DNA of 64,000 nt from Paenisporosarcina antarctica (GTDB lineage Bacteria > Bacillota > Bacilli > Bacillales_A > Planococcaceae): positions 3,540,001 to 3,604,000 of the forward strand of contig NZ_CP038015.1 in NCBI RefSeq assembly GCF_004367585.1. The letters run 5' to 3'. The number at the start of each line of letters is the position of its first letter. The first letter of the stretch is position 1. A program made the translations under genes and the position numbers. Below the pieces are notes generated by a model, which was not told where the DNA came from, did no database searches, and worked only from the letters and a program-made list of their open reading frames with translations. This document shows positions 1 to 64,000 of the stretch, in pieces.

Positions 1-1740
1 AATCTTTTTTATTTCTTTGTCTTCAACACCAATTTTACGTAAAATTGCGTAGTGTTCTCGCTCTTCTGTAGCTTCGCGTAGCTGTTTAAAGTATATGACA
101 CTTCCTAAAGCAAACAATGCAATGACGGCAAAAAACGCAACGGAGAACAATATTAAAGATGACGACTCAGTATCGATGGAATGCATATCGATATAGGCTG
201 AATAATATGCTCCTTCTCCTTCTGCTTTCATAACGATATCGAATATTTTTCGTGATACGTCATTGGATGTTTTCGAATCTTCGATTTGGTAAATTTCATA
301 TGAAGAAAGGGTATGATTTTCTTTTAAGTACTCAAAAGCTTCGTCTGAAATAACGAGTACAGAAGGTTGAAGATTGGAATTTCCACCAGGACTAGTTGGG
401 ATACTCAACAACGGGTACCGTATTTTTTCGACTATATGAAATGTATTGTCTTCTAGTAAGGTAATTTCAGGCTGAGGACTTTTATATTTTTTCGGTTCAT
501 CTAAACCCCTTGTTAAAACAATCGCTTCTTCACCTTCTAAATCTACTTTTTCACCTACTTCACGTAAATCAACAATTGCATTTAATTTTGACTCAGGGAA
601 AAGATAAAAATCCTCTGTGTAATATTCGGGATGGCTAAAAAACGGTTTTCTATTTGGAATTTTTTCTGTTTGAATTCCCGTAATTGTTTCATGACCAATA
701 ATTGGATGCGAGTCATTCATAATTTGTTCAATCTGTTTTTGTGTTTCATTACCTTGCGACGAAAAGGCAATATGGTTCGGATATTCTTTTTTTACAACTT
801 CACCTTTAACGGCGTAATCTACAGCAATAAATCCAACACCAAAGATGACAATGGCACTAATCAATGATATAAACGTAAAGTTTACTGTATTTCCTCGAAT
901 AGAAAACCGAAGGGAGGAAATCCATAACATTTTGGTACCATTAAAGTAATTTTTACTTTGACTCATTCTTTGTAAAATCCAACCGGAAAACTGGCGGAAA
1001 AATAAATACGTTCCGACAATCAATGCCACTGTGGTAGCAAATAATGTTTCTTTAAAACAATCTTTCCATATGTCAGTATCTCCTGATATGGTAATCGTGT
1101 AGTAGGATGCTGTAATCAATATAATGGACAATATCGCCAAAGTCATGGAAAATTTAAACGGTTTGTCTATTTTTTCTTTTGCATGAAACAATTCAACTAA
1201 CTGCACACGACGGACATTAAAATAACTTTGAATAGTAATAATGCCGATTAATAAAGCGAATAACAGAATAGTTGAGACGATCGCTTCTAATGGAAAAGCA
1301 AAAGATATGTCGTCATTGTAGTGCATTAAGTTCATTAATACTGCACCAAAAAATTTCGATAATAATCCGCCGATTAATATACCGCTGGATACAGAAATGG
1401 CACTCAGAAATAACGTTTCAAAAAAGACCATTGTGGCAACTTGTCTTTCTTTCATCCCGTATAGTAAATACATACCAAATTCTTTTTTCCGCTGCTTCAT
1501 GAAAAATGAGTTAGCGTACAAAATAAAACACACAATAAACAAAAAGACGATAATGGATGCAATGAGAATTACCGTTTTATAATTTTCTTTATTTTGAATT
1601 GCTGCAACTACGTCCTCGTTAAACATTAAACCGGAAAAGGTAAAGTAAATGACAACCCCGACAAACATGGAAATGAAATATATGGTATACAAACGGAAGT
1701 TCCGCTTCATATTCCTCCATGATAAATCAACTAAGTTCAT
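1..1740 (-). CDS. BceB-type ABC transporter permease (C-terminus beyond left edge)
   Basis: The reading frame is open on the minus strand from the ATG at 1740 to the window edge, giving 580 residues against roughly 620-650 for the family. It is not a closed ORF only because its stop lies outside the window. The start MNLVDLSWRNMKRNFRLY is typical of BceB/YxdM/PsdB permeases. Two FtsX-like membrane blocks are visible (about residues 15-300 and from about 525), flanking a large extracellular region of about 200 residues that binds peptide antibiotics in this family. The ATG overlaps the stop of the upstream ATPase gene by 4 bp (ATGA), so the two are translationally coupled. Family knowledge: BceAB pumps remove bacitracin-like or lantibiotic peptides from lipid II intermediates and also act as the sensor for a BceRS kinase pair. 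No such pair is visible here. Confidence 0.92.
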   Translation of the reverse strand, partial: MNLVDLSWRNMKRNFRLYTIYFISMFVGVVIYFTFSGLMFNEDVVAAIQNKENYKTVILIASIIVFLFIVCFILYANSFFMKQRKKEFGMYLLYGMKERQVATMVFFETLFLSAISVSSGILIGGLLSKFFGAVLMNLMHYNDDISFAFPLEAIVSTILLFALLIGIITIQSYFNVRRVQLVELFHAKEKIDKPFKFSMTLAILSIILITASYYTITISGDTDIWKDCFKETLFATTVALIVGTYLFFRQFSGWILQRMSQSKNYFNGTKMLWISSLRFSIRGNTVNFTFISLISAIVIFGVGFIAVDYAVKGEVVKKEYPNHIAFSSQGNETQKQIEQIMNDSHPIIGHETITGIQTEKIPNRKPFFSHPEYYTEDFYLFPESKLNAIVDLREVGEKVDLEGEEAIVLTRGLDEPKKYKSPQPEITLLEDNTFHIVEKIRYPLLSIPTSPGGNSNLQPSVLVISDEAFEYLKENHTLSSYEIYQIEDSKTSNDVSRKIFDIVMKAEGEGAYYSAYIDMHSIDTESSSLILFSVAFFAVIALFALGSVIYFKQLREATEEREHYAILRKIGVEDKEIKKI

Positions 1741-2483
1741 CGTTGGTCACTCCCTATGGCACTTTGAATCGTTAGGATTCGGTCAAAGAATTCTTTTTCA
1801 GATTGTTCTCCTTTAAACATCTCATTGACGATTTTTCCGTCACGGAGAAAAATCACTCTCTGGGAGTAACTCGCTGCATACGAATCATGGGTAATCATCA
1901 TAACTGTAGTCTTAAATGTTTTATTGAGCAATTGAATTTGTTCTAGCAACTGGGTGGCAGACCTTGAATCAAGTGCCCCCGTTGGTTCATCGGCAAACAC
2001 AATCGCCGGATTGGTTATGATCGCCCTTGCAGCAGCCGTGCGCTGCTTTTGGCCGCCGGAAATTTCAGAAGGATACTGTTGTAAAATCCCTTCAATATTT
2101 AAAGCTTTAATCAATTTTGCTAATCGCTGTTCCATTTCTATTACAGGTGTTTTTTGTAATGAGAGTGGTAACAGGATATTTTCTTTCACCGTTAAGGTAT
2201 CTAGTAGATTGTAATCTTGAAAAATAAATCCCATTCGTTTTTGGCGGAATTCTCGTAATGCTTTCTTCTTTAAATTTAACAACGATTGTCCTTCTATCCA
2301 AACATCCCCGCCAGTAAAGGTATCGATAGTTGAGAGAGTATTCATTAATGTCGTTTTACCAGAGCCAGATGGACCCATAATCGCGGTGAATTCCCCTTGT
2401 TCTATCGTCAAATCAATATTCTTTAAGACTTGTGTCTTTCCGTAAGATTTTGATAAGTTTTTTGTTTGTATAATTGTAGTCAT
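1737..2483 (-). CDS. BceA-type ABC transporter ATP-binding protein
   Basis: A 248-residue ATPase with Walker A GPSGSGKTT, signature SGGQKQR, Walker B IVFADEP and the H-loop ITHD, matching BceA/YxdL/PsdA of peptide-detoxification transporters. The longest frame begins at 2504, but I chose the ATG at 2483 (MTTIIQTKNLSKSYG) because GAAGGAGGC sits 7 nt upstream of it. It is the first gene of a two-gene operon with the permease at 1-1740. A palindromic BceR-like operator lies about 75 nt upstream of the start, which suggests induction by a response regulator encoded elsewhere. Confidence 0.93.
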   Translation of the reverse strand: MTTIIQTKNLSKSYGKTQVLKNIDLTIEQGEFTAIMGPSGSGKTTLMNTLSTIDTFTGGDVWIEGQSLLNLKKKALREFRQKRMGFIFQDYNLLDTLTVKENILLPLSLQKTPVIEMEQRLAKLIKALNIEGILQQYPSEISGGQKQRTAAARAIITNPAIVFADEPTGALDSRSATQLLEQIQLLNKTFKTTVMMITHDSYAASYSQRVIFLRDGKIVNEMFKGEQSEKEFFDRILTIQSAIGSDQR

Positions 2484-2557
2484 TGTTTCCGCCTCCTTCA
2501 CCACCTTACTATATCAACTAATTTTTCCTCCAACCATCGATATAACAACATCTAAAG

Positions 2558-2571
2558 TGACATTTTTGTCA
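2558..2571. promoter_or_regulatory. Probable BceR-type operator for the bceAB-like operon
   Basis: The perfect inverted repeat TGACA-TTTT-TGTCA lies about 75 nt upstream of the ATPase start. BceR-like regulators are known to bind inverted repeats of the form TNACA-N4-TGTNA just upstream of transporter promoters. The site and its position fit; the regulator itself is not in the window. Confidence 0.6.
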
Positions 2572-2599
2572 TGTTCAGAGAAGAATTAACCACTTTTCT

Positions 2600-3200
2600 A
2601 TTAGTTTTGCGCTAATACTCATTAATGAGACGGATTGTTATCACGAATGGAAGCTATCTTCGCTTTTTTACTTACTGTTTGATTGAACGTTTGCTTTTCA
2701 TTCTTTTCAGCTATTTTATTGATTTTTCATTTGCTACATCTGTATTTACAATTAGCTGTATTTGAATTGATCGTTCGATTTCTTCTAATTCATTACTAAG
2801 CTACTGCCCTTGGAAAATAACCTCCTCAGGAAATCAACTTTGTACTATCTAATAAAAGTAAAGCAGATTAAGAAGATCCCATAATGAATAACCTATCTAG
2901 CGCCATAGAATTGTATTGCAAGAACTGCTCCTTCAATTCCAGACTAAATCTATTCCCATTATTATTGGGATTACATAAACCCTTTTGCAAGATATGAACC
3001 AACTTGTTATTAACACCGTGACTTTATTTAAAAACAACACTAATCACTGTATAGCTCAGACGTTACACTAAGGGGAAAATACAAATAATAAAAACACGGC
3101 CATATCTTAATCCACCATTTTATATACAACAGCAATGAAAGACGAATCAGGTTTTAAAAAACCCCATATTTATTAAGTCCAAATTTTATGAATCGGAGGG
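2600..3200. other. Gene-free stretch with decayed reading frames
   Basis: No supported gene. On the minus strand two short frames read like protein but lack usable starts: about 2868-3023 (ending in LFIMGSS) and a piece near 2700-2800 containing NELEEIERSIQIQL. A good AGGAGG at about 2822 points into the latter frame but is followed by stops. They look like remnants of lost genes; no family was recognised. Confidence 0.3.
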
Positions 3201-3206
3201 ATGAAA

Positions 3207-3275
3207 GTGATCAATAAATTCAAGAAATCAATAAATAATCCAAAAATATCAAAGAAAAGGTTCTCCCATTGGTGA
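3207..3275 (+). CDS. Possible 22-residue basic peptide
   Basis: GTG-started frame of 22 codons preceded at the right distance by CGGAGGG and followed about 100 nt later by a strong terminator (3377-3426). The peptide is basic (about eight Lys/Arg) and ends in FSHW. An alternative ATG at 3201 is too close to the ribosome site. It could be a small peptide gene or a decayed start of a longer gene; nothing in the sequence decides this. Confidence 0.22.
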   Translation: MINKFKKSINNPKISKKRFSHW

Positions 3276-3376
3276 AAACAGAAATGGAAAAGAGAAAAAA
3301 AAAATAGTAAGACTATCGAAACTTTGTTTACTTACGTGGAGAATATAAGAAGAAAACTAAAGACTACACTAATTGT

Positions 3377-3426
3377 AAAACGCCAATGAAAAGAGCTAGT
3401 AAATCAGCTTTTCCATTGGCGTTTTT
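3377..3426. terminator. Rho-independent terminator
   Basis: AAAACGCCAATG pairs with CATTGGCGTTTT across a short AT-rich loop and is followed by T residues on the plus strand; the A run on the other side makes it usable on both strands. It ends the unit containing the 22-codon frame at 3207. Confidence 0.75.
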
Positions 3427-3593
3427 CCTATTAATAATCTACGTGTAGAGATTGAAGAATACCTGTTTATATCAAACAACAATTATTGTATTTAAATAAT
3501 TGGTTTTTGCCTACAATGGTGCACTGCTACTTATACCGTGATTTTTTATAGTTTTTAACGCACTCAATGATATACGGAATTAGTAACTATAAA

Positions 3594-3643
3594 CCTTGAT
3601 ATGGAGTGTGGAATGCGTACTTCTTCCACACTCCACATCAAGG
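3594..3643. repeat. Long near-perfect inverted repeat (20-bp stem, 10-nt loop)
   Basis: CCTTGATATGGAGTGTGGAA at 3594-3613 is matched by its reverse complement at 3624-3643 with a single mismatch. No T run follows on either strand, so it is not an ordinary terminator. It sits in a gene-free stretch (3430-3850). It could be an end of a degraded mobile element or a structured RNA. Confidence 0.6.
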
Positions 3644-3850
3644 GCAGCAAGCCATAGCCCGGGAAGGCACGGTAAATAACCTGATTCAATCCTTAACGAT
3701 CCAATTGACCTAAAAGGTGCTCAAATAGAGTAGCTCAAACTCTTATCTGTGACTACATGTATTGGCTGATAACAGGTACATTCTATCAATCATTTTTGTA
3801 GGTTTTTGATCTAATACTGTATATAAGTGTGCGTTAGTTCAACAAACATT

Positions 3851-4099
3851 TTAACCTAAATATACAATCTCACCATTTTCCTTTTTTGCTCGAATCGTGA
3901 TTTTACCGACACATTGCTTTGGATTTTTATTACCCTTTTCAACTTCTTCAAATAGCGTAGATAATAGTACTTCTAATTCACCTAATGTTGTATTTTTAGA
4001 TAGTTTATGTATACCCACTAGTTCCACACCTTTAAAGGCATCTTCTATACCTTGAACTTCAACTTCTCCAAATGCTTTAACTTCAATTTCAATTTTCAT
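3851..4099 (-). CDS. Hypothetical protein, 82 aa
   Basis: Small, acidic, soluble-looking protein of unknown family starting MKIEIEVKAFGEVEVQG. The frame extends to a GTG at 4114, but the ATG at 4099 has GGAG about 9 nt upstream and is preferred. It is the last of four small minus-strand genes (3851-5214) with gaps of 50-110 bp, which may be co-expressed. No function can be assigned. Confidence 0.55.
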   Translation of the reverse strand: MKIEIEVKAFGEVEVQGIEDAFKGVELVGIHKLSKNTTLGELEVLLSTLFEEVEKGNKNPKQCVGKITIRAKKENGEIVYLG

Positions 4100-4151
4100 A
4101 TTTTTCATCTCCACAAAACTATTACTAATACGAATTAACTTCCAAAATATT

Positions 4152-4334
4152 TCAACTAACAGATTTTTTATTTTTTGTTTTACTCAATGAATAGAAGGCT
4201 ATCGCTGCTATAAATAAACCTGTATTTAACCATAAAGCTATTCCATTCCACTCCCCATTGAAAAGGGTAATATTAGTAAGTGTGATAAGATGCATTACAA
4301 CAATTAGAATTAATAACCCAGTCGATGTCTTCAA
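4152..4334 (-). CDS. Small membrane protein, 60 aa, two transmembrane helices
   Basis: Starts at TTG (4334) behind AAGGAAGTGG. Two hydrophobic segments at about residues 5-24 and 29-49 are followed by a lysine-rich tail, which predicts a hairpin membrane protein with a cytoplasmic tail. No family was recognised. It lies between the 82-aa gene and the SunI-like gene. Confidence 0.5.
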   Translation of the reverse strand: MKTSTGLLILIVVMHLITLTNITLFNGEWNGIALWLNTGLFIAAIAFYSLSKTKNKKSVS

Positions 4335-4428
4335 ATTTCCACTTCCTTATGTCAGTTTTAAAAGTCAGTCAATTTATACCTCAAAACAAATTCCTCACTT
4401 GGAAAACGCCAACGGCTTTTGACAGTCT

Positions 4429-4698
4429 TTATTTAATTGAATGGATGTACGAGTTAAGTTTTTTTTGTATCGAGATGTAGTTGGTTGTAAATAAAAGATA
4501 TGTGTTTTCGTTTGTGATGATAACTACTCTATCTGTTGTACCATATGGCATTCCAATTCTTATTGCCTGTTTTTCTTTTCCGCCATAAGTGTCATCTGTG
4601 GTAACTGTTAAAATATCAGCTATTGGAATGGTTATCTTTGATAATAGCCATCTAATCACGATATCAGAATTAACTTTTTTTACAAATACTTCAAACAA
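4429..4698 (-). CDS. SunI-like bacterial PH-domain protein (sublancin-immunity family)
   Basis: 89-residue protein with TTG start behind AAGGAGGG. The segments IADILTVTTDDTYGGKEKQ and IRIGMPYGTTDRVVIIT match, from memory, the conserved core of SunI/YolF-like proteins, whose Bacillus subtilis member gives immunity to sublancin. Unlike SunI it shows no obvious N-terminal membrane anchor. No bacteriocin precursor or modification gene is visible nearby, so a broader role of the PH-like domain is equally possible. Confidence 0.6.
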   Translation of the reverse strand: MFEVFVKKVNSDIVIRWLLSKITIPIADILTVTTDDTYGGKEKQAIRIGMPYGTTDRVVIITNENTYLLFTTNYISIQKKLNSYIHSIK

Positions 4699-4806
4699 AA
4701 TATCCCTCCTTACTATTAATTAGCGTACTAAGAAAATCTGTACATAAACCCTCGATTCACTTATTCAACAGGTTTTTTAACTTAAGCACTCGCTATTTGA
4801 CATAAC

Positions 4807-5214
4807 TTATTTTTTTATACTGTCTAATAAGACATATCCAAAAACTATTCCTGCTATTGTAATCAGTGTAGTATTTCCAATTAGCAGCAACTCTTTTGCG
4901 AATAATAAGTCCATTCCAAAAGAAGTATATGACAAGATTGGTAATAATAATATATATAAGGTTGGCATACCTATTGCAATTACCTTAATCCAATTAAACG
5001 TCCATTCTTTTTTATCTTTAATTTCCATAATCAATTTAGGCAATCGTAAGATAAATCCAATAACAATAGGGAATATTGTTGCAAATATTAATACAGGTAG
5101 CATTTCATATGTTTGACTTGCTTCTTCTACTAACCGAATATTGTACTTCATCCCCAGGTAAATAAGAAACCCTATAACTACTGTACAAGTGAAATAGTAT
5201 AAAAACTTTTTAAT
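4807..5214 (-). CDS. Membrane protein, 135 aa, probable ATT start
   Basis: The first conventional start is the ATG at 5151, but it has no spaced ribosome site. In the same frame the coding sequence extends upstream to ATT at 5214-5212, which lies 6 nt behind AAAGGGGGAG; the frame is closed by TAG at 5235-5233 and contains no ATG, GTG or TTG in between. The added N-terminus KKFLYYFTCTVVIGFLIYLG is a convincing membrane or signal helix. Three further hydrophobic segments follow, the last two at about residues 75-95 and 108-130. Unknown family. Confidence 0.5.
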   Translation of the reverse strand: MKKFLYYFTCTVVIGFLIYLGMKYNIRLVEEASQTYEMLPVLIFATIFPIVIGFILRLPKLIMEIKDKKEWTFNWIKVIAIGMPTLYILLLPILSYTSFGMDLLFAKELLLIGNTTLITIAGIVFGYVLLDSIKK

Positions 5215-5424
5215 GTAAAACTCCCCCTTTACCTATTGCTTACTCGTATATACGAAAATTCTTTCAAAATGTTTCAATATTTGATAAATTATTCTTATAT
5301 AGTTGAGTTTTTAAAGATTTTCTTATGAAGGTCTCCTTGTTCTGTATGATTTTCTGCATATTCATCCGCAAAACTATCCCAACTACTGAGACCATAATAA
5401 ATAATAAAAAGGATGGATGTAATT

Positions 5425-5586
5425 ATGGATTACAACTTTATTTCTCTAGTAGGTGTCTTTATTGTTATGCTTATCATAGGATCTATTTTAAATATACTCT
5501 TAAAGACAACTAGTAAAATTAATTGGATGATGACGTTAATTTTTAGCATGTTTCTTTCAATTGTATTTACAACGTTATTTAATTAA
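5425..5586 (+). CDS. Small membrane protein, 53 aa
   Basis: ATG start with AAGGATGG about 8 nt upstream. Two hydrophobic helices (residues about 5-25 and 34-52) are joined by a short basic turn KTTSKINW. It is read on the opposite strand to the small-gene group at 3851-5214. A 13-bp hairpin at 5671-5698 follows it. Function unknown; the clear ribosome site and helix-turn-helix membrane layout argue that it is real. Confidence 0.5.
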   Translation: MDYNFISLVGVFIVMLIIGSILNILLKTTSKINWMMTLIFSMFLSIVFTTLFN

Positions 5587-5670
5587 CTTTATAAAGAATT
5601 TTCACTTTATAGGATAACGGACAGTTGAACCTCTGGATTAAATGTCTCTCCTATTGATCTTGGAAATTTC

Positions 5671-5698
5671 AAGGGTCATGACGCCCGTCATGACCCTT
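5671..5698. terminator. Perfect 13-bp hairpin
   Basis: AAGGGTCATGACG and its exact complement are separated by only CC. No long T run follows on either strand, so termination is likely but not certain; it lies between converging genes at 5586 and 5875. Confidence 0.45.
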
Positions 5699-5874
5699 AC
5701 TTAAACGCATCGATAGCTTCATTTTTCAGAAAAGTTTCATTTCCTCAAGTAGTACATTAGAGATAAAGCAAGATGCTTCGAACTGAATACATGAGTAGGA
5801 GAAGATTTATTTCAAGAACTTGTTTCCGATTAAATATCATAAAAATAGTATGAAATGTGGTCCCGTCTTCCCCC

Positions 5875-7140
5875 TCACTCTTTCAATTCATTTTCATTTG
5901 CCACTTTATTTATTCTTTCTAGCATTGTCGGATGTGAATATCGAAACCATTTTACGAGTAATGGAGGATTCACTTCACTTAATCCTGACTTCGTAAGTTC
6001 TTGAAAAGTTTTGACAGCTGCTTCCGGGTCGTTCATTAGGTCGATTGCATACTGATCAGCTCTTATTTCCTGATATCTAGAACTATAATTTGAAATTGGA
6101 CTTGATACGAATAATAGAAAAGATGTAATCAGTAAAAATAATGGCAATGAATGAATAGCGTTTACTCGTTTAATTTTTAATACACGCCCAAAGCGGTGGA
6201 TGACCCAAGGCATTATTTTAGCAGTTAACCAGAGCCCGACAAGCGTCGTTAGGATATAACCCGCGATTTTGAAGTATATATGTTTTTCCACATAATGCCC
6301 CATCTCATGAGCCATAATGAAGAGAATTTCATTTTCTGATAAGCGGTTTAAAGTCGTATCCCATAATACGATTCTTGAATTATTCCCAATCCCCGTAACA
6401 TAGGCATTTAGAGCATTTGTCTTTTCCGCCATGTTAACTTCATACACATGTTCTGCTGGAATTTTTGCTTGCTCAGCCAACGCAAGAATTTTCGTCTCTA
6501 ATTCTTTATTTGTTAGCGGATAAAAATCATTATATAATGGGTCAATTATTACTGGTTGAATAAACATGAGGAAAATGGAGAACGGAATCATTAGTAACCA
6601 AGCATTTAACCACCATCTCTTTGTGCTTTTATTTATAAGCCAATACAGAACCGTTACAATTACTAAAGTCGTCCCTAAGTTAACCCAAAAATCAATGACA
6701 TTATCACTCATCCAAGAATTGAAATCCTGGGTGCTAATCCCATATTTTTTACTTAAGAAATATCTGTAATAATCGAAAGGAAATAAAAGAATAAACGTAA
6801 GAACGGACAGTAAAAATACATATACTCCATTTTGTAAAATTGCCCATTTATTCTGTAAAGGAATCCACCTTTCAAACGCTAGAGAAAGTCCAGTAATCAG
6901 GATAAATAAATAGACAAGCCATTCATATGGTATTGATACAAAAAAGAGAAAATTTTTTATTCTTGAATACTCCTCGCTAAGGTACAATTCTCGCTCTGAC
7001 ATAAAAACATTTGGATCTGCAACAGTTCCTTTCAAAGTTGCTGGTATACCCCCACCGCCATTATGGAAGATATAAACATACATCAGAAGAGCATATACCC
7101 CAAATAAGAAAATGGCTATAATTCCCCATTTTTTCGCCAA
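5875..7140 (-). CDS. M48 family (Ste24/YhfN-like) membrane metallopeptidase
   Basis: 421-residue multi-spanning membrane protease. It carries the zinc motif HEMGH (in FIMAHEMGHYVEKH, about residue 280) and the downstream glutamate region RYQEIRADQYAIDL. This is the CAAX-protease-like layout of Ste24, with helices at about residues 8-25, 60-80, 95-115, 150-175 and 180-200 before the catalytic domain and two more inside it. The Bacillus subtilis counterpart is YhfN. The frame opens at a GTG (7158), but GGAGGTG lies 6 nt before the TTG at 7140, giving MAKKWGIIAIFLFG. Single-gene unit. Confidence 0.9.
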   Translation of the reverse strand: MAKKWGIIAIFLFGVYALLMYVYIFHNGGGGIPATLKGTVADPNVFMSERELYLSEEYSRIKNFLFFVSIPYEWLVYLFILITGLSLAFERWIPLQNKWAILQNGVYVFLLSVLTFILLFPFDYYRYFLSKKYGISTQDFNSWMSDNVIDFWVNLGTTLVIVTVLYWLINKSTKRWWLNAWLLMIPFSIFLMFIQPVIIDPLYNDFYPLTNKELETKILALAEQAKIPAEHVYEVNMAEKTNALNAYVTGIGNNSRIVLWDTTLNRLSENEILFIMAHEMGHYVEKHIYFKIAGYILTTLVGLWLTAKIMPWVIHRFGRVLKIKRVNAIHSLPLFLLITSFLLFVSSPISNYSSRYQEIRADQYAIDLMNDPEAAVKTFQELTKSGLSEVNPPLLVKWFRYSHPTMLERINKVANENELKE

Positions 7141-7159
7141 ATCAACACCTCCACTCACG

Positions 7160-7631
7160 CTCTCTTACTTAATTTAGTGTACTCAAAAACAGAAAAGATA
7201 GTACTATATTCAAACAAATATGCTTTAATCCAACTATTCTATTAAGAAAAGCCCACTTCGGACGACTTTGAGATATCATCACGGAGTATTTAGGAAAATG
7301 ACAATGTCCTAATGAATGGTTCCAACCAGTTACAGATGAAGTATATATAAGTTGAAATAATGATAATAATAAAAGTAGCCGATTTTCATAATTAGGAAGA
7401 CCGACTTTTTAAAATTTCGTGAACATCTACTTAAACTCACCTGCCTCATAATGTCGTAACCTAATTCAAGATAGAAATTCACTTATGGATGGTATGGTGT
7501 ATCACATTGGTTTGACATAACCCCCGGCCACAGAATTTTTCAATTGCTATTCCCCTGAATTCTGAAAATATCGAGGAATTTACAACCAGTTAACTTCATA
7601 TGTTTATTTTACGTATGAAGGAGGCAGTAAT
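7160..7631. other. Gene-free stretch
   Basis: No supported coding sequence. A weak hairpin (about 7371-7411) is followed by T residues on the plus strand. Short frames such as the one giving CPNEWFQPVTDEVYIS (plus strand, about 7307-7353) hint at gene decay, but they have no start. Confidence 0.3.
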
Positions 7632-8399
7632 TTGTTCATATTTAGGAATAAACAGTCTAAACGCATCAAACAATCCTCAGTCAAAAGGCATAAATCATCC
7701 ACTAATCTAGAAATTAAAAACAACTTCGATAGTATTATGAGATTTTCTGAATCAGTTTTGGATCAGGCAAAGGATTTTAAGAATAGTAAAGATAGGTTAA
7801 AAGAAGAGAATGAACATCCCTTAATTGATGTTGTTAGATTGATTGGAAGACAACTTCAATCTCAATATTTAACTAATCTTTTATACCAAAGAGATGAAGC
7901 ACTACTATCTATTTTGTCTCCCAAAGATGTACTTTTCGATCCATCAGCCTGGATTTCTAAGGATGGTACTATTTTCGAGGATGTAATGAGGAAGCTAAAA
8001 ACGGATAAAGTAATTTCATTAAATCGCGACCTAGTGTTGCCTTGTTCATGGAAAAAATCAAGAATGGTTACTTGTATTGCTATGATTGGGGAAGGTAGAC
8101 GAAGGGGGCAGTGGCGTCAAGATTACAATAATCACTACGTAAATTTATGGTTGCCCATGGGGATTGCATGGGTTGGTAGTGGAAATCATTCAATATCTAC
8201 TGGAATAATTCAAGGTAAAGGTCATATTATTCCAAAAAATGTTTATGATATTAGTGATGTTTATGATTATGTGTATTGTGATGGTCTTAATTATTATCGG
8301 AAAGAAGATGGCAGTATAATCTCTCCAGTTATGAATGCTGAGTTTGCGGCAATTTTTGAAATAGGTCGTATGATGACTGAGAATTCGATAAGCTATTAG
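7632..8399 (+). CDS. Unknown protein, 255 aa (possibly the DUF6710 family)
   Basis: TTG start directly behind AAGGAGGCAGTAAT. The N-terminal 60 residues are basic and helical; the rest is a globular domain with the conserved-looking segments LPCSWKKSRMVTCIAMIGEG, WRQDYNNHYVNLWLPMGIAW and GNHSISTGIIQGKGHIIP. I recall this pattern from proteins annotated DUF6710, but I cannot verify that here. There is no signal peptide and no membrane segment. The gene stands alone between gene-free DNA and the AI-2E transporter, as accessory genes often do. Function unknown. Confidence 0.6.
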   Translation: MFIFRNKQSKRIKQSSVKRHKSSTNLEIKNNFDSIMRFSESVLDQAKDFKNSKDRLKEENEHPLIDVVRLIGRQLQSQYLTNLLYQRDEALLSILSPKDVLFDPSAWISKDGTIFEDVMRKLKTDKVISLNRDLVLPCSWKKSRMVTCIAMIGEGRRRGQWRQDYNNHYVNLWLPMGIAWVGSGNHSISTGIIQGKGHIIPKNVYDISDVYDYVYCDGLNYYRKEDGSIISPVMNAEFAAIFEIGRMMTENSISY

Positions 8400-8566
8400 A
8401 AAATTGACTCTAAATATGAACTCTATAAGATAATAATTGATAGTTAGCTACATCTAGACTGCGGTCCCCTAAAATTATCCTTAGGCAAACTATTAAAACA
8501 TGATATAATTTGGAAGTTCCAAGATGAAATTAATTTCAACTAATCCAGTTAGATAGAGGTGTTTTT

Positions 8567-9670
8567 ATGTTTTTAACATTTTATAAAAACCATTACAAAA
8601 AGATCATTAACATATTATTAATGATCGCAACCTTTTATTTCATATTATTAGGTTCAGAGTTTTTACTCAAAATTGCAGCACCGATATTTATTGGTTTAAT
8701 CATTTATTCAATCACTGAACCTCTCGCTTTATTCCTTAACAGAAAGGGCTTAAAGAAAGGAATTGCAACTACACTATCCTTCACTCTATTTGTAGTGGTC
8801 ATACTTGGTATCTTTACAACCATTGGCGCTATTTTCTTTACACAAATGCAACAATTATCACAGTCCATTCCTCAATATGCTGCATCATTTGAGAATTTTA
8901 TTGTCAACCAAACAGATTTTATTCAAGGGAATATTAATAATATCCCTCCAGAAGCTTTAGAAAAAACAAAAGAATACACAACCACTGCAATAGCAAAAAT
9001 CTCGACACTACTTTCAGGATTCTTACTAGGTCTCTTAGCAACACTTTCTTCTAGTATTACAATCATAGCTAACTTAACCCTAGGGTTCTTTTTCGCTTTC
9101 TTTTTGAGTTTAGATATTAAAATTTGGAAGAAATTCTATAATACTTATGCTCCTCAAGGTGTAAAAACTTCTTTTTCATTTTTAAAAGAAAATGTGTTAA
9201 AAGGCATTTCAGGATACATGAAGGCTCAATTGAAACTAATCGGAGTTACCTTTATCGTTGTCTTAATCGTACTTCTCATTCTTCGTGTAGAGAATGCATT
9301 AACGATTGCCATATTAGCAGGTATTTTTGATGTTTTGCCACTATTGGGTGTCTCCACTTTATTCATCCCTTGGATTATTTATTTATTCATTACTGAAAAT
9401 ATCTTTCTAGCTGTATGGTTAATTGCATTACTCGTCGTTGTATTAGGAACTAGACAGGTGCTAGAGCCAAAAATAATAGGAGATTCTTTAGGTGTCTCAG
9501 CTTCTGTTATGCTAGCTGCACTCATCATAAGTATCAACATCTTAGGGTTTATAGGTCTATTGATATCCCCAATTATTATCATTTTGATTAAAGCTTTAGC
9601 GGAACAAGGTTATCTAAAAGTATGGCTGGACTTGAAGCCAGCTGTGAAAGATGTTCATAGTAAATATTAA
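8567..9670 (+). CDS. AI-2E family transporter (intact copy)
   Basis: 367-residue PF01594-type protein with about eight membrane helices. It has the usual order: an N-terminal pair of helices, a soluble middle (about residues 95-150), and a C-terminal block with DVLPLLGV and VLEPKIIGDSLGVS, which are family hallmarks. Members include AI-2 exporters and sodium/proton antiporters, so the substrate is open. A TATAAT at 8504-8509 fits a promoter, and a strong terminator follows at 9716. Its last ~130 bp recurs twice downstream in the same orientation (11288-11429 and 33721-33852), with a 49-base identical run shared with the farther copy. Confidence 0.9.
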   Translation: MFLTFYKNHYKKIINILLMIATFYFILLGSEFLLKIAAPIFIGLIIYSITEPLALFLNRKGLKKGIATTLSFTLFVVVILGIFTTIGAIFFTQMQQLSQSIPQYAASFENFIVNQTDFIQGNINNIPPEALEKTKEYTTTAIAKISTLLSGFLLGLLATLSSSITIIANLTLGFFFAFFLSLDIKIWKKFYNTYAPQGVKTSFSFLKENVLKGISGYMKAQLKLIGVTFIVVLIVLLILRVENALTIAILAGIFDVLPLLGVSTLFIPWIIYLFITENIFLAVWLIALLVVVLGTRQVLEPKIIGDSLGVSASVMLAALIISINILGFIGLLISPIIIILIKALAEQGYLKVWLDLKPAVKDVHSKY

Positions 9671-9715
9671 AAAATTTAGTTAAACAGTCTATTAGTTGGG
9701 AATTAACATGTTCAA

Positions 9716-9760
9716 AAAACCAGTAGAAAAGCCATAAATCGCTTTTCTACTGGTTTTCAT
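9716..9760 (+). terminator. Terminator of the AI-2E transporter gene
   Basis: AAAACCAGTAGAAAAG (9716-9731) pairs perfectly with CTTTTCTACTGGTTTT (9742-9757) over a 10-nt loop, with T residues at the end. Confidence 0.9.
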
Positions 9761-9830
9761 TTCTCTTTACATTTTTTCAATTATTATGCTCGTGATGTGG
9801 GTTTTCTTAAAATCAAAACGATTATTATGA

Positions 9831-10007
9831 CTAATAAGCTACTACAATCGACTCATATGCATTCTCTCTAATACTAGATCCTACCATCATTAACTCAGGA
9901 TTAAATAAAAGTAAAATGATACTTATGCCAATCGCTTTTGCAAATTTGTTATAAAAGTTTTCATAAGAGCTATTTCCTCCCTTCTTCTTTTCTCTTATAT
10001 ATAGCAA
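9831..10007 (-). pseudogene. Short decayed frame
   Basis: Minus-strand frame of up to 58 codons containing IGISIILLLFNPELMMVGSS, which looks like a membrane or signal helix followed by a polar tail. A good GGGAGGA site at about 9973-9979 instead serves an ATG in another frame that stops after 13 codons (MKTFITNLQKRLA). A one-base shift would join the two into a roughly 44-residue signal-peptide-like protein. I read this as a frameshifted small gene; the family is unknown. Confidence 0.3.
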
Positions 10008-10219
10008 CTCAAGAAATAACCCTATTACATATTTTGTTTTATATACTGTATCTACTATTTGTTAAGTTTAATGACAAATCTATTAATTAGTCTATTTATT
10101 CAATAATGAAGAAAATGGTTTTTTGAATATATTATTAGCAACTAATTTGACTTTTATACATTCTTTCAAAAATATTGGATGTTTCATGAGAAATCTAAGA
10201 AAGAGGCGGGTTTTATAAA

Positions 10220-11185
10220 ATGAGCAAGGAATTATTTAAAAAACTGATATGTATTTTAGTAGGTAATATCACATTAATTCTATTGTATTTATTTTCAGTT
10301 TATATGACCTGGTATGACCCGACAAATTTTTTTGCTGGTGTTATGTTTATGGGATCTTTTATTGGCTTACCTGTCATCATTTTCATCTTTAATTTTGTCG
10401 TGACACTCATTATGTTTTCCCTCTTAAAAGTTGAGTTTGGGAAGAATCGTCTAGCTATTACAGGTGCCATTACGATAGGTGTGTTTGTACTATTCCATAT
10501 TGGAATGAGTGTACACGCACATATAGGCAACGCCTACATCGAGAAGAACATCGAAAAGTACGCATTCGAGGGGAATGTTGAAAATTACTCAAAGGAGAAG
10601 TTGGCGGCATTGGGTGAAGAATTAGGGTACAAATTAGATTTCCGAAGTGGCATGTATGAAACGGATTTCTACAGTTACTTCTCCGGCTCTGGTGGCGGTA
10701 ATTATGATGTTGAAGGAGACTTGGAGTTAATTATTAAATTTACCATCAATGAAGATTCGTGTGATAGAAACAATTGTGGAGAAAATTTAGAGTATAAAAT
10801 TGTGTATCAATCTGACACATTTGAAATTCAAGATGTGGATATCCCTTTAAGGGACGAATACATGCTGCGGGGAATTGAAGGAGAATATCAAGAAGAGATT
10901 GGAAGCAATTATTATTACATGGTGCGTGTCACTAAAGAAGGTAAGAGGTATAAAATCGACCTTGGCGAACTGTCATCGAGTGGTTATTGGGAGAAAGAAT
11001 CGACTAATTACGGAGTCATTTTGAAAGAACCACCAACCACAAAAAAACTACACGGTGTTGTCTACTCCCCCTATAGTGACCATATCAAACACTTCGAAGG
11101 CAAAAATGCCGTAGTGTACCTTACAGGAAATGAACTACGTGTAGAAATAGAAGGTGAGAAGGTATATAGATATTACAAAAAATAA
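10220..11185 (+). CDS. Unknown membrane protein with soluble C-terminal domain, 321 aa
   Basis: ATG start with AAAGAGGCGGG about 8 nt upstream. Three hydrophobic helices (about residues 8-30, 38-68 and 78-100) are followed by a roughly 210-residue polar domain rich in Tyr, Glu and Gly, containing one Cys pair (SCDRNNCGE). The soluble part has alternating beta-like segments and is probably extracytoplasmic. It lies between the intact AI-2E gene and the first displaced copy of that gene's 3' end, so it may have arrived as cargo. No family recognised. Confidence 0.7.
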   Translation: MSKELFKKLICILVGNITLILLYLFSVYMTWYDPTNFFAGVMFMGSFIGLPVIIFIFNFVVTLIMFSLLKVEFGKNRLAITGAITIGVFVLFHIGMSVHAHIGNAYIEKNIEKYAFEGNVENYSKEKLAALGEELGYKLDFRSGMYETDFYSYFSGSGGGNYDVEGDLELIIKFTINEDSCDRNNCGENLEYKIVYQSDTFEIQDVDIPLRDEYMLRGIEGEYQEEIGSNYYYMVRVTKEGKRYKIDLGELSSSGYWEKESTNYGVILKEPPTTKKLHGVVYSPYSDHIKHFEGKNAVVYLTGNELRVEIEGEKVYRYYKK

Positions 11186-11287
11186 GCTAAAAATTGACGA
11201 TTCGGTCTAGTTGACCTGCAATTCCTCTTGACTACGTAGTTTGAAATGTAGTTACTTACTTAATCTTTCCGAGGGTTAGACTCATGT

Positions 11288-11429
11288 ATCAACATCTCGG
11301 GGTTTGTAGGGTCTATTGATATCCCCAATTATTATCATTTTGATTAAAGATTTAGTGATACAGGGTTATCTAAAAGCCTGGTTGGACTTGAAGACAGCTG
11401 AGAAAGAAGAAGTTCATAGAACGAAATAG
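11288..11429 (+). pseudogene. Displaced 3' end of the AI-2E transporter gene (copy 2)
   Basis: Matches the last ~135 bp of the gene at 8567-9670, in the same orientation and ending in its own in-frame TAG. The translation LLISPIIIILIKDLVIQGYL followed by KAWLDLK parallels the intact LLISPIIIILIKALAEQGYL. An extra G near 11308 breaks the frame further upstream, and no start exists. A run of about 39 bases is identical to the intact copy. It marks the left border of the minus-strand carboxylate island. Confidence 0.85.
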
Positions 11430-11463
11430 CCTCTTAATCTTAAGCTATCACATTTCTATACAA

Positions 11464-11508
11464 GAATACCCCTTCACATTTACCGTGAAGGGGTATTCAA
11501 AAATTTTT
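11464..11508. terminator. Bidirectional terminator at the end of the first carboxylate operon
   Basis: GAATACCCCTTCAC and GTGAAGGGGTATTC form a 14-bp stem flanked by A and T runs. It follows the RpiR gene on the minus strand. A closely related hairpin occurs at 20045-20085, at the other end of this operon. Confidence 0.85.
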
Positions 11509-11547
11509 GTAATATTCTAAATTACAGACATACCTATCATTAAATCT

Positions 11548-12396
11548 CTACTTTATGTGGTAATTAACCTTAGACAAGAGGGCATTAACTTCATTCAAAC
11601 GTTTTTTTGTACTTTCTAAATTTCTTATTGCTATTGCACTGATGAGATAGTCAGCAACAATCATCGCTACGAGAGGAGAATTATGAAAGGCCATACTACT
11701 TGAATCACATGGGAGAACAATATCTGAATGATTTACAATAGGAGAAGAGTAATTATCTGTAATACTTACAACACTTGCATTGTATTCCCTAGCTATTGAA
11801 ACAAAGTCAATAATTCTTTTCGCATATCTCGGGAAACTAGTAGCAATGACTAAGTCCGAGGAATCGAAGCTTATTACATCATCAATCCATTCGCTGTTAT
11901 CCGGTTCTATTAATTTACAATTACCCAGTGTACGATTTATTCCATGAGTTAGGTATTGACCTACTGGAAGTCCACTTCTAACACTGACACAAAAAATCCT
12001 TTTTGCGGACATAATTTTCTCTATTACAAGTTCTAGAAGTTCATCAGTAACTAAATCTGTTACTGACTGAATTTGATTAATATTATAATTGATACTACTT
12101 ACCCATAAATTATCTTGGGAAACGTCTCTTACGTTTTTTTCTAAGCGGTTAAAAGGCGCAGTTTGATTACGTAAGAGTGTTTGGAGTCCTTTTTGAAATT
12201 CAGTATAACCAGAATACCCTAGATTAACAGATAATCTCATAATAGTTGTAGTACTAGTTCCTACCTGTCTTGATAGCTCATCTACTGTTAAAAAAGCAAC
12301 TTCAGAAGGGTTTTTCAGGATATAGTTCCCAACCATTTTTTGAGAGTCTGTTAAATCAGAAATTTTATTTCTTAAAATTGTTATTGTATCACTCAT
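11548..12396 (-). CDS. RpiR family transcriptional regulator (HTH plus SIS domain)
   Basis: 282 residues. The N-terminal HTH_6 domain (about residues 1-77) contains LTVDELSRQVGTSTTTIMRL. The C-terminal SIS sugar-phosphate-isomerase fold (about 120-250) includes FCVSVRSGLPVGQY and the segment VIATSFPRYAKRIIDF typical of the ligand pocket. The ATG at 12396 was preferred to the GTG at 12405 because GGGGTG lies 6 nt ahead. It is the last gene of the operon running from 19852 and is the obvious candidate for its regulator. SIS domains normally bind phosphorylated sugars or acids, so the effector may be a pathway intermediate. Confidence 0.9.
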   Translation of the reverse strand: MSDTITILRNKISDLTDSQKMVGNYILKNPSEVAFLTVDELSRQVGTSTTTIMRLSVNLGYSGYTEFQKGLQTLLRNQTAPFNRLEKNVRDVSQDNLWVSSINYNINQIQSVTDLVTDELLELVIEKIMSAKRIFCVSVRSGLPVGQYLTHGINRTLGNCKLIEPDNSEWIDDVISFDSSDLVIATSFPRYAKRIIDFVSIAREYNASVVSITDNYSSPIVNHSDIVLPCDSSSMAFHNSPLVAMIVADYLISAIAIRNLESTKKRLNEVNALLSKVNYHIK

Positions 12397-12433
12397 TATC
12401 TTCACCCCATCTTTACCTATGCGACATATAATT

Positions 12434-13600
12434 TCACTTCTTTTTAACTCTTAAAGTCAACTTAGTAGCTGCTTTGAAATCAATGGATCCAAAGAAAATA
12501 ATAAAGCCTGTAATGTAAAAGACTGAAAAAATCCCATATAGATTAGAAACTCCACCAAGAACAACTGGAGCTACGACCTGAGTAAGCTTATTAATTGAAA
12601 GCCTTAATCCAAGACCCTCTCCTATACGTGCAGCTGGTAGTGCACGTATAGTATTCGATATTGATAATGGTTGGCCAACTCCTAAGCAAAGACCAAGAAT
12701 AAAAGAAACAAAAAGTAATATAAAAAAATTATCGGCAAGAGGATTTAGGATATATGAACAACCACCAATAACTAAAGCTGTCGTAATAATAATACTACTT
12801 TTGAATTGTTGAAGGAGAAGCGGTGTTACCATCCTAATGAATATTCCTGCTGCTGCATTTACTGATATGATTAAGCCTATCATCGCATTAGAAATGCCTT
12901 TACTTTGGGCAAGTAACGGAAAAAAGGAAATATATATGTCTTTACCTAATAACAATAAAGCACTTATTAATATAGCCTTTCTTAAAGCATGATTATTTAA
13001 TAAATCAAAGGTGTCTTTTATTTTATTATCCTTAATTTCATCTTTTATTGTTCTACTATAACCTAGTAAATAATAGATAAAGGGGAAAGCAAAAATAACT
13101 GTCATCCCTAAGTAGAACATCACAGTCGCATAGTCAAGGCTTTGTGATAATAAACCACTGACCAAAGGACCAACAAAACTCCCGATAGCAACCCCGATAC
13201 TAAAAATTGCTATGTAATATTCTTGTGTTTTTCTATCCTTCATACCTCCAGCATACGATTGGATAGAAATCACAAAAGTCATTTGCGCAACACCCGCTAG
13301 TATTTGTGAGATACATATTCCAATTATGTTTCCTAGTACAAAGGGAATAATTAAAGAAATACTACATAAACCTAGACATAGATATAAAGGGGTTTTAACA
13401 TTCACTTTATCAATAGATCTTCCTAATGGTATCGCTAAAAACAAAGAAAGTAATGAAAATAATGAAGTAATTAATCCTACCTCTGCAATATTAGCCCCTA
13501 ATTCAGTTGAATATAAAGAAATTAGGGGTCTACTTCCTGCAATAGCAAACATGAAAATGGATGTACTTATTAAAATCAGATACTTTTCTTTTATTCTCAT
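12434..13600 (-). CDS. MFS transporter
   Basis: 388-residue protein with 12 predicted helices and the loop motif LGRSIDKVNVK after helix 2. The frame starts at 13621, but AAGGT lies 5 nt before the ATG at 13600 (MRIKEKYLILIS), which I take as the start. It lies inside the TctCBA/RraA operon, between the 147-aa gene and the RpiR regulator. It may export an excess product or import a second substrate; nothing in the sequence tells which. Confidence 0.85.
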   Translation of the reverse strand: MRIKEKYLILISTSIFMFAIAGSRPLISLYSTELGANIAEVGLITSLFSLLSLFLAIPLGRSIDKVNVKTPLYLCLGLCSISLIIPFVLGNIIGICISQILAGVAQMTFVISIQSYAGGMKDRKTQEYYIAIFSIGVAIGSFVGPLVSGLLSQSLDYATVMFYLGMTVIFAFPFIYYLLGYSRTIKDEIKDNKIKDTFDLLNNHALRKAILISALLLLGKDIYISFFPLLAQSKGISNAMIGLIISVNAAAGIFIRMVTPLLLQQFKSSIIITTALVIGGCSYILNPLADNFFILLFVSFILGLCLGVGQPLSISNTIRALPAARIGEGLGLRLSINKLTQVVAPVVLGGVSNLYGIFSVFYITGFIIFFGSIDFKAATKLTLRVKKK

Positions 13601-13649
13601 GAATTTACCTTCATTATACATACGCTTCTTTCATAATGCTAATTGAACA

Positions 13650-14093
13650 TCATTTTATTCTTAGAGAATTAATAAGGCTTCTTTTCTTTACTCCAATAAA
13701 TCTTCGAAAATCTTTATTTGCGTAAGAGAAAAACACATAATTCATCGAAAATAACAGAAATAAATATATTCCTTTACTTTCAATCAAGTCTTCCTTTTTA
13801 CTACTTTCAATATTTAATAGTAAACTTTCATAGATTTCAATTGCAGGCTTCCGCCACAAGGCATTGTCATCTACAACAATATTAAATTTTTCGATTTCTT
13901 CTTTAATAATTGATTCTTCATCACTGCTTAACTGATTTAATAGTTCTTTAAAAATTAATCCGTTTTCACCTTTTTTATTTTCTAATAAAAAATATTCTAT
14001 AAACTCTCTATATTCATTTTCTTGAAGAAAATTTTTTAGCTCTTCTACATTTAGTTTTTGGATATTTGTATGTTTTAATTGAAAATTTGCCAA
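13650..14093 (-). CDS. Hypothetical protein, 147 aa, in carboxylate operon
   Basis: TTG start with AGAGG about 9 nt upstream. The protein is mostly alpha-helical and charged, with one hydrophobic segment near the C-terminus (GIYLFLLFSMNYVFFSYAN, about residues 107-125) followed by a basic tail. It is tightly placed between the Ldh2-type dehydrogenase (24-bp gap) and the MFS gene, so it is probably co-transcribed. No family recognised. Confidence 0.6.
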   Translation of the reverse strand: MANFQLKHTNIQKLNVEELKNFLQENEYREFIEYFLLENKKGENGLIFKELLNQLSSDEESIIKEEIEKFNIVVDDNALWRKPAIEIYESLLLNIESSKKEDLIESKGIYLFLLFSMNYVFFSYANKDFRRFIGVKKRSLINSLRIK

Positions 14094-14117
14094 ACCCAGT
14101 TTCCTCTCTTTAATCCT

Positions 14118-15149
14118 TTAGTCAGTCTGAATATTAAGCTTCATTGCCATCTCTTGAAGTTCTCCATAAGTTGTTTCGCTGACATTTACCATTTGCGAAT
14201 TTTCTTTTTTCTTTCTATTTTCAAGTTCACCTGGTATTAGAATCTCTTCAAAACCCGGTCGTTCTTCTGAATTCTTAAGTAGTTGAAACCAACTCTCCAT
14301 TCTATCCTTAAATGATTCAGAATCAACTACATCTTCTATTTTTATTAATAAGAAGAATTGACCAGTATTTGCAACATTACCAGATTTGAACATAGACTCG
14401 GTTTCACTACTTAAAGAGGCTCCACTTAAACCGGCACAAAGAACGTCAATAAACATAGATAAACCGTAACCTTTATGCTGGCCAATTGGAAGTAACGATC
14501 CATTTAAAGCGGTTTTTGGATCTTGCGTCTCATACCCATCTTTATCAATAGCTAGCCCAGGTGGCATATCGGTACCATTTCTTTCATAGGTACGAATTTT
14601 CCCTTTAGCTGTACCACTCGTTGCCATATCTAGAGTAAAATCTCCAAAGTTATTTGCTGGGAAAGACATTGCAATGGGGTTTGTACCTAGGAGAGGATTT
14701 ACCCCTCCCCAAGGCGCCATTGTTGGACTAGCATTTGAAGCGACAATAGCTAAAAAGCCATTTTCAGCTGCTATTCTTGAAAAATAACCTGCAGTTCCAA
14801 AGTGATTACTGTTTCTAACAGTAGCCATTACAGTGCTATTCGTTTGTAACTTTTCAAAACAATATTCTAATGTTTGAATAGCAACTACTTGACCTAACCC
14901 ATTATCTCCATCTATTACCATTATAGAACTATTGTCTTTCACAATTTTAATGTTTGGTTCAGCGTTAATTAAGTTCCCTTGAATTCTGTCAACATATGGT
15001 TTTAAACGAATTAACCCATGAGATTCAATTCCACGTTTTTCTGCGTCTACTATTGATTCAGTTACTTCACGGGCACTTTTTGGATTAACACCACTTGCTT
15101 CTAAAATTTTTTGAGTCAATTCGAATATCTCAGATATTTTTTTATTCAC
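14118..15149 (-). CDS. Malate/L-lactate/ureidoglycolate-type dehydrogenase (Ldh2 family)
   Basis: 343 residues of the PF02615 NAD(P)-dependent 2-hydroxyacid dehydrogenase fold, which is unrelated to ordinary Rossmann dehydrogenases. Family landmarks seen are VRNSNHFGTAGYFSRIA (catalytic His), GTNPIAMSFPA, FTLDMATSGTAKGKI and GQHKGYGLSMFIDVLCAGL. GTG start behind AGAGGTG. It oxidises a 2-hydroxy acid to a 2-oxo acid. In this operon it could act on the substrate brought in by TctCBA or on a product of the RraA-type aldolase. Confidence 0.9.
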   Translation of the reverse strand: MNKKISEIFELTQKILEASGVNPKSAREVTESIVDAEKRGIESHGLIRLKPYVDRIQGNLINAEPNIKIVKDNSSIMVIDGDNGLGQVVAIQTLEYCFEKLQTNSTVMATVRNSNHFGTAGYFSRIAAENGFLAIVASNASPTMAPWGGVNPLLGTNPIAMSFPANNFGDFTLDMATSGTAKGKIRTYERNGTDMPPGLAIDKDGYETQDPKTALNGSLLPIGQHKGYGLSMFIDVLCAGLSGASLSSETESMFKSGNVANTGQFFLLIKIEDVVDSESFKDRMESWFQLLKNSEERPGFEEILIPGELENRKKKENSQMVNVSETTYGELQEMAMKLNIQTD

Positions 15150-15201
15150 TCTGTTACACCTCTAATATAAGTTTTCAAATACTGAATTCCCATTTTAATA
15201 A

Positions 15202-16698
15202 CTAACTAATAATTTTTTTCTTACTACTAAATATCCCTCGGAAAAAAGGAGTGAAAAACGATATTCCCGCTACTATTAAGAACACTGCACTTATTGGTCG
15301 TGTAAAGAAAATTGAAATATCGCCACCTGATTGCAGCATAGCTTGTCTAAATCCTTCTTCAGCTATAGGCCCCAGGATAATTGCAAGGACAATGGGAGTA
15401 GATGGTACATTGATAATACGGAAAATATAACCTATAATACCAAATGCGAGCATTACCCATATGTCGTGGTAATTATTTGAAATAGCAAAACTTCCTATAA
15501 CACTTAGCAATAAAATCATTGGACCTAATAGTCTGCTTGGAATTTTTAGAACAGCAGTAAAGTATTTGACGCCGACTAATCCTAAAATCATAAATAATAT
15601 ATTAGTAACGATCAGACTTAAAAACAATGCATAAACTACGTCTCCATGATTTTGAAAAAGCATTGGCCCTGGTCGTAATCCATGTATAAGTAGACCACCT
15701 ATAAGTATTGCTGTCACAGTATTCCCTGGAATCCCAAGAGTTAAAAGCGGTATCATAGCTCCACCCGTAACAGCATTATTAGCTGCTTCTGGGGCAGCAA
15801 CTCCTGCTAACTCGCCTTTCCCGAAATTTTCTGGATGTTTTGACCATCGCATTGCTTCATTATAAGCAATAAATGCTGCAGGATCTCCCCCGATGCCAGG
15901 AATAATTCCTACAACTGTACCAATTAAAGAAGAACGAGTTATATTTGGAATTAATTTTGTAAACTCTTTAAAAGTTGGTAAAACTTTTCCTGATGCTACA
16001 CTAATTTCACTGTTCTTTTCAGGTTTTCCTGCATTCTTTATTAAAACAAATGCTTGTGAACCTGAAAACAAACCGATTAAGACCGGTATCAAATCGAATC
16101 CTCCCGTTAAATCAGAGAAGCCTAGAGTGAATCTAGGAAAACCGTTAATAGGATCCATACCTACTGTAGCGATTAAAATTCCAAGTGTACCTGCAATTAA
16201 TCCTTTAAAGGGGTTTTTCCCACCTAAACTAGAAACTATTGAAATTCCAAAAATAGCAACAGCAAAATATTCTGCCGACCCAAAACGCAATGCTTGTTGG
16301 GCTAGTGCTGGGGCGGCCGCCATTAGAATTAGAGCGCTAATAATTCCACCTATTCCGGATGCAATTGCTGATATTCCTAGCGCTTTACCACTTTTCCCTT
16401 GTTGTGATAAGGGATACCCGTCTAGCACTGTAGCTGCTCCAGCAGGAGTACCTGGAGTATTTAATAGTATGGCTGAAATAGAACCACCATAAACAGAAGC
16501 ACAATATATAGCAGATAATAGAATTATCCCCCCTGCAGGATCCATGCTAAATGTGAATGGTAAAATAATTGCTACTGCCATAGAAGAACTCATCCCAGGT
16601 ATTGCACCCATAACTAATCCAAATAATGTACCAAGTAATATTATTAATAATGTAATTGGGGAAAAAACGGTTACAACTGCTCCAAGCCATACATCCAT
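15202..16698 (-). CDS. tctA: Tripartite tricarboxylate transporter, large permease TctA (first system)
   Basis: 498-residue integral membrane protein with the repeated TctA signatures GLVMGAIPGMSSSMAVAI near the N-terminus and GTVVGIIPGIGGDPAAFIAY in the middle, plus GVAAPEAANNAVTGGAMIP. It forms the channel of a binding-protein-dependent secondary transporter with TctB (16714-17178) and TctC (17247-18209). ATG start with AAAGGAGAG upstream. The system is paralogous to the one at 28190-31215. Confidence 0.95.
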   Translation of the reverse strand: MDVWLGAVVTVFSPITLLIILLGTLFGLVMGAIPGMSSSMAVAIILPFTFSMDPAGGIILLSAIYCASVYGGSISAILLNTPGTPAGAATVLDGYPLSQQGKSGKALGISAIASGIGGIISALILMAAAPALAQQALRFGSAEYFAVAIFGISIVSSLGGKNPFKGLIAGTLGILIATVGMDPINGFPRFTLGFSDLTGGFDLIPVLIGLFSGSQAFVLIKNAGKPEKNSEISVASGKVLPTFKEFTKLIPNITRSSLIGTVVGIIPGIGGDPAAFIAYNEAMRWSKHPENFGKGELAGVAAPEAANNAVTGGAMIPLLTLGIPGNTVTAILIGGLLIHGLRPGPMLFQNHGDVVYALFLSLIVTNILFMILGLVGVKYFTAVLKIPSRLLGPMILLLSVIGSFAISNNYHDIWVMLAFGIIGYIFRIINVPSTPIVLAIILGPIAEEGFRQAMLQSGGDISIFFTRPISAVFLIVAGISFFTPFFRGIFSSKKKIIS

Positions 16699-16713
16699 AA
16701 TTCTTTCTCTCCT

Positions 16714-17178
16714 TTAAAACAAATTATCAAGAATTCCTTGAGGAATAGGTACACCTAGAAGAAATTGGAATACAACGGTTAAAAATACAGTCGTGCCTAT
16801 AGATAATAGTGCCAACTTAAAGATTGAACGATATTTTAGTAACCAAAATAATAATCCTATAAAAACTGGTGTCAATAATAAAAACCCTACATATTGCATA
16901 AATAAAATGTAAATTACCGACAAAACCATGCTATATATTAAGTTTCGATTTTGTTTTTTATCTTTTGGAATTTCATCTTCTTCGTTTCCTGCACTGTCTA
17001 TTTCTCTATTTGGCTTGAATTTTGTGTCATAAACTAAACCTACCGATAGCAAGATTAATAAATATGTAAAAAATTTCGGCCAACTTGCTGCGTCTCCAGA
17101 TAGGTCACTACTCAATAATAAAATCCATATACCTAATAAAATCATTAAACCAGATAAGATATAATTAACTTTTGCCAC
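16714..17178 (-). CDS. tctB: Tripartite tricarboxylate transporter, small subunit TctB (first system)
   Basis: 154 residues with four predicted helices and a polar, lysine-rich linker (about residues 55-75), the usual TctB layout. GTG start 7 nt behind GGAGG. It lies 15 bp ahead of tctA and 68 bp after tctC, with a hairpin (17213-17237) in the latter gap. Confidence 0.9.
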   Translation of the reverse strand: MAKVNYILSGLMILLGIWILLLSSDLSGDAASWPKFFTYLLILLSVGLVYDTKFKPNREIDSAGNEEDEIPKDKKQNRNLIYSMVLSVIYILFMQYVGFLLLTPVFIGLLFWLLKYRSIFKLALLSIGTTVFLTVVFQFLLGVPIPQGILDNLF

Positions 17179-17212
17179 ACGATAACCTCCTACTCTAGCT
17201 CTATACTTATAG

Positions 17213-17237
17213 ATAGTCCCCTATAAAAGGGGACTAT
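17213..17237. promoter_or_regulatory. Intercistronic hairpin between tctC and tctB (first system)
   Basis: ATAGTCCCC and GGGGACTAT pair perfectly over a 7-nt loop, just after the tctC stop. A similar hairpin occupies the same position in the second tct operon (30193-30216). Hairpins here typically raise the level of the binding protein over the membrane subunits by partial termination or by protecting the 3' end. Confidence 0.6.
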
Positions 17238-17246
17238 TAATTTGTC

Positions 17247-18209
17247 TTACTCTTTAGCATTTTTAAAACGTTCATAATTTGTGTTAATAACCTTTTGAAA
17301 TTCTTCAGTGTTTCTATACATTGTATCCATGCCTTGATTTTTCATTTTTTCTTGATACTTTTCATCATCAAATCCTTTTTTAAACGCTTCTTGAAGGTAC
17401 TTAATAATTTCAGGATCGGTTCCACTTGGAGCACCTATACCACGCCAAGATTCTTCAGTTACCTCAATTCCTTTTTCATATGATGTCGGAACATCAGGAT
17501 ATTGCTCTGACCTTTCTTCACTAAATACTAAAATCGGCTTTAAGTTTCCACTTTGAACCTGACCTTCAGCTTCGGAAAAGCTACTAATTGTCGCATCATC
17601 ATGCCCTCCCGCTGCAGAAGCCACAGCTCGTGATCCTCCTTCATATGGTATAGGAGTTGACTGAATTCCAGCCGCTTCAGCAAACTCCCTAGCAGCAAAG
17701 TTATCAGATGTTTGGGCTCCTGATACAGCAATTGTTACACCATTATTACTTGCGTACTCAATTAAAGACTCAATATCATCATAAGGCGCATCACCTGGTA
17801 TATAAAGATAACCAACATCACTTACAAGTTGTGCAATAGGTATGAAATCTTCATGAGTATATGAAACGTTATTAAAGATTGGGTTTGTAACAATAGATGT
17901 TGTAATTAATCCGAGTGTGTAACCATCTGGTTCAGCAGTAGCAACCATTTCTTGCCCTAAAGTACCGCCGGCTCCATCTCTATTTTCAGTTACTATTTTT
18001 ACTCCTAAATGTTCTTCAGTATGCTCTGCAATAACTCGGGCTGTAGTATCAGCACCGCCTCCGGCAGAGAAAGGAACAACTATTTTAACAGGACCCTCCG
18101 GAAATTTATCACTAGAATCAGCACTTGTTTCCTCATTTCCACATCCACTAATAATTACTCCAATAGAAAGCAAACTTGATATTAAGACATTTCGTTTAAG
18201 CTTTTTCAT
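17247..18209 (-). CDS. tctC: Tripartite tricarboxylate transporter substrate-binding lipoprotein TctC (first system)
   Basis: 320-residue BugA/TctC-type binding protein. The start MKKLKRNVLISSLLSIG leads into the lipobox ISGC, so the mature protein is a membrane-anchored lipoprotein. Conserved ligand-pocket segments include VPFSAGGGADTTARVIAE, ENRDGAGGTLGQEMVA and WRGIGAPSGTD. The ATG at 18209 is chosen over the GTG at 18227 because GAAGGAG lies about 9 nt upstream. The start overlaps the end of the preceding dehydrogenase gene by 14 bp. Confidence 0.95.
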   Translation of the reverse strand: MKKLKRNVLISSLLSIGVIISGCGNEETSADSSDKFPEGPVKIVVPFSAGGGADTTARVIAEHTEEHLGVKIVTENRDGAGGTLGQEMVATAEPDGYTLGLITTSIVTNPIFNNVSYTHEDFIPIAQLVSDVGYLYIPGDAPYDDIESLIEYASNNGVTIAVSGAQTSDNFAAREFAEAAGIQSTPIPYEGGSRAVASAAGGHDDATISSFSEAEGQVQSGNLKPILVFSEERSEQYPDVPTSYEKGIEVTEESWRGIGAPSGTDPEIIKYLQEAFKKGFDDEKYQEKMKNQGMDTMYRNTEEFQKVINTNYERFKNAKE

Positions 18210-19083
18210 TTTTGATAACTCCTTCACTAATTTTTTTTACAACCAATTTCCAATCATTAGGCTTTTGACTATTAAACTCTTCTTTTAACCCTAAACTTGT
18301 CAACCAATTTAATTTATCCTTAGTAGCTTGAGACATTATTGGATTCTTCTCATTTTCTTTGACAAATGCAATAACATTTTCCATTTCTTTTTCGCGTCTT
18401 CCTGAATGAATTGCGGTACCTGTTATTAACCGATTTGCAATTTCCTCAAATGGTGCTTCATCCATAGTTTCTGAAATCGAATCAAGAATGACATCTTCTA
18501 AATTCAAATCATGAGCTAACTCGAGTACTTCAAACAATAGTGTTGAAACCCCTTTTGTAAATATACTACGAATAAATTTAATATTAGTAGCATCTCCGGG
18601 TTGTTCACTTACTTTAGTAATATTCATGTTATAAGGACTCATTAAATTTTTAAATAAATCCGTACCATTACCACTTGCATAAATAGGCACCTGATGTTTA
18701 TGAGCAGTTAATGGCCCCATCATAGCTGCATCAACAAACAACTTTTCTTTTTTCATAATCTCTTCGTAAACCTTAGTTTTTTCAGATGCACTAGCTGTTG
18801 ATACATCTACATATATAGTGGAGTTATTTAGAAACTTGCTAATGTGTTGCCAACTTACGTAAGATTGGTTGGCAGGAACAGCAACAATAACTACGTCCAC
18901 TTTTTGCTGTAGTAACTCTTCTTCAGTAGAACATAAGATAACTCCTGACTTTTTAACGCGGTTTTGAACCATTTCTGATTCATATAAAGGGTCAAATGCG
19001 TAAATTTTACTAACCCCATCTTCTAGTAAACCAATTGACATTTCGTATCCAACTTCACCAAAACCAATAAAACCAATTATCAC
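18196..19083 (-). CDS. NAD(P)-dependent 3-hydroxyacid dehydrogenase (DUF1932 type)
   Basis: About 295 residues. The N-terminal Rossmann motif IGFIGFGEVGYEM and a C-terminal helical DUF1932 domain (about 190-265, containing FTKGVSTLLFEVLELA) place it in the 3-hydroxyisobutyrate/6-phosphogluconate dehydrogenase superfamily. The frame extends to an ATG at 19113 without a ribosome site. The GTG at 19083 starts just before the Rossmann fold and has GGTGAAG upstream, so I prefer it with moderate confidence. Second gene of the operon, between the RraA-type aldolase and tctC. Substrate unknown, probably a beta-hydroxy acid. Confidence 0.85.
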   Translation of the reverse strand: MIIGFIGFGEVGYEMSIGLLEDGVSKIYAFDPLYESEMVQNRVKKSGVILCSTEEELLQQKVDVVIVAVPANQSYVSWQHISKFLNNSTIYVDVSTASASEKTKVYEEIMKKEKLFVDAAMMGPLTAHKHQVPIYASGNGTDLFKNLMSPYNMNITKVSEQPGDATNIKFIRSIFTKGVSTLLFEVLELAHDLNLEDVILDSISETMDEAPFEEIANRLITGTAIHSGRREKEMENVIAFVKENEKNPIMSQATKDKLNWLTSLGLKEEFNSQKPNDWKLVVKKISEGVIKNEKA

Positions 19084-19192
19084 CTTAACTTCACCAACCT
19101 TTTTTTTAACCATAATTTAGTACATTATATATTTTTAATGATTATATATAAGTTTTAGTACTTGAAACATCTGACATTACTCACAGTTATTA

Positions 19193-19852
19193 TTAAAACG
19201 CTTTCATTTTTTCACTTAACCATGGTGGCTCGATTGATGTTCCTTTATTTTCTTCATATTCTAAAATTGTTTTCAATCTTTTTTCTTCATACTCTAATTT
19301 TTTTTCTGCCTTTTCTAGTACTTCTGATATTCTATCCTTAGGTACAACCACAACTCCATCTTCATCTCCAATAATTAAATCCCCCGGACAGACAACAACA
19401 CCACCACATGAAATAATAGAATTTAATAAACCAGGACCATCTTTTAAAGGTCCATTTGGAATAAATCCTTTTGCAAAAATAGGAAAACCTAATTCCTCAA
19501 GATTTACTTTATCCCTCACCAGTCCATCAATAACAATACCTTCTAGTCCTACGACTTTTGCGGCTGCTGCCATTAACTCTCCAAGGTAAGCGTTTTCTTT
19601 ATGATCTTTTCCATCCGCTATTAACACATAACCTTTGGAACCAGAATGGATAGCTTGATGAAGAAAAAGATTGTCACCCGGTCTCATGCTAACAGTTAAC
19701 GCTGTCCCTACAATTCTAGCTTTTGAGACAACAGGTTTTATTTTGTAATCCATAGAACCTGTACAACCCATTGCATCCGATAGTAGAGTTGATGTAAGGT
19801 TTTCCGCTCTTTTAATTAATTCTTCTGATAATAAAATAGGTAATTGATTCAT
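19193..19852 (-). CDS. RraA family aldolase-like protein
   Basis: 219 residues with family landmarks MRPGDNLFLHQAI, VLIADGKDHKENAYLGELMA, GIVIDGLVRD and CPGDLIIGDEDGVVVVP. The pair G-X-L-X20-R-D (around GELMA and VRDK) supplies the metal and substrate residues of the aldolase members. Relatives cleave 4-hydroxy-4-methyl-2-oxoglutarate or 4-carboxy-4-hydroxy-2-oxoadipate by retro-aldol reaction to pyruvate plus an oxo acid; others inhibit RNase E or have no known reaction. As first gene of an uptake operon for carboxylates, the aldolase role is more likely. AGAGGAG lies 5 nt ahead of the ATG. Confidence 0.85.
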   Translation of the reverse strand: MNQLPILLSEELIKRAENLTSTLLSDAMGCTGSMDYKIKPVVSKARIVGTALTVSMRPGDNLFLHQAIHSGSKGYVLIADGKDHKENAYLGELMAAAAKVVGLEGIVIDGLVRDKVNLEELGFPIFAKGFIPNGPLKDGPGLLNSIISCGGVVVCPGDLIIGDEDGVVVVPKDRISEVLEKAEKKLEYEEKRLKTILEYEENKGTSIEPPWLSEKMKAF

Positions 19853-20044
19853 TTTGACTCCTCTTTGTTATTTTTTTTTAAAAGAATTACTCCATTTAAT
19901 ATGTAGTTATAAATATTACATTAATTTTTATAGAAGTAATTTTTATAACAATACCATTGAACCTAATTGATGTAAACCCTTTTATCATTTTATTCTGAAT
20001 ATTTAATTACCGTTTAGTCCTAACAACATACTAAACTAACCCTT

Positions 20045-20085
20045 AATACCCCTTCCCACTAACCGTGAAGGGGTGTTCCAGATTT
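20045..20085. terminator. Hairpin terminator, sister of the one at 11464
   Basis: AATACCCCTTC and GAAGGGGTGTT pair over a loop containing ACTAACC and are followed by a T run on the plus strand. The stem and loop resemble the hairpin at 11464-11508, so the RraA/TctCBA operon lies between two related hairpins. Confidence 0.7.
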
Positions 20086-20214
20086 TTTAAATGTTTTTAA
20101 TTCCATATACGCCTATATTCGAAAATTCAGTAGGAACATTCCATCTTTGTTAAATCGATTATGCTTTAATAAATCCCACGAATCTAAGACAGTGCCTGAC
20201 ACATACCCGCTTAT

Positions 20215-20254
20215 TAAAAAAGAGAGACGAGCGTTGTCTTCGCCGTCTCTCTTC
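20215..20254 (-). terminator. Terminator of the aconitase/methyltransferase operon
   Basis: On the minus strand AAGAGAGACG pairs with CGTCTCTCTT and is followed by TTTT. It lies about 70 bp past the methyltransferase stop. Confidence 0.85.
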
Positions 20255-20322
20255 TTATAGTGCAGAGGTGTCATCCATAGCGACCCGGATATTTCCCTGT
20301 CGATTATTAATATCAACTTAGC

Positions 20323-21096
20323 TCAAAGTTTTTCACACATGACCATCCACTCATCAATCATAAAGCTTTCAATATCGTCACCTTGTTTTGTAATCGCAAA
20401 ATAATGAGCCGTCTCTTTGTCGGCTTGTAGTAAATGCTGTTTCACTCGATTCACTTGTTCTTCGTTTTCTGTAGTACGTGCTACCCACTCAGGATATGCA
20501 AATGTTTTTTTCCGATCCAGGGATTTCTTCACGACCAAATTATTGACTTGTAGAAGATGATTCCATTCATCTTTGGAGAGACAACGCACGTGGCTATCGT
20601 CTCTTAATTTTTCCGTTTTATTCATGAACTCACCTAGTTTAGAATCGGCAGGTGCAATATTGTCTATTAGAATAAATTTTCCATTCGACTTTAATACTCT
20701 TGATGCTTCTTCAATAAATTTTTCGGGATTTGGAAAATGATGCGGTGCAATTCGACAAACTACCACATCAAACGTATCTTTTAAAAAAGGCAATGATTCA
20801 GCGTCGGCAATTACAAAAATAATATTATCGAAAATTGCGTTTAAATGCTTGGCGGTATTTTCTAGCATTTCCTCGGTAAGGTCAGTAGAAAACACTGTTC
20901 CTACGAAAGGTGCCAGTGCCTTTGTTACATGGCCTCCACCAGTAGCGATATCTAAAACGGACCATGTATTTTCGGGTTCCAACCAATCTTTTAATAAAGG
21001 AAGATCATTCCCTTTTGCATGGCTTTCACTTTTCAAATACTTATCAGCATTTTTCCCAAATACGGACTTTACTCTTTCCTTCGTAGAATCTTCCAT
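20323..21096 (-). CDS. Class I SAM-dependent methyltransferase (UbiE/YcgJ-like)
   Basis: 257 residues. SAM-binding motif I is LDIATGGGHVTKALAP (about residue 47); the acidic motif II and the motif around VVVCRIAPHHFPNPEKFIEE follow. GGAGCC lies ahead of the ATG. It starts 13 bp after the aconitase stop and shares its terminator, so the two are co-transcribed. Trans-aconitate methyltransferases (Tam) are known members of this superfamily. Given the aconitase neighbour, a role in methylating an aconitate isomer is attractive but unproven; generic YcgJ-like proteins have no known substrate. Confidence 0.85.
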   Translation of the reverse strand: MEDSTKERVKSVFGKNADKYLKSESHAKGNDLPLLKDWLEPENTWSVLDIATGGGHVTKALAPFVGTVFSTDLTEEMLENTAKHLNAIFDNIIFVIADAESLPFLKDTFDVVVCRIAPHHFPNPEKFIEEASRVLKSNGKFILIDNIAPADSKLGEFMNKTEKLRDDSHVRCLSKDEWNHLLQVNNLVVKKSLDRKKTFAYPEWVARTTENEEQVNRVKQHLLQADKETAHYFAITKQGDDIESFMIDEWMVMCEKL

Positions 21097-21109
21097 TAGT
21101 TTGGCTCCT

Positions 21110-23827
21110 TTAACTTGATTTCTCCTTCATTCCATCCAACATATTTTCTAAAACAGTATGGAGAATACCACCATTCAGGTAATACTCCACATCGATTTTG
21201 CTATCTAAACGAACGATGACTTCAAATTCACTATTTCCTTCTTCTTTTTCCACCAAAATACGCACCTTTTGTTTCGCTGATATGTCATTTCCTAAATCGA
21301 TAATAGAATACGTTTCTGTTCCATCTAATCCTAATGTTTCTGCATTTTCTCCTTCTTTAAACTGCAAAGGAAGAACACCCATTCCGACTAGGTTACTACG
21401 ATGAATACGTTCGAAACTTTCAGCTAATACAGCCTTCACTCCTAGAAGGAAGGTCCCTTTGGCGGCCCAATCTCTTGAGCTTCCAGTTCCATACTCTTTT
21501 CCAGCGATGATGATTAAGTTTTGTTCAGACTCTTTGTATTTCGTTGCTGCGTCGAAAACACTCATGATTTCACCTGTTGGTAAATACTTGGTGAATCCTC
21601 CTTCTATTCCATTGGCTAGTTCATTACGTATCCGGATATTCCCGAATGTCCCACGTACCATTACATGGTGATTTCCTCTTCTTGCACCATAGTTATTAAA
21701 GTCTCTGACATTTACTTCTTTTTCAGCCAAATACAATCCAGCTGGACTTTTTAACGGGATATGACCTGCAGGCGAGATATGGTCAGTAGTGATCGAGTCT
21801 TTTAACAAGAGTAAGGTCTTCATTTTTTTTATATCAAGTTCCTTATTATCGTTCGTTTTCTGTTCTTTAAAATAAGGAGCTTCTTTTATATATGTTGATT
21901 TATCATCCCATTGATACAATAATCCTTCAGAAACCGGTATGGAAGACCACGTTTCATTCTCAAAAATACTTTGGTATTCCTCCTGGAAAAGTTCCTTTTT
22001 TATATGAGAGGACATGACTTTATTTATTTCATCTGACGATGGCCAAATATCTTTTAAGTAAACCGCTTCATTGTCTTTTGAAAAGCCAATTGGTTCATTT
22101 GACAGATCAATTCGTACGGTTCCTGCCAATGCGTAAGCAACAACAAGGGGAGGAGAACCTAAATAATTTGCTTTTATCAGGGGATGAATTCTTCCTTCAA
22201 AATTACGGTTCCCGCTTAATACAGAGGATACGAGCAAGTTGTTATCTTTAATGGCCTTCTCGACGGATATATCTAGTGCACCACTATTACCACAGCAAGT
22301 TGCGCAGCCGTAACCATCTATAAAAAACCCGATTTCCTCAAGGGAAGTCAACAAACCAGCTTTCTCCAGGTATTTAGTAACGACACGGGAACCTGGTGTG
22401 ATACTACTTTTTACAAAAGAAGGTTTTTTCAACCCTAATTCCACTGCTTTTTTAGCAACAAGCCCAGCTGCAATCATCACGCTAGGGTTTGACGTATTTG
22501 TACAACTTGATATGGCTGCAAGTACTACAGACCCTGTTTTGATTTCTTCTTCATTATTAAGTTGGACCTTGTTATTTAGTTCTTTCTCTTCCAGTCCATA
22601 TCCACGTTGTGCAATTGGTGCAGAAATTGCCTGTTCAAATTCTAACTTCATATTTGCCAGAGGAATACTATCTTGTGGCCTCTTTGGCCCGGCCAACAAA
22701 GGCTCGACAATGGACAAATCCAATTCAATTGTTTCTGTAAATTCTGGAACAACAGAGTCTTTCGATCGATACAACCCTTGTGATTCGTAATAGGCCTTCG
22801 CTAAAGGAACTAGATCCCCCCGTCCAGTCTCTTCAAAGTAATTCATCGCGACATGGTCCACTGGAAAGTAACCCATTGTCGCTCCATACTCGGGGGCCAT
22901 ATTAGCAATTGTCGCTCGGTCTGTAAGTGAGATATTATCCAAGCCGTCTCCGAAAAACTCAATATATTTTCCGACAACACCTTTTGTTCTTAGTAGATTA
23001 GTTATGGTAAGAGCTAGGTCAGTAGCAGTTACTCCTTCTTGTAATTTTCCATGTAGTTTATATCCAACAACTTCAGGCATCACAAAATATAGGGGTTGAC
23101 CAAGCATGGCAGCTTCCGCTTCAATTCCTCCAACGCCCCACCCTATTATTCCTATTCCATTTATCATCGGTGTATGTGAATCCGTCCCAACTAACGAGTC
23201 TGGGTATATACTTGGCCCTTTTTCTGAGTCACCTACCCTTACCGGACTAGCTAAATACTCAAGATTAACTTGATGAACAATCCCGTTTGATGGAGGTACC
23301 GCTCTAAAATTCCGGAAACTATTTTGAGCCCATTTCACAAAACGGTATCTTTCGTTGTTCTGCTCGTACTCCTTATGCAAATTTGCAGATAGGGAGTTTA
23401 CATTACCGGAGTTGTCGACAATGACAGAATGATCAATGACAAGATCTACTGGGATTTGCGGATTCACTTCGGCAATATCTCCACCCTTGCGATTAACTTC
23501 TTCCCTCATCGTCGCTAAGTCCACAAGAGCCGGTATCCCTGTGAAATCTTGAAATAGGATTCGAGAAGGTTTAAATGGAATTTCTCTTTCCAATCGTTGT
23601 TGCTCTTTCCAATTTGCCAGTTGCTCAATGTGTTCAATATTTATGTACTTCCCATCAAAATTACGAACAGCAGTTTCGAGTAGTATCTTAATGGAGTATG
23701 GAAGTAATGAAATATTTCCATCAACCGATTTATCCAAAGTATTCAAGTTTACGAAAGAATACTCATTACCATTCATGGATAGCACGTCAAAGACGTCTTC
23801 TGTTAATACCTTTTTCATATCTTTCAT
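21110..23827 (-). CDS. Aconitase A family hydratase, divergent paralogue
   Basis: 905 residues, the full AcnA/IRP length. Cluster-ligand cysteines are seen in SSCTNTSNPSVM (about residue 437) and in GYGCATCCGNSG (about 503); the latter has an unusual CCG where housekeeping AcnA usually has CIG. SLVGTDSHTPMINGIGIIGW and the swivelling C-terminal domain (KEYGTGSSRDWAAKG) are intact. GGAGGAG lies 5 nt ahead of the ATG. Housekeeping AcnA genes are usually not linked to prpB and prpF, so this copy probably hydrates a special tricarboxylate such as 2-methylaconitate or cis-aconitate made by PrpF. It is separated from prpF by an 870-bp repeat-filled gap. Confidence 0.88.
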   Translation of the reverse strand: MKDMKKVLTEDVFDVLSMNGNEYSFVNLNTLDKSVDGNISLLPYSIKILLETAVRNFDGKYINIEHIEQLANWKEQQRLEREIPFKPSRILFQDFTGIPALVDLATMREEVNRKGGDIAEVNPQIPVDLVIDHSVIVDNSGNVNSLSANLHKEYEQNNERYRFVKWAQNSFRNFRAVPPSNGIVHQVNLEYLASPVRVGDSEKGPSIYPDSLVGTDSHTPMINGIGIIGWGVGGIEAEAAMLGQPLYFVMPEVVGYKLHGKLQEGVTATDLALTITNLLRTKGVVGKYIEFFGDGLDNISLTDRATIANMAPEYGATMGYFPVDHVAMNYFEETGRGDLVPLAKAYYESQGLYRSKDSVVPEFTETIELDLSIVEPLLAGPKRPQDSIPLANMKLEFEQAISAPIAQRGYGLEEKELNNKVQLNNEEEIKTGSVVLAAISSCTNTSNPSVMIAAGLVAKKAVELGLKKPSFVKSSITPGSRVVTKYLEKAGLLTSLEEIGFFIDGYGCATCCGNSGALDISVEKAIKDNNLLVSSVLSGNRNFEGRIHPLIKANYLGSPPLVVAYALAGTVRIDLSNEPIGFSKDNEAVYLKDIWPSSDEINKVMSSHIKKELFQEEYQSIFENETWSSIPVSEGLLYQWDDKSTYIKEAPYFKEQKTNDNKELDIKKMKTLLLLKDSITTDHISPAGHIPLKSPAGLYLAEKEVNVRDFNNYGARRGNHHVMVRGTFGNIRIRNELANGIEGGFTKYLPTGEIMSVFDAATKYKESEQNLIIIAGKEYGTGSSRDWAAKGTFLLGVKAVLAESFERIHRSNLVGMGVLPLQFKEGENAETLGLDGTETYSIIDLGNDISAKQKVRILVEKEEGNSEFEVIVRLDSKIDVEYYLNGGILHTVLENMLDGMKEKSS

Positions 23828-23940
23828 GTTGGCTCCTCCTTTTTTCTTTAGAAAAACCAGCCAAAGTACGCACGGTCCTTTAAGACAGCAAATGATTTAA
23901 GTAACAGTTTAGAAGGATATTCCATATAGTATCTACTTTG

Positions 23941-24070
23941 GTTTCCGGTATGATTTCCGTTACAGGTGGACGCTTTCCGCGGGCGGTCCAGTGAGCCTCC
24001 TCGTCGCAAGCGACTGCGGGGTCTCACTGAACACGCTTTCTCCGCTGGAGTGTTTCCACTGACCGGAAAC
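23941..24070 (-). repeat. GC-rich palindromic intergenic repeat, copy 1
   Basis: About 130 bp containing CGCTTTCCGCGGGCGGTCC and CGACTGCGGGGTCTCACTGA, able to fold into a long hairpin and bounded by GTTTCCGGT and its complement ACCGGAAAC. Same family as the repeats at 24416, 34031, 46271 and 50437; orientation is opposite to copies 2, 3 and 5. It is far richer in GC than the surrounding DNA. Confidence 0.85.
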
Positions 24071-24096
24071 TTCTAAATAATGAAATAATACTTTAC

Positions 24097-24223
24097 ATTA
24101 ATCGGATTCACTAGAGTCCCATCAAAGAAATTCCATTCCATTTTAGTATGTTAGTATTCTTATACTAAAACACATGAACACTGGGTTTTTGGCACATCAA
24201 TTTTATATACTTTCTAATGTTTG
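24097..24223 (+). repeat. Companion repeat, copy A
   Basis: About 125 bp that recurs at 46578-46703 with roughly 75 percent identity by eye. It shares ATTAATCG, a small hairpin TTTTAGTAT..ATACTAAAA, then TGAACACTGGG and GGCACATCAATTT. In both places it follows a palindromic repeat of the same orientation, so the two form a composite element. Confidence 0.7.
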
Positions 24224-24415
24224 TAAGAAAAGTTGTTAATTTTCTTCTATCTAAAATTGTTTTCCACATGAGGGTCTTAAGCTCAGGTGTTAGGAAGCTA
24301 GTGGAGTTAGCCATCACTAATCCAAGTATGAAGCTATGGTTAAATACTTTTTATCTTGAGTCAATTTCATAACTCCTAAATTCGATAATTATCCGTTTAT
24401 TTTAAACAGGTATGT

Positions 24416-24597
24416 TTGATTGTAGCGCCATGCGGCGACTCCAGTGGGAACAGTGCGAGCTGAAAGCCCCGCAGGAAAGATGCTGGCCAAAAGCCAGTAT
24501 CTTTGCGACGAGTAACCGCAGGAGCACATGGTTTTAGAGTGACGAGGAGATTGAAGCCGTGCCCCACGGAAAGCGTCCTCATGGAGCGGAAATCAAC
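24416..24597 (+). repeat. GC-rich palindromic intergenic repeat, copy 2
   Basis: About 180 bp with GGCGACTCCAGTGGGAAC near the left end and CCCACGGAAAGCGTCC near the right end, inverted relative to copy 1. It contains a small internal palindrome (TGCTGGCCAAAAGCCAGTAT). Together copies 1 and 2 fill the gap between aconitase and prpF. Confidence 0.8.
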
Positions 24598-24693
24598 TTT
24601 GCTCGGATTTTATTACTAGTTTTTTATTATGAAATTGATTTATCTAGTAAAAAAATAGCCCAGGTGATTTAATCATCCAGACTACTCTTTCTA

Positions 24694-25842
24694 TTACAAT
24701 TCAGGTATATAAAGCAGTCCTTTTAATATAAGACGAGCTGTTCTATCAAGACCGACTGATTCGATGTCCATTCCGTTCTTTGTTAATGCAACTCGGACTA
24801 CTGCTACCCCTTCTGGATGTCCAATTCTAAAAGTACCACTTTGGCCTACCAACCGTTTAGAAGTATAACTATTCGCAATCGTTCCTGGTAATAATGCGGA
24901 AGCCGCCAAATTATATAATCCACTACCTGCAAATGTCCGGTGAAATTTCCCCATGGAAACCATTTTCGCTACAATATCAACATCTTCTGCTTTAATGAGT
25001 TCACCTTTAGAAGTTGTATAGTCATGTGGCTTTGAAAGAATGGCGATTTTAGGAATCGATGGAATTTGCATAGCTTCCTTTTCTGTTTCAGCCATACCAG
25101 ATAAAACGGAAGCTTTAAGACGAATGGATTCTAGTTTGCTCATCAATTCAGCGTCCTGTGACAGTTTGCTATTCGGTTCCGAACCTTTTAAGCAGAAAGA
25201 CTCAGCTGCTGTAAACACGAACGGATTTACAATATCAGCAAATGACGCATCGAAAGACTCTTCACTTACTTCCAGTTTAGTTGTGCTTCCAAGTGGCAGT
25301 GATTTCCCGGTAATTCCTCCACCTGGGGATAGGATATCTACCTCAAATTTGGCACCTGGTATTATTGTCCCTGGCATATGATAATCTCCAGATACCTGTG
25401 CTTTTCCGTTTATTACAGGAACATTTAACTTAATCATTTTCTGAATGTTTTTATTGAATACGAACACCGTTGTTTCTTTATCCAAAATGTCTAAGTTTAC
25501 TAGTCCTTCATCCACCGCAAAAGCTCCAACAGCAGCCATTAAGTTTCCGCAAGTACCTTCTGCGTCTACTACTGCTTCCCCTATACCGATCTGGTAGAAA
25601 GTATAATCCAAAACCGCTTCCTTTACTGATGGTTCTGATATGACGATGACTTTGCTGGTATGAGATGTCCCACTTCCTAGTCCGTTAATCTGAGATGGAT
25701 TATATGCATCTATACCCGCAAGAAAGATATTCTCTCGCTTCTTTTTATCTCTAGGTAAGTCCTTTTCATGAAAAAATATGCCGCGACTTGTCCCGCCACG
25801 GTAAACTGCACAAGGGACAGATTGTTGAGAAATAAGGAACAC
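24694..25842 (-). CDS. prpF: PrpF-type 2-methylaconitate/aconitate isomerase
   Basis: About 380 residues of the PrpF fold (two diaminopimelate-epimerase-like halves). Landmarks are PCAVYRGGTSRGIFFHEKDL, the catalytic-lysine region, VDAEGTCGNLMAAVGAFA and GHPEGVAVV. Known members isomerise trans- and cis-2-methylaconitate in the AcnD-PrpF branch of the methylcitrate cycle; relatives interconvert cis- and trans-aconitate. The conventional GTG start at 25842 lies inside the ribosome site GAGGAGGTG. An in-frame ATT at 25833 sits at the ideal 6-nt distance and gives MSQQSVPCAVYRGG, so it may be the real start. It is 9 bp after prpB. Confidence 0.9.
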   Translation of the reverse strand: MFLISQQSVPCAVYRGGTSRGIFFHEKDLPRDKKKRENIFLAGIDAYNPSQINGLGSGTSHTSKVIVISEPSVKEAVLDYTFYQIGIGEAVVDAEGTCGNLMAAVGAFAVDEGLVNLDILDKETTVFVFNKNIQKMIKLNVPVINGKAQVSGDYHMPGTIIPGAKFEVDILSPGGGITGKSLPLGSTTKLEVSEESFDASFADIVNPFVFTAAESFCLKGSEPNSKLSQDAELMSKLESIRLKASVLSGMAETEKEAMQIPSIPKIAILSKPHDYTTSKGELIKAEDVDIVAKMVSMGKFHRTFAGSGLYNLAASALLPGTIANSYTSKRLVGQSGTFRIGHPEGVAVVRVALTKNGMDIESVGLDRTARLILKGLLYIPEL

Positions 25843-25851
25843 CTCCTCTTC

Positions 25852-26754
25852 TTATTCGGGTATTACAGTTTTAGCAATTTGCTTATCCAAACTTTCATAA
25901 TCATGTAGTTTAATTGTTTCGTATAATTCTTTTCTAGTCTGCATCTTATCAAGGACACCTTTTTGGGTTCCTTTTTCAGCAATCTCTCTGAATACTACTT
26001 CATACGCTTTTGCTGCAGCACGGAGAGAAGTAACTGGATAAATAACCATAGAGTAGCCGAAGTCTTCAAACTGCTCTGCAGTAAAGTACTCAGTTCGACC
26101 AAATTCAGTCATATTTGCGAGCAGTGGTACAGTAAATTGTCCGCTGACCTGTCGAAACTCATCTTCAGTTGTAAGAGCTTCTGGAAAAATAGCATCTGCC
26201 CCAGCTTCAACGTATTGATGTAGTCTGTCTATCGCACTATCTAATCCTTCTACTGACAATGCATCTGTACGTGCAACAATAACTAATGATGGAGCAACTT
26301 CTTTGATCGTTTTTATTTTTTGGATCATTTCCTCAACTGGAATAAGTTTTTTACCATTTAAATGACCGCATTTTTTGGGCAAATCCTGATCTTCAATCTG
26401 TATTGCTGCTACATTTGCCTCAACCATTTCTTTAGCTGCTCGAGCTACATTTAAAATTCCACCAAACCCTGTATCGATATCAGCTAATAATGGTAAATTT
26501 GTTGCGCGTATAATATCACGCGCGCGCTCTGCCACTTCTTGAGAATGTAAAATCCCTAAATCCGGGAGACCTCTACTTGCTGTGAACGCTGCTCCTGATA
26601 AATACAATGATTTAAAGCCTGTTTGTTTGGCGACTAAACCTGACATACCATCATGTGCTCCAATAATTTTTAATAGTTGATCTTCATTAATAAGCTGTAA
26701 AAATTCTTGAGCCAACTCAGATTGACTCTTTTGTTTTTCAATTAACCAAGTCAT
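25852..26754 (-). CDS. prpB: Methylisocitrate lyase (PrpB/YqiQ-like)
   Basis: 300 residues of the isocitrate-lyase/PEP-mutase superfamily. The active-site loop KKCGHLNGKKL, the metal region VDIDTGFGG-like (LADIDTGFGG) and IEDQ are present, as is the C-terminal IYPVTSLRAAAKAYE. The sequence reads very close to Bacillus subtilis YqiQ (MmgF) from memory. It cleaves 2-methylisocitrate to pyruvate and succinate. AAGGAGG lies 8 nt ahead of the ATG. Here its neighbours are prpF and an aconitase rather than mmgD/mmgE, so the upstream half of the pathway differs from that in B. subtilis. Confidence 0.92.
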   Translation of the reverse strand: MTWLIEKQKSQSELAQEFLQLINEDQLLKIIGAHDGMSGLVAKQTGFKSLYLSGAAFTASRGLPDLGILHSQEVAERARDIIRATNLPLLADIDTGFGGILNVARAAKEMVEANVAAIQIEDQDLPKKCGHLNGKKLIPVEEMIQKIKTIKEVAPSLVIVARTDALSVEGLDSAIDRLHQYVEAGADAIFPEALTTEDEFRQVSGQFTVPLLANMTEFGRTEYFTAEQFEDFGYSMVIYPVTSLRAAAKAYEVVFREIAEKGTQKGVLDKMQTRKELYETIKLHDYESLDKQIAKTVIPE

Positions 26755-26769
26755 TAGTAGTCCTCCTTT

Positions 26770-28152
26770 TTAGTGAACTGTGATGATTGTATTCCAATAA
26801 AATAAAACTGAACCTAAAACTACTAATAGCCAAATTATCGTTGAAAACATACCGAACCGTAATAAATCTTTCTCAGTAAAATGTCCATAGGAATAACTGA
26901 TAAGATGAACCGGGGATTGTGTGATCAGTAAAAATCCTGGTACACCAGTTAAAAATACTGCCATTGCAATCTCAAGCGAAGTTAAACCTGTTACATTATT
27001 CCCTACTGTAATAGCTATAGGAATCATAATGGTCAAAAATCCTAGAACATTCACAAAAACGATACGGATTAGAGCCGTTACAACGATCATGAAAATTAAC
27101 AATAGTATTGGAGAATAGCCCGTAAATTTCAAAACAATTACATTGGCAATCCAATCTACCGCGCCCGTTTCAATTAGCATTTTTGCAACCATTAAGGTTC
27201 CTGCAAAAAACAGGATCATATCCCAATCCACTTTCTTACGTGCTGTTTCCCAATTCCAAATTCCAATTACCGGCATTACGGTTAAACTGGCACTCAATAA
27301 AGCGATTAAAGGAACCGAAAAGTGATGAAAACCTTCAGTAATCCATAAAATAACAGCTAAACCAATTATGCACAGTACTTTAATTTCATCTACTGTTATA
27401 CTTCCTAGTTCTCCCATTTTTTCATCGATTAAATTCACAACTACTTTACTTTCAATTGCTTCAGGTGGATAAATCAATATAAATAGTAGCCACAATAAGA
27501 CGATAAAAAGAAAAATCGGTGGTAAAAACAACATTATCCAATTTAGATAGTTCATTTCATCCGTTATTTCTGAAAGTAATCCATATGCATAAATTGTCGA
27601 ACTGGCACCAGTCGCTACAAAAGAACCTGATAACGCGACAACATAAGTCAAACCAATAAATAATGATTTAGACAAATTCGTCACTTTACTAATTTTTTTT
27701 AAATTAGTGACAATACTATCTAATACTGAAGCGATCAGACTACCTTTGCCGACGTTAGAAGGAATTAACACAGAAAGAACAAACATAATTAGAAATGAAA
27801 TAAAAACCAACTTTTTTCCTGAACCACTAGAAAGTCTAAGCATTTTCAGTGCTATCCTACTTGCAAGTCCTGTCTTAATAAAAGCATGTGAGATAATGAA
27901 AGTTGCAAATAGAAGCCATATTATTCCAGAACCAAAATAACTCATGGTTTCTTCAAATGAGAAAAAGTGAAAAGAAAGCATAATCATTAACAAAATTGAA
28001 CTAAACGCTAACGGAAATACTCTACCAATCCATAGAATCTGTATGATGAACAATAATACAACTGCTTTCACCTTTATATCCCATTCAAAGAACGGTAATA
28101 AAAATATACAATAAAGAATCACTGATATAGAAAGTAGTATCTTTTTTTTCAT
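26770..28152 (-). CDS. DASS/SLC13 family anion transporter (CitT-like)
   Basis: 460 residues with about 12 helices and the two re-entrant loop regions typical of the family, around GSGIIWLLFATFIISHA and VDWDMILFFAGTLMVAKMLI. The usual SNT motifs are replaced by TGASSTI and TQSPVHL, so substrate preference may differ. Members import or exchange di- and tricarboxylates with sodium or succinate. In this operon it could bring in a second tricarboxylate or export succinate formed by PrpB. It lies 15 bp before prpB. Confidence 0.88.
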   Translation of the reverse strand: MKKKILLSISVILYCIFLLPFFEWDIKVKAVVLLFIIQILWIGRVFPLAFSSILLMIMLSFHFFSFEETMSYFGSGIIWLLFATFIISHAFIKTGLASRIALKMLRLSSGSGKKLVFISFLIMFVLSVLIPSNVGKGSLIASVLDSIVTNLKKISKVTNLSKSLFIGLTYVVALSGSFVATGASSTIYAYGLLSEITDEMNYLNWIMLFLPPIFLFIVLLWLLFILIYPPEAIESKVVVNLIDEKMGELGSITVDEIKVLCIIGLAVILWITEGFHHFSVPLIALLSASLTVMPVIGIWNWETARKKVDWDMILFFAGTLMVAKMLIETGAVDWIANVIVLKFTGYSPILLLIFMIVVTALIRIVFVNVLGFLTIMIPIAITVGNNVTGLTSLEIAMAVFLTGVPGFLLITQSPVHLISYSYGHFTEKDLLRFGMFSTIIWLLVVLGSVLFYWNTIITVH

Positions 28153-28189
28153 CGTTACACACCTGCTAAGAATTGATATCGTTTTAACA

Positions 28190-29692
28190 TCATAATGATT
28201 TTTGAATTTTACGCTTCTTGAACCAACTTACAATCAGTGGATAAAATAATGATAGTAGAGTTAACAATGTAAGAGTTATTGTAATAGGCGACATAAAAAT
28301 AACACTAAATGCCCCTTCTGATCCAACCATACTTTTCCTGAAATTTTGTTCCATATCAGAGCCTACAATGACTGCCAATATTAGAGGTGCAATAGGGAAA
28401 TCTAGCAGTTTCATCGCAAGTCCAAGCAGTCCGAAGATTAATAAGAACGTAAAGTCGATTGTGCTGTAGCTTAATGTGTAAGTACCTATAAACGCCAGTA
28501 CTAGTATCAGTGGAAAAAGAACTTTTGCCGGTATATCTAATACTTTGACAAGTATCCCGACCATTAGAATATTCATTATAACTAGGAAAATATTTCCGAT
28601 AAACATACTATTAATAAATGTCCATACAAGTAGCGGATCATTTTCAAATAAGAGCGGTCCTGGACGTATTCCTAGCATGACAACAGCACCTAATATAACA
28701 GCCGTTGTTCCGGATCCTGGAATACCCATCGTTAGAAGTGGAATAAACGCACCTACTGATGCTGCATTGTTCGCAGACTCAGGAGCAGCAAGCCCTTCAA
28801 CAGCACCTTTCCCGAACTCTTCCGGGTGTTTTGAAAGTTGTTTTTCAGTTGTGTAACTTAGCATAGATGCGATCGCGCCGCCTGCTCCAGGCAAAACGCC
28901 GATTAGAAATCCTAATGGTGCACTTCTTATCATCGGCCACTTGGAACGTTTCCATTGCTCTTTAGTTATCCAAATTTTACCAACTTCTTTTGATTTAGTT
29001 TTTATTTTATCAATTCCTATGTAATTAAACATAACTTCTCCAACTGCGTAAATTCCGATAATTACAATAAGAAAATCAATACCTTCACTTAACTCAGGAA
29101 GGCCTAACGTAAATCGATGAACACCCGACTGTAAATCAATGCCCATCGTAGTGAGCAAAAGGCCAATTGTCATTGAAATAAATCCTTTTATCATCGCCCC
29201 TTTTGATAAGGCTACAATTGCTGATAGCGTAAAAATCATAAGTAAGAAATATTCAGCCGGTCCAAAACGCAATGCAAAACTTGCTAGAGGTTTCGCCAAT
29301 AGAATGAAACCAACTATTGCAACTAGCCCGCCGATTAGCGATGCTATTGCTGATATAGCAAGCGCTTGACCCGCTTGGCCCTTTTGAGCCATAGGATAGC
29401 CATCAAAAGTTGCTGCAATTGCGGATCCATCTCCTGGAGTATTTAATAGGATAGAACTCCTCGAGCCGCCATACATTGCTCCATAATAAATTGCTGCCAT
29501 TAACACTAAAGCACTTACCGGATCCATTCCAAAAGTGATTGGTATTAACAAGGCTATTGCTGTAGCTGGTCCAAGGCCAGGTAGCATTCCGACTACTGTC
29601 CCTAGAAATCCTCCAAGTGCAACCCAGAAAAGATTTATCGGTTGCAACGCTGTCATTAAACCTTCCAGTACTATATTAAAATCTACTCCCAT
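28190..29692 (-). CDS. tctA: Tripartite tricarboxylate transporter, large permease TctA (second system)
   Basis: 500 residues with the TctA repeats GTVVGMLPGLGPATAIALLI and GFLIGVLPGAGGAIASMLSY, and GLAAPESANNAASVGAFIP. It is clearly paralogous to the protein at 15202 but diverged throughout, so the two systems probably carry different substrates. It follows tctB by 17 bp and precedes the DASS gene. Confidence 0.95.
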   Translation of the reverse strand: MGVDFNIVLEGLMTALQPINLFWVALGGFLGTVVGMLPGLGPATAIALLIPITFGMDPVSALVLMAAIYYGAMYGGSRSSILLNTPGDGSAIAATFDGYPMAQKGQAGQALAISAIASLIGGLVAIVGFILLAKPLASFALRFGPAEYFLLMIFTLSAIVALSKGAMIKGFISMTIGLLLTTMGIDLQSGVHRFTLGLPELSEGIDFLIVIIGIYAVGEVMFNYIGIDKIKTKSKEVGKIWITKEQWKRSKWPMIRSAPLGFLIGVLPGAGGAIASMLSYTTEKQLSKHPEEFGKGAVEGLAAPESANNAASVGAFIPLLTMGIPGSGTTAVILGAVVMLGIRPGPLLFENDPLLVWTFINSMFIGNIFLVIMNILMVGILVKVLDIPAKVLFPLILVLAFIGTYTLSYSTIDFTFLLIFGLLGLAMKLLDFPIAPLILAVIVGSDMEQNFRKSMVGSEGAFSVIFMSPITITLTLLTLLSLFYPLIVSWFKKRKIQKSL

Positions 29693-29709
29693 TATTTCTT
29701 ACCTCCTAT

Positions 29710-30153
29710 TTATGGCAGACTCACTTTGAGTAAGATTGCAAATGAATACCATGTAAGCCCTGAAAAACAAATTGCAATCACTATATTTGATATCCACTTT
29801 TTCCTTCCATTGATAATGAATAGAAGTCCTCCAAGAAAAATAATAGTAGAAAACAAAAATCCGATTTTCTCAAATAGAAACGCGTATATTAAACTTAAAA
29901 CTATTGTCGAAATAAGTAGAAAGGGTGTACGACCCTTTAAGAGAAGTTCCAATTCCGGAAATCCATCATGTCGCTTTCTCCATTCCTGAATAATGTATAT
30001 TACGCTTAATAAAATAAGTAATCCCGATACCAAAGTCGGGTAATACATTGGACCATACGGATCTCCTAATCTAGCTTTAGGTAAATTTAGTGAACTGATA
30101 AGGAAAGTCGCACCTACTAGAAAGAATATAATTGGTAAGAATAAACGGAACAT
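29710..30153 (-). CDS. tctB: Tripartite tricarboxylate transporter, small subunit TctB (second system)
   Basis: 147 residues, four predicted helices with a charged loop between helices 2 and 3 (WRKRHDGFPELELLLKG), the standard TctB layout. It lies 78 bp after tctC, with a hairpin in the gap. Confidence 0.88.
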   Translation of the reverse strand: MFRLFLPIIFFLVGATFLISSLNLPKARLGDPYGPMYYPTLVSGLLILLSVIYIIQEWRKRHDGFPELELLLKGRTPFLLISTIVLSLIYAFLFEKIGFLFSTIIFLGGLLFIINGRKKWISNIVIAICFSGLTWYSFAILLKVSLP

Positions 30154-30192
30154 GTCTTCTCTCCATTCCTTTTCATGTTTGTCTAAAAGAAT

Positions 30193-30216
30193 AATGGACC
30201 CTTTTAAGGATCCATT
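30193..30216. promoter_or_regulatory. Intercistronic hairpin between tctC and tctB (second system)
   Basis: AATGGACCC and GGATCCATT pair with one mismatch over a 6-nt loop, directly after the tctC stop. It corresponds in position to the hairpin at 17213-17237 in the other tct operon. Confidence 0.55.
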
Positions 30217-30231
30217 TAATTTTCATTCATT

Positions 30232-31215
30232 TTAATCAGTTAATCCTGAGTCAGTTAGTAACTTATCATAATTTTCTGTTTGGACCTTCAAGAATTCCGA
30301 AGTTTCTGCACTATTCTTATAGAACGGGAGCCAATCATTATTTTTTAACAACGTCTTCCATGCTTCCGTTTCGACCATTTTAGCGATAGCATCGTCATAG
30401 TAAGCAATTTCTTCCTCTGTCATATCCGGTGGTCCTACAATTCCTCTCCAGTGAGGGAATACCATATCAATTCCTTGCTCTTTCCATGTTTGAACTTCTT
30501 CCAAGCCCTCAAGTCGCTCTTCTGAGGACACTGAAATTATTTTGAAATTCTTTGCTAAATGTTGCTCTTTTGATTCTGAGACAGACATTGTTGCGACATC
30601 AACATGATTACCAAGTAGTGCTGTAACAACATCTCCACCACTCTCGTAAATTAAAATATTTAATTTAGTAACATCAACACCAAATTCTTTTGCAGCTTGT
30701 ACAAATGATAAATGGTCGTTATTACCTAAACCAGGAGCTAAAGCAATTTTTATTGAAGTTGGATCTTTTTTCAATTGCTCCATTAATTCTGTTGCATCTT
30801 CAAAAGGAGAATCATTTGGAACAGCAATCGAAATCCATTCCGTTGTTAAGATTGCCAAAGGAGTTAAATCTTCATAGCTTAATTCACTTTGTCCTAGTAA
30901 ATTATTTGTAATAAGCAAGCTAGAATCAATTGCTACTGTATGAGCATCTTTTTCTTTTGTATACTGCCAGCCCACTTCACCGCTTCCACCCGGCTTATTT
31001 ACAACATTGATATTTTCTTCAACAATGCCTTCATCATCTAGGATTTTCTGTATAGCTCTTGCTGTTGCATCCCATCCACCACCTGGTGTTGCAGGTGCCA
31101 CTAATTCAATATTATCATTTGGGAATGACTCTGGTTCAGCATCTGCCCCTTCCGAAGAACAAGCCCCCAAAACGAATATTGCACTTAAACCTAAGTAAGT
31201 AAATAATTTTTTCAA
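30232..31215 (-). CDS. tctC: Tripartite tricarboxylate transporter substrate-binding lipoprotein TctC (second system)
   Basis: 327 residues; signal MKKLFTYLGLSAIFVLGACS ends in the lipobox LGAC. Ligand-pocket segments VAPATPGGGWDATARAIQ, NKPGGSGEVGWQYT and HWRGIVGPPDM are present. It is the first gene of the transport and degradation operon, 127 bp downstream of the response regulator gene; this gap is where the regulator would be expected to bind. Confidence 0.93.
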   Translation of the reverse strand: MKKLFTYLGLSAIFVLGACSSEGADAEPESFPNDNIELVAPATPGGGWDATARAIQKILDDEGIVEENINVVNKPGGSGEVGWQYTKEKDAHTVAIDSSLLITNNLLGQSELSYEDLTPLAILTTEWISIAVPNDSPFEDATELMEQLKKDPTSIKIALAPGLGNNDHLSFVQAAKEFGVDVTKLNILIYESGGDVVTALLGNHVDVATMSVSESKEQHLAKNFKIISVSSEERLEGLEEVQTWKEQGIDMVFPHWRGIVGPPDMTEEEIAYYDDAIAKMVETEAWKTLLKNNDWLPFYKNSAETSEFLKVQTENYDKLLTDSGLTD

Positions 31216-31342
31216 CTATTTCAACTCCTATTCAAATTTTCTTAATCTTCATACTAAGCTAAACATTTGAATATGTAACCGTTTACAATTTTAAAAAATT
31301 TAAAAACTTTACTATCATTTTGTTCATTAAATTCATTTTTTC

Positions 31343-32014
31343 TTACAAATAGTATTTTCTTTCAGGTCTACCCACAATCCCATATTCCAATTCGGCTTTC
31401 ACTTTTCCAATTGACACTAGGTATTGTAAATATCTTCTAGCTGTCGTTCTAGAGGCATTCATTTTAATTCCTACTTCTTCTGCAGTTGCACCATTGTCCA
31501 TACTACCGATAATTTCAACTATCTTTTTCAAGGTTATTGAATTAATCCCTTTTGGTAGTTCATTATCTTCCTGAATTTCTGTAACCTTATTCTTTAAAAC
31601 TTGATCAATGAAATCTTGTGTGACCAGTTCTTTTGACTCGAGCAATGCTTTCCTTTTTATAAAGTTGTTAATGACCTCTGTGAATTTCTCCATTGCTACA
31701 GGTTTAATCAAATAGTAAAATATACCGTATTTTAAACTTTCATCTAATAATTCCATATTGTTAGCTGCTGTGATCACAATAAAACTGAGATGAGGATAAT
31801 CAAGCTTTAACTCTTTTATGAGCTCCGTTCCCAGTTTATCGGGCATATATATATCCACTAATAATAAATCCACATGATTTTCTCTAATTATTTTTAGCAC
31901 ATCTATCGCTTGATGAGCTTTTCCAACTACAGACACACCATAAATTTCGTTGAGAAATTTTTCGTGGATATTAGCAACCCGAAAGTCATCTTCTACAATC
32001 GCTACATTTATCAT
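31343..32014 (-). CDS. Response regulator of the CitB/DcuR/DctR type
   Basis: 223 residues. The receiver domain starts INVAIVEDDFRVANIHEKFL and carries the phospho-acceptor Asp in LLLVDIYMPDKLGTEL. The C-terminal helix-turn-helix includes EEVGIKMNASRTTARRYLQY. Longer upstream codons (to 32068) overlap the kinase gene; the ATG at 32014 with AAGGGATG 7 nt upstream is preferred. It follows the kinase gene by 19 bp. Known relatives activate uptake genes for citrate, fumarate or malate, so the tctCBA operon that follows is the likely target. Confidence 0.92.
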   Translation of the reverse strand: MINVAIVEDDFRVANIHEKFLNEIYGVSVVGKAHQAIDVLKIIRENHVDLLLVDIYMPDKLGTELIKELKLDYPHLSFIVITAANNMELLDESLKYGIFYYLIKPVAMEKFTEVINNFIKRKALLESKELVTQDFIDQVLKNKVTEIQEDNELPKGINSITLKKIVEIIGSMDNGATAEEVGIKMNASRTTARRYLQYLVSIGKVKAELEYGIVGRPERKYYL

Positions 32015-32033
32015 AAACGCACATCCCTTATCT

Positions 32034-33611
32034 TTACTTTGGTATAAACACTGTAAAAGTCGTTCCACTGGCTTCGCAGTTGACTTCTATTGAACCATTG
32101 AGTTCTTTAACTACTTTTATTACATTCGATAACCCAAATCCTCGTCCACTACCACTTTTTGTCGTATAGCCCTGGTCAAATATCAAATCTATATCTTCCT
32201 TCGATATACCCATTCCTGAATCTACTATTTCTAAAACAATTTCTTCACCGTAGTCAACTGCGAAAAAAACAACTTTCTTTTCAACACATTGAGCTACTGC
32301 CTCAAAAGCGTTATCTATCAAGTTTCCAATAATAATTGTACTTTGGGCTGTTGTAATATGCTTTGGAAAAACACCTAATGTACTAGTCTCCTCAATATGA
32401 AAATCTATTTTTTTCTCTGATGCTTTTCCTATTTTCCCAAATAGAAGCGCTTGAATTTTCAAATCTTTAATCTGCTCAAATATGAGATTATTGTTCTGTT
32501 GCACGATTACACTTTCATTTTGAATCATTTCTAGAGCTTCTTCCTGATGCCCTAGTTGAAGTAGCCCAGAGATCACATAAAGCTTATTTTGAAACTCATG
32601 GGTCTGCGCTCTGAGATCATCTGAAAGTGTTTGAACCTCAGATAAGGTGTTCATTAATTTCAACATTTCAGTTTTGTCTTTGAATGTTAATACAGTTCCA
32701 ACGTTTTGTTCTTCTTTCATTATTGGGAAAATGTTTAATATTACGACATAGCCATTAATATCTATCTCCAAAGAAGAATGTGTTTGATTTTTTTCAATTA
32801 TTTCCGTTATTTTTGGTGTTTGGATTGCATCGTAAATAGGTTTGTTTTCATACGTGCTATCTAAACCTAAAATATTTTGAGCTGCTTGGTTCATCAGAGT
32901 TATTCTCTTTGAATTGTCCATAGCTATGATCCCTTCATTAATAGAAGAGAGTATGGCATTACGATCTCGGTAAAGCGTTGCTATTTCACGAGGTTCTAAG
33001 TCCAAAGTATCTTTTCTGATATTTCTAGCTAATAAAATACTAGATATCACACCAATTAGTATGATAAATATTACAAATATAGATATATCCTTTACTCTAT
33101 TAATAGTAGCTGTTATTATCTCGTCTTTTAGATAACCTACAGTAACAACTCCTATCACTTGCTTTTGATCATTAAAAATTGGGGCCTTACCGACTATTGA
33201 AAGACCTACATTTTGTTCAGATACTAGGGAATAATAGCCTCCAAAAACGATAGCCTTAAAGTTTTCATGTATTTTATTATAAGAATTTATTTTATCTTCT
33301 ATAGGATGAGCTAGTATTTTACCATCACGATTTTCAATTATTATGAAATTGGCATCCACCTGACTGCTGATACGAATTGCCAGATGTTGCAATTCCTCAT
33401 TTTGATTTAACATGGTTAAGGCTTCTTCAACAGAATTCATATTAGCTACCGTCTTAGCGGTCTGTAGACCTATTCTTGTTGAGTTTTCAACGCTCTGGTT
33501 AATTTCATAATAAGTAAAAAAACTTAACGAAACAAATATGATTCCAATAACCAAAGAAACTATCAAACCCATAATTTTTGTCTGAAGAGATACATTTAAT
33601 AAATTTTTCAT
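32034..33611 (-). CDS. Sensor histidine kinase of the CitA/DcuS family
   Basis: 525 residues. Helix 1 (about 12-34), an extracytoplasmic Cache-type sensor domain (about 35-170), helix 2 (ISIFVIFIILIGVISSILLA), a PAS domain (about 215-320), the SpoOB-type phospho-acceptor segment LRAQTHEFQNKLYVISGLLQ with its His, and a C-terminal ATPase domain with NLIDNAFEA and DSGMGISKEDIDLIFDQGY. This family senses external di- and tricarboxylates directly. With the linked regulator it probably switches on the tct/DASS/prp genes in response to the same external acid. It ends at the right border of the carboxylate island. Confidence 0.93.
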   Translation of the reverse strand: MKNLLNVSLQTKIMGLIVSLVIGIIFVSLSFFTYYEINQSVENSTRIGLQTAKTVANMNSVEEALTMLNQNEELQHLAIRISSQVDANFIIIENRDGKILAHPIEDKINSYNKIHENFKAIVFGGYYSLVSEQNVGLSIVGKAPIFNDQKQVIGVVTVGYLKDEIITATINRVKDISIFVIFIILIGVISSILLARNIRKDTLDLEPREIATLYRDRNAILSSINEGIIAMDNSKRITLMNQAAQNILGLDSTYENKPIYDAIQTPKITEIIEKNQTHSSLEIDINGYVVILNIFPIMKEEQNVGTVLTFKDKTEMLKLMNTLSEVQTLSDDLRAQTHEFQNKLYVISGLLQLGHQEEALEMIQNESVIVQQNNNLIFEQIKDLKIQALLFGKIGKASEKKIDFHIEETSTLGVFPKHITTAQSTIIIGNLIDNAFEAVAQCVEKKVVFFAVDYGEEIVLEIVDSGMGISKEDIDLIFDQGYTTKSGSGRGFGLSNVIKVVKELNGSIEVNCEASGTTFTVFIPK

Positions 33612-33720
33612 TTTTTCCTCTATTTCCTCAATACAGATTTCTGTTCTTCTCTTTAAAACTTAATATACTAAACATACAGATTATATTAGGGGAATGCTAG
33701 TTGTTGATATTGGAAAATGA

Positions 33721-33852
33721 ATCTTGACGTTTATAGGTCTTTTGATATCCCCAATAATTATCATTTTAATAAAAGCTTTAGCGGAACAAGGTTATCTAAA
33801 AGTATGGCTGGACTTGAAGCAAGCTGAGAGAGATGTTCATACTTTGAAATAG
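33721..33852 (+). pseudogene. Displaced 3' end of the AI-2E transporter gene (copy 3)
   Basis: Same orientation as the intact gene at 8567-9670 and covering its last ~130 bp. It includes 49 consecutive identical bases and only about seven differences over roughly 113 bp. It reads FIGLLISPIIIILIKALAEQ into GYLKVWLDLK and ends at its own TAG. No start or upstream part of the gene is present. It forms the right border of the carboxylate island, about 110 bp beyond the kinase start. Confidence 0.88.
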
Positions 33853-33901
33853 ATACTGTAATAGTACTAAGTTTTTGCTATTTCCCCTTTCACAATCGAG
33901 T

Positions 33902-33940
33902 CCACTTACAAACTTACGTTATTAAAGTTTGTAAGTGTGG
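33902..33940. terminator. Hairpin
   Basis: CCACTTACAAACTT pairs with AAGTTTGTAAGTGTGG with one bulge. There is no gene immediately upstream on either strand and no strong T run, so termination is only possible. Confidence 0.35.
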
Positions 33941-34030
33941 TTAAATTGTAAAAGGCGACATTTCGTATTGCTAACTCTTATTCCTTCACTACGGTAATAA
34001 TTCGTTTGAGGTTTACTGCAACATTTACAA

Positions 34031-34200
34031 GTGATTGAAGTGGAAGGCGGCGACTCCGGCGGGAAAAGCGAGACAGACAAGACCCCACAGGTAGCGCAAG
34101 CGGACGAGGAGGCTTGTCGCTCGCCCCGCGGAAAGCGTCCGCCTGTTTCTGCATCGCTACGCTAGCTTCGAAACATGAAAGTGCGCTGAAACGGAAATCA
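34031..34200 (+). repeat. GC-rich palindromic intergenic repeat, copy 3
   Basis: About 170 bp with GGCGGCGACTCCGGCGGGAA at the left and CCGCGGAAAGCGTCCGCC towards the right, followed by one 37-bp module (TGCATCGCTACGCTAGCTTC at 34150) that is doubled in copy 5. It lies between copy 3 of the AI-2E tail and the lysine riboswitch. Confidence 0.85.
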
Positions 34201-34241
34201 CCTATCCATAACTAAGAAATAATAAATTAACTTTTTCAGTG

Positions 34242-34274
34242 ACCTTCATCAATCCTAATGATGAAGGTGTTTTT
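34242..34274 (+). terminator. Terminator-like hairpin
   Basis: ACCTTCATCA pairs with TGATGAAGGT and is followed by GTTTTT. No gene precedes it closely on the plus strand, so it may be left from a lost gene. Confidence 0.55.
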
Positions 34275-34397
34275 CTGCCGTCTATACCAATATTAAGTCA
34301 ATAAATTTATCTAATACTAAATTGTATTTCCTTGCATCTATAAAGCTTTATTGTTAAAGTAGATTTAATTAAATACTTTCTTACTTCAATATATTTG

Positions 34398-34645
34398 AAG
34401 TGAGGATAGAGGCGCAAACATCAATAGTAGACAATTTGAGGATAATGAGATCCTATAATGGTTGTTGAAAGGGATATTTGCCGAAGTAGAGAGAATCTCA
34501 TGTTCTCAAAACTGGTTCTGTTATTGAATAAATACGGAACTGTCATATAGGCAAACTATATGGAGGGCTATCCACGCATAGGAACGACTTGGACTAATAA
34601 AGTTACGTTTCTATTGCAACAGCGGACCCTCGTTGTTGCTTTTTT
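34398..34645 (+). promoter_or_regulatory. Lysine riboswitch (L box) with terminator, upstream of dapA
   Basis: The aptamer shows the conserved pieces AGGATAGAGGCGCAAACATC, AGTAG, GAAAGGGATATTTGCCGAAG and AACTGTCA, closed by GAGGGCTATCC (P1 pairs GGATAG with CTATCC). A terminator follows: GCAACAGCG with CGTTGTTGC and TTTTTT (34616-34645). Lysine binding is expected to favour the terminator and shut off dapA, which starts 68 nt later. An OFF switch of this kind is standard in Bacillales lysine genes. Confidence 0.93.
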
Positions 34646-34712
34646 GCGTTTACAAGAATACTGCCTACACTACCTCTATATTTTATAAACTATAAAAAAG
34701 GGGAGAAAAGTA

Positions 34713-35603
34713 ATGACATTTGGCCAAGTTTTAACAGCAATGGTGACACCATTTAATCAACAAGGTGAGATTGATTTTATCGCTACAAAGGCTTTAATTA
34801 ACCATTTGATAGCAAATGGTACTGATGGTTTAGTTGTAGCAGGAACAACAGGTGAATCTCCTACACTAGACACACAAGAGAAAATTAAGTTAATTAAATT
34901 TGTTGTAGAAGTTGTTAACGGAAGAGTCCCCGTTATAGCAGGAACTGGATCAAACGATACGAGAGCATCGATCAACTTGACGAAGCGAGTAGAAGAAACA
35001 GGAGTCGACGGAATTATGTTGGTCACTCCATACTATAACAAGCCCTCTCAAGAAGGATTATATCAACATTTTAAAACCATCGCCGAGGCTACATCACTGC
35101 CGGTAATGCTATACAATATTCCTGGACGAAGTGTAGTAAACATGACCGTAGAAACAATTGTAAGACTTTCGGCAATCGACAATATTGTATCGATTAAAGA
35201 AGCAAGTGGAGATTTAAATCATATCACGCAAATCATTAGCCAAACACCTAGCAACTTCAGCTTGTACAGTGGTGATGACGGTCTAACATTACCTGTTTTA
35301 GCCCTTGGTGGTGCTGGAGTTATTTCTGTTTCTTCACACATCATTGGGAATGAAATGCAAGAAATGATTAAAAACTTCAAAACTGGGAATTTAGATGTTG
35401 CAGCATCTATGCATGGTACCCTTCTCCCTATTATGGAGGCTTTATTCGCCGCACCAAACCCGGCACCTGTTAAAGCAGCTTTAAATATGCGAGGGATAGA
35501 TGTTGGTGGAGTTCGTCTTCCCATAATTCCTTTAAACAAAGAAGAAGCAAAGACACTACAAAGAGCAATTCAACCTATTCAATTAGAGTTACTTGTTAAA
35601 TAG
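34713..35603 (+). CDS. dapA: 4-hydroxy-tetrahydrodipicolinate synthase
   Basis: 296 residues, standard DapA length. The Schiff-base lysine is in IVSIKEASGDL (about residue 162), the catalytic tyrosine in MLYNIPGRSV, and the pyruvate-site segment GTTGESPTL is intact. It condenses pyruvate and aspartate semialdehyde in lysine and diaminopimelate synthesis. AAGGGGAG lies about 9 nt ahead of the ATG. The lysine riboswitch upstream argues for a true biosynthetic DapA rather than an N-acetylneuraminate-lyase-like relative. Terminator at 35614-35649. Confidence 0.95.
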   Translation: MTFGQVLTAMVTPFNQQGEIDFIATKALINHLIANGTDGLVVAGTTGESPTLDTQEKIKLIKFVVEVVNGRVPVIAGTGSNDTRASINLTKRVEETGVDGIMLVTPYYNKPSQEGLYQHFKTIAEATSLPVMLYNIPGRSVVNMTVETIVRLSAIDNIVSIKEASGDLNHITQIISQTPSNFSLYSGDDGLTLPVLALGGAGVISVSSHIIGNEMQEMIKNFKTGNLDVAASMHGTLLPIMEALFAAPNPAPVKAALNMRGIDVGGVRLPIIPLNKEEAKTLQRAIQPIQLELLVK

Positions 35604-35613
35604 ATGAAATAAG

Positions 35614-35795
35614 AAAGAGCAGCCGAATTAATTTCTTCGGCTGCTCTTTGTATATACAATTTGTGTTCTTTCGTCAACCAAACTTAAAATACATGGTGCT
35701 TATGGGTTTTAGGTGAGCAGCTTACGCAAAACAGCCTTAAGATTGCCTGTCGGAATGAGATTTAGCGAAGTGATTTTGTCACTTCGCTAAATCTC
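35614..35795. repeat. Intergenic hairpin module, copy A (right of dapA)
   Basis: Three parts in order: the dapA terminator AAAGAGCAGCCGAA..CTTCGGCTGCTCTTT (35614-35649); a conserved middle at about 35704-35753 reading GGGTTTTAGGTGAGCAGC and then CTTAAGATTGCCTGT; and a 17-bp hairpin GAGATTTAGCGAAGTGA..TCACTTCGCTAAATCTC (35757-35795) that also serves as the vmlR terminator. The same three-part layout recurs at 37936-38114. Confidence 0.7.
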
Positions 35796-35807
35796 TTTTA
35801 TTCGTCA

Positions 35808-37436
35808 TTATAGTTCATTTATTCGTTGCGAAAGTTCTCTAAATTTCAGGTCAAGATCTGTGTACGCTTTATCTTTTGGTGTGATAAAGCTAAGTTTCCC
35901 TAACACTTCTTGTCTTTCTGTTTCAAGTTTTAAACGCAACTCATCCTGATTATCTCTTTTTGGTGATACTTCTTTCAAAATCTTTTGTATGTGATTGTTC
36001 GAAATGACGAGTTTACTGCTCATCGTTTTTTCTAGAAAGTATCGATCATGTGAAACGACTAACAGCGTCCCATTGTACTGTGCTAATGTATTTTCTAGCT
36101 GTTCACGTGAAGGTAAGTCGAGATGATTTGTTGGCTCATCTAATATAAGGATATCTTTTTCTTCTAGTATATAGGCCATCAATTTGCACTTAACACGTTC
36201 ACCCATACTCATGTTCTTAATGGTTTCTGTCCATTGAGATGCCGTAAATCCTAAATGCTTCATTAAATTTTGAACTTTTCCTCTCGCTTCGAATGTTTCT
36301 TTATAAAATAGTTGCTCTGGTGTTTGTTCAAGTGGTAAATCAAACACTTCTTGCGTTAAATAACCAATATTTGCAGAAGGTGAAACCCATACTTCACCTT
36401 CTGCTGTTTCTAGTCCAAGAATTACTTTCAATAAAGTCGTCTTTCCACTCCCATTCGGGCCAACTATTGAAATTTTTTCGCCATGCTGAATCGTAAAATT
36501 GACGTTTTTAAAAATGGTTCGTCCGTCAAATGCCTTTGTTACATTCTTAACTTCTAAAAACCGTTTTCCTACCTTATTATTTGATTCCATTGAAAAATGC
36601 ACAGTATATTCTGGCTCAACAGGTTCAACTTTTGCTTTTTCAAGCTCTTTTTCAAGACGCTTTCGTTTTGATTTTACTTGTGCATCCATACGCTTTGCTT
36701 TTACGCGATAGTATTCTTTAATTCCTTCCTTTTTCGTTGATTGTGCATGAGCTTTTTTAGACCAAGAAGTGAGCTCATTCATTTGTGCTTCAATTCGTTC
36801 AACCATTTTTTGCTGTTTTTCATATTCACTTTGCTGAGTAAGTCTTTTCTGTTCACGAACTTTCATATAACTAGAATAATTACCTTTGTGTTCGATAATT
36901 TTTTTATCTTCAATCGACCAAATTTTTGTTGCAACAGTATCTAAAAAATATCGATCATGCGAAACAAAAATAATGGTGCCCTTATAATTCTTTATTTGTT
37001 CGTTAATCAGCTCTGTACTTTGGTCATCGAGATGATTTGTCGGTTCATCTAATAGTAAAAGATGTGCATCTTTTGAAAGACCTTTTGCAAGTCTTGCTTT
37101 CAATTTTTCTCCGCCACTTAATTGTGAAAAATCATGGGTTGGTACATGCCATTTCGCTAGTAACGTGTCTTCTAGAGGTGTCACCTCTTCGAAAGAATGT
37201 ATCTCGGTTTCTTGTTCAACCATAACAGTTTCCAAGTTCTGTTGTAGCCATTGAATTTGTCCTTTTGCCGGTATCAAGTCATTGTTAATTAATTGCAGCA
37301 AGGTCGTTTTCCCCGCACCATTTTTGCCAATGATTCCGATGATATCCCCTTGTTGTACGCTAGCATTTACATCTTCAAAGACCGTTAGATTCATTATCTC
37401 AAAGCTGATGTTTCGTAATTTTAGTAGTTCTTTCAT
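35808..37436 (-). CDS. vmlR: ABC-F ribosome protection protein VmlR
   Basis: 542 residues with two ABC domains and no membrane part. Walker A motifs are GKNGAGKTT and GPNGSGKTT, signatures LSGGEKLKARL and MSMGERVKCKL, with a long basic linker between them (about 190-280), the antibiotic-resistance domain that reaches the ribosomal A/P site region. The sequence reads as a close match, from memory, to Bacillus subtilis VmlR, which protects against virginiamycin M, lincomycin and tiamulin. An attenuator lies directly upstream (37467-37577). The gene and its leader sit between two copies of an intergenic module. Confidence 0.93.
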   Translation of the reverse strand: MKELLKLRNISFEIMNLTVFEDVNASVQQGDIIGIIGKNGAGKTTLLQLINNDLIPAKGQIQWLQQNLETVMVEQETEIHSFEEVTPLEDTLLAKWHVPTHDFSQLSGGEKLKARLAKGLSKDAHLLLLDEPTNHLDDQSTELINEQIKNYKGTIIFVSHDRYFLDTVATKIWSIEDKKIIEHKGNYSSYMKVREQKRLTQQSEYEKQQKMVERIEAQMNELTSWSKKAHAQSTKKEGIKEYYRVKAKRMDAQVKSKRKRLEKELEKAKVEPVEPEYTVHFSMESNNKVGKRFLEVKNVTKAFDGRTIFKNVNFTIQHGEKISIVGPNGSGKTTLLKVILGLETAEGEVWVSPSANIGYLTQEVFDLPLEQTPEQLFYKETFEARGKVQNLMKHLGFTASQWTETIKNMSMGERVKCKLMAYILEEKDILILDEPTNHLDLPSREQLENTLAQYNGTLLVVSHDRYFLEKTMSSKLVISNNHIQKILKEVSPKRDNQDELRLKLETERQEVLGKLSFITPKDKAYTDLDLKFRELSQRINEL

Positions 37437-37466
37437 ATAATCAATCCCTCTCTTTATAGGGAGAAC

Positions 37467-37577
37467 AAAAAAATCCTCCCAATTAACTTGGAAGGATTAG
37501 CCGTATTTACACATTGCTCAAACAAGCTATTTAATTAAATAGCTTTACAGTTTATAGAAAATGGGCAGACTAATCCT
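37467..37577 (-). promoter_or_regulatory. Transcription attenuator in the vmlR leader
   Basis: On the minus strand a terminator AATCCTTCC..GGGAGGATTTTTTT (37500-37467) precedes vmlR. Upstream, AGGATTAG (37577-37570) is exactly complementary to CTAATCCT (37500-37493), the left arm of that terminator, so an antiterminator can form instead. Between them lies the perfect palindrome AGCTATTTAATTAAATAGCT. A four-codon frame ATGAAAATATAA begins near 37639, and a TACAAT -10 element lies near 37672. This is the arrangement of antibiotic-induced ABC-F attenuators, in which a stalled ribosome in the leader frees the antiterminator. Confidence 0.75.
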
Positions 37578-37935
37578 AGTTTTTATTAGTTGAAATATGC
37601 TATTTCAATTTTTAAAAATAAGATTATATTTTCATCGTCCGCCGATCTTCCCTTCTATCAATAATTAAAGTCATTGTATCACATCTGCATGGAGAAGGAA
37701 AAGTGAGTATGCTTTCTAATTTCAGCCTATTTAGGTGTAGTTTACTTGAAAAAATTATCACCATTGGATATTCATTAACCCATCCATTTATCAATCCAAG
37801 AAAATTTTCTTTCTATAGAATGTCCGCTCGAGCTCTGTATGGAAAGAAAATGCCGACCACCATTGCTAGTGGTACCATACAGAATGCACAACTTTATTCC
37901 AGGTTTGTGGAATTGACGTTACTATAAAGTAAGCA

Positions 37936-38114
37936 AGGAGCAGCCGAAATTGTATCTTCGGCTGCCTTTTTTTTGAAGTATGTGTCCATTCTCTCGTAAT
38001 CCAAAATCAAAAAAAGCTGTGTTTGGGTTGTAGGTGAGCAACGGACGCCCATCCGTCTCAAGATTGGCTGTAGAAAAAAAGAGTATGAAAGTGACGTTGT
38101 CACTTCCATACTCT
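37936..38114. repeat. Intergenic hairpin module, copy B (right of vmlR)
   Basis: Same order as copy A at 35614-35795: hairpin GCAGCCGAA..TTCGGCTGC with a T run (37940-37973); middle at about 38025-38072 reading GGGTTGTAGGTGAGCAAC then CTCAAGATTGGCTGTAG; and hairpin AGAGTATGAAAGTGAC..GTCACTTCCATACTCT (38080-38114). The last part terminates the HxlR gene on the minus strand. Both copies point the same way. Confidence 0.7.
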
Positions 38115-38202
38115 GTTTTCGTTCTTTAGTTTATTGTGCTGTGGTTTTGCAGTCCAAACCGAACTGGATACCCGTGTCGAAACAGTGTGGGGGTAGATGA
38201 TT

Positions 38203-38556
38203 CTAAATAATTTCCTCTTCATCTACCACTGTATCCATATAATTTTTTCCCCAGGAATACATCGATTCCAGTATCGGCATTAAAGTCACTCCATTTTCAG
38301 TAAGGGAATATTCTACTTTTGGAGGAACCACAGCATACACTTCCCGATGAACAATTTGATCAGCCTCTAATTCTCTTAACTGATTCGTCATCATTTTGGG
38401 CGTAATATTTGGAAGAAGTGCTTTTAATTCGCTAAACCTCTTCGTTCCCTCTTTACCCAAATACCAAATGATAATCATTTTCCATTTACCACCAATTATT
38501 GATAACGTTAATTCTTTTTCGCAATTAAAATCATCTATATTTCGTTTCATCAACAT
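38203..38556 (-). CDS. HxlR family transcriptional regulator
   Basis: 117 residues; winged-helix DUF24 domain with [36 protein letters not shown] and the wing [13 protein letters not shown], typical of HxlR/YodB-type regulators that often sense quinones, aldehydes or thiol stress. Only one Cys (in DFNCEKE) is present, at the position of the redox cysteine of YodB/HypR. The ATG at 38556 with GAAGGA 7 nt upstream is chosen over the far longer frame from 38655. Divergent from the iron alcohol dehydrogenase, its likely target. Confidence 0.88.
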
Positions 38557-38572
38557 CACCATGTCCTTCCAT

Positions 38573-38590
38573 AGTATCTTTTTAGATACT
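38573..38590. promoter_or_regulatory. Probable operator between HxlR and alcohol dehydrogenase
   Basis: Perfect inverted repeat AGTATCT-TTTT-AGATACT, 17 nt upstream of the HxlR start and 88 nt upstream of the dehydrogenase start. HxlR regulators bind such dyads in divergent promoters. A second imperfect dyad AAGTGCGTACTT lies nearby at about 38602. Confidence 0.55.
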
Positions 38591-38677
38591 ATATCACAAA
38601 TAAGTGCGTACTTCCTTATATTGATTACATGGTTTACACTAATCCTTGTAGACAAAACAGAAGGAGTGAATCTTATT

Positions 38678-39844
38678 ATGAACCGTTTTACAATTCCAAG
38701 AGAAGTCTTTTATGGTGATGGTGCTCTCGATCGATTAAAAACACTCGAAGGTAAGAAAGCTGCACTTGTAATCGGAGGAGGATCCGTAAAGAAAAACGGA
38801 AACCTTGAAAAAATAGAAGGACTCCTACTCGAGGCAGGCTTAGAAACGAAAGTCATTGAAGGATTTAATATAGAACCAACTGTACAAATGGTCCAAGATG
38901 GCGCAAAAGTTTTAAATGAGTTTGAGCCAGACTGGGTAATCGGTATTGGTGGGGGTTCCGTGATGGATGCGGCAAAAGCTATGTGGTTATTCCATGAGCA
39001 TCCGGAATTAACATTTGAAGAGGCAGCTATACCTTTCACATTGCCTAAACTTCGCACAAAAGCCAAGTTTGCTGGGATTCCAACAACAAGTGGTAGTGGT
39101 GCGGAAGTATCAAATTTATCCGTAATCACTGATGAAAAGACTAAAATTAAGTATCCATTAGCTGATTTTGAATTGACTCCTGATATTGCGATCATTGATC
39201 CAGTGATGGTAGAAAGTATGCCTCCTAATATCACAGCGGATACAGGAATGGATGCATTTACGCATAGTATTGAAGCATATGTAGCTAAACCGCGTACTGT
39301 TTTCACTGATTCTCTAGCTATTGGAGCTGCTGAAATCGTTAAAGATAATCTTCTTGCTTCATATAATGGTGATCAAGAGGCTCGTAAAGAAATGCATAAC
39401 GCACAAGCAATGGCTGGTATGGCTTTTGCCAATGCGGTACTAGGAAATGTACACAGCTTGGCTCACAAAAGTGGTCCTACTTTTGGTATTTCACACGGTC
39501 GTGCCAACGCGATTTATTTACCTTATGTCATTCAATTTAACCGTACAGTTGTAACAGAACGCTTTGCTAAGATTGCTACTAGACTTGGTTTAGAAGGCAA
39601 GACAAACGGTGAACTGGTTGATTCTTTAGTTGCCTATATACATCAGCTTAATGCTGATATGGGGATTCCAAAAACACTACAAGCATTCGGTGTGTCTGAA
39701 GAATTATTTAAAGAGCATGTAGATGTGATGGCTGCTAACGCCATGACGGATCCTTGTACTGGTACAAATCCTCGTGAAACTACAGAAGCGGAAATGAAAA
39801 ATCTATTTGTAGCTGCATATTATGGTGAGGATGTTACTTTTTAA
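38678..39844 (+). CDS. Iron-containing alcohol dehydrogenase
   Basis: 388 residues; the frame is open further upstream, but the ATG at 38678 has AGAAGGAG 10 nt ahead and gives the expected start [23 protein letters not shown]-binding [15 protein letters not shown], then the metal-site segment [24 protein letters not shown] and [10 protein letters not shown]. Members reduce aldehydes or oxidise alcohols such as butanol, lactaldehyde or propanediol. Divergent HxlR control fits an aldehyde-stress role. Terminator at 39883-39933. Confidence 0.92.
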
Positions 39845-39882
39845 GTTGAAGCATTAAGAATTAGAAATAGACTTTATTAATT

Positions 39883-39933
39883 AAGCCATCATGTAGTGGA
39901 TTGAATAATCCTCCACTTCATGATGGCTTTTTA
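39883..39933 (+). terminator. Terminator of the alcohol dehydrogenase gene
   Basis: AAGCCATCATGTAGTGGA pairs with TCCACTTCATGATGGCTT with one mismatch, followed by TTT. Confidence 0.85.
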
Positions 39934-39939
39934 CTATAT

Positions 39940-40105
39940 ATGTCAATGATTTTTGTTTCCATATCGTACAAATAATCCAAGATGGCGCAAAAGTTTTAAA
40001 TGATTTTGAGCCATACTGGGAAATCGATATTGGTTGAGGTTCCGTGATGGATGAGGCAAAAGCTATGTGGTTATTCCAGGAGCATCCGGAATTAACATTT
40101 GAATA
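39940..40105 (+). pseudogene. Decayed internal duplicate of the alcohol dehydrogenase gene
   Basis: About 136 bp (39968-40104) match positions 38888-39023 of the gene just upstream at roughly 90 percent, with weaker similarity for another 30 bp to the left. The match covers codons 71-115, including the NAD-binding glycine loop, where GGTGGGGGTTCC has become GGTTGAGGTTCC and so carries a stop. Most differences are G to A or T, as expected of unselected AT drift. Neither end of the gene is present. Confidence 0.88.
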
Positions 40106-40215
40106 CTCTATGCGAATAGAAGTAAAGATTGTGAGATAACTCATAAATTAAATCTTATATGCTATCCTTACACAGTATAAGTGTTATTAAAAACCTATTT
40201 ATAGGAGTGTAAAGA

Positions 40216-41250
40216 ATGAAAAGATTTTATTATCTAGACTACTTACGAATTTATGCGACTATTGCTGTAATCACTATTCATGTATCAGCTTCCGCGGTCA
40301 GAGCTAATCCTTTTGAAACTGGTTTGTCAGGTTGGCTTAGCGGTAACTTTTATGAATCATTGGCACGTGCATCAGTTCCAATTTTTATCATGATCAGTGG
40401 AGCTCTTCTTTTAAATGACAGCCGTTCTCTTCCCTATAGTCAATTTTTGAAAAAGCGAATAAGTAAAATAGCGATACCCTTACTATCATGGAGTATTATT
40501 TATTATTTAGCAGGTTCTTACAGTAATGAATACGAATATTCAACCAAAAATTTTATTTATAAATTACTGACAGATGATATCATCTATCATTTATGGTTTA
40601 TGTATACAATTATTGGGTTGTATTTAATTACACCATTAGTAAAAATTCTAATGCAACATTCAGCTAAAAGAGATGTCGAGTATTTTTTAGGGTTATGGAT
40701 ATTTGCTTCGGTTATATTAAAATTCATGGTGTATCTTGTTGATTTTAGTATAAAAATTGAGTTATTTTTTGTTACAAACTTTGTGGGATATTTTGTGTTG
40801 GGTTATTATTTATTAAAATACCAATTTTCTAAGAAAAACATTTTGTATTCCCAAATTTTACTGATTCTTGGATTATCGGGAACATTCTTTTTAACTTATT
40901 ATGGAACGATTAAAAACCAAGGATCACTAGAACAGTACTGGTATGAGTATCACTCTATATCCGTCTTGCTTACTTCAGTGGGATTATTTACTTTATTTAA
41001 AGATATTGTGTTTAAATCAAAACAAGATATCAATGCCTTCCTAAATTGGTTTAGTCAATCAAGCTTTGGAATTTTCTTAGTTCATGTTTTGGTTCTCAAC
41101 TATCTTTTACCCACTGTATTCGAAAAAATAAATATTCAATTTCATTCCATTATTGCGATACCAATGATTGTTATAGTAGTCCTAATTGTCAGTTCAATGA
41201 TTACATATATCATTCAAAAGATACCTGTTTTAAGAAAAATGGTTCCTTAG
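40216..41250 (+). CDS. Acyltransferase 3 family membrane protein
   Basis: 344 residues with about ten helices. The N-terminal YYLDYLRIYATIAVITIHVSA carries the catalytic His of the family, and ARASVPIFIMISGALLL and ISKIAIPLLSWSIIYYL follow in the expected order. Members O-acetylate cell-wall or exopolysaccharide sugars (OafA/WecH-like). AGGAGTG lies 9 nt ahead of the ATG. It is a single-gene unit with its own strong terminator. Confidence 0.9.
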   Translation: MKRFYYLDYLRIYATIAVITIHVSASAVRANPFETGLSGWLSGNFYESLARASVPIFIMISGALLLNDSRSLPYSQFLKKRISKIAIPLLSWSIIYYLAGSYSNEYEYSTKNFIYKLLTDDIIYHLWFMYTIIGLYLITPLVKILMQHSAKRDVEYFLGLWIFASVILKFMVYLVDFSIKIELFFVTNFVGYFVLGYYLLKYQFSKKNILYSQILLILGLSGTFFLTYYGTIKNQGSLEQYWYEYHSISVLLTSVGLFTLFKDIVFKSKQDINAFLNWFSQSSFGIFLVHVLVLNYLLPTVFEKINIQFHSIIAIPMIVIVVLIVSSMITYIIQKIPVLRKMVP

Positions 41251-41289
41251 TGCATTTGCCTAGGGAAATGAGAAAAACTAACACACTTT

Positions 41290-41338
41290 AGGCTGAATTA
41301 CTCCCAATTCTTTTGGAGTAATTCAGCCTGATTTTTTT
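41290..41338 (+). terminator. Terminator of the acyltransferase gene
   Basis: AGGCTGAATTACTCC pairs perfectly with GGAGTAATTCAGCCT and is followed by a T run. Confidence 0.92.
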
Positions 41339-41419
41339 CGCAAATAAAAAGACTTCAATAAATTATCGAAAAACCCATTGTAGTAACACAAACCTACTAA
41401 CATCGTTTCTGAATCTAAC

Positions 41420-41872
41420 CTATTTCTTAATCCAATTCGTTTCTACCTTAACACCTGCATCTATTAATAAATTATAAACAGGACATCTTTTTTCTACTTC
41501 TTCTTTTAATTCCTCTATTCGAGAAAGATCTTCATTCGTACTTATAATAACGTCAAAATTCACATTTTGAAAATGTGGTGAAATCCCTTCGACCCCCATT
41601 AACCCTTGTAAGTCTAGTGTTCCATCATTTACAAAATCTACGCCTTGATAGGAAAAAGACTTTTCTTTTGAAATGATCCCAATCATAACGGAAGTACAAC
41701 TAGACAACCCAGCCAATACATATTCAACAGGATTTGGTCCTTCATCAGTACCACCTAGACTTTTTGGTTCATCAACGATTAATGGTGAAAATTCTCTAAT
41801 CGAAATTGACGTTTTCAAACCACTTTCCCATTTACCACTTGTGTTCACCTTTAATAATTGTTGAGTTGTCAT
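41420..41872 (-). CDS. OsmC family peroxiredoxin-like protein
   Basis: 150 residues of the OsmC/Ohr fold. GPNPVEYVLAGLSSCTSVMI carries the first redox cysteine and VEKRCPVYNLL the second, both in the usual positions. Members reduce organic hydroperoxides or act on sulfur compounds (YhfA-like). It lies directly before the sulfone-sulfur operon but is separated by 478 bp of repeats, so co-transcription is unlikely. Confidence 0.9.
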   Translation of the reverse strand: MTTQQLLKVNTSGKWESGLKTSISIREFSPLIVDEPKSLGGTDEGPNPVEYVLAGLSSCTSVMIGIISKEKSFSYQGVDFVNDGTLDLQGLMGVEGISPHFQNVNFDVIISTNEDLSRIEELKEEVEKRCPVYNLLIDAGVKVETNWIKK

Positions 41873-41987
41873 GTAATCTCCCCTAATTCCTAGTTATTTG
41901 GTAGGCTTTATTTTAATCTAAATAATCAAAATTGTAAATCTATTTATCTCGTTACCTGTTTATGATCTATTCAGTATTCTTACTAAA

Positions 41988-42365
41988 GGTACTTTTTTAC
42001 ATCATCAACACCGCAGCGAATGGGCCGCTCTGAAGATGACATTTTTACATACAGGAAATGACCTGTTATAAACGCCAAAAATTGTTGTCTGACCCGGGAT
42101 GGTATAGAAAATCACCAACACCGCAGCAAATGAGCCGCTCTGAAGATGGAGTAGTTTCATTTAGATGGAAATGAAACTATCATAAATAGTCTTAACTAGA
42201 CCAATAACTTACAATGCCTGTTATCCCCCCCTTTTAATCGACATCCATATCGTTAGCAAATGAGCCATTCGGAAGTTGAATTCGTTCATTTATATAGGAA
42301 ATGACCTGATATAAATGAAGCTTCACTAGATCAATACGTGCAAAGCCTGTTATTCTCCACCTTTT
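41988..42365. repeat. Three degenerate tandem repeats of about 127 bp
   Basis: Units at about 41988-42110, 42111-42238 and 42239-42365. Shared blocks are CACCGCAGCGAATGGGCCGC (and CGCAGCAAATGAGCCGCT, CGTTAGCAAATGAGCCATT), CTGAAGATG and GGAAATGACCTG. Units 2 and 3 share CTAGA(C/T)CAATA and TGCCTGTTAT; in unit 3 the latter overlaps the stop codon of the acyl-CoA-dehydrogenase-like gene. They look like successive duplications of that gene's 3' end and trailer. Confidence 0.65.
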
Positions 42366-43570
42366 GTCCACAGTTCGAGCGGAAGTCCTAGAAGCCCCTT
42401 GCCTACCCATTCCCTTGCAATATTATTGGATGGGCCCATGGCGATTCCAGCTCGTGCATCACGGAAAAGACGTTCGATTGGACCTTTTTTGTATCCATAA
42501 CCGCCGCTAACATCCATCGCAGTTCGTGTCGCTTTATTCGCTACTTCAGAAGCATGAACTTTGAATTCTGTCAGGGGTAAGGTTAACTCTCCTTGGTCTC
42601 TCCCTTCAGACTGTAAAATAATTAATTGTTCAGCGAGATCGATTTGCCAAGGTTTTGTACTCTCGATTAATATTTTAGCTTCTGCCAGTTGTTGTCTGAT
42701 TACTTGATAATCTCCTATGCGATTGTCAAAGTCTCGGTGAACCGTTTTCGTCGCGTGCTCCGTTGCGAGTTGAAGTGCGTTTTCCGCTACACCTAACCAG
42801 GCAGATCCAAGTCCGATCAGGTAAATAGGTGATACGCCGTGTAGCAGAATATCCTTCCCACGTCCTTCTCCACCTAGAATATCGCGTTTAGGAATTAGTA
42901 CATTATGGTAAGAAATTGGTCCACTATGATTGCCATGTACACCTAGGGCATCCCATATTTGCGCTTTAATACCTGGTAGCTTGCCGTCTACGATGAAAAA
43001 GCTAATATCCGTTGCATCTAAAGCATCCGGGCTACGTGTTTGAACGACATAGAAATCGGCTTGACCTGCACTTGTCGTGAACGATTTATCTGCATGTAAA
43101 ATATAATCTTCTCCGCTACGCTTAGCTTGGCTGAAATTGTACCACCAATGTCCTCCAGATGCTTTTTCACTAGTAGAATATGTTCCAATCCAGCCTTTTT
43201 CAATCGGTTTTAGCCAGCGTTCCTTCTGGTCTTCACTTCCATAAAGGGTGATGGTTTGGATTGCCCCTACATGCATGACATAAACCAGTGCTGTTGACGC
43301 ACATGCTTTACCGATTTCTTCTGCCACTATGGCAAACGCCACATGATCAAGGTCCAAGCCATTATATTTCTTAGGGACAAGAATATTTCCCCATCCATTT
43401 TTAACTAATGCCTCTAAGTTTTCTCTTGGGAAACGTCCTTCTACATCCGTAATGTCAGCGTTCGGCAATATGACTTCATTCACAATGCTTCGGATTTCTT
43501 TTCGAATCTCTTCGTAATAGTCTCTTGTACTTTTTAAATAGGTTGGTCGTTCCAATAAATCGATAGACAT
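42350..43570 (-). CDS. Acyl-CoA dehydrogenase-like flavoprotein (SfnB/DszC group)
   Basis: 406 residues of the acyl-CoA dehydrogenase fold: N-terminal helices, then AEEIGKACASTALVYVMHVG, the flavin segment ATEHATKTV, and the C-terminal MDVSGGYGYKKGPIERLFRD. Ordinary acyl-CoA dehydrogenases have a catalytic Glu that I cannot place with confidence here. Linked to sfnG and an FMN reductase, it belongs with the FMNH2-dependent monooxygenase-like SfnB/DszC proteins of sulfur scavenging. CAGGAGGTAG lies ahead of the ATG. It is 302 bp downstream of the reductase gene, with a hairpin in the gap. Confidence 0.78.
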   Translation of the reverse strand: MSIDLLERPTYLKSTRDYYEEIRKEIRSIVNEVILPNADITDVEGRFPRENLEALVKNGWGNILVPKKYNGLDLDHVAFAIVAEEIGKACASTALVYVMHVGAIQTITLYGSEDQKERWLKPIEKGWIGTYSTSEKASGGHWWYNFSQAKRSGEDYILHADKSFTTSAGQADFYVVQTRSPDALDATDISFFIVDGKLPGIKAQIWDALGVHGNHSGPISYHNVLIPKRDILGGEGRGKDILLHGVSPIYLIGLGSAWLGVAENALQLATEHATKTVHRDFDNRIGDYQVIRQQLAEAKILIESTKPWQIDLAEQLIILQSEGRDQGELTLPLTEFKVHASEVANKATRTAMDVSGGYGYKKGPIERLFRDARAGIAMGPSNNIAREWVGKGLLGLPLELWTKGGE

Positions 43571-43826
43571 ATGGATGCTACCTCCTGTGTTTTATTAATA
43601 AAGATTCTAAATTCAAACAGTCACGGATCGTTCAATGTGGTATTTCATTAATGTCTAATAAAGTTCGGAGTAACATGACGTTACTTCCCATTTTATTTGC
43701 CTGTATAGCGGCTCATTAAGCGCTTGTATCATAGACTACTAGCCTTACATATGTTAAAATATTTAGGTAAATTCATTATTCATCCACTGATAGGGTGTTA
43801 GTGATTACATATCTTTATTTTGGAGG

Positions 43827-43861
43827 TAAAAGTATTCCAGTACTTTTGCCTCTCTTTTTTA
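43827..43861 (+). terminator. Hairpin in the gap before the acyl-CoA-dehydrogenase-like gene
   Basis: GAGGTAAAAGTA pairs with TACTTTTGCCTC, and TCTTTTTT follows on the plus strand, opposite to the genes. A look-alike sits at 45649-45688 in the sfnG leader. Confidence 0.45.
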
Positions 43862-43872
43862 TGTGCACATTT

Positions 43873-44457
43873 CTAGACCAGCACTTTTCTTGGAATGGCA
43901 GGTTGATCAGCTCCCTCAAAACGTTTATCGATTAAACGTGTAAGACTCACTACATCACTTGCCAATGCTTCAAGTCGCTCAAGAATTTCGTAACTGCTTA
44001 TTTCTTTATTAGTAAAGTGTTCATTATGAATATACACACTGCCCGGGACTACATGCGCTTTGAAGTAACCTGCAAGAGGTTTAAACTGATGTTCTAGCGC
44101 CAAATAATGATGATACGTTCCTCCTGTTGCAATGAAGCCAACTACCTTCCCTCTTAAAGCGTCATTTGGTATTAAATCAAAGACATTTTTTAAAGCACCT
44201 GTATAAGTCCCTCGGTAAATGGGCGAACCAATAATATAGCCATCAGCGCTTGATAGTTGATCAATTAAATGTTTGGTATCTCCTTCATAAAGTGCAGGGT
44301 CCCTACCATCACAAAAGCCTACTGATAGGTCCTTTAAATGGAGATGGATGGTTTCAATCTCCGGGTTATTGTACTTAGCAAAATCAAGGGCTTTGTCAAC
44401 AGCATTAAATGTCTTAGATGAAGATGATAAACTTCCAGTTAGTCCTATAATTTTCAT
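43873..44457 (-). CDS. NADPH-dependent FMN reductase (MsuE/SsuE type)
   Basis: 194-residue flavodoxin-like protein starting KIIGLTGSLSSSSKT, the phosphate-binding loop of the SsuE/MsuE family; IIGSPIYRGTYTGALKNVFD forms the next flavin loop. It supplies reduced FMN to two-component monooxygenases. The start codon overlaps the sfnG stop by 4 bp (ATGA), which ties it to that enzyme as its reductase partner. Confidence 0.9.
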   Translation of the reverse strand: MKIIGLTGSLSSSSKTFNAVDKALDFAKYNNPEIETIHLHLKDLSVGFCDGRDPALYEGDTKHLIDQLSSADGYIIGSPIYRGTYTGALKNVFDLIPNDALRGKVVGFIATGGTYHHYLALEHQFKPLAGYFKAHVVPGSVYIHNEHFTNKEISSYEILERLEALASDVVSLTRLIDKRFEGADQPAIPRKVLV

Positions 44458-45542
44458 ACGCTCACCACTTCCTTTTGTAATTGTGCTTCTTTTTTCTTCA
44501 CTAGCGGTATCACTTTTTCACCGAAATCCTTAATATCTTTTTCATAATGAAGGAAACCTGTCAGGATAAGGTCAACGCCTAACTTCTTCAGCTCAATGAT
44601 GCGATCTGCCACTTGTTCAGCCGTACCAATTAACCCCGTTTTAAAACCGTCATTATACTGGACCAGATCTTCAAATGTGGAATTTGACCACATGCCATCT
44701 TTTTCCTTTGATGAAGCTCCAGCTTGTTTCACCGCATCCCCAAAACCTTTCACAGCTTCCACGTCAGCGTTTGACACAATATCGCGCAACACCGCAATTG
44801 CTTCTTCTTCCGTATCGCGCACAATAACAAATCCATTGACGGCATACTGGAGTGTTCGGCCTTCTATTTTAGCTAACTCTTTCACTTCTTCAATTTGCTT
44901 TTTAAAGCCTTCCGTTGTATTGCCATTCATGAAGTACCAATCTGAAACTCTAGCAGCCATTTCTTTTGCCGCTCTCGAATTGCCTCCTTGGAAAATAGGT
45001 GGCGTTGGCTTTTGAACGGGCTTGGGTTTTAGTGGGGCCCCATTAATTCGATAAAAGTCACCTTTAAAATTGGCTTCTTCCTCTGTCCACAGTCCCCTTA
45101 GAACTCTAATGAATTCTTCTGAACGACGATATCTCTCATCATGCTCAAGCCAAGGCTCTCCATATCCCGTAAACTCTCCCTTGAACCAGCCACTAACTAC
45201 ATTGACTGCCGCCCTCCCATTACTAATATGATCTAATGTTGCCATCATTTTTGCATATACACCTGGATGCCATAGCCCTGGATGCACCGCTGAAATTAGG
45301 TTAATTTTTTTCGTTACACTGGCAAGTGCCGCAGCTAATGTTGCCGCTTCAAGTTGATACTCCGCTCCATAACTTGCAAAGAATCGTGTTTGCAAAAGGG
45401 CATAGTCAAAGCCCGCATCTTCTGCTGCTAGCACATATCTTTTATTGGCTTCAAATGACCAATCGGTTGCTTGAGGTAATTTAGAGACAACTAGACCTCC
45501 ACTTACATTTGGAACCCAATACGCATATTTTAATTCACTCAT
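44454..45542 (-). CDS. sfnG: Dimethylsulfone monooxygenase SfnG
   Basis: 362-residue bacterial luciferase-like monooxygenase. The start ELKYAYWVPNVSGGLVVSK and the segments NVVSGWFKGEFTGYGEPWLE and IFQGGNSRAAKEMAARVSDW are characteristic of SfnG, which converts dimethyl sulfone to methanesulfinate with FMNH2 and O2. The frame extends to 45575, but GAGGAGGAAG precedes the ATG at 45542. It heads a three-gene operon behind a SAM riboswitch, so it should be expressed when sulfur amino acids are short. A desulfonating SsuD or MsuD is not in the window. Confidence 0.88.
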   Translation of the reverse strand: MSELKYAYWVPNVSGGLVVSKLPQATDWSFEANKRYVLAAEDAGFDYALLQTRFFASYGAEYQLEAATLAAALASVTKKINLISAVHPGLWHPGVYAKMMATLDHISNGRAAVNVVSGWFKGEFTGYGEPWLEHDERYRRSEEFIRVLRGLWTEEEANFKGDFYRINGAPLKPKPVQKPTPPIFQGGNSRAAKEMAARVSDWYFMNGNTTEGFKKQIEEVKELAKIEGRTLQYAVNGFVIVRDTEEEAIAVLRDIVSNADVEAVKGFGDAVKQAGASSKEKDGMWSNSTFEDLVQYNDGFKTGLIGTAEQVADRIIELKKLGVDLILTGFLHYEKDIKDFGEKVIPLVKKKEAQLQKEVVSV

Positions 45543-45743
45543 GTTTAACTTCCTCCTCAGGGATTTTCCTGACATGGACGTAAATACGCTAAACTGTTAA
45601 AATAGTAAAGCGATCTAAGCCCTCCTCAGGGTTTATCGTTTGGTTACAAGGGATGAAAGTACTGTCATACTTTCATCTCTTTTTTTATTGCCCATCACCT
45701 CCTTAAAGTACTTCCTCAAGACTAAAGAAAATTGTAGAAATAC

Positions 45744-45960
45744 AAAAAACCCCTCTTTCATAAGAAAGAGAGGCACAGTATGTATTAAGTTCAAAACCCC
45801 TCTTCATAAGACAGAGAGATGCCGAATTCACTAAATACAAAGTCCTCTCTTATCTTTCAAAACGTATACGTTTTGTAGGATTTGGCACCATCTTATTCGA
45901 AAATAAGTGGTTGCCGAGCTTCAACGGGCCAGTCCCTCAGCTACTCTTGATAAGAGATAC
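45744..45960 (-). promoter_or_regulatory. SAM-I riboswitch (S box) upstream of sfnG
   Basis: On the minus strand the 5' end reads CTCTTATCAAGAGTAGCTGA, then GGGACTGGCCCGTTGAAGC, TCGGCAACC, and ATGGTGCCAAATCC, the hallmark blocks of the S box. Two GAGAGG/CCCCTCTT hairpins with T runs follow (45818-45793 and 45775-45744), the second ending in TTTTTT and serving as the terminator. SAM binding should stop transcription before sfnG, about 200 nt downstream. Having two successive terminator-like hairpins is unusual. Confidence 0.93.
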
Positions 45961-46270
45961 TTTATTAAATTTTCAAGTTTGTTTTCGTTAATATCAAACA
46001 ATACTGCATCTTCAGAATAATGTCAATTGTTTTTTGGGATTTTTTTGAACTCTTATTCCACGATAAAAATTGAATGATGGAAGTGAATTATAGTACTAAT
46101 TGCGTCAAATTATGCTTAACATAATAAAAATAATTACTACTGAAATTGCAGCTTATCCTGTGACTAGCAGGAGAGAAGCGAACGTAGGAGTGCCTGTATA
46201 GGAAAAACCGGCAAGTGCACCCGGTCCTCTAAGAAAGGACAGAAGATTAAGTATCAATTCGATACAGTAT
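45961..46270. other. Gene-free stretch with an unassigned GC-richer segment
   Basis: No gene. Positions about 46144-46250 differ from the AT-rich surroundings and contain complementary pieces (GGAGTGCC, CCGGCAAG, ACCCGGTCCTC, GAAAGGAC), suggesting a folded RNA or the edge of a lost mobile element. No known riboswitch class was recognised. Confidence 0.3.
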
Positions 46271-46399
46271 CAACTTTGATTTCCGCTACAGGCGGACGCG
46301 TTCCGCGGGCGGTCCGTGAGTCTCCTCGTCGCAAGCTCCTGCGGGGTCTCACCAGACTCGCTTTTCCCGCTGGAGTCGCCGCCTTTCACTACAATCATT
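46271..46399 (-). repeat. GC-rich palindromic intergenic repeat, copy 4
   Basis: About 130 bp: TTCCGCGGGCGGTCCGTGAG, CTCCTGCGGGGTCTCACCAG and CCCGCTGGAGTCGCCGCC. Same orientation as copy 1. It is followed about 180 bp later by the companion repeat B. Confidence 0.85.
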
Positions 46400-46577
46400 T
46401 ATCTATTTTAAAATAAATAAAAAAAGCGATCTATCTTTTAAAATGAAAATAACCACACCCATATTTAGTGGACTATTCTTTATATGCAATCTATTACTAA
46501 AAAAAGATAGATCATTGAATAAAATTCACTTCCACTGAGGAAAATTACTTTTCTGAAAAAGGTAATTAAAAATTCGA

Positions 46578-46703
46578 ATTAATCGAATTACCGATAGTCA
46601 AATCAAAAATAAATTTCGTTTTAGCATGTTAGTTTACATATACTAAAAACACCATGAACACTGGGTACTTGGCACATCAATTTCATATACTTTCTAATCT
46701 TTA
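46578..46703 (+). repeat. Companion repeat, copy B
   Basis: Matches 24097-24223: ATTAATCGAATTACCGATAG, TTTTAGCATGTTAGT, ATACTAAAAACACCATGAAC, ACTGGGTACTTGGCACATCA and TATACTTTCTAATCTTT. It lies just before the terminator of the GGDEF/HD-GYP gene. Confidence 0.7.
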
Positions 46704-46706
46704 AAA

Positions 46707-46735
46707 AAAGACGAGCGTGGTAATTGCTCGTCTTT
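46707..46735 (-). terminator. Terminator of the GGDEF/HD-GYP gene
   Basis: On the minus strand AAGACGAGC pairs with GCTCGTCTT and is followed by a run of T. Confidence 0.85.
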
Positions 46736-46736
46736 C

Positions 46737-48173
46737 TTAAGTTCCTTTTATCAAACTACTTCCTAAAGCTTTTTCGATAAATAAGCTTACCAATTCTGGA
46801 TCAAATAGAATACCCGCATTTTTTTGCAATTCTTCTATTGCAGCTTCAGTTGACAGAGTACTGCTATACGTCCTTTCACTCGTCATGGCATCATAAGCTT
46901 CAACAATGGCTATGATTCTTGACTCAAACGGTATTTCTTTCCCTTTCAAGCCTCTTGGATAGCCTTTCCCATCCCATCTTTCATGATGGTATAAAACATA
47001 ACCCGCCATATTCGGCATATCATTTAAGGTACTTAATATTCGATGACCAATTTCTGAATGGCGCTTAATTTCTTTCCACTCACCGTCAGTAAGTTTGCCG
47101 GGCTTATTGAGTATAAGTTCATCTATAGCTATTTTACCTATATCGTGCAGCAATCCAGCTGTTTTGAGTTCCTTAATTTTATACTTGGATAGTCCAAGTA
47201 CTTGTCCCATGCTTTCGCATAGTTTTGAAACTCTTTGGGAGTGTTGTTCCTCCCCTTTATTTTTTTCATGAAAAGCATTAATGACCATATCAACTGTATT
47301 ACCCCTATTACTTGGGCTTTCAAAAAGTTTAATCGTATACATATGTTTGTCTGCTTTTTGGAATACTTCTTGTATTTTATCTTCTTTATTCTTCTTTGTT
47401 TCATAACCAAATGAAATAGAAATATCAATTGAGCCTACTTTTTCTAGTGAAGCCAGTTTCAAGATACGTTTGATAATGATCTGCGCTTCAAAAGCATCCG
47501 TTTTAGGTAACAGAATAACAAATTCATCCCCGCCTATTCTGGAAATAATATCATCAGCCCTGCAACCTTGTTTAATTATTTCTGCAGTTTTTTTCAACAA
47601 TTCATCACCCATGACATGTCCAAAGAAATCATTGATTAGCTTTAAACCATTTAGATCACCAATTATGATAGTCAACGGCAAGTTTCTCGGCGTATCCAGT
47701 CTCTTTAACTCTGCTTCATAATATCTTCTGTTATATAAGCCTGTTAATTGATCATGGTAGCTAAGATATGAAATCTCTTCGTTTTGAAAGGCTAGCTCTT
47801 TATTCGCATTGATTAACTCTATGGCTCGTTTATCTTTCTCTTTATTTTGAAAGGCAAGCTCTTTATTTGCAATGACTAACTCGGCTGCACGTTTATCTTT
47901 CTCTTTGTTTTGAAAGGCCAGTTCTTTATTCGCAATAATTAATTCTGCTGCTCGCGCTGCCTTCTCTTCGTTCTGAAAGGCAAGCTCTTTATTTGCAATA
48001 ATTAATTCTGCAGCTCTCTTATCTTTCTCTGTATTTTGAAAGGCAAGCTCTTTATTCGCAATGACTAACTCAGCTGCAAGGTCTGCTTTTACTTCGGTTT
48101 GAAAGGCTAGCTCTTTATTGTCAATGATTAACCCTTCTTTTTCTTCCGTTTTAAAGTAAAAATCATCGTCCAT
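46737..48173 (-). CDS. GGDEF plus HD-GYP protein with 21-residue coiled-coil repeats
   Basis: 478 residues, no membrane segment. Residues about 15-135 hold six copies of a 21-residue unit (core NKELAFQ; linkers such as KDKRAAELVIA), i.e. three heptads each, predicting one continuous parallel coiled coil. The GGDEF domain (about 139-295) has an intact RIGGDEFVILLP active site. The HD-GYP domain (about 305-470) keeps HDIGK and HHERWDGKGYPRGL. It should therefore both make and hydrolyse c-di-GMP, unless one half is silent. There is no sensor domain, so the coil itself may be the partner-binding or stretch-reporting part. GGAGTG lies ahead of the ATG. Confidence 0.92.
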   Translation of the reverse strand: MDDDFYFKTEEKEGLIIDNKELAFQTEVKADLAAELVIANKELAFQNTEKDKRAAELIIANKELAFQNEEKAARAAELIIANKELAFQNKEKDKRAAELVIANKELAFQNKEKDKRAIELINANKELAFQNEEISYLSYHDQLTGLYNRRYYEAELKRLDTPRNLPLTIIIGDLNGLKLINDFFGHVMGDELLKKTAEIIKQGCRADDIISRIGGDEFVILLPKTDAFEAQIIIKRILKLASLEKVGSIDISISFGYETKKNKEDKIQEVFQKADKHMYTIKLFESPSNRGNTVDMVINAFHEKNKGEEQHSQRVSKLCESMGQVLGLSKYKIKELKTAGLLHDIGKIAIDELILNKPGKLTDGEWKEIKRHSEIGHRILSTLNDMPNMAGYVLYHHERWDGKGYPRGLKGKEIPFESRIIAIVEAYDAMTSERTYSSTLSTEAAIEELQKNAGILFDPELVSLFIEKALGSSLIKGT

Positions 48174-48606
48174 ATAGCACTACACTCCCATTTTTTTCTT
48201 GGATTTCATTGCTTTTCAGCATCTGTAGGCACAAGCCATAAGTTCATTATTTTTTGCGACTTTAAAATTGCAGGACTAATTTGGCTTAGCCGCAATATCT
48301 ATTATCTGCGACGTCTGATATTGGAATGTGGAGCGAGCCCTAACGTTGAAACTTATGAACATATTAATTCTATTACCAGCAAAATTGATTTACAAACATG
48401 TCTTAATGACCTTTTTTCATAAGCTTAAATCCTACTGTTTTTAATATAAACTTAAAATTTAATTCAGTTTACATACGAATTTAACTTTCTAATTTCACTA
48501 ATCATACTAAACATTCAATATATTAAATATAACATATATTAGTATATTGGCACTACTTTAAAAGATGCTCATAAATACCTAATATTCTCATTAAACACAC
48601 AATCAA
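48174..48606. other. Gene-free stretch
   Basis: No supported gene. The plus strand is open from about 48190 to 48421 with a translation containing YYLRRLILECGASPNVETYE, but it lacks a start codon and ribosome site; a Spo0E-like fragment is conceivable but weak. Confidence 0.3.
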
Positions 48607-48607
48607 A

Positions 48608-48635
48608 AAGGCTGAACCGAATTCGGTCCAGCCTT
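48608..48635 (-). terminator. Terminator of the DHA2 exporter gene
   Basis: AAGGCTG(G)ACCGAATTCGGT(T)CAGCCTT forms a near-perfect palindrome with TTTTT following on the minus strand. Confidence 0.85.
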
Positions 48636-48659
48636 AGTTTATTATTTTTGAAAGGGCAC

Positions 48660-50111
48660 CTATTTATCGACGATATCTTTCTCTTCCTCAGTTTCCGGTC
48701 TTTTTGGCTTTTTAATGAAGAAGGTTAGCAGTAATGCAATTGCTGCAATAAACGTTGATATGAAGAAGGTGTAATTGATTCCTTCCATCATTGAATTCTT
48801 CATAATACTAGAAGGGTCTGCCCCGCTTATAGCTAAGTCTTTTGCAACAGCAGTCGTACGCGTATTCATGACTGTGATGAGCAGTGCAGATCCGATAGCA
48901 CCTGAAACTTGCTGTAGCGTATTGTTCATAGCTGTCCCATGTGGATAAGCTTTTATTGGCAACGTATTCAAGCCATTCGTCATGACCGGCATCATTACCA
49001 TTGAAATTCCTAACATGCGAATTGTATAAATGGCCATGATTTGTAGATACGTCGTTTCCGTACTTAAATCACTGAAGAAATAGGTAGAAATTACTATAAT
49101 CGACATCCCCGAAATCGCGAGTATTTTGGCCCCGTATTTATCGAACAACTTACCAGTGACTGGTGACATAAAGCCCATTAAAAGTGCTCCTGGAAGCATC
49201 AGTAAACCTGAATCTACTGGTGATATCCCTTTAATCGTCTGCACATATATTGGCATAATAATCATGCCAGAAAACATCGAAATAGATACTGCGATTGAAA
49301 TAGCGGATGACAAAGCAAACATTGGATATTTGTAAATCCGAAATTCGAGTAATGGATCTTTCAATTTAAATTGGCGGAAAATGAATGTTACTAGCGACAC
49401 CACACCAATAGTTATTGTCCCTAATACATATAGGTCACTCCATCCATTTTGCCCGGCAGCACTAAACCCATAGAGAATCCCTCCAAAACCAAGACTTGAA
49501 AAAACTAGAGACATTTTATCCAATGTCAATTCTTTGTTTTGGAATGTTAAATTCTTTAATTTGAAAATCCCTAATGCTAGTGGGATCAAAGCAAGTGGAA
49601 GGATGACTAAAAACAAAACTCTCCATGAATAATGTTCAACAATATAGCCCGAAAGTGTCGGACCAATTGCTGGTGCAACAATCATCACAAGACCGAAAAT
49701 TCCCATTGCTGAGCCACGTCGCTCTATAGGGAATGCTACTAAGATCACGTTCATCAAGAGCGGCATCATAAGTGCTGAACCAGATGCTTGAATCATTCTA
49801 GCTGCAAGAAGCACACCAAAAGTCGGAGCTAAACCAGCAATCAATGTACCTAGGACAAATAACGACATGGCCAAGATGAAAATGGCTCGGTTCGAATAGC
49901 GTTGAATAAAATAGGCACTAGCTGGTATTAATATGCCGTTCACGAGCATATATCCCGTTATGAGCCATTGTGCTGTGGCAGCTTCTATTTTTAAATCTGT
50001 CATAATAGAAGGCAATGCGATGTTCAATAAAGTCTGCGTAAATATCGTCACAAACGCCCCTGTAAATAAAATGGCTACAATGCCATAAGGTGGTTTCTTC
50101 TGTTCTGTCAT
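48660..50111 (-). CDS. DHA2 family multidrug MFS exporter (EmrB/LmrB-like)
   Basis: 483 residues with 14 predicted helices. The antiporter motif GPTLSGYIVEHYSWRVLF (motif C region plus the loop WRVLF) and LNIALPSIMTDLKIEAATAQ at helix 1 are typical of DHA2 drug:proton antiporters. GGAGGAAT precedes the ATG. The TetR gene upstream on the same strand (50767-51381) is a plausible regulator; the two are separated by a 270-bp palindromic repeat. Confidence 0.9.
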   Translation of the reverse strand: MTEQKKPPYGIVAILFTGAFVTIFTQTLLNIALPSIMTDLKIEAATAQWLITGYMLVNGILIPASAYFIQRYSNRAIFILAMSLFVLGTLIAGLAPTFGVLLAARMIQASGSALMMPLLMNVILVAFPIERRGSAMGIFGLVMIVAPAIGPTLSGYIVEHYSWRVLFLVILPLALIPLALGIFKLKNLTFQNKELTLDKMSLVFSSLGFGGILYGFSAAGQNGWSDLYVLGTITIGVVSLVTFIFRQFKLKDPLLEFRIYKYPMFALSSAISIAVSISMFSGMIIMPIYVQTIKGISPVDSGLLMLPGALLMGFMSPVTGKLFDKYGAKILAISGMSIIVISTYFFSDLSTETTYLQIMAIYTIRMLGISMVMMPVMTNGLNTLPIKAYPHGTAMNNTLQQVSGAIGSALLITVMNTRTTAVAKDLAISGADPSSIMKNSMMEGINYTFFISTFIAAIALLLTFFIKKPKRPETEEEKDIVDK

Positions 50112-50436
50112 TCTTGTATTCCTCCAACTATTTTTGTTATTCTTGTAATTTTTTTGTAAATGGCTATGTTAACTACTTTCTGGTGATTTTTTTAAGAAAA
50201 ACAGGACAAGGTAGTTCAACAAATTATGAACGTATGATTTATTTTTCATTATCGTACATTTGCGCTGCCACACGTTCCGTATGAGCCAACAAGTATGAAA
50301 ACCACATACTTGTTGGTCTCATTCTTCACGCTTCGGCCTATCTAAATATGGGTGCGGGTACTTTCCTTTTACAAGATAGGACGATTTTTTATTTTTATAA
50401 CTTATATGGTTAACAATGTTGATTTTTAAACAAGTG

Positions 50437-50709
50437 AATGATTGTAGTGAAAGGCGGCGACTCCAGCGGGAAAAGTGAGTCCTGGTGAGACTCCACAGGA
50501 GCGAAATGGAACGAAGGCTAAGTATGCCACCTCGTGTGGCAATGCCTTCGTGACCAACATCCTGTTGGCCCGCGGAGGCTCGCGGACCGCCCGCGGAAAG
50601 CGTCCGCCTGTTTCTGTTTCTGCATCGCTTTGCTAGCTTCGAAACATGAAAGTGAGCTGCATCGCTACGCTAGCTTCGAAACATGAAAGTACGTTGCAAC
50701 AGAAATCAG
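50437..50709 (+). repeat. GC-rich palindromic intergenic repeat, copy 5, with doubled 37-bp module
   Basis: The largest copy. GGCGGCGACTCCAGCGGGAA at the left, an inserted stretch around ATGCCACCTCGTGTGGCAAT, and CCGCCCGCGGAAAGCGTCC towards the right. Two tandem 37-bp modules follow (50621-50657 and 50658-50694, each containing GCTAGCTTCGAAACATGAAA); a single such module is present in copy 3. It lies between the exporter and its likely TetR gene. Confidence 0.85.
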
Positions 50710-50766
50710 TAGATTTAAATAGAAGGCTGCTTATTCTTCAGGTTATAGTGTAATTGGTTTGACCAC

Positions 50767-51381
50767 TTACTCTTTACTTAGTCCCTTTTTAAGCAAATTA
50801 ACTTCGAGTGTATAGTTTTTTAAGGATTCATCGATGGACAAGTCTTTTGCGAATACTTGAATCAGATTTTGGATTGTGATGGCTTTCATGATTTTCAGAA
50901 CATGAATCAGTTCCATTTCATCCGTGATATTCAATTTTTTGCGATCGACCAATGCCACAACCTCTGCCAATCGAGTATTTAATTGCTCCTCACTTACCCC
51001 AGGAGTCAATGTGTTTTCCGATTTATAATTCATATTCAAAAAGGCATTTCTGAAAAATTGGCGGGATTCTATGCTTTCCAAGTTAATCAGCATCATCTCG
51101 AAGGATTCAATAAATGTTTCCATTAAATCTCCATTATGTTTGATTAATATCGCAATAAATCTCTTATTTAGCCGTTTTGAGGAGTCATCAAGCAAATAGT
51201 AATATAGGTCCTCTTTATCTTCAAAATATTGATAAAAGCTTCCCCTCGGAATTCCAGCCTCTTTAATAATATTGGAAATGGAAGCTTCAAATAATGGAGC
51301 CCTTGAAAATTCCTTAATAGCTGCACGTATTAATGTTTCCTTTTTATCTATGGGTAATTTAATGAAGGTTGGTTTAGGCAA
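50767..51381 (-). CDS. TetR family transcriptional regulator
   Basis: 204 residues with an N-terminal TetR domain: ETLIRAAIKEFSRAPLFEA, then the HTH ISNIIKEAGIPRGSFYQYFE. The TTG at 51381 has AGGAG 8 nt upstream and is preferred over the GTG at 51390. Three copies of a TGACA-N3-TGTCA operator lie directly upstream (51409-51488), so it is almost certainly autoregulated and may control the exporter downstream. Confidence 0.9.
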   Translation of the reverse strand: MPKPTFIKLPIDKKETLIRAAIKEFSRAPLFEASISNIIKEAGIPRGSFYQYFEDKEDLYYYLLDDSSKRLNKRFIAILIKHNGDLMETFIESFEMMLINLESIESRQFFRNAFLNMNYKSENTLTPGVSEEQLNTRLAEVVALVDRKKLNITDEMELIHVLKIMKAITIQNLIQVFAKDLSIDESLKNYTLEVNLLKKGLSKE

Positions 51382-51408
51382 TCTTTTCACTCCTATCTAG
51401 ATTCAATG

Positions 51409-51488
51409 TGACACCCTGTCATATTTGGACAAGAATTCATTATATATGACAAGGTGTCACAATGCAAATAAAATGTGACACCTTGTCA
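51409..51488. promoter_or_regulatory. Three TetR operators
   Basis: TGACACCCTGTCA (51409-51421), TGACAAGGTGTCA (51447-51459) and TGACACCTTGTCA (51476-51488), all of the form TGACA-N3-TGTCA. Centre distances are 38 and 29 bp. They fill the region between the TetR start and the terminator of the gene upstream. Confidence 0.85.
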
Positions 51489-51509
51489 TACTTGAATTTT
51501 TCACCATAG

Positions 51510-51543
51510 AAAAAGAGAAAAGCCATTTGACTTTTCTCTTTTT
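51510..51543. terminator. Bidirectional terminator
   Basis: AAAAAGAGAAAAG and CTTTTCTCTTTTT form a 13-bp stem. It ends the second TetR gene on the minus strand. Confidence 0.8.
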
Positions 51544-51611
51544 ATTATCGCTATTTTATAAGTTACATAAGGGTTCAATAAAAAGTGGTCAAAAACACTA
51601 CAAAGTCTCGT

Positions 51612-52166
51612 TTACTTAACATTTAATATAAGAACAAGCTGTTGGTTCAAATAATCTGAGCTTTGTTGGAAATCTTGTTTATACCATTCAATCACCATTC
51701 CAAGAATAGCATTCGCTTGGTAAGCACTTAGTATTGCGATCTCGATTTCTTTTTCACCATTGTGTTCCAAATCTTTTTTTAACAATTCGTCAATCTGATC
51801 AAATAACAAGTAGTAATAGGATATAGGCGCATTTTTCGAGAATACAATACGGTAAAATTTCTTGTACTTTTCAATATGATGGAAAATGCGAATGGTGGCT
51901 GGATTTAACTCACTCGTAATTAAGATCCGCACATGTTTGTAAGGTTCTTGATAAGAAATTATTAAATCTTTCATGATTTCCTTGAAATATTCCTCAAACA
52001 GATTCTCTATTTGCCCATAATGCGCATAGAAGGTTCCCCGATTTACTTGTGCCATTTGACAAATTTCAGTCACGGTAATCGAATTTAGTGTCTTTTCTTT
52101 TAACAACATGAGCAAAGCTTCCTGTAAAGCCACTTTTGTTTTAACTACTCGCAAATCAATTTTCAC
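51612..52166 (-). CDS. TetR family transcriptional regulator, divergent from SDR gene
   Basis: 184 residues. HTH region SITVTEICQMAQVNRGTFYAHY, with a C-terminal ligand domain of the type seen in YbiH/DhaS-like regulators. The longer frame to 52220 has no ribosome site; the GTG at 52166 has GAGGTG upstream. It is divergent from the SDR gene at 52313, its probable target. Confidence 0.88.
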   Translation of the reverse strand: MKIDLRVVKTKVALQEALLMLLKEKTLNSITVTEICQMAQVNRGTFYAHYGQIENLFEEYFKEIMKDLIISYQEPYKHVRILITSELNPATIRIFHHIEKYKKFYRIVFSKNAPISYYYLLFDQIDELLKKDLEHNGEKEIEIAILSAYQANAILGMVIEWYKQDFQQSSDYLNQQLVLILNVK

Positions 52167-52312
52167 TTTTATTTCACCTCTTAAACAACAGATTTTAAGA
52201 TTCTGTACTTTATTGAACACTTTTCGTTTTTTTGATTATTGTAAGCGTTTTCATATTTGTATTATACTTTTTATTATACAACTGTTGAATAAAAAATAGG
52301 AGGTCGTAATCA

Positions 52313-53071
52313 ATGAGATTAGAAGGCAAAGTAGCGATTATTACAGGAGCAGCATCAGGAATGGGCAAAGCAATTGCCGAAGAATATGCTAGTGAAGGTG
52401 CAAAAGTAGTAGTTTCAGATTTAAATTTAGAAGGAGCTAATGCCGTAGCTGAAGCAATTAATGCTACAGGTGCCGAGGCTTTTGCCATTCAAACTAACGT
52501 TACTTCATTAGACGATTTACAACATCTATTTGATGAAACGAAGAAAGCTTTTGGCAAGCTCGATATTCTAGTAAATAATGCAGGAATTATGGATGGGATG
52601 GAGCCTGTTGGGGACATTTCAGATGAGCGTTGGGATCTTGTGTTTGCCGTCAATACAACTGCTGTTATGCGGGCGATGCGTTTAGCTATTCCCATTTTCA
52701 TTAAACAAGGGCACGGTGTAATTGTTAATAACATATCTGCTGGTGGTTTATATGGGGCTCGCGCAGGGGCTGCTTACACCGCATCTAAACATGCGGTAGT
52801 CGGTTTGACAAAAAACACTGCATTTATGTACGCAGATAAAAACATCCGTTGCAACGGCATTGCACCCGGAGCAGTTATTACGAACATCGCCAGCTCTATG
52901 ACTAATATCAATCAGTTAGGCGCTTCAAGACAGTCTTTAGGAATGGCTTTAAATCCTCGTGCCGGACAGCCTGAAGAAATCGCGAAATTAGCCATCTTCT
53001 TAGGCTCGGACGAAGCAAGCTTTGTGAATGGTCAAGTTGTCGGCATTGATGGCGGATGGACAGCTTACTAA
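52313..53071 (+). CDS. Short-chain dehydrogenase/reductase
   Basis: 252 residues, classical SDR. Cofactor loop TGAASGMGKAIAEEYA, NNAG motif, catalytic Ser in NNISAGGLYG and Tyr-Lys in YTASKHAVVG; the C-terminal FVNGQVVGIDGGW is intact. The Asp in VVSDLNLEG suggests NAD rather than NADP. AGGAGGTCG lies ahead of the ATG. Its substrate is unknown; a divergent TetR probably senses it. Confidence 0.92.
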   Translation: MRLEGKVAIITGAASGMGKAIAEEYASEGAKVVVSDLNLEGANAVAEAINATGAEAFAIQTNVTSLDDLQHLFDETKKAFGKLDILVNNAGIMDGMEPVGDISDERWDLVFAVNTTAVMRAMRLAIPIFIKQGHGVIVNNISAGGLYGARAGAAYTASKHAVVGLTKNTAFMYADKNIRCNGIAPGAVITNIASSMTNINQLGASRQSLGMALNPRAGQPEEIAKLAIFLGSDEASFVNGQVVGIDGGWTAY

Positions 53072-53093
53072 TTTTCAGCTAATTATCGTTATT

Positions 53094-53144
53094 AAACACC
53101 TTCGAAATGAGAGAACATCCTCATTCTTGGAGGTGTTTAATTTT
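53094..53144 (+). terminator. Terminator of the SDR gene
   Basis: AAACACCTTCGAAATGAG pairs with CTCATTCTTGGAGGTGTTT with small mismatches, followed by TTTT. Confidence 0.75.
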
Positions 53145-53362
53145 GAGAACGGAATGGAAAAAAATAGAAATCTTCCTTTTTATATAACTGAAAAAACCAT
53201 TCCCCGCATGGCTCAACGCTATGCGGTGGATGGTTCTTTAAAATCACATACTTATTCAATTACTACATTTCCTTCTATTCGTACTAATTTAAAAGTATCT
53301 TTTACATGTATTGTAACTTGCCATCACATACAATCGTCTAAAAGTATAAAAGGAGGATTAAT

Positions 53363-53968
53363 TTGGAAATATCAAATTCAAAAAACACTACAGTGAAATT
53401 CATGATCTTGGTGATCTTTTTTATTTCCCTTTTAAATTATTCACCTACTACTAGTTATGCTTGTTCATGTGTTGAGGCTAATTCTGTGAAAGATGAATTG
53501 GATCGTAGTTCGGCCGTTTTCTCTGGAGAAGTTATTGAAATTGTTGATAAAAATAAAAGTGCGTCCCTGCAATCTTCTAATGACCCCATTTCTGTTCTAT
53601 TTGATGTGGATGAATCTTGGAAAGGTGTCAATCAAACACAAATTGTGGTTTATACGGAAAGAAGTGAAGCAAGTTGTGGCTATGAATTTAGTTTAAACAA
53701 TGAATATTTAGTGTATGCACAAGAAATTGATGGCACCATTAAAGCGAGTTACTGTTCAAAAACTTCCCTTTTATCATTAGCTGAAGAGGATTTAATTGAA
53801 TTAGGTATAGGAGAAAAACCTACTGAACAAGTATCCATCGACTTAGACGTTAATGAAGGTGATGAAGACTCAACAAATAATTATCTACTATATAGTACTT
53901 CACTAATCGTGGTATTGTTATTGGCTGTTGCTGTAGTCAATATCAAACGACTTAAGAAGAAGCCATAA
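53363..53968 (+). CDS. Secreted TIMP-like protein with C-terminal membrane anchor
   Basis: 201 residues. TTG start behind AGGAGG; signal peptide to about residue 33 (ends TTSYA), then the mature protein begins CSCVEANSVKDELDRSSAVF, resembling the N-terminal CxC wedge of the tissue-inhibitor-of-metalloproteinases/netrin fold. Two further cysteines (SCGYEF, SYCSK) could pair. A C-terminal helix (about 173-193) followed by KRLKKK anchors it to the membrane. In animals the CxC wedge blocks metalloprotease zinc; bacterial homologues are unstudied as far as I know. Note the M48 and CPBP proteases elsewhere in the window, though linkage is not tight. Confidence 0.7.
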   Translation: MEISNSKNTTVKFMILVIFFISLLNYSPTTSYACSCVEANSVKDELDRSSAVFSGEVIEIVDKNKSASLQSSNDPISVLFDVDESWKGVNQTQIVVYTERSEASCGYEFSLNNEYLVYAQEIDGTIKASYCSKTSLLSLAEEDLIELGIGEKPTEQVSIDLDVNEGDEDSTNNYLLYSTSLIVVLLLAVAVVNIKRLKKKP

Positions 53969-54058
53969 GAAATTCAACAATGTACAACAATTAGGTAAAA
54001 AAGACTTCTATTTCTTTCGTTTCCCCATTTTTAATGAACTATCGAGCTAGTAAACCAA

Positions 54059-54106
54059 AATAAACCATCCCCACATAGCTCTACGCTGTGCTAGGGATGG
54101 TTTATT
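54059..54106. terminator. Bidirectional terminator between converging genes
   Basis: AATAAACCATCCC and GGGATGGTTTATT form a 13-bp stem serving the TIMP-like gene and the ABC ATPase gene. Confidence 0.85.
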
Positions 54107-54144
54107 ACATTCGCTAGGTTTTGTAAAATTACTTATCTTCTTGC

Positions 54145-54831
54145 CTACTCACTGACCACTTTTTCTTCCAAAACCAATACGCCATCAGTCATTTTATACA
54201 CCTTGTCGCAATAACTAATTAGTCGTATATCATGTGTCACAACAATAGTAGTCGTATTTTTACTTTTTGTTTCTGTTTTTAGCAGTTCCATCACTTCATA
54301 TGCACGGTCCGAGTCGAGTGACGCAGTTGGCTCATCTGCAAGTAAAATGGACGGATTGCTGTAGAGCGCTTTTGCTATTGCAGCACGTTGACGTTCCCCG
54401 CCAGACAAATCGGCTGGGTACTTATGTCGAAGATCGCTGATTCCCAAGTTGTCGTAAAGTTGTTCGAGTTGTTCTTTAGTCATATTGTCTTTTTTCACTT
54501 TGTCGAGCAATTTCATTTGGTTATCTACCGTCAGGAATGGCACGAGATTAGCCGCTTGCAAAATGAAGCCAATTTCTTGCAGCCTGATTTTCGAGCGTTT
54601 TTTTTCACTTAACTTCGTGATATTTTGGTTATTAATAATAACCTCCCCATCAGTTGGAGTTTGTAGACCGCCCGCAATCGTCAGGAATGTACTTTTCCCT
54701 GAACCAGATGGACCAATAACTGCAATTAGTTCGCCTTTTTCAGCTTGAAATTGTGTTTCTTTCATTGCATCTACTTTTTTGTGGCCAGTACCAAATGACT
54801 TCGTGACTTGATTCAATTCTAAAGTAGCCAT
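54145..54831 (-). CDS. ABC transporter ATP-binding protein (HrtA/LolD-like)
   Basis: 228 residues: Walker A GPSGSGKST, signature LSGGERQRAA, Walker B ILLADEPTASLD, H-loop VTHD. It follows the permease gene by only 3 bp. The pairing of a 355-residue FtsX permease and this ATPase matches HrtBA-type haem-detoxification pumps and other MacB-like export systems. Confidence 0.92.
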   Translation of the reverse strand: MATLELNQVTKSFGTGHKKVDAMKETQFQAEKGELIAVIGPSGSGKSTFLTIAGGLQTPTDGEVIINNQNITKLSEKKRSKIRLQEIGFILQAANLVPFLTVDNQMKLLDKVKKDNMTKEQLEQLYDNLGISDLRHKYPADLSGGERQRAAIAKALYSNPSILLADEPTASLDSDRAYEVMELLKTETKSKNTTTIVVTHDIRLISYCDKVYKMTDGVLVLEEKVVSE

Positions 54832-54834
54832 GAT

Positions 54835-55902
54835 TTATCCCCCAATCGCTTTCAACGGATCGATTTTCACTATGGTCCATACAGAAAACACAGCGCCCAT
54901 TATAGCTACGGCAATCAACACAAGACCATAAATTATTAAAGCGGTAATATCAAAGGATACCGGTACCGCTGCTGGTAGGAATGCTCCTGTAATGAGTGCC
55001 AATGCAAACCCTACTGCTACACCAATGACTGCCAAAATAAAGGTTTGGGCAATAACTGATCGTGATAAGTAGCCGTTCGAGATTCCCTGTGCTTTCATGA
55101 CACCAAACATGCTGATTTTTTGTACCGTTAATACATACAAGAAAATAGCTACAATGACAGATGAAATAACAAATAAGAAATAGATCATGAATGACAAGGT
55201 TAAACTTTGCTCCGTGTATCCAGGCAAGCTAGTAATGAACTCTTCCATTTCTACCACTTCAAGCGATTCACTATTTGTTACATTCGATAGATTATCTGTC
55301 CGTAACACGACACCATTAATCTGATCTTCATTCTCGCCTGCCGCTTCACCAAACTTCACTCGTTGAAACGACGCTAAGTCTCCATATAGCACTGGAGCCG
55401 CATTAAATCTTGCACCTTCCGTAAATCCAACGATTGTCAGCGTTTCCTCTGTTGAAGATAATTTCAACTCGTCTCCAAGTTTAAAGCCGTCATCTTTCAA
55501 GGCATCACTTGCAACGACTTCATTGTCAGCTGCAAACTCTTCACCTTCCGACACTTCCGGCATAATGAATTCTTCTTTTTTAATACCGAAAATGGATACA
55601 TTGGCTTTCTTATCTCCATTTGTAGCAATGGCATTCAGTTGCCCAATGACTGCGATATCATCTGCTTCAATATCGTCTAAATCTCCTAGTGTCATAGACG
55701 ACTGAGGCATACTCTTATCAGCTTCTTCCGTTACCACGATAGCTGTCGCATCCCATTTGTCTACAGCTTCTCGGTTGAGGTTCTCTAGGCCACTTGCAAG
55801 ACCCGACAGGAAGAATACCAAATACGAAACGAGCATCAGGACCCCCGTAATCAAGATAAAACGTAATTTATTTTTCATAATTTCATTCCACGCCAAAAAC
55901 AT
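54835..55902 (-). CDS. FtsX-family ABC transporter permease (HrtB-like)
   Basis: 355 residues: one N-terminal helix (about 12-33), an extracytoplasmic domain of about 200 residues, then three helices near the C-terminus (about 235-258, 285-310 and 320-345) ending WTIVKIDPLKAIGG. The start MFLAWNEIMKNKLRFILITG resembles HrtB, which expels excess haem. No HssRS-type sensor pair is adjacent, so the substrate is inferred only from overall layout. Confidence 0.88.
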   Translation of the reverse strand: MFLAWNEIMKNKLRFILITGVLMLVSYLVFFLSGLASGLENLNREAVDKWDATAIVVTEEADKSMPQSSMTLGDLDDIEADDIAVIGQLNAIATNGDKKANVSIFGIKKEEFIMPEVSEGEEFAADNEVVASDALKDDGFKLGDELKLSSTEETLTIVGFTEGARFNAAPVLYGDLASFQRVKFGEAAGENEDQINGVVLRTDNLSNVTNSESLEVVEMEEFITSLPGYTEQSLTLSFMIYFLFVISSVIVAIFLYVLTVQKISMFGVMKAQGISNGYLSRSVIAQTFILAVIGVAVGFALALITGAFLPAAVPVSFDITALIIYGLVLIAVAIMGAVFSVWTIVKIDPLKAIGG

Positions 55903-56145
55903 CGTTTCACATCCCAGTCATTAATTATCGTAAATAATCGTATTTCTATTAGTATGTTAATAAATTATTAGAACTTCAAATGATTTGCCTGACGGATGTG
56001 TCGGAAATGAAGTCAAATCGTGTACGAAGATTTTATTTTCCTCTTTTTTACAATAAATGAAACTTTATTGGTGTTTTCTTAGTAAGTATATATTAGTTGA
56101 ACATAGGACACCCCATTTGAAAATGTATTAAGGTGGTGAAATTTG

Positions 56146-56397
56146 ATGGGCTTTTGGAAGCTGTTTTTCTCTTTTATAATCACATATACATTAAGCAATT
56201 TAACGTTTCTACATATGGAGTTCTTCCACTACAAAATTTTTAGTGAACTCACTGTGATAAACTTAGCCAAATTATTAATTGAATTATTTATATTTGCATG
56301 TATTTACATGACTGTTTATTTCTTATTTGAACATGCTCCCAAATGGGTCATGCGTTATAAATATGATTTAGCTGAGAAAGAGCGTTTAAAACAATAG
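56146..56397 (+). CDS. Small membrane protein, 83 aa
   Basis: AAGGTGGTG lies 7 nt before the ATG at 56146 (a TTG at 56143 is also in frame). Two hydrophobic helices (about residues 4-22 and 40-62) are followed by a charged tail KYDLAEKERLKQ. No family recognised. It heads a plus-strand group with the 218-aa membrane protein. Confidence 0.55.
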   Translation: MGFWKLFFSFIITYTLSNLTFLHMEFFHYKIFSELTVINLAKLLIELFIFACIYMTVYFLFEHAPKWVMRYKYDLAEKERLKQ

Positions 56398-56456
56398 AAA
56401 TAGACTTTAATCACGACGGTTTGTGATTTTTAAAAGAGATAATTAGGAGGATTTCA

Positions 56457-57113
56457 ATGATAGTGCGTAACTTAAAAAAACTCTATATAGCTATTGGGAT
56501 TTTTATTTTGGTGATGATATTGAACTTTCCTTTTCCGCATGTGAAACCTTTTGCTGAAGCTAACTTTGGGATCATGAATATTTCAATCAGTTCTTCAAGT
56601 GGTTTGCACTATTTAGGCATTTTTTCGCTGGTATTATTGATTATCGGCATTTATTTCCTCGCTACTTCGTTAGAGAAGTATCGAGTTCGCCTCGTTATTC
56701 TTGCGTTAGTCGTTTATAGTTTATTGCCTCTTGTGATTGTCGAATCTTATCAAACTACCTTTGCTTCGGGCATATATGCCGTTAAATATGAGCAGGATTC
56801 TAGTAATTGCGAATTTGATAGGGTGGATGACAAGACGATGGCAGGTGTTTGTGAACTAACCTTTAGAAATTATAGTAATGACGATGTACATTTTGATGTT
56901 ACGTTTTATAATAAAGAGGATTTTGAATCGGATTCAATGATTTCACTCATGAATGAAGGCTCTCCATATAAGGTTTCATTATCAGGAAAAGAAACAAGAA
57001 CAGTACATTTTAATACCGAAATTGACATTTCCAACCTGAATGCATATACAAACGGCATCTTTTCATTAGTAAATATTCAAATTAGACAAGGGAAGAAGGT
57101 TAGATACTTATAG
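56457..57113 (+). CDS. Unknown membrane protein, 218 aa
   Basis: ATG with TAGGAGG 7 nt upstream. Three helices (about residues 8-25, 50-69 and 77-98) precede a roughly 120-residue polar domain with a Cys pair (SNCEFD, GVCELTF), probably outside the cell and beta-rich. It starts 60 bp after the 83-aa membrane protein. No family recognised. Confidence 0.6.
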   Translation: MIVRNLKKLYIAIGIFILVMILNFPFPHVKPFAEANFGIMNISISSSSGLHYLGIFSLVLLIIGIYFLATSLEKYRVRLVILALVVYSLLPLVIVESYQTTFASGIYAVKYEQDSSNCEFDRVDDKTMAGVCELTFRNYSNDDVHFDVTFYNKEDFESDSMISLMNEGSPYKVSLSGKETRTVHFNTEIDISNLNAYTNGIFSLVNIQIRQGKKVRYL

Positions 57114-57231
57114 AAAGGTATCTTCTTTTAATTCATCGAAATGGTCTTGCCAAGGTTGTTACTTTGTGAGCGAACTCAATAAAAGCCACTTAGTGGTACT
57201 CTCTTAATAAGATCTAGACAGGAGTGATCTA

Positions 57232-58047
57232 TTGTTTGAAGCAATGAAAATACGCCACTTATTTGGGTTAACACTATTATTACTGATTATATTTGGTATT
57301 GGAGGAATCTTTCTTCCATATACAGAGGATTTCGTTGGCGCAGCCTTTTCATTGATTTTGTATATAGCGGCACCTGTTGTATTCTTTCGTTATCATTTCC
57401 GCAAACAAGGTCGGTCGGTGCGTGAAGTAGTATTCACACAAAGGTCAATGGCATGGCTTCCGTGGTTACTAGGAATTGTCGGGATATCAATCGTATTTTC
57501 ACTTAGTATGTTTTGGTTACAATTGATAGCCTTATACCCTATCTTTCCTGGGTTTGTTGAATTTCTCTTACAGCCGTTTCCGATGCCTGAAAACCCAATA
57601 TACTTGATAGTATCCATACTTATTATCGCTATTATAGGTCCCATTTCAGAGGAATTTATTTTTCGTGGAGTTTTATTAAAACGTTTGATGAAGAAGACGT
57701 CTATGTGGGGCGGGATCGTCATTTCCAGTTTACTTTTCGGCATTTTGCACGCAGATATTATCGGTGCTTTCGTATTCGGTGTCGTCGCTTCCCTCTTATA
57801 TTTGAAGACTAGTAATTTATTGATTCCGATCATCATGCATATCCTCAATAATTCAACAGCTGTCATATGGATGTATGTAGCACCAACTTGGCCACAGTGG
57901 GTCGTTTACCAAAGCTCCGAACTATACGCAAATGCATGGCCAAATATGATTATGCTTGTGGTTAGTTCCATTTTAATGACATGGGTAGTCGTGCGCTTAG
58001 CTAGGGGATTGAGACGTAAGATACATGTAGATGAAATTAGTTTCTAA
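57232..58047 (+). CDS. CPBP family intramembrane metalloprotease
   Basis: 271 residues with about eight helices. Active-site motifs are SEEFIFRGVL (EExxxR), FGILHAD (FxxxH) and HILNNST (HxxxN). TTG start at 57232 with AGGAGTG upstream. Members include bacteriocin-processing or immunity proteins and Rce1-like proteases; nothing adjacent indicates the target. Confidence 0.9.
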   Translation: MFEAMKIRHLFGLTLLLLIIFGIGGIFLPYTEDFVGAAFSLILYIAAPVVFFRYHFRKQGRSVREVVFTQRSMAWLPWLLGIVGISIVFSLSMFWLQLIALYPIFPGFVEFLLQPFPMPENPIYLIVSILIIAIIGPISEEFIFRGVLLKRLMKKTSMWGGIVISSLLFGILHADIIGAFVFGVVASLLYLKTSNLLIPIIMHILNNSTAVIWMYVAPTWPQWVVYQSSELYANAWPNMIMLVVSSILMTWVVVRLARGLRRKIHVDEISF

Positions 58048-58226
58048 TTACGAAGATTCAGAAGAGGTTACAATGATAAATAAAAAAGAGAAGCCCGAAC
58101 TAAAAGGTTGAATGATGAACTAGGTGCTCTGGGCTCAGAAGTATTCTGTACTTAAAGAATATACAATTGAACAAAGGAAAAAGTCTTTCAAACATTTCTA
58201 AGATTGAATACTACTAAAATGCGAAA

Positions 58227-58430
58227 TTAATAAGAAGATCTATATAAGTTATAGCACTTATCTTGAATACGCTGTATTTCTTGGTATTTATTTAATAAGA
58301 TATCTAGTTCTTGACTGCAATTTACTACATGAGGATTTGTTAAGTCATGTTGTTTGGCTTTACTGTACATTTCCCTCTTCTTTATATTTATTTTCCCTAG
58401 CAATACAAGCTTAGTTAACACTATTATCAT
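58227..58430 (-). CDS. Spo0E-like aspartyl-phosphate phosphatase
   Basis: 67 residues. The region KKREMYSKAKQHDLTNPHVV followed by NCSQELDILLNKYQ matches the Spo0E signature (a helix, then SQELDxLLNxYQ). TGGAGGAAAG lies 9 nt ahead of the ATG. Family members dephosphorylate Spo0A or related regulators and delay sporulation, which supports a spore-forming host. Confidence 0.85.
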   Translation of the reverse strand: MIIVLTKLVLLGKINIKKREMYSKAKQHDLTNPHVVNCSQELDILLNKYQEIQRIQDKCYNLYRSSY

Positions 58431-58615
58431 CGTTTAACTTTCCTCCAATGTTAAGTTTATTTTGATTTTTTTATAGTTTAAAAACTATATTCATATCATA
58501 TAATAGATGTGATGTGAAAAATGTCGAAGCTTGACTCAAAACTAAATGTTAATAAATTTGTCACATTTATGAGATATAATTAGATATATATTACATACAA
58601 GCAGGAAGATAAATG

Positions 58616-58867
58616 ATGAATATTCGCCAAGGTGACTAACCGGGAATTGGAAAGAAATTTGAGATGATTACTAATCATAAAGACAAAGTGGTGATAATTA
58701 TTCATGATGATGGACGTCGTGAAGTACATCACTACAAGGATGACGACTATGAAGAAAGTATTTCAAGTGTGACATTTAATGATTCAGAGGCACGGCAAAT
58801 TGCCGGTATTCTTGGTGGGATGGTATATAAATCAATAGCACTTGAAACAAATTCAAGACCGAGGTAG
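58616..58867 (+). pseudogene. khtT: Broken khtT (regulatory subunit of a K+/H+ antiporter)
   Basis: Reading from ATG at 58616 behind GCAGGAAG gives MNIRQGD[15 protein letters not shown], continuing [15 protein letters not shown] and [20 protein letters not shown], which is the N-terminal domain of KhtT/YhaT-like proteins. A single T-to-A change (TTA to TAA) at codon 8 explains the stop. After ALETNSRPR the frame ends, so the C-terminal TrkA-C domain and the antiporter gene khtU are absent. An internal ATG at 58664 could still give a 67-residue fragment. Confidence 0.82.
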
Positions 58868-59234
58868 CACAATAAAAACAAAACAACAATACATCCTAAT
58901 AATTCTATTGTGAACGTTCTTTTTGCTGCCTTTTTTGGAATCATTTTAGCCATTTCAATCTTGAAGATATTAATACCATAGATGCTGAAATTGCCATTCG
59001 TAATGGCAAAAGAGGATGTTTAATGGTTCATTTCGTTAAACAATATAATGCTCAACATGGTGAACCAGGGGCCAACCCCCCATCAAAGTAAATGACGTTT
59101 TAGCTTTACTAAATTCCAGATTTCCAAATGAAATGAACCTCTAATTTCAAACGTGCGTAAAGAATTTCTGGAGTTATTTATAAAATTTAGAATAAATAAA
59201 GTTATTGATTCAATTCGAGAGGAGAATGCTTAGA
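58868..59234. other. Gene-free stretch with remnant frames
   Basis: No intact gene. The plus strand has two pieces of protein-like sequence without starts: one hydrophobic (VNVLFAAFFGIILAISIL, about 58907-58980) and one (DAEIAIRNGKRGCLMVHFV, about 58978-59091). They suggest further gene loss next to broken khtT. Confidence 0.35.
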
Positions 59235-59996
59235 ATGGATGAAATAAAATCTCTCTTAGTATTATGGCAAAGCAAAACAAATTTGCTTTATTATCATGTT
59301 GGTACGCTTTTTTTTTATGGCGAAGTGTACACATTTCAGTACACTCATCATCAAGATGCGCATCGTAATGTTGGTGAAGCGAGAAGAAATGGTTATCGAT
59401 TACATCCCGCTTTTCCTGAGTTGGAGATTGAATACACGTCCACTAATTTATTTTCAGCATTTGATCGACGCATTCCCTCTTCGGATCGAGTTGATTTTAA
59501 AGAAATCATAAAAAATCTAGGCCTTTCAGAACAGGCAGACCTTATGGATATCTTACGAGAAACGCGAGGTATGTTAGCGGGTGATAATTATAGTTTTGAA
59601 CAACCTATTCGACTTTATGAAGATCGGCATTTAAAGACAGGTTTTTATATAAATGGCATGCGTCATCGAGAACTTCCATCTACTTGGCCATTATTAATAC
59701 AAAAAGATAAAAACTTACGCTTTATTATAGAAGAAAAAAATCACAAAGACCCTCATGCTATACGAATTGAAAATGAAAGTGGCCTTCACCTAGGCTATGT
59801 TCCAGGCGTTTATGCAGAGGCAATTAAATCTTTAATTCAACAAAACATACTTTTGAGAATATCCATTACCGACATTCGTCCCCAATCCGCTCCTCAGTGG
59901 TGGGTTAGTTTATCAATTAAAGCAGATTTAATTGATGATCAAATCGATTTTGTTAACAAAACACAATTGAACGGATTGATACAGAACTCTGCATAA
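59235..59996 (+). CDS. HIRAN-domain protein with HipA-N-like N-terminus
   Basis: 253 residues. The first ~125 residues (YYHVGTLFFYGEVYTFQY, HPAFPELEIEYTSTNLFSAF, GMLAGDNYSFEQP) resemble the N-terminal domain of HipA-like proteins. The last ~100 (FYINGMRHRELPSTWPLLI, EEKNHKDPHAIRIENESGLH, LGYVPGVYAEAI) are a HIRAN domain, a fold that recognises DNA 3' ends in HLTF-like helicases. No kinase domain is present, so it is not a toxin kinase. The ATG at 59235 with GAGAGGAG upstream is chosen. Single-gene unit with its own terminator. Confidence 0.78.
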   Translation: MDEIKSLLVLWQSKTNLLYYHVGTLFFYGEVYTFQYTHHQDAHRNVGEARRNGYRLHPAFPELEIEYTSTNLFSAFDRRIPSSDRVDFKEIIKNLGLSEQADLMDILRETRGMLAGDNYSFEQPIRLYEDRHLKTGFYINGMRHRELPSTWPLLIQKDKNLRFIIEEKNHKDPHAIRIENESGLHLGYVPGVYAEAIKSLIQQNILLRISITDIRPQSAPQWWVSLSIKADLIDDQIDFVNKTQLNGLIQNSA

Positions 59997-60005
59997 TGTA
60001 AATTT

Positions 60006-60047
60006 TAATAATCCCACTATCTCAATTTAGATAGTGGGATTATTTTT
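60006..60047 (+). terminator. Terminator of the HIRAN-protein gene
   Basis: AATAATCCCACTATCT pairs perfectly with AGATAGTGGGATTATT and is followed by TTT. Confidence 0.92.
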
Positions 60048-60179
60048 CTTATTCACTAAAGTGTCTGACAACTCTACTATTATCTATAAATTTCGTGTCA
60101 CAAAGGACTTGTTTTCTTTTTTAACAAGTATATAATTCAAAGCATATCAACAATATGTAGAATTAACGTGGAGAATAAT

Positions 60180-61394
60180 ATGCGACCATATAATGAAAAA
60201 ATCAGTATTTATAATGGCATGGCATCGACCATTGCTTTGAACTTTTCGAATAATTTCTTTCCCATTTTTGCGATTACGATTTTAAGTGCCACTAATTATC
60301 AGGTGGGATTAATAAGCTCCCTCCCCCCTCTCATGGCGTTGCTTATGACCATTCCAGCTGCAATCCTACTGAACCGAGCGCATGAACACAAGAAACTCGT
60401 AGCCATGGCCATCCTGTTATCACGTTTAATGTTTATGCTCATTGTCGTACTCGTGTATTTGCCTTCTGAATCGATTCAAGCATGGGTTTTCCTGGTCATC
60501 ATTGCCCTCATGAGTATACCGAATACTGTCGCTACCATCGGCTGGCAAACCCTTATTAGCGGGATGATCAGTGAATCCAGGCGCGGACAATTTTTCAGTG
60601 ACCGTAACCGCTTGCTGACGATTGTTGGACTTGTATCTACACTGACTGTTGGGATTGTGATGAGAGACTCTTCCGATAGTGTAACTGCGTATCAAATTTT
60701 ATTTGCCATCGCATTTGGTTTTGGTCTCCTAGAAGCTTTTTTGTTAATGAAACATAAAGAAGATCCTGCTCATATAGAAGGACCTTTGGTAAGAAAGAAA
60801 TTGATGGATTGGTCCATTTTTCAAAATTCCGGCTATGTCTGGTTTTTAGTTGCTGCCGTTTTCTTCAACTTCACATGGCAAATGGCGTGGGGGATTTTTA
60901 ATATTTACCATGTGCGCATCGTTGGAGCGACCATCTTTTGGATTAGCATGTTTTCGGTTGGCAATATGTTGATGCAAATATTAACGTTCCCTCTTTGGAA
61001 AAAATGGGCTGAACGAAAATCGAATATACGCGTTTTTGTATGGGCAGCGCTCGGTATGGCTAGCACCCCATTTTTAACGGTATTGTCGACGAACTTGTAT
61101 TATTTAACACTCGTACAAACGATGTCCGGATTTTTCTTGTCCGGCGTATTGTTAATCTTGTTTAATTTATTGCTCGAAAAATCACCTAAAGCTACACGCA
61201 CTTATTGTATTACGACCTACAATGTACTACTCGCGTTCGCGGCTTTCCTGGCTCCGCAAATTGGCATCTGGTTATTAAATTCATGGGGAGTAGAATTGGC
61301 TATGTATTTCAACTCTAGTCTACGCTTACTCAGCGCCGCTTTATTTTTCATCGTGTATGTTCGACATGCACGTGGTTCAAAGGCTTCCTTGTAG
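60180..61394 (+). CDS. MFS transporter
   Basis: 404 residues with 12 helices. ATG at 60180 behind GTGGAG; the longer GTG start at 60168 overlaps that ribosome site. The loop between helices 2 and 3 (LNRAHEHKKLVAMA) is shorter than the usual motif A. No linked regulator or enzyme gives the substrate. Confidence 0.85.
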   Translation: MRPYNEKISIYNGMASTIALNFSNNFFPIFAITILSATNYQVGLISSLPPLMALLMTIPAAILLNRAHEHKKLVAMAILLSRLMFMLIVVLVYLPSESIQAWVFLVIIALMSIPNTVATIGWQTLISGMISESRRGQFFSDRNRLLTIVGLVSTLTVGIVMRDSSDSVTAYQILFAIAFGFGLLEAFLLMKHKEDPAHIEGPLVRKKLMDWSIFQNSGYVWFLVAAVFFNFTWQMAWGIFNIYHVRIVGATIFWISMFSVGNMLMQILTFPLWKKWAERKSNIRVFVWAALGMASTPFLTVLSTNLYYLTLVQTMSGFFLSGVLLILFNLLLEKSPKATRTYCITTYNVLLAFAAFLAPQIGIWLLNSWGVELAMYFNSSLRLLSAALFFIVYVRHARGSKASL

Positions 61395-61412
61395 CCTATT
61401 TACATAAAGAAT

Positions 61413-61440
61413 AACCGCCAGGCAATGTCTAGGCGGTTTC
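61413..61440 (+). terminator. Terminator of the MFS gene
   Basis: AACCGCC pairs with GGCGGTT over a 12-nt loop, with TTC following; moderately strong. Confidence 0.6.
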
Positions 61441-61466
61441 TTCATGTTTATTTGCCATTAAGAGAT

Positions 61467-61835
61467 TTAAACAGCAGTCATTTTTTTTAGAACTGTAAAA
61501 TAATCTGAATTCCTAATTTTATTGGTAGCTTGGAATATTAAGTGATTTAGAAATTCTTCTTCTTCAAAAAACTCTTCATCTACCATAATCCGACCCAATT
61601 CAATATTAACCATTTCGTTAATGTCAGACTCGATTTCGATTAATTCAGAGAATATGAATCCCCACTTTTTTTCTTCATATAATTTTCCGGATATTTTAAC
61701 AATACTGGAACTCACCATTGAAGAAGGCACAGAGTAATTATTTTTTATCCTAATTTTCGTTTCATCATTGTTCGCTGAAAATACAATTTCTTCATACCCA
61801 ATATCAAAACTCTTTTTAAACTCTACTTTATTCAC
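61467..61835 (-). CDS. Hypothetical protein, 122 aa
   Basis: GTG start with GAGGAGGAG upstream. Soluble, acidic protein with a predicted beta-rich first half and helical end (DEEFFEEEEFLNHLIFQATN). No signal peptide or motif recognised. Monocistronic on the minus strand. Confidence 0.6.
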   Translation of the reverse strand: MNKVEFKKSFDIGYEEIVFSANNDETKIRIKNNYSVPSSMVSSSIVKISGKLYEEKKWGFIFSELIEIESDINEMVNIELGRIMVDEEFFEEEEFLNHLIFQATNKIRNSDYFTVLKKMTAV

Positions 61836-61998
61836 AAATACTCCTCCTCAATCAAAGTTATTGATATTCCAAGTATGTAAATAGAAACCTCAGATTATAC
61901 CTATCAACCATAATTAAAGATAGAACGTAAAAGTCTACCCAATACTTTATAGAAGGAAAAAATGCTTGAAGTTGCTTGCTTCTGTTTCTTTTATGTAG

Positions 61999-62991
61999 TT
62001 AACGTACATTCTTCCCTGAAGTAAACTCAAAACGCTGTGTGATCGAAGGCTTTTTTAATGTAATTTTATCCGATTTCACGAAATGATTTGCAATCATCGA
62101 GCCTACAGATAGATTAATAATCATGTTAACCATCGGACCAATCGCTGCAAGTTCCCCGATAAATTCAAATGCTAATATAGCAGCAAGCGCAGAGTTACAT
62201 AACCCTACTTGAAAAAGAAGAGCACGAGCATCCTCCTCCCCAATGGAAAGCTTTTTTGCAATAAAATAAGCAGCTACCATCGGTAATACAACTTGAATAA
62301 AGGTTACAACCACTATAAGTGGCAAGATATCAAGCTCTAGGCTTATTGCTTTTGAACCATGACCTACTATTGTATGGATGATTAATAATAAGGCAACGGA
62401 AGATCCGAACCTTGTAATTAATCTAGAATGAGATGCTAATTGTGGGAGTAGACGCTGAATAACAAGTCCTATCCCTAAAGGTAGAAAAACAATGAAGAAA
62501 AATGATTGAAGTAACTTAAAGAAAGATAACGATATTTGACTTCCGGAAAGTCCGAGCATAGCAATAGGTGTGACAATTGGACTGATGGCAATATCTAGTA
62601 ATGATGCAGCGATTACTAGCGATGCGTTACCTCCTGCCAAAAACGTATACAATGTTGCTGCTGTACCACTCGGAACTGTTCCTGCTAAAATAATACCAGC
62701 TGCAATTTCTGGCTTAGAAGAAAAGAATCCATAAGCTAACCCAATCGATACGAAAACGGTTAGTGTCCATTTTAATAGAACAGCTAAAAATAGTTCTTTC
62801 TTTTTTGCACGAATTCCTTTAATTGCAGAAATATTCATTGAGAGACCCGCGAAAAATATGACTACCCCTAAGAGTAGGCTTGGAACCCATGGTGCCACCT
62901 TCCAATAAACAGGTGAAAGAAATGTAAAAATTGCCACTAAAACTATGAGTAGTGGCAGTCTTCTAGAAATCATATCAACTAAAATTCTCAT
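61999..62991 (-). CDS. Bile acid:sodium symporter (BASS) family transporter
   Basis: 330 residues with about ten helices. GVVIFFAGLSMNISAIKGI near the N-terminus, then GTVPSGTAATLYTFLAGGN and ALLFQVGLCNSALAAILA match the two crossed-helix sodium-site regions of the BASS fold. Bacterial members (PanS/YocS-like) take up organic acids such as ketopantoate. The ATG at 62991 with GGGGG upstream is preferred to the start at 63015. Confidence 0.88.
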   Translation of the reverse strand: MRILVDMISRRLPLLIVLVAIFTFLSPVYWKVAPWVPSLLLGVVIFFAGLSMNISAIKGIRAKKKELFLAVLLKWTLTVFVSIGLAYGFFSSKPEIAAGIILAGTVPSGTAATLYTFLAGGNASLVIAASLLDIAISPIVTPIAMLGLSGSQISLSFFKLLQSFFFIVFLPLGIGLVIQRLLPQLASHSRLITRFGSSVALLLIIHTIVGHGSKAISLELDILPLIVVVTFIQVVLPMVAAYFIAKKLSIGEEDARALLFQVGLCNSALAAILAFEFIGELAAIGPMVNMIINLSVGSMIANHFVKSDKITLKKPSITQRFEFTSGKNVR

Positions 62992-63080
62992 GCCTCTACC
63001 CCCTTCTGAGATCAATACTAGCCTTCTTTGTTATAAAACAACCATCAACTACAGACTGTTTGTCGTTGAAGATAGAGTTA

Positions 63081-63513
63081 TTAATCCGCATAATCATCTT
63101 CGGTCAATTCTTCTGAGATTAGAATAAAATCTTTTAAATTAGGTGCATATTCTTCCAGCTCTGCTTCTTCGTGATACCAAAGATAAATTTCATTCCCCAT
63201 AACTCCGTTATTGACTTTAAAACATAATTTATCTCCCGAACTATCATCACCGATTACAATAAGGTCTTTCGACATATCTTCTTCTCTGACTTCAGGTGTT
63301 TTGTCTAACAATATCATCCCAAGTCTTTTTAGGATTTCTATGATCTTTGATAGGATGAAGTATCCATTCACCTATTTCCGCATTATTAACCAACATGAAA
63401 AATTCTTTATATTGTTCTGGGAAAACTGCAACTAGCTTATCTTCTGCTGCCTTTATGTCTAATTCATCAACACCTGTTTTCCTTGTATGAATTAGTTTTC
63501 TTACATCTTTCAT
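63081..63513 (-). pseudogene. Frameshifted SMI1/KNR4 (SUKH) family gene
   Basis: Two overlapping frames join into one protein: residues from 63513 (KDVRKLIHTRKTGVDELDIK, FPEQYKEFFMLVNNAEIGEW, ITWDDIV-like TWDDIVRQNT) continue in the other frame as EVREEDMSKDLIVIGDDSSG and NGVMGNEIYLWYHEEAELEE. Removing one of the two G at 63295-63296 (plus strand) restores a single frame of about 143 residues, the usual SUKH length. SUKH proteins are commonly immunity proteins against secreted nuclease or deaminase toxins. It may be a true pseudogene or a sequencing error. Confidence 0.8.
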
Positions 63514-63740
63514 TAAACAACACCCACACTATTAGTTTAAAAAAATAACTTTTAAATAGCATTGCCTTCCTCAACTAACCGGCACGTTGAAGTAAAAACC
63601 TTCACAATCTTATATTTATTTTAACATAAATACCCAGACTCATTATTTACATAGGGGAAAGGCTTGCTCTAACGATTAAGTGTCCGCACCTTCAGCCAAA
63701 CTTTTCCTACAAACTAAAAAACTGTGCATTTAATGCTTGT

Positions 63741-63774
63741 AATCAAGCGGCGGACGCGCAGCCGCCGCTTGATT
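63741..63774. terminator. Perfect 13-bp GC-rich hairpin
   Basis: AATCAAGCGGCGG and CCGCCGCTTGATT flank an 8-nt loop. No T run follows on the plus strand, and the nearest genes are the SUKH gene (minus, upstream) and whatever lies right of the window. It may be a structural element rather than a terminator. Confidence 0.5.
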
Positions 63775-64000
63775 ATCTGTTGGAAAGATAGAATAATAGC
63801 GACCCGAAAGCCTTAGTTGATACAGCTTGCAGTTCTATTTTCAACTGCACTCCTGTCTGAATTCACTTGCCGTTGAAGTCTACAAATATAGGAAATAGGT
63901 GTCTTACCCCTACCCAGGAAAGGGATAGTATGGTTGAACACAATCTTCCTGACTGTGGGTTTACGGGATAGCAGATAGTATAAAGAATGCAAATAAAGGC
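63775..64000. other. Structured, gene-free right edge
   Basis: No reading frame. Contains the hairpin GCAGTT..AACTGC (63827-63847) and a GC-richer block with TACCCCTACCC and GGGATAGTA (about 63900-63930). It could be the leader of a gene or the end of a mobile element lying to the right. Confidence 0.3.

What the first reader, a model, noticed from the sequence alone, without database searches (positions are those of the whole stretch)
8567..33852. Carboxylate island bracketed by displaced 3' ends of an AI-2E transporter gene
The last ~130 bp of the AI-2E gene (8567-9670) recurs at 11288-11429 and 33721-33852, both in the gene's own orientation and each ending at its own stop codon. The second copy shares 49 consecutive identical bases with the intact gene. 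Everything between the two copies (11.43-33.72 kb) is minus-strand carboxylate uptake and degradation genes; between the intact gene and the first copy lies one unknown membrane-protein gene. Insertion at the 3' end of a host gene, with the element restoring the end and leaving the old end downstream, gives this picture, usually at tRNA genes. Two such events in a row would explain three ends. No integrase is visible, so the mechanism is inferred.
Basis: partly seen in the sequence, partly recalled or inferred. Interest (0 to 1): 0.85.

Follow-up and report, generated by a model that had tools for sequence, protein, structure and literature searches.

The report
Relic gene ends bracketing inserted genes
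In this bacterium one membrane-transporter gene has two cut-off copies of its tail further down the chromosome, most likely scars of DNA being inserted and shuffled in a variable region; the scars are real, but nothing found shows a special mobile element at work.

Summary
The last 121-134 bp of the AI-2E gene recur in the same orientation at 11286-11419 (87%) and 33721-33841 (92%); 49 consecutive bases are shared with the second copy, and the genome search reports no further match. The insertion reading is half supported. In Paenisporosarcina sp. TG20 (protein 96% identical) the one full-length gene, in a colinear locus, runs straight into sequence homologous to the 34 bp right of copy 2 (0 of 400 shuffles), and that contig lacks the island. 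So copy 2 keeps the old end, and the present gene tip looks replaced. Nested integrase-type insertion is not supported: no tyrosine or serine recombinase in the window; left edges of three displaced ends differ (9411, 9531, 9539); the gene is rare (2 of 261 family genomes); the copy nearest the gene is the more decayed; the first interval holds a segment linked to another gene in three relatives. Best reading: recombination scars in a variable locus, with AI-2E as homology anchor. The textbook e14/icd case gives similar numbers, so an integrase origin is not excluded. A known kind, low interest.

The parts
8567..9670 (+). Intact AI-2E family transporter gene (367 aa; NCBIfam YtvI model just above cut-off)
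9531..9660 (+). Part of the gene that recurs downstream (its last ~130 bp)
9766..10176 (-). Displaced ~410-bp segment with a shortened small gene; in G002, G004 and G008 its relative stands beside the M48 peptidase gene
10220..11185 (+). ORF of 321 aa (looks like a membrane protein), no Pfam or NCBIfam match
11286..11429 (+). Copy 1: displaced, decayed AI-2E 3' end with own TAG; one frameshift
11548..33611 (-). Island: RpiR regulator, MFS, two TctABC sets, Ldh_2 dehydrogenase, RraA-like aldolase, methyltransferase, aconitase, PrpF, PrpB-like lyase, DASS symporter, DcuR/DcuS-like two-component system
33721..33852 (+). Copy 2: displaced AI-2E 3' end with own TAG
33842..33875 (+). 34 bp homologous to the 3' tail and flank of the intact AI-2E gene of Paenisporosarcina sp. 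TG20: the old gene end
34399..34578 (+). Lysine riboswitch
34713..35603 (+). dapA (DHDPS)

Best explanation
The two tail fragments are recombination scars in a variable chromosomal locus. An AI-2E gene once ended at what is now 33.85 kb. One or more events then put foreign and rearranged local DNA between the body of the gene and its old end. On one side the join was made by homologous exchange inside AI-2E with incoming DNA that carried an AI-2E allele, which gave the gene its present, different tip. On the other side it was made by an illegitimate join a little upstream in the old copy, leaving copy 2. Copy 1 is an older relic that was already in, or came with, the inserted DNA. Shown: the copies, the sharp left edges, the old-end junction in TG20, the variable locus in two genomes. 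Inferred: the imported tip, the homologous-plus-illegitimate mechanism and the order of events.
For: Copy 2's right flank is homologous to the 3' tail of the TG20 gene over 34 bp (0 of 400 shuffles; 0 of 200), while the present gene's own flank is not shown to be (50 of 400). Left edges are abrupt, with no detectable homology beyond (106 and 174 of 400). The present gene end and copy 2 are sister sequences (100% bootstrap on 121 bp). The three edges lie at different places (9411, 9531, 9539). Between window plus 20 kb on its left and TG20 contig c360, the shared DNA is one stretch left of the window, AI-2E (8550-9659) with its end copies and the 34-bp flank, short repeats, and 38.9-46.0 kb; both flanks of AI-2E differ. 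Genes at the left of the locus are defence genes that differ: Zorya-type and a helicase here, BREX in TG20, a type IV restriction-like enzyme in both. DNA right of the gene includes a segment that in three relatives stands beside M48. In the same locus a piece of an alcohol dehydrogenase gene is displaced too.
Against: Only one relative carries the gene, so the order of events rests on two genomes. The e14/icd yardstick, a true integrase case, shows a similar signature: 165 bp, 12 mismatches (93% identity), mostly synonymous, identity falling past the stop. No donor with the gene and the island together was seen. Natural transformation in this genus was not examined. Higher divergence of the end of the gene from TG20, expected if the tip was imported, is only suggestive (17 of 207 against 43 of 886, P 0.06; three other cut points P 0.11-0.20). 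An unanchored comparison of the right flanks of copy 2 and TG20 was much weaker (4.7% of 300 shuffles as good).
Confidence: 0.5

Rival explanations
1. Site-specific integration at the gene's 3' end (e14/icd type): one or two elements inserted at a core near 9531-9547, each supplying a new gene end and pushing the old one downstream; the integrase was later lost.
For: Similar to icd/icdC in E. coli K-12 by the same measures (165 bp, 10 synonymous and 2 nonsynonymous differences). Copy 1 and copy 2 edges lie only about 8-20 bp apart. The old gene end is joined directly to the gene in TG20. TG20 has a tyrosine recombinase gene in the same locus, 9.4 kb upstream of AI-2E.
Against: No recombinase in the window by PF00589 or PF00239. 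Edges differ by at least 8 bp, and by about 120 bp in TG20's fragment. The TG20 recombinase lies on the other side of the gene from the island. The gene is rare (2 of 261). Decay order is opposite to nesting. DNA left of the edges of copy 1 and copy 2 is not alike (84% of 300 shuffles as good).
Confidence: 0.25
2. Paralogue loss: several AI-2E genes once stood in the genus; deletions or insertions removed their 5' parts, and three tails happen to remain.
For: TG20's second fragment (c227) differs from the TG20 gene by 16 synonymous and 4 nonsynonymous changes, so it diverged under coding constraint before it was cut; over the same 249 bp its synonymous difference (0.26-0.28) is a little above that between the two intact genes (0.23). 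Copy 1 decays like free sequence (4 synonymous, 10 nonsynonymous against the intact gene).
Against: No genome of 261 in the family shows two full-length genes of this kind. The three fragments found are all 3' ends. Gradual decay does not explain the abrupt edges. The 121-bp tree joins c227 with the TG20 gene (76%), which does not favour an old separate lineage.
Confidence: 0.2
3. Simple tandem duplication that began inside the gene, with later replacement of the duplicated flank.
For: A tandem array that repeats a gene's 3' end exists elsewhere in this genome (2658613-2659388).
Against: The sequence right of the intact gene does not resemble that right of copy 2 (137 of 400 shuffles as good). 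Apart from dispersed repeats (around 24 kb against 46 and 50 kb), nothing in 9.7-33.7 kb repeats the DNA right of 33.85 kb.
Confidence: 0.05

Closest known systems
Prophage e14 in icd of Escherichia coli K-12 (displaced end icdC)
   Same: Displaced 3' end of a protein gene in the gene's orientation; 93% identity over 165 bp; mostly synonymous differences; the present gene has a tip supplied with the insert (passages of PMC6379469)
   Different: e14 carries intE and phage genes; here no recombinase, catabolic cargo, unequal edges, and a rare gene
Homology-facilitated illegitimate recombination
   Same: One join by homology, the other illegitimate (PMC3240628, start of abstract in the search listing); that this leaves a partial gene copy is my inference
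   Different: Not observed here; inferred from the anatomy only
Merodiploidy by transformation in Streptococcus pneumoniae
   Same: Partial chromosome duplications bordered by repeats (PMC3784515, abstract and section list)
   Different: Tandem duplications of about 100-900 kb; here no duplicated flank

Membership tests
Integrative element at the 3' end of a protein gene (e14/icd type) | Displaced gene end downstream, same orientation | tested here: met
   yardstick
Integrative element at the 3' end of a protein gene (e14/icd type) | Gene joined directly to the far flank in an uninterrupted relative (empty site) | tested here: inconclusive
   Met for 34 bp in TG20, but TG20 carries other DNA beyond, and its dapA is on another contig
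Integrative element at the 3' end of a protein gene (e14/icd type) | Tyrosine or serine recombinase inside the element | tested here: not met
   (six-frame search of the whole genome)
Integrative element at the 3' end of a protein gene (e14/icd type) | Same crossover edge in all copies | tested here: not met
   9531, 9539, and 9411 in TG20; copy 1's edge is uncertain by about 10 bp
Integrative element at the 3' end of a protein gene (e14/icd type) | Excision or circular form | not testable with these tools
   needs cultures or reads
Homology-facilitated illegitimate recombination scar | Homologous join on one side, unrelated junction on the other | tested here: inconclusive
   Edges abrupt, no common edge; the homologous exchange inside the gene is only suggested (P 0.06-0.20)
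Homology-facilitated illegitimate recombination scar | Donor DNA with AI-2E allele and island contiguous | tested here: inconclusive
   None seen: gene in 2 of 261 family genomes, TG20 contig c360 lacks the island; one search scored only 1-2 candidates per genome

The most novel reading that the evidence does not exclude
The 3' end of this AI-2E/YtvI-like gene is an attachment site, not met in the few paper searches made here, for a family of integrative elements in Paenisporosarcina. The island and the short segment before it would be two grounded elements, and the TG20 fragment on contig c227 the scar of a third.
Probability: 0.12. Interest if true: 0.45.

Novelty: new member of a known kind. 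Interest (0 to 1): 0.25.

Why it matters
Gene tails left behind at inserted DNA record how bacterial islands are built. Here they suggest that a 22-kb carboxylate island entered a locus whose left part holds differing defence systems, at a point marked by an accessory protein gene rather than a tRNA gene. If an integrase were found for it, a new attachment site would follow; as it stands it is an instructive but ordinary scar.

Tried and rejected
Tandem duplication: flanks of the intact gene and copy 2 are not alike. Gradual decay of whole paralogues: edges are abrupt. Plasmid or phage source of the gene: plasmids give 9 records, all under 60% identity, and no DNA match to its last 291 bases; phages none; IMG/VR none (3 pattern hits, none a relative). 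Island as one unit elsewhere in the family: the best listed relative, G015, matches only window 24654-32002 (73%) and 21128-23636 (70%); only 1-2 first-look candidates per genome were scored, so absence is not shown. A general habit of leaving gene ends: 351 ORFs of 150 aa or more in 484 kb of this genome were compared with their own block. Ten had a match elsewhere (E up to 1e-12), one of them an antisense ORF inside the alcohol dehydrogenase gene. Only AI-2E had distant 3'-end copies; one gene (2659279-2661252) had its end inside a tandem array; one ORF had a displaced 5' part. The stretches were chosen by position, not at random, and the ORFs are mechanical. A rooted order of the five ends was not reached: c227 is slightly more distant by synonymous changes but groups with the TG20 gene in the 121-bp tree (76%). 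Papers: 'AI-2E' with 'integration site' and 'integrative element' 0 papers; Paenisporosarcina with 'genomic island' 3, none pertinent by title and abstract start; a six-term search on integrase targets 0.

Full report
Observation. The AI-2E gene (8567-9670, +) has two partial copies in its own orientation, 11286-11419 and 33721-33841; the search of the 3.97-Mb genome reports no other match (40 of 58 candidates scored). E-values of 4.8e-38 and 1.8e-43 leave no room for chance. Both reach stop codons of their own, and the 49 identical bases are exact. The ORFs from 11548 to 33611 that carry a family match are on the minus strand: RpiR, MFS, Ldh_2, two TctABC transporters, a dehydrogenase with DUF1932, RraA-like aldolase, a methyltransferase, aconitase, PrpF, a methylisocitrate-lyase-like protein (TIGR02317 above cut-off), a DASS symporter and a DcuR/DcuS-like pair.

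Relatives. By DNA 6 of 61 genomes (own included) match at E up to 0.001, but only G007 over the whole gene (95%); the other four matches are short and distant. By protein (E up to 1e-60) 2 of 261 family genomes have it, G000 and G007. In a class sample 43 of 398 genomes pass that threshold, G000 included, the others at 49% identity or less. G007's 51371-base contig with this gene corresponds to the record found by name as Paenisporosarcina sp. TG20. So the gene looks accessory. TG20's contig c360 is colinear with this genome: a 72% identical stretch 10.5-13.4 kb left of the window, then AI-2E, then window 38.9-46.0 kb. The left stretch covers a restriction-type helicase (PADLOC mREase_IV for TG20's copy; same Pfam domains in both). 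Between these, apart from AI-2E, its end copies and short repeats, nothing is shared by BLAST. TG20 has BREX genes and a tyrosine recombinase, a protein with a colicin-type nuclease domain, an AlbA_2 protein and others. This genome has Zorya-type genes, the carboxylate island and dapA. The locus looks like a hotspot.

The old gene end. Anchored at the end of the shared gene sequence, the next 34 bases of copy 2 and of the TG20 gene align without gaps (score 16; 0 of 400 shuffles). TG20's reading frame covers 23 of the 34. Ten flank pairs were compared: the next best were copy 1 against copy 2 (7 of 400), the intact gene against c227 (35 of 400) and the intact gene against TG20 (50 of 400). An unanchored local comparison with 150-base flanks gave only 4.7% for copy 2 against TG20 and 3% for copy 1 against copy 2. 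So copy 2 is the counterpart of TG20's gene end, and the gene at 8567 appears to have a different tip.

The edges. Left of the copies no remaining homology is detectable (106 and 174 of 400 shuffles as good). The edges lie at gene positions 9531 (copy 1; 9520-9531 by scoring) and 9539 (copy 2). TG20's own displaced end, on contig c227 beside an AbrB-domain ORF, a YafQ-like ORF (below Pfam's cut-off) and a Fic gene, starts at 9411. DNA left of the three edges is not alike.

Ages. In the 121 bp common to all five ends the intact gene and copy 2 group together with 100% bootstrap, and TG20's two ends with 76%. Copy 1 differs from the intact gene by 4 synonymous and 10 nonsynonymous changes and a frameshift, as free sequence would. 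Copy 2 differs by 5 and 5, two of the latter at the very edge. TG20's c227 differs from the TG20 gene by 16 and 4. So c227 clearly, and copy 2 perhaps (P 0.06 against the intact gene, 0.016 against TG20), diverged mostly as working genes before they were cut, while copy 1 seems to have been a relic for longer. Two nested insertions predict the opposite for copy 1. This rests on few changes.

The first interval. Window 9766-10176 is 90-93% identical to a segment that in G002, G004 and G008 stands beside the M48 peptidase gene. Here it lies on the other side of M48 (5875-7158), beyond AI-2E. It looks like moved chromosomal DNA, not element DNA.

Recombinases. PF00589 matches two places in this genome (1.94 and 2.03 Mb). 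PF00239 matches seven, two of them on contig 2, the nearest about 26 kb left of the window. None is in the window. In TG20 a tyrosine recombinase (301 aa, 61 bits) lies 9.4 kb upstream of AI-2E.

Yardstick. The e14/icd case in E. coli K-12, measured the same way, gives a 165-bp displaced end with 12 mismatches, 10 synonymous and 2 nonsynonymous, and identity falling past the stop (passages of PMC6379469). The present numbers are similar, so an integrase origin with later loss of the recombinase cannot be excluded on the ends alone. The missing recombinase, the unequal edges, the rarity of the gene, the decay order and the moved segment tell against it.

Conclusion. The scars are real. An insertion or exchange between gene and old end is supported by TG20; the nested integrase-type mechanism is not. 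The most likely cause is recombination anchored on AI-2E in a variable locus, with illegitimate joins.

Noticed in passing
window 38882-39019 and 39966-40103: A 138-bp piece of the Fe-alcohol dehydrogenase gene (38396-39844) is repeated just downstream (93%). TG20 has only a fragment (c360:5665-5893) at the same place with about the same left edge, flanked by copies of a 'GTTTCCATCCCTGGG' motif.
   Followed up: partly
G000 contig 1, 2.60-2.67 Mb (L121-L124): Many 50-500 bp intergenic repeats, most of the listed pairs in the same orientation, lie between genes. Rfam at gathering score names none of them; some carry a GGGTGGCACC...GTGCCACCC inverted repeat.
   Followed up: partly
G000 contig 1, 2658613-2659388: Tandem array that repeats the 3' end of a 657-aa ORF (2659279-2661252, -).
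   Followed up: no
L105 (20 kb left of the window) and L011: Defence genes at the left of the locus: Zorya-type genes, a helicase and a type IV restriction-like enzyme here; BREX genes (BrxC, PglX, PglZ) and a tyrosine recombinase in TG20.
   Followed up: partly
window 24386-24638: Dispersed intergenic repeat inside the island, 73-92% identical at places in several family genomes including TG20.
   Followed up: no
window 11466-11498: Terminator-like hairpin after copy 1 is 94% identical to one at TG20 c360:6506-6538, in colinear orientation.
   Followed up: no
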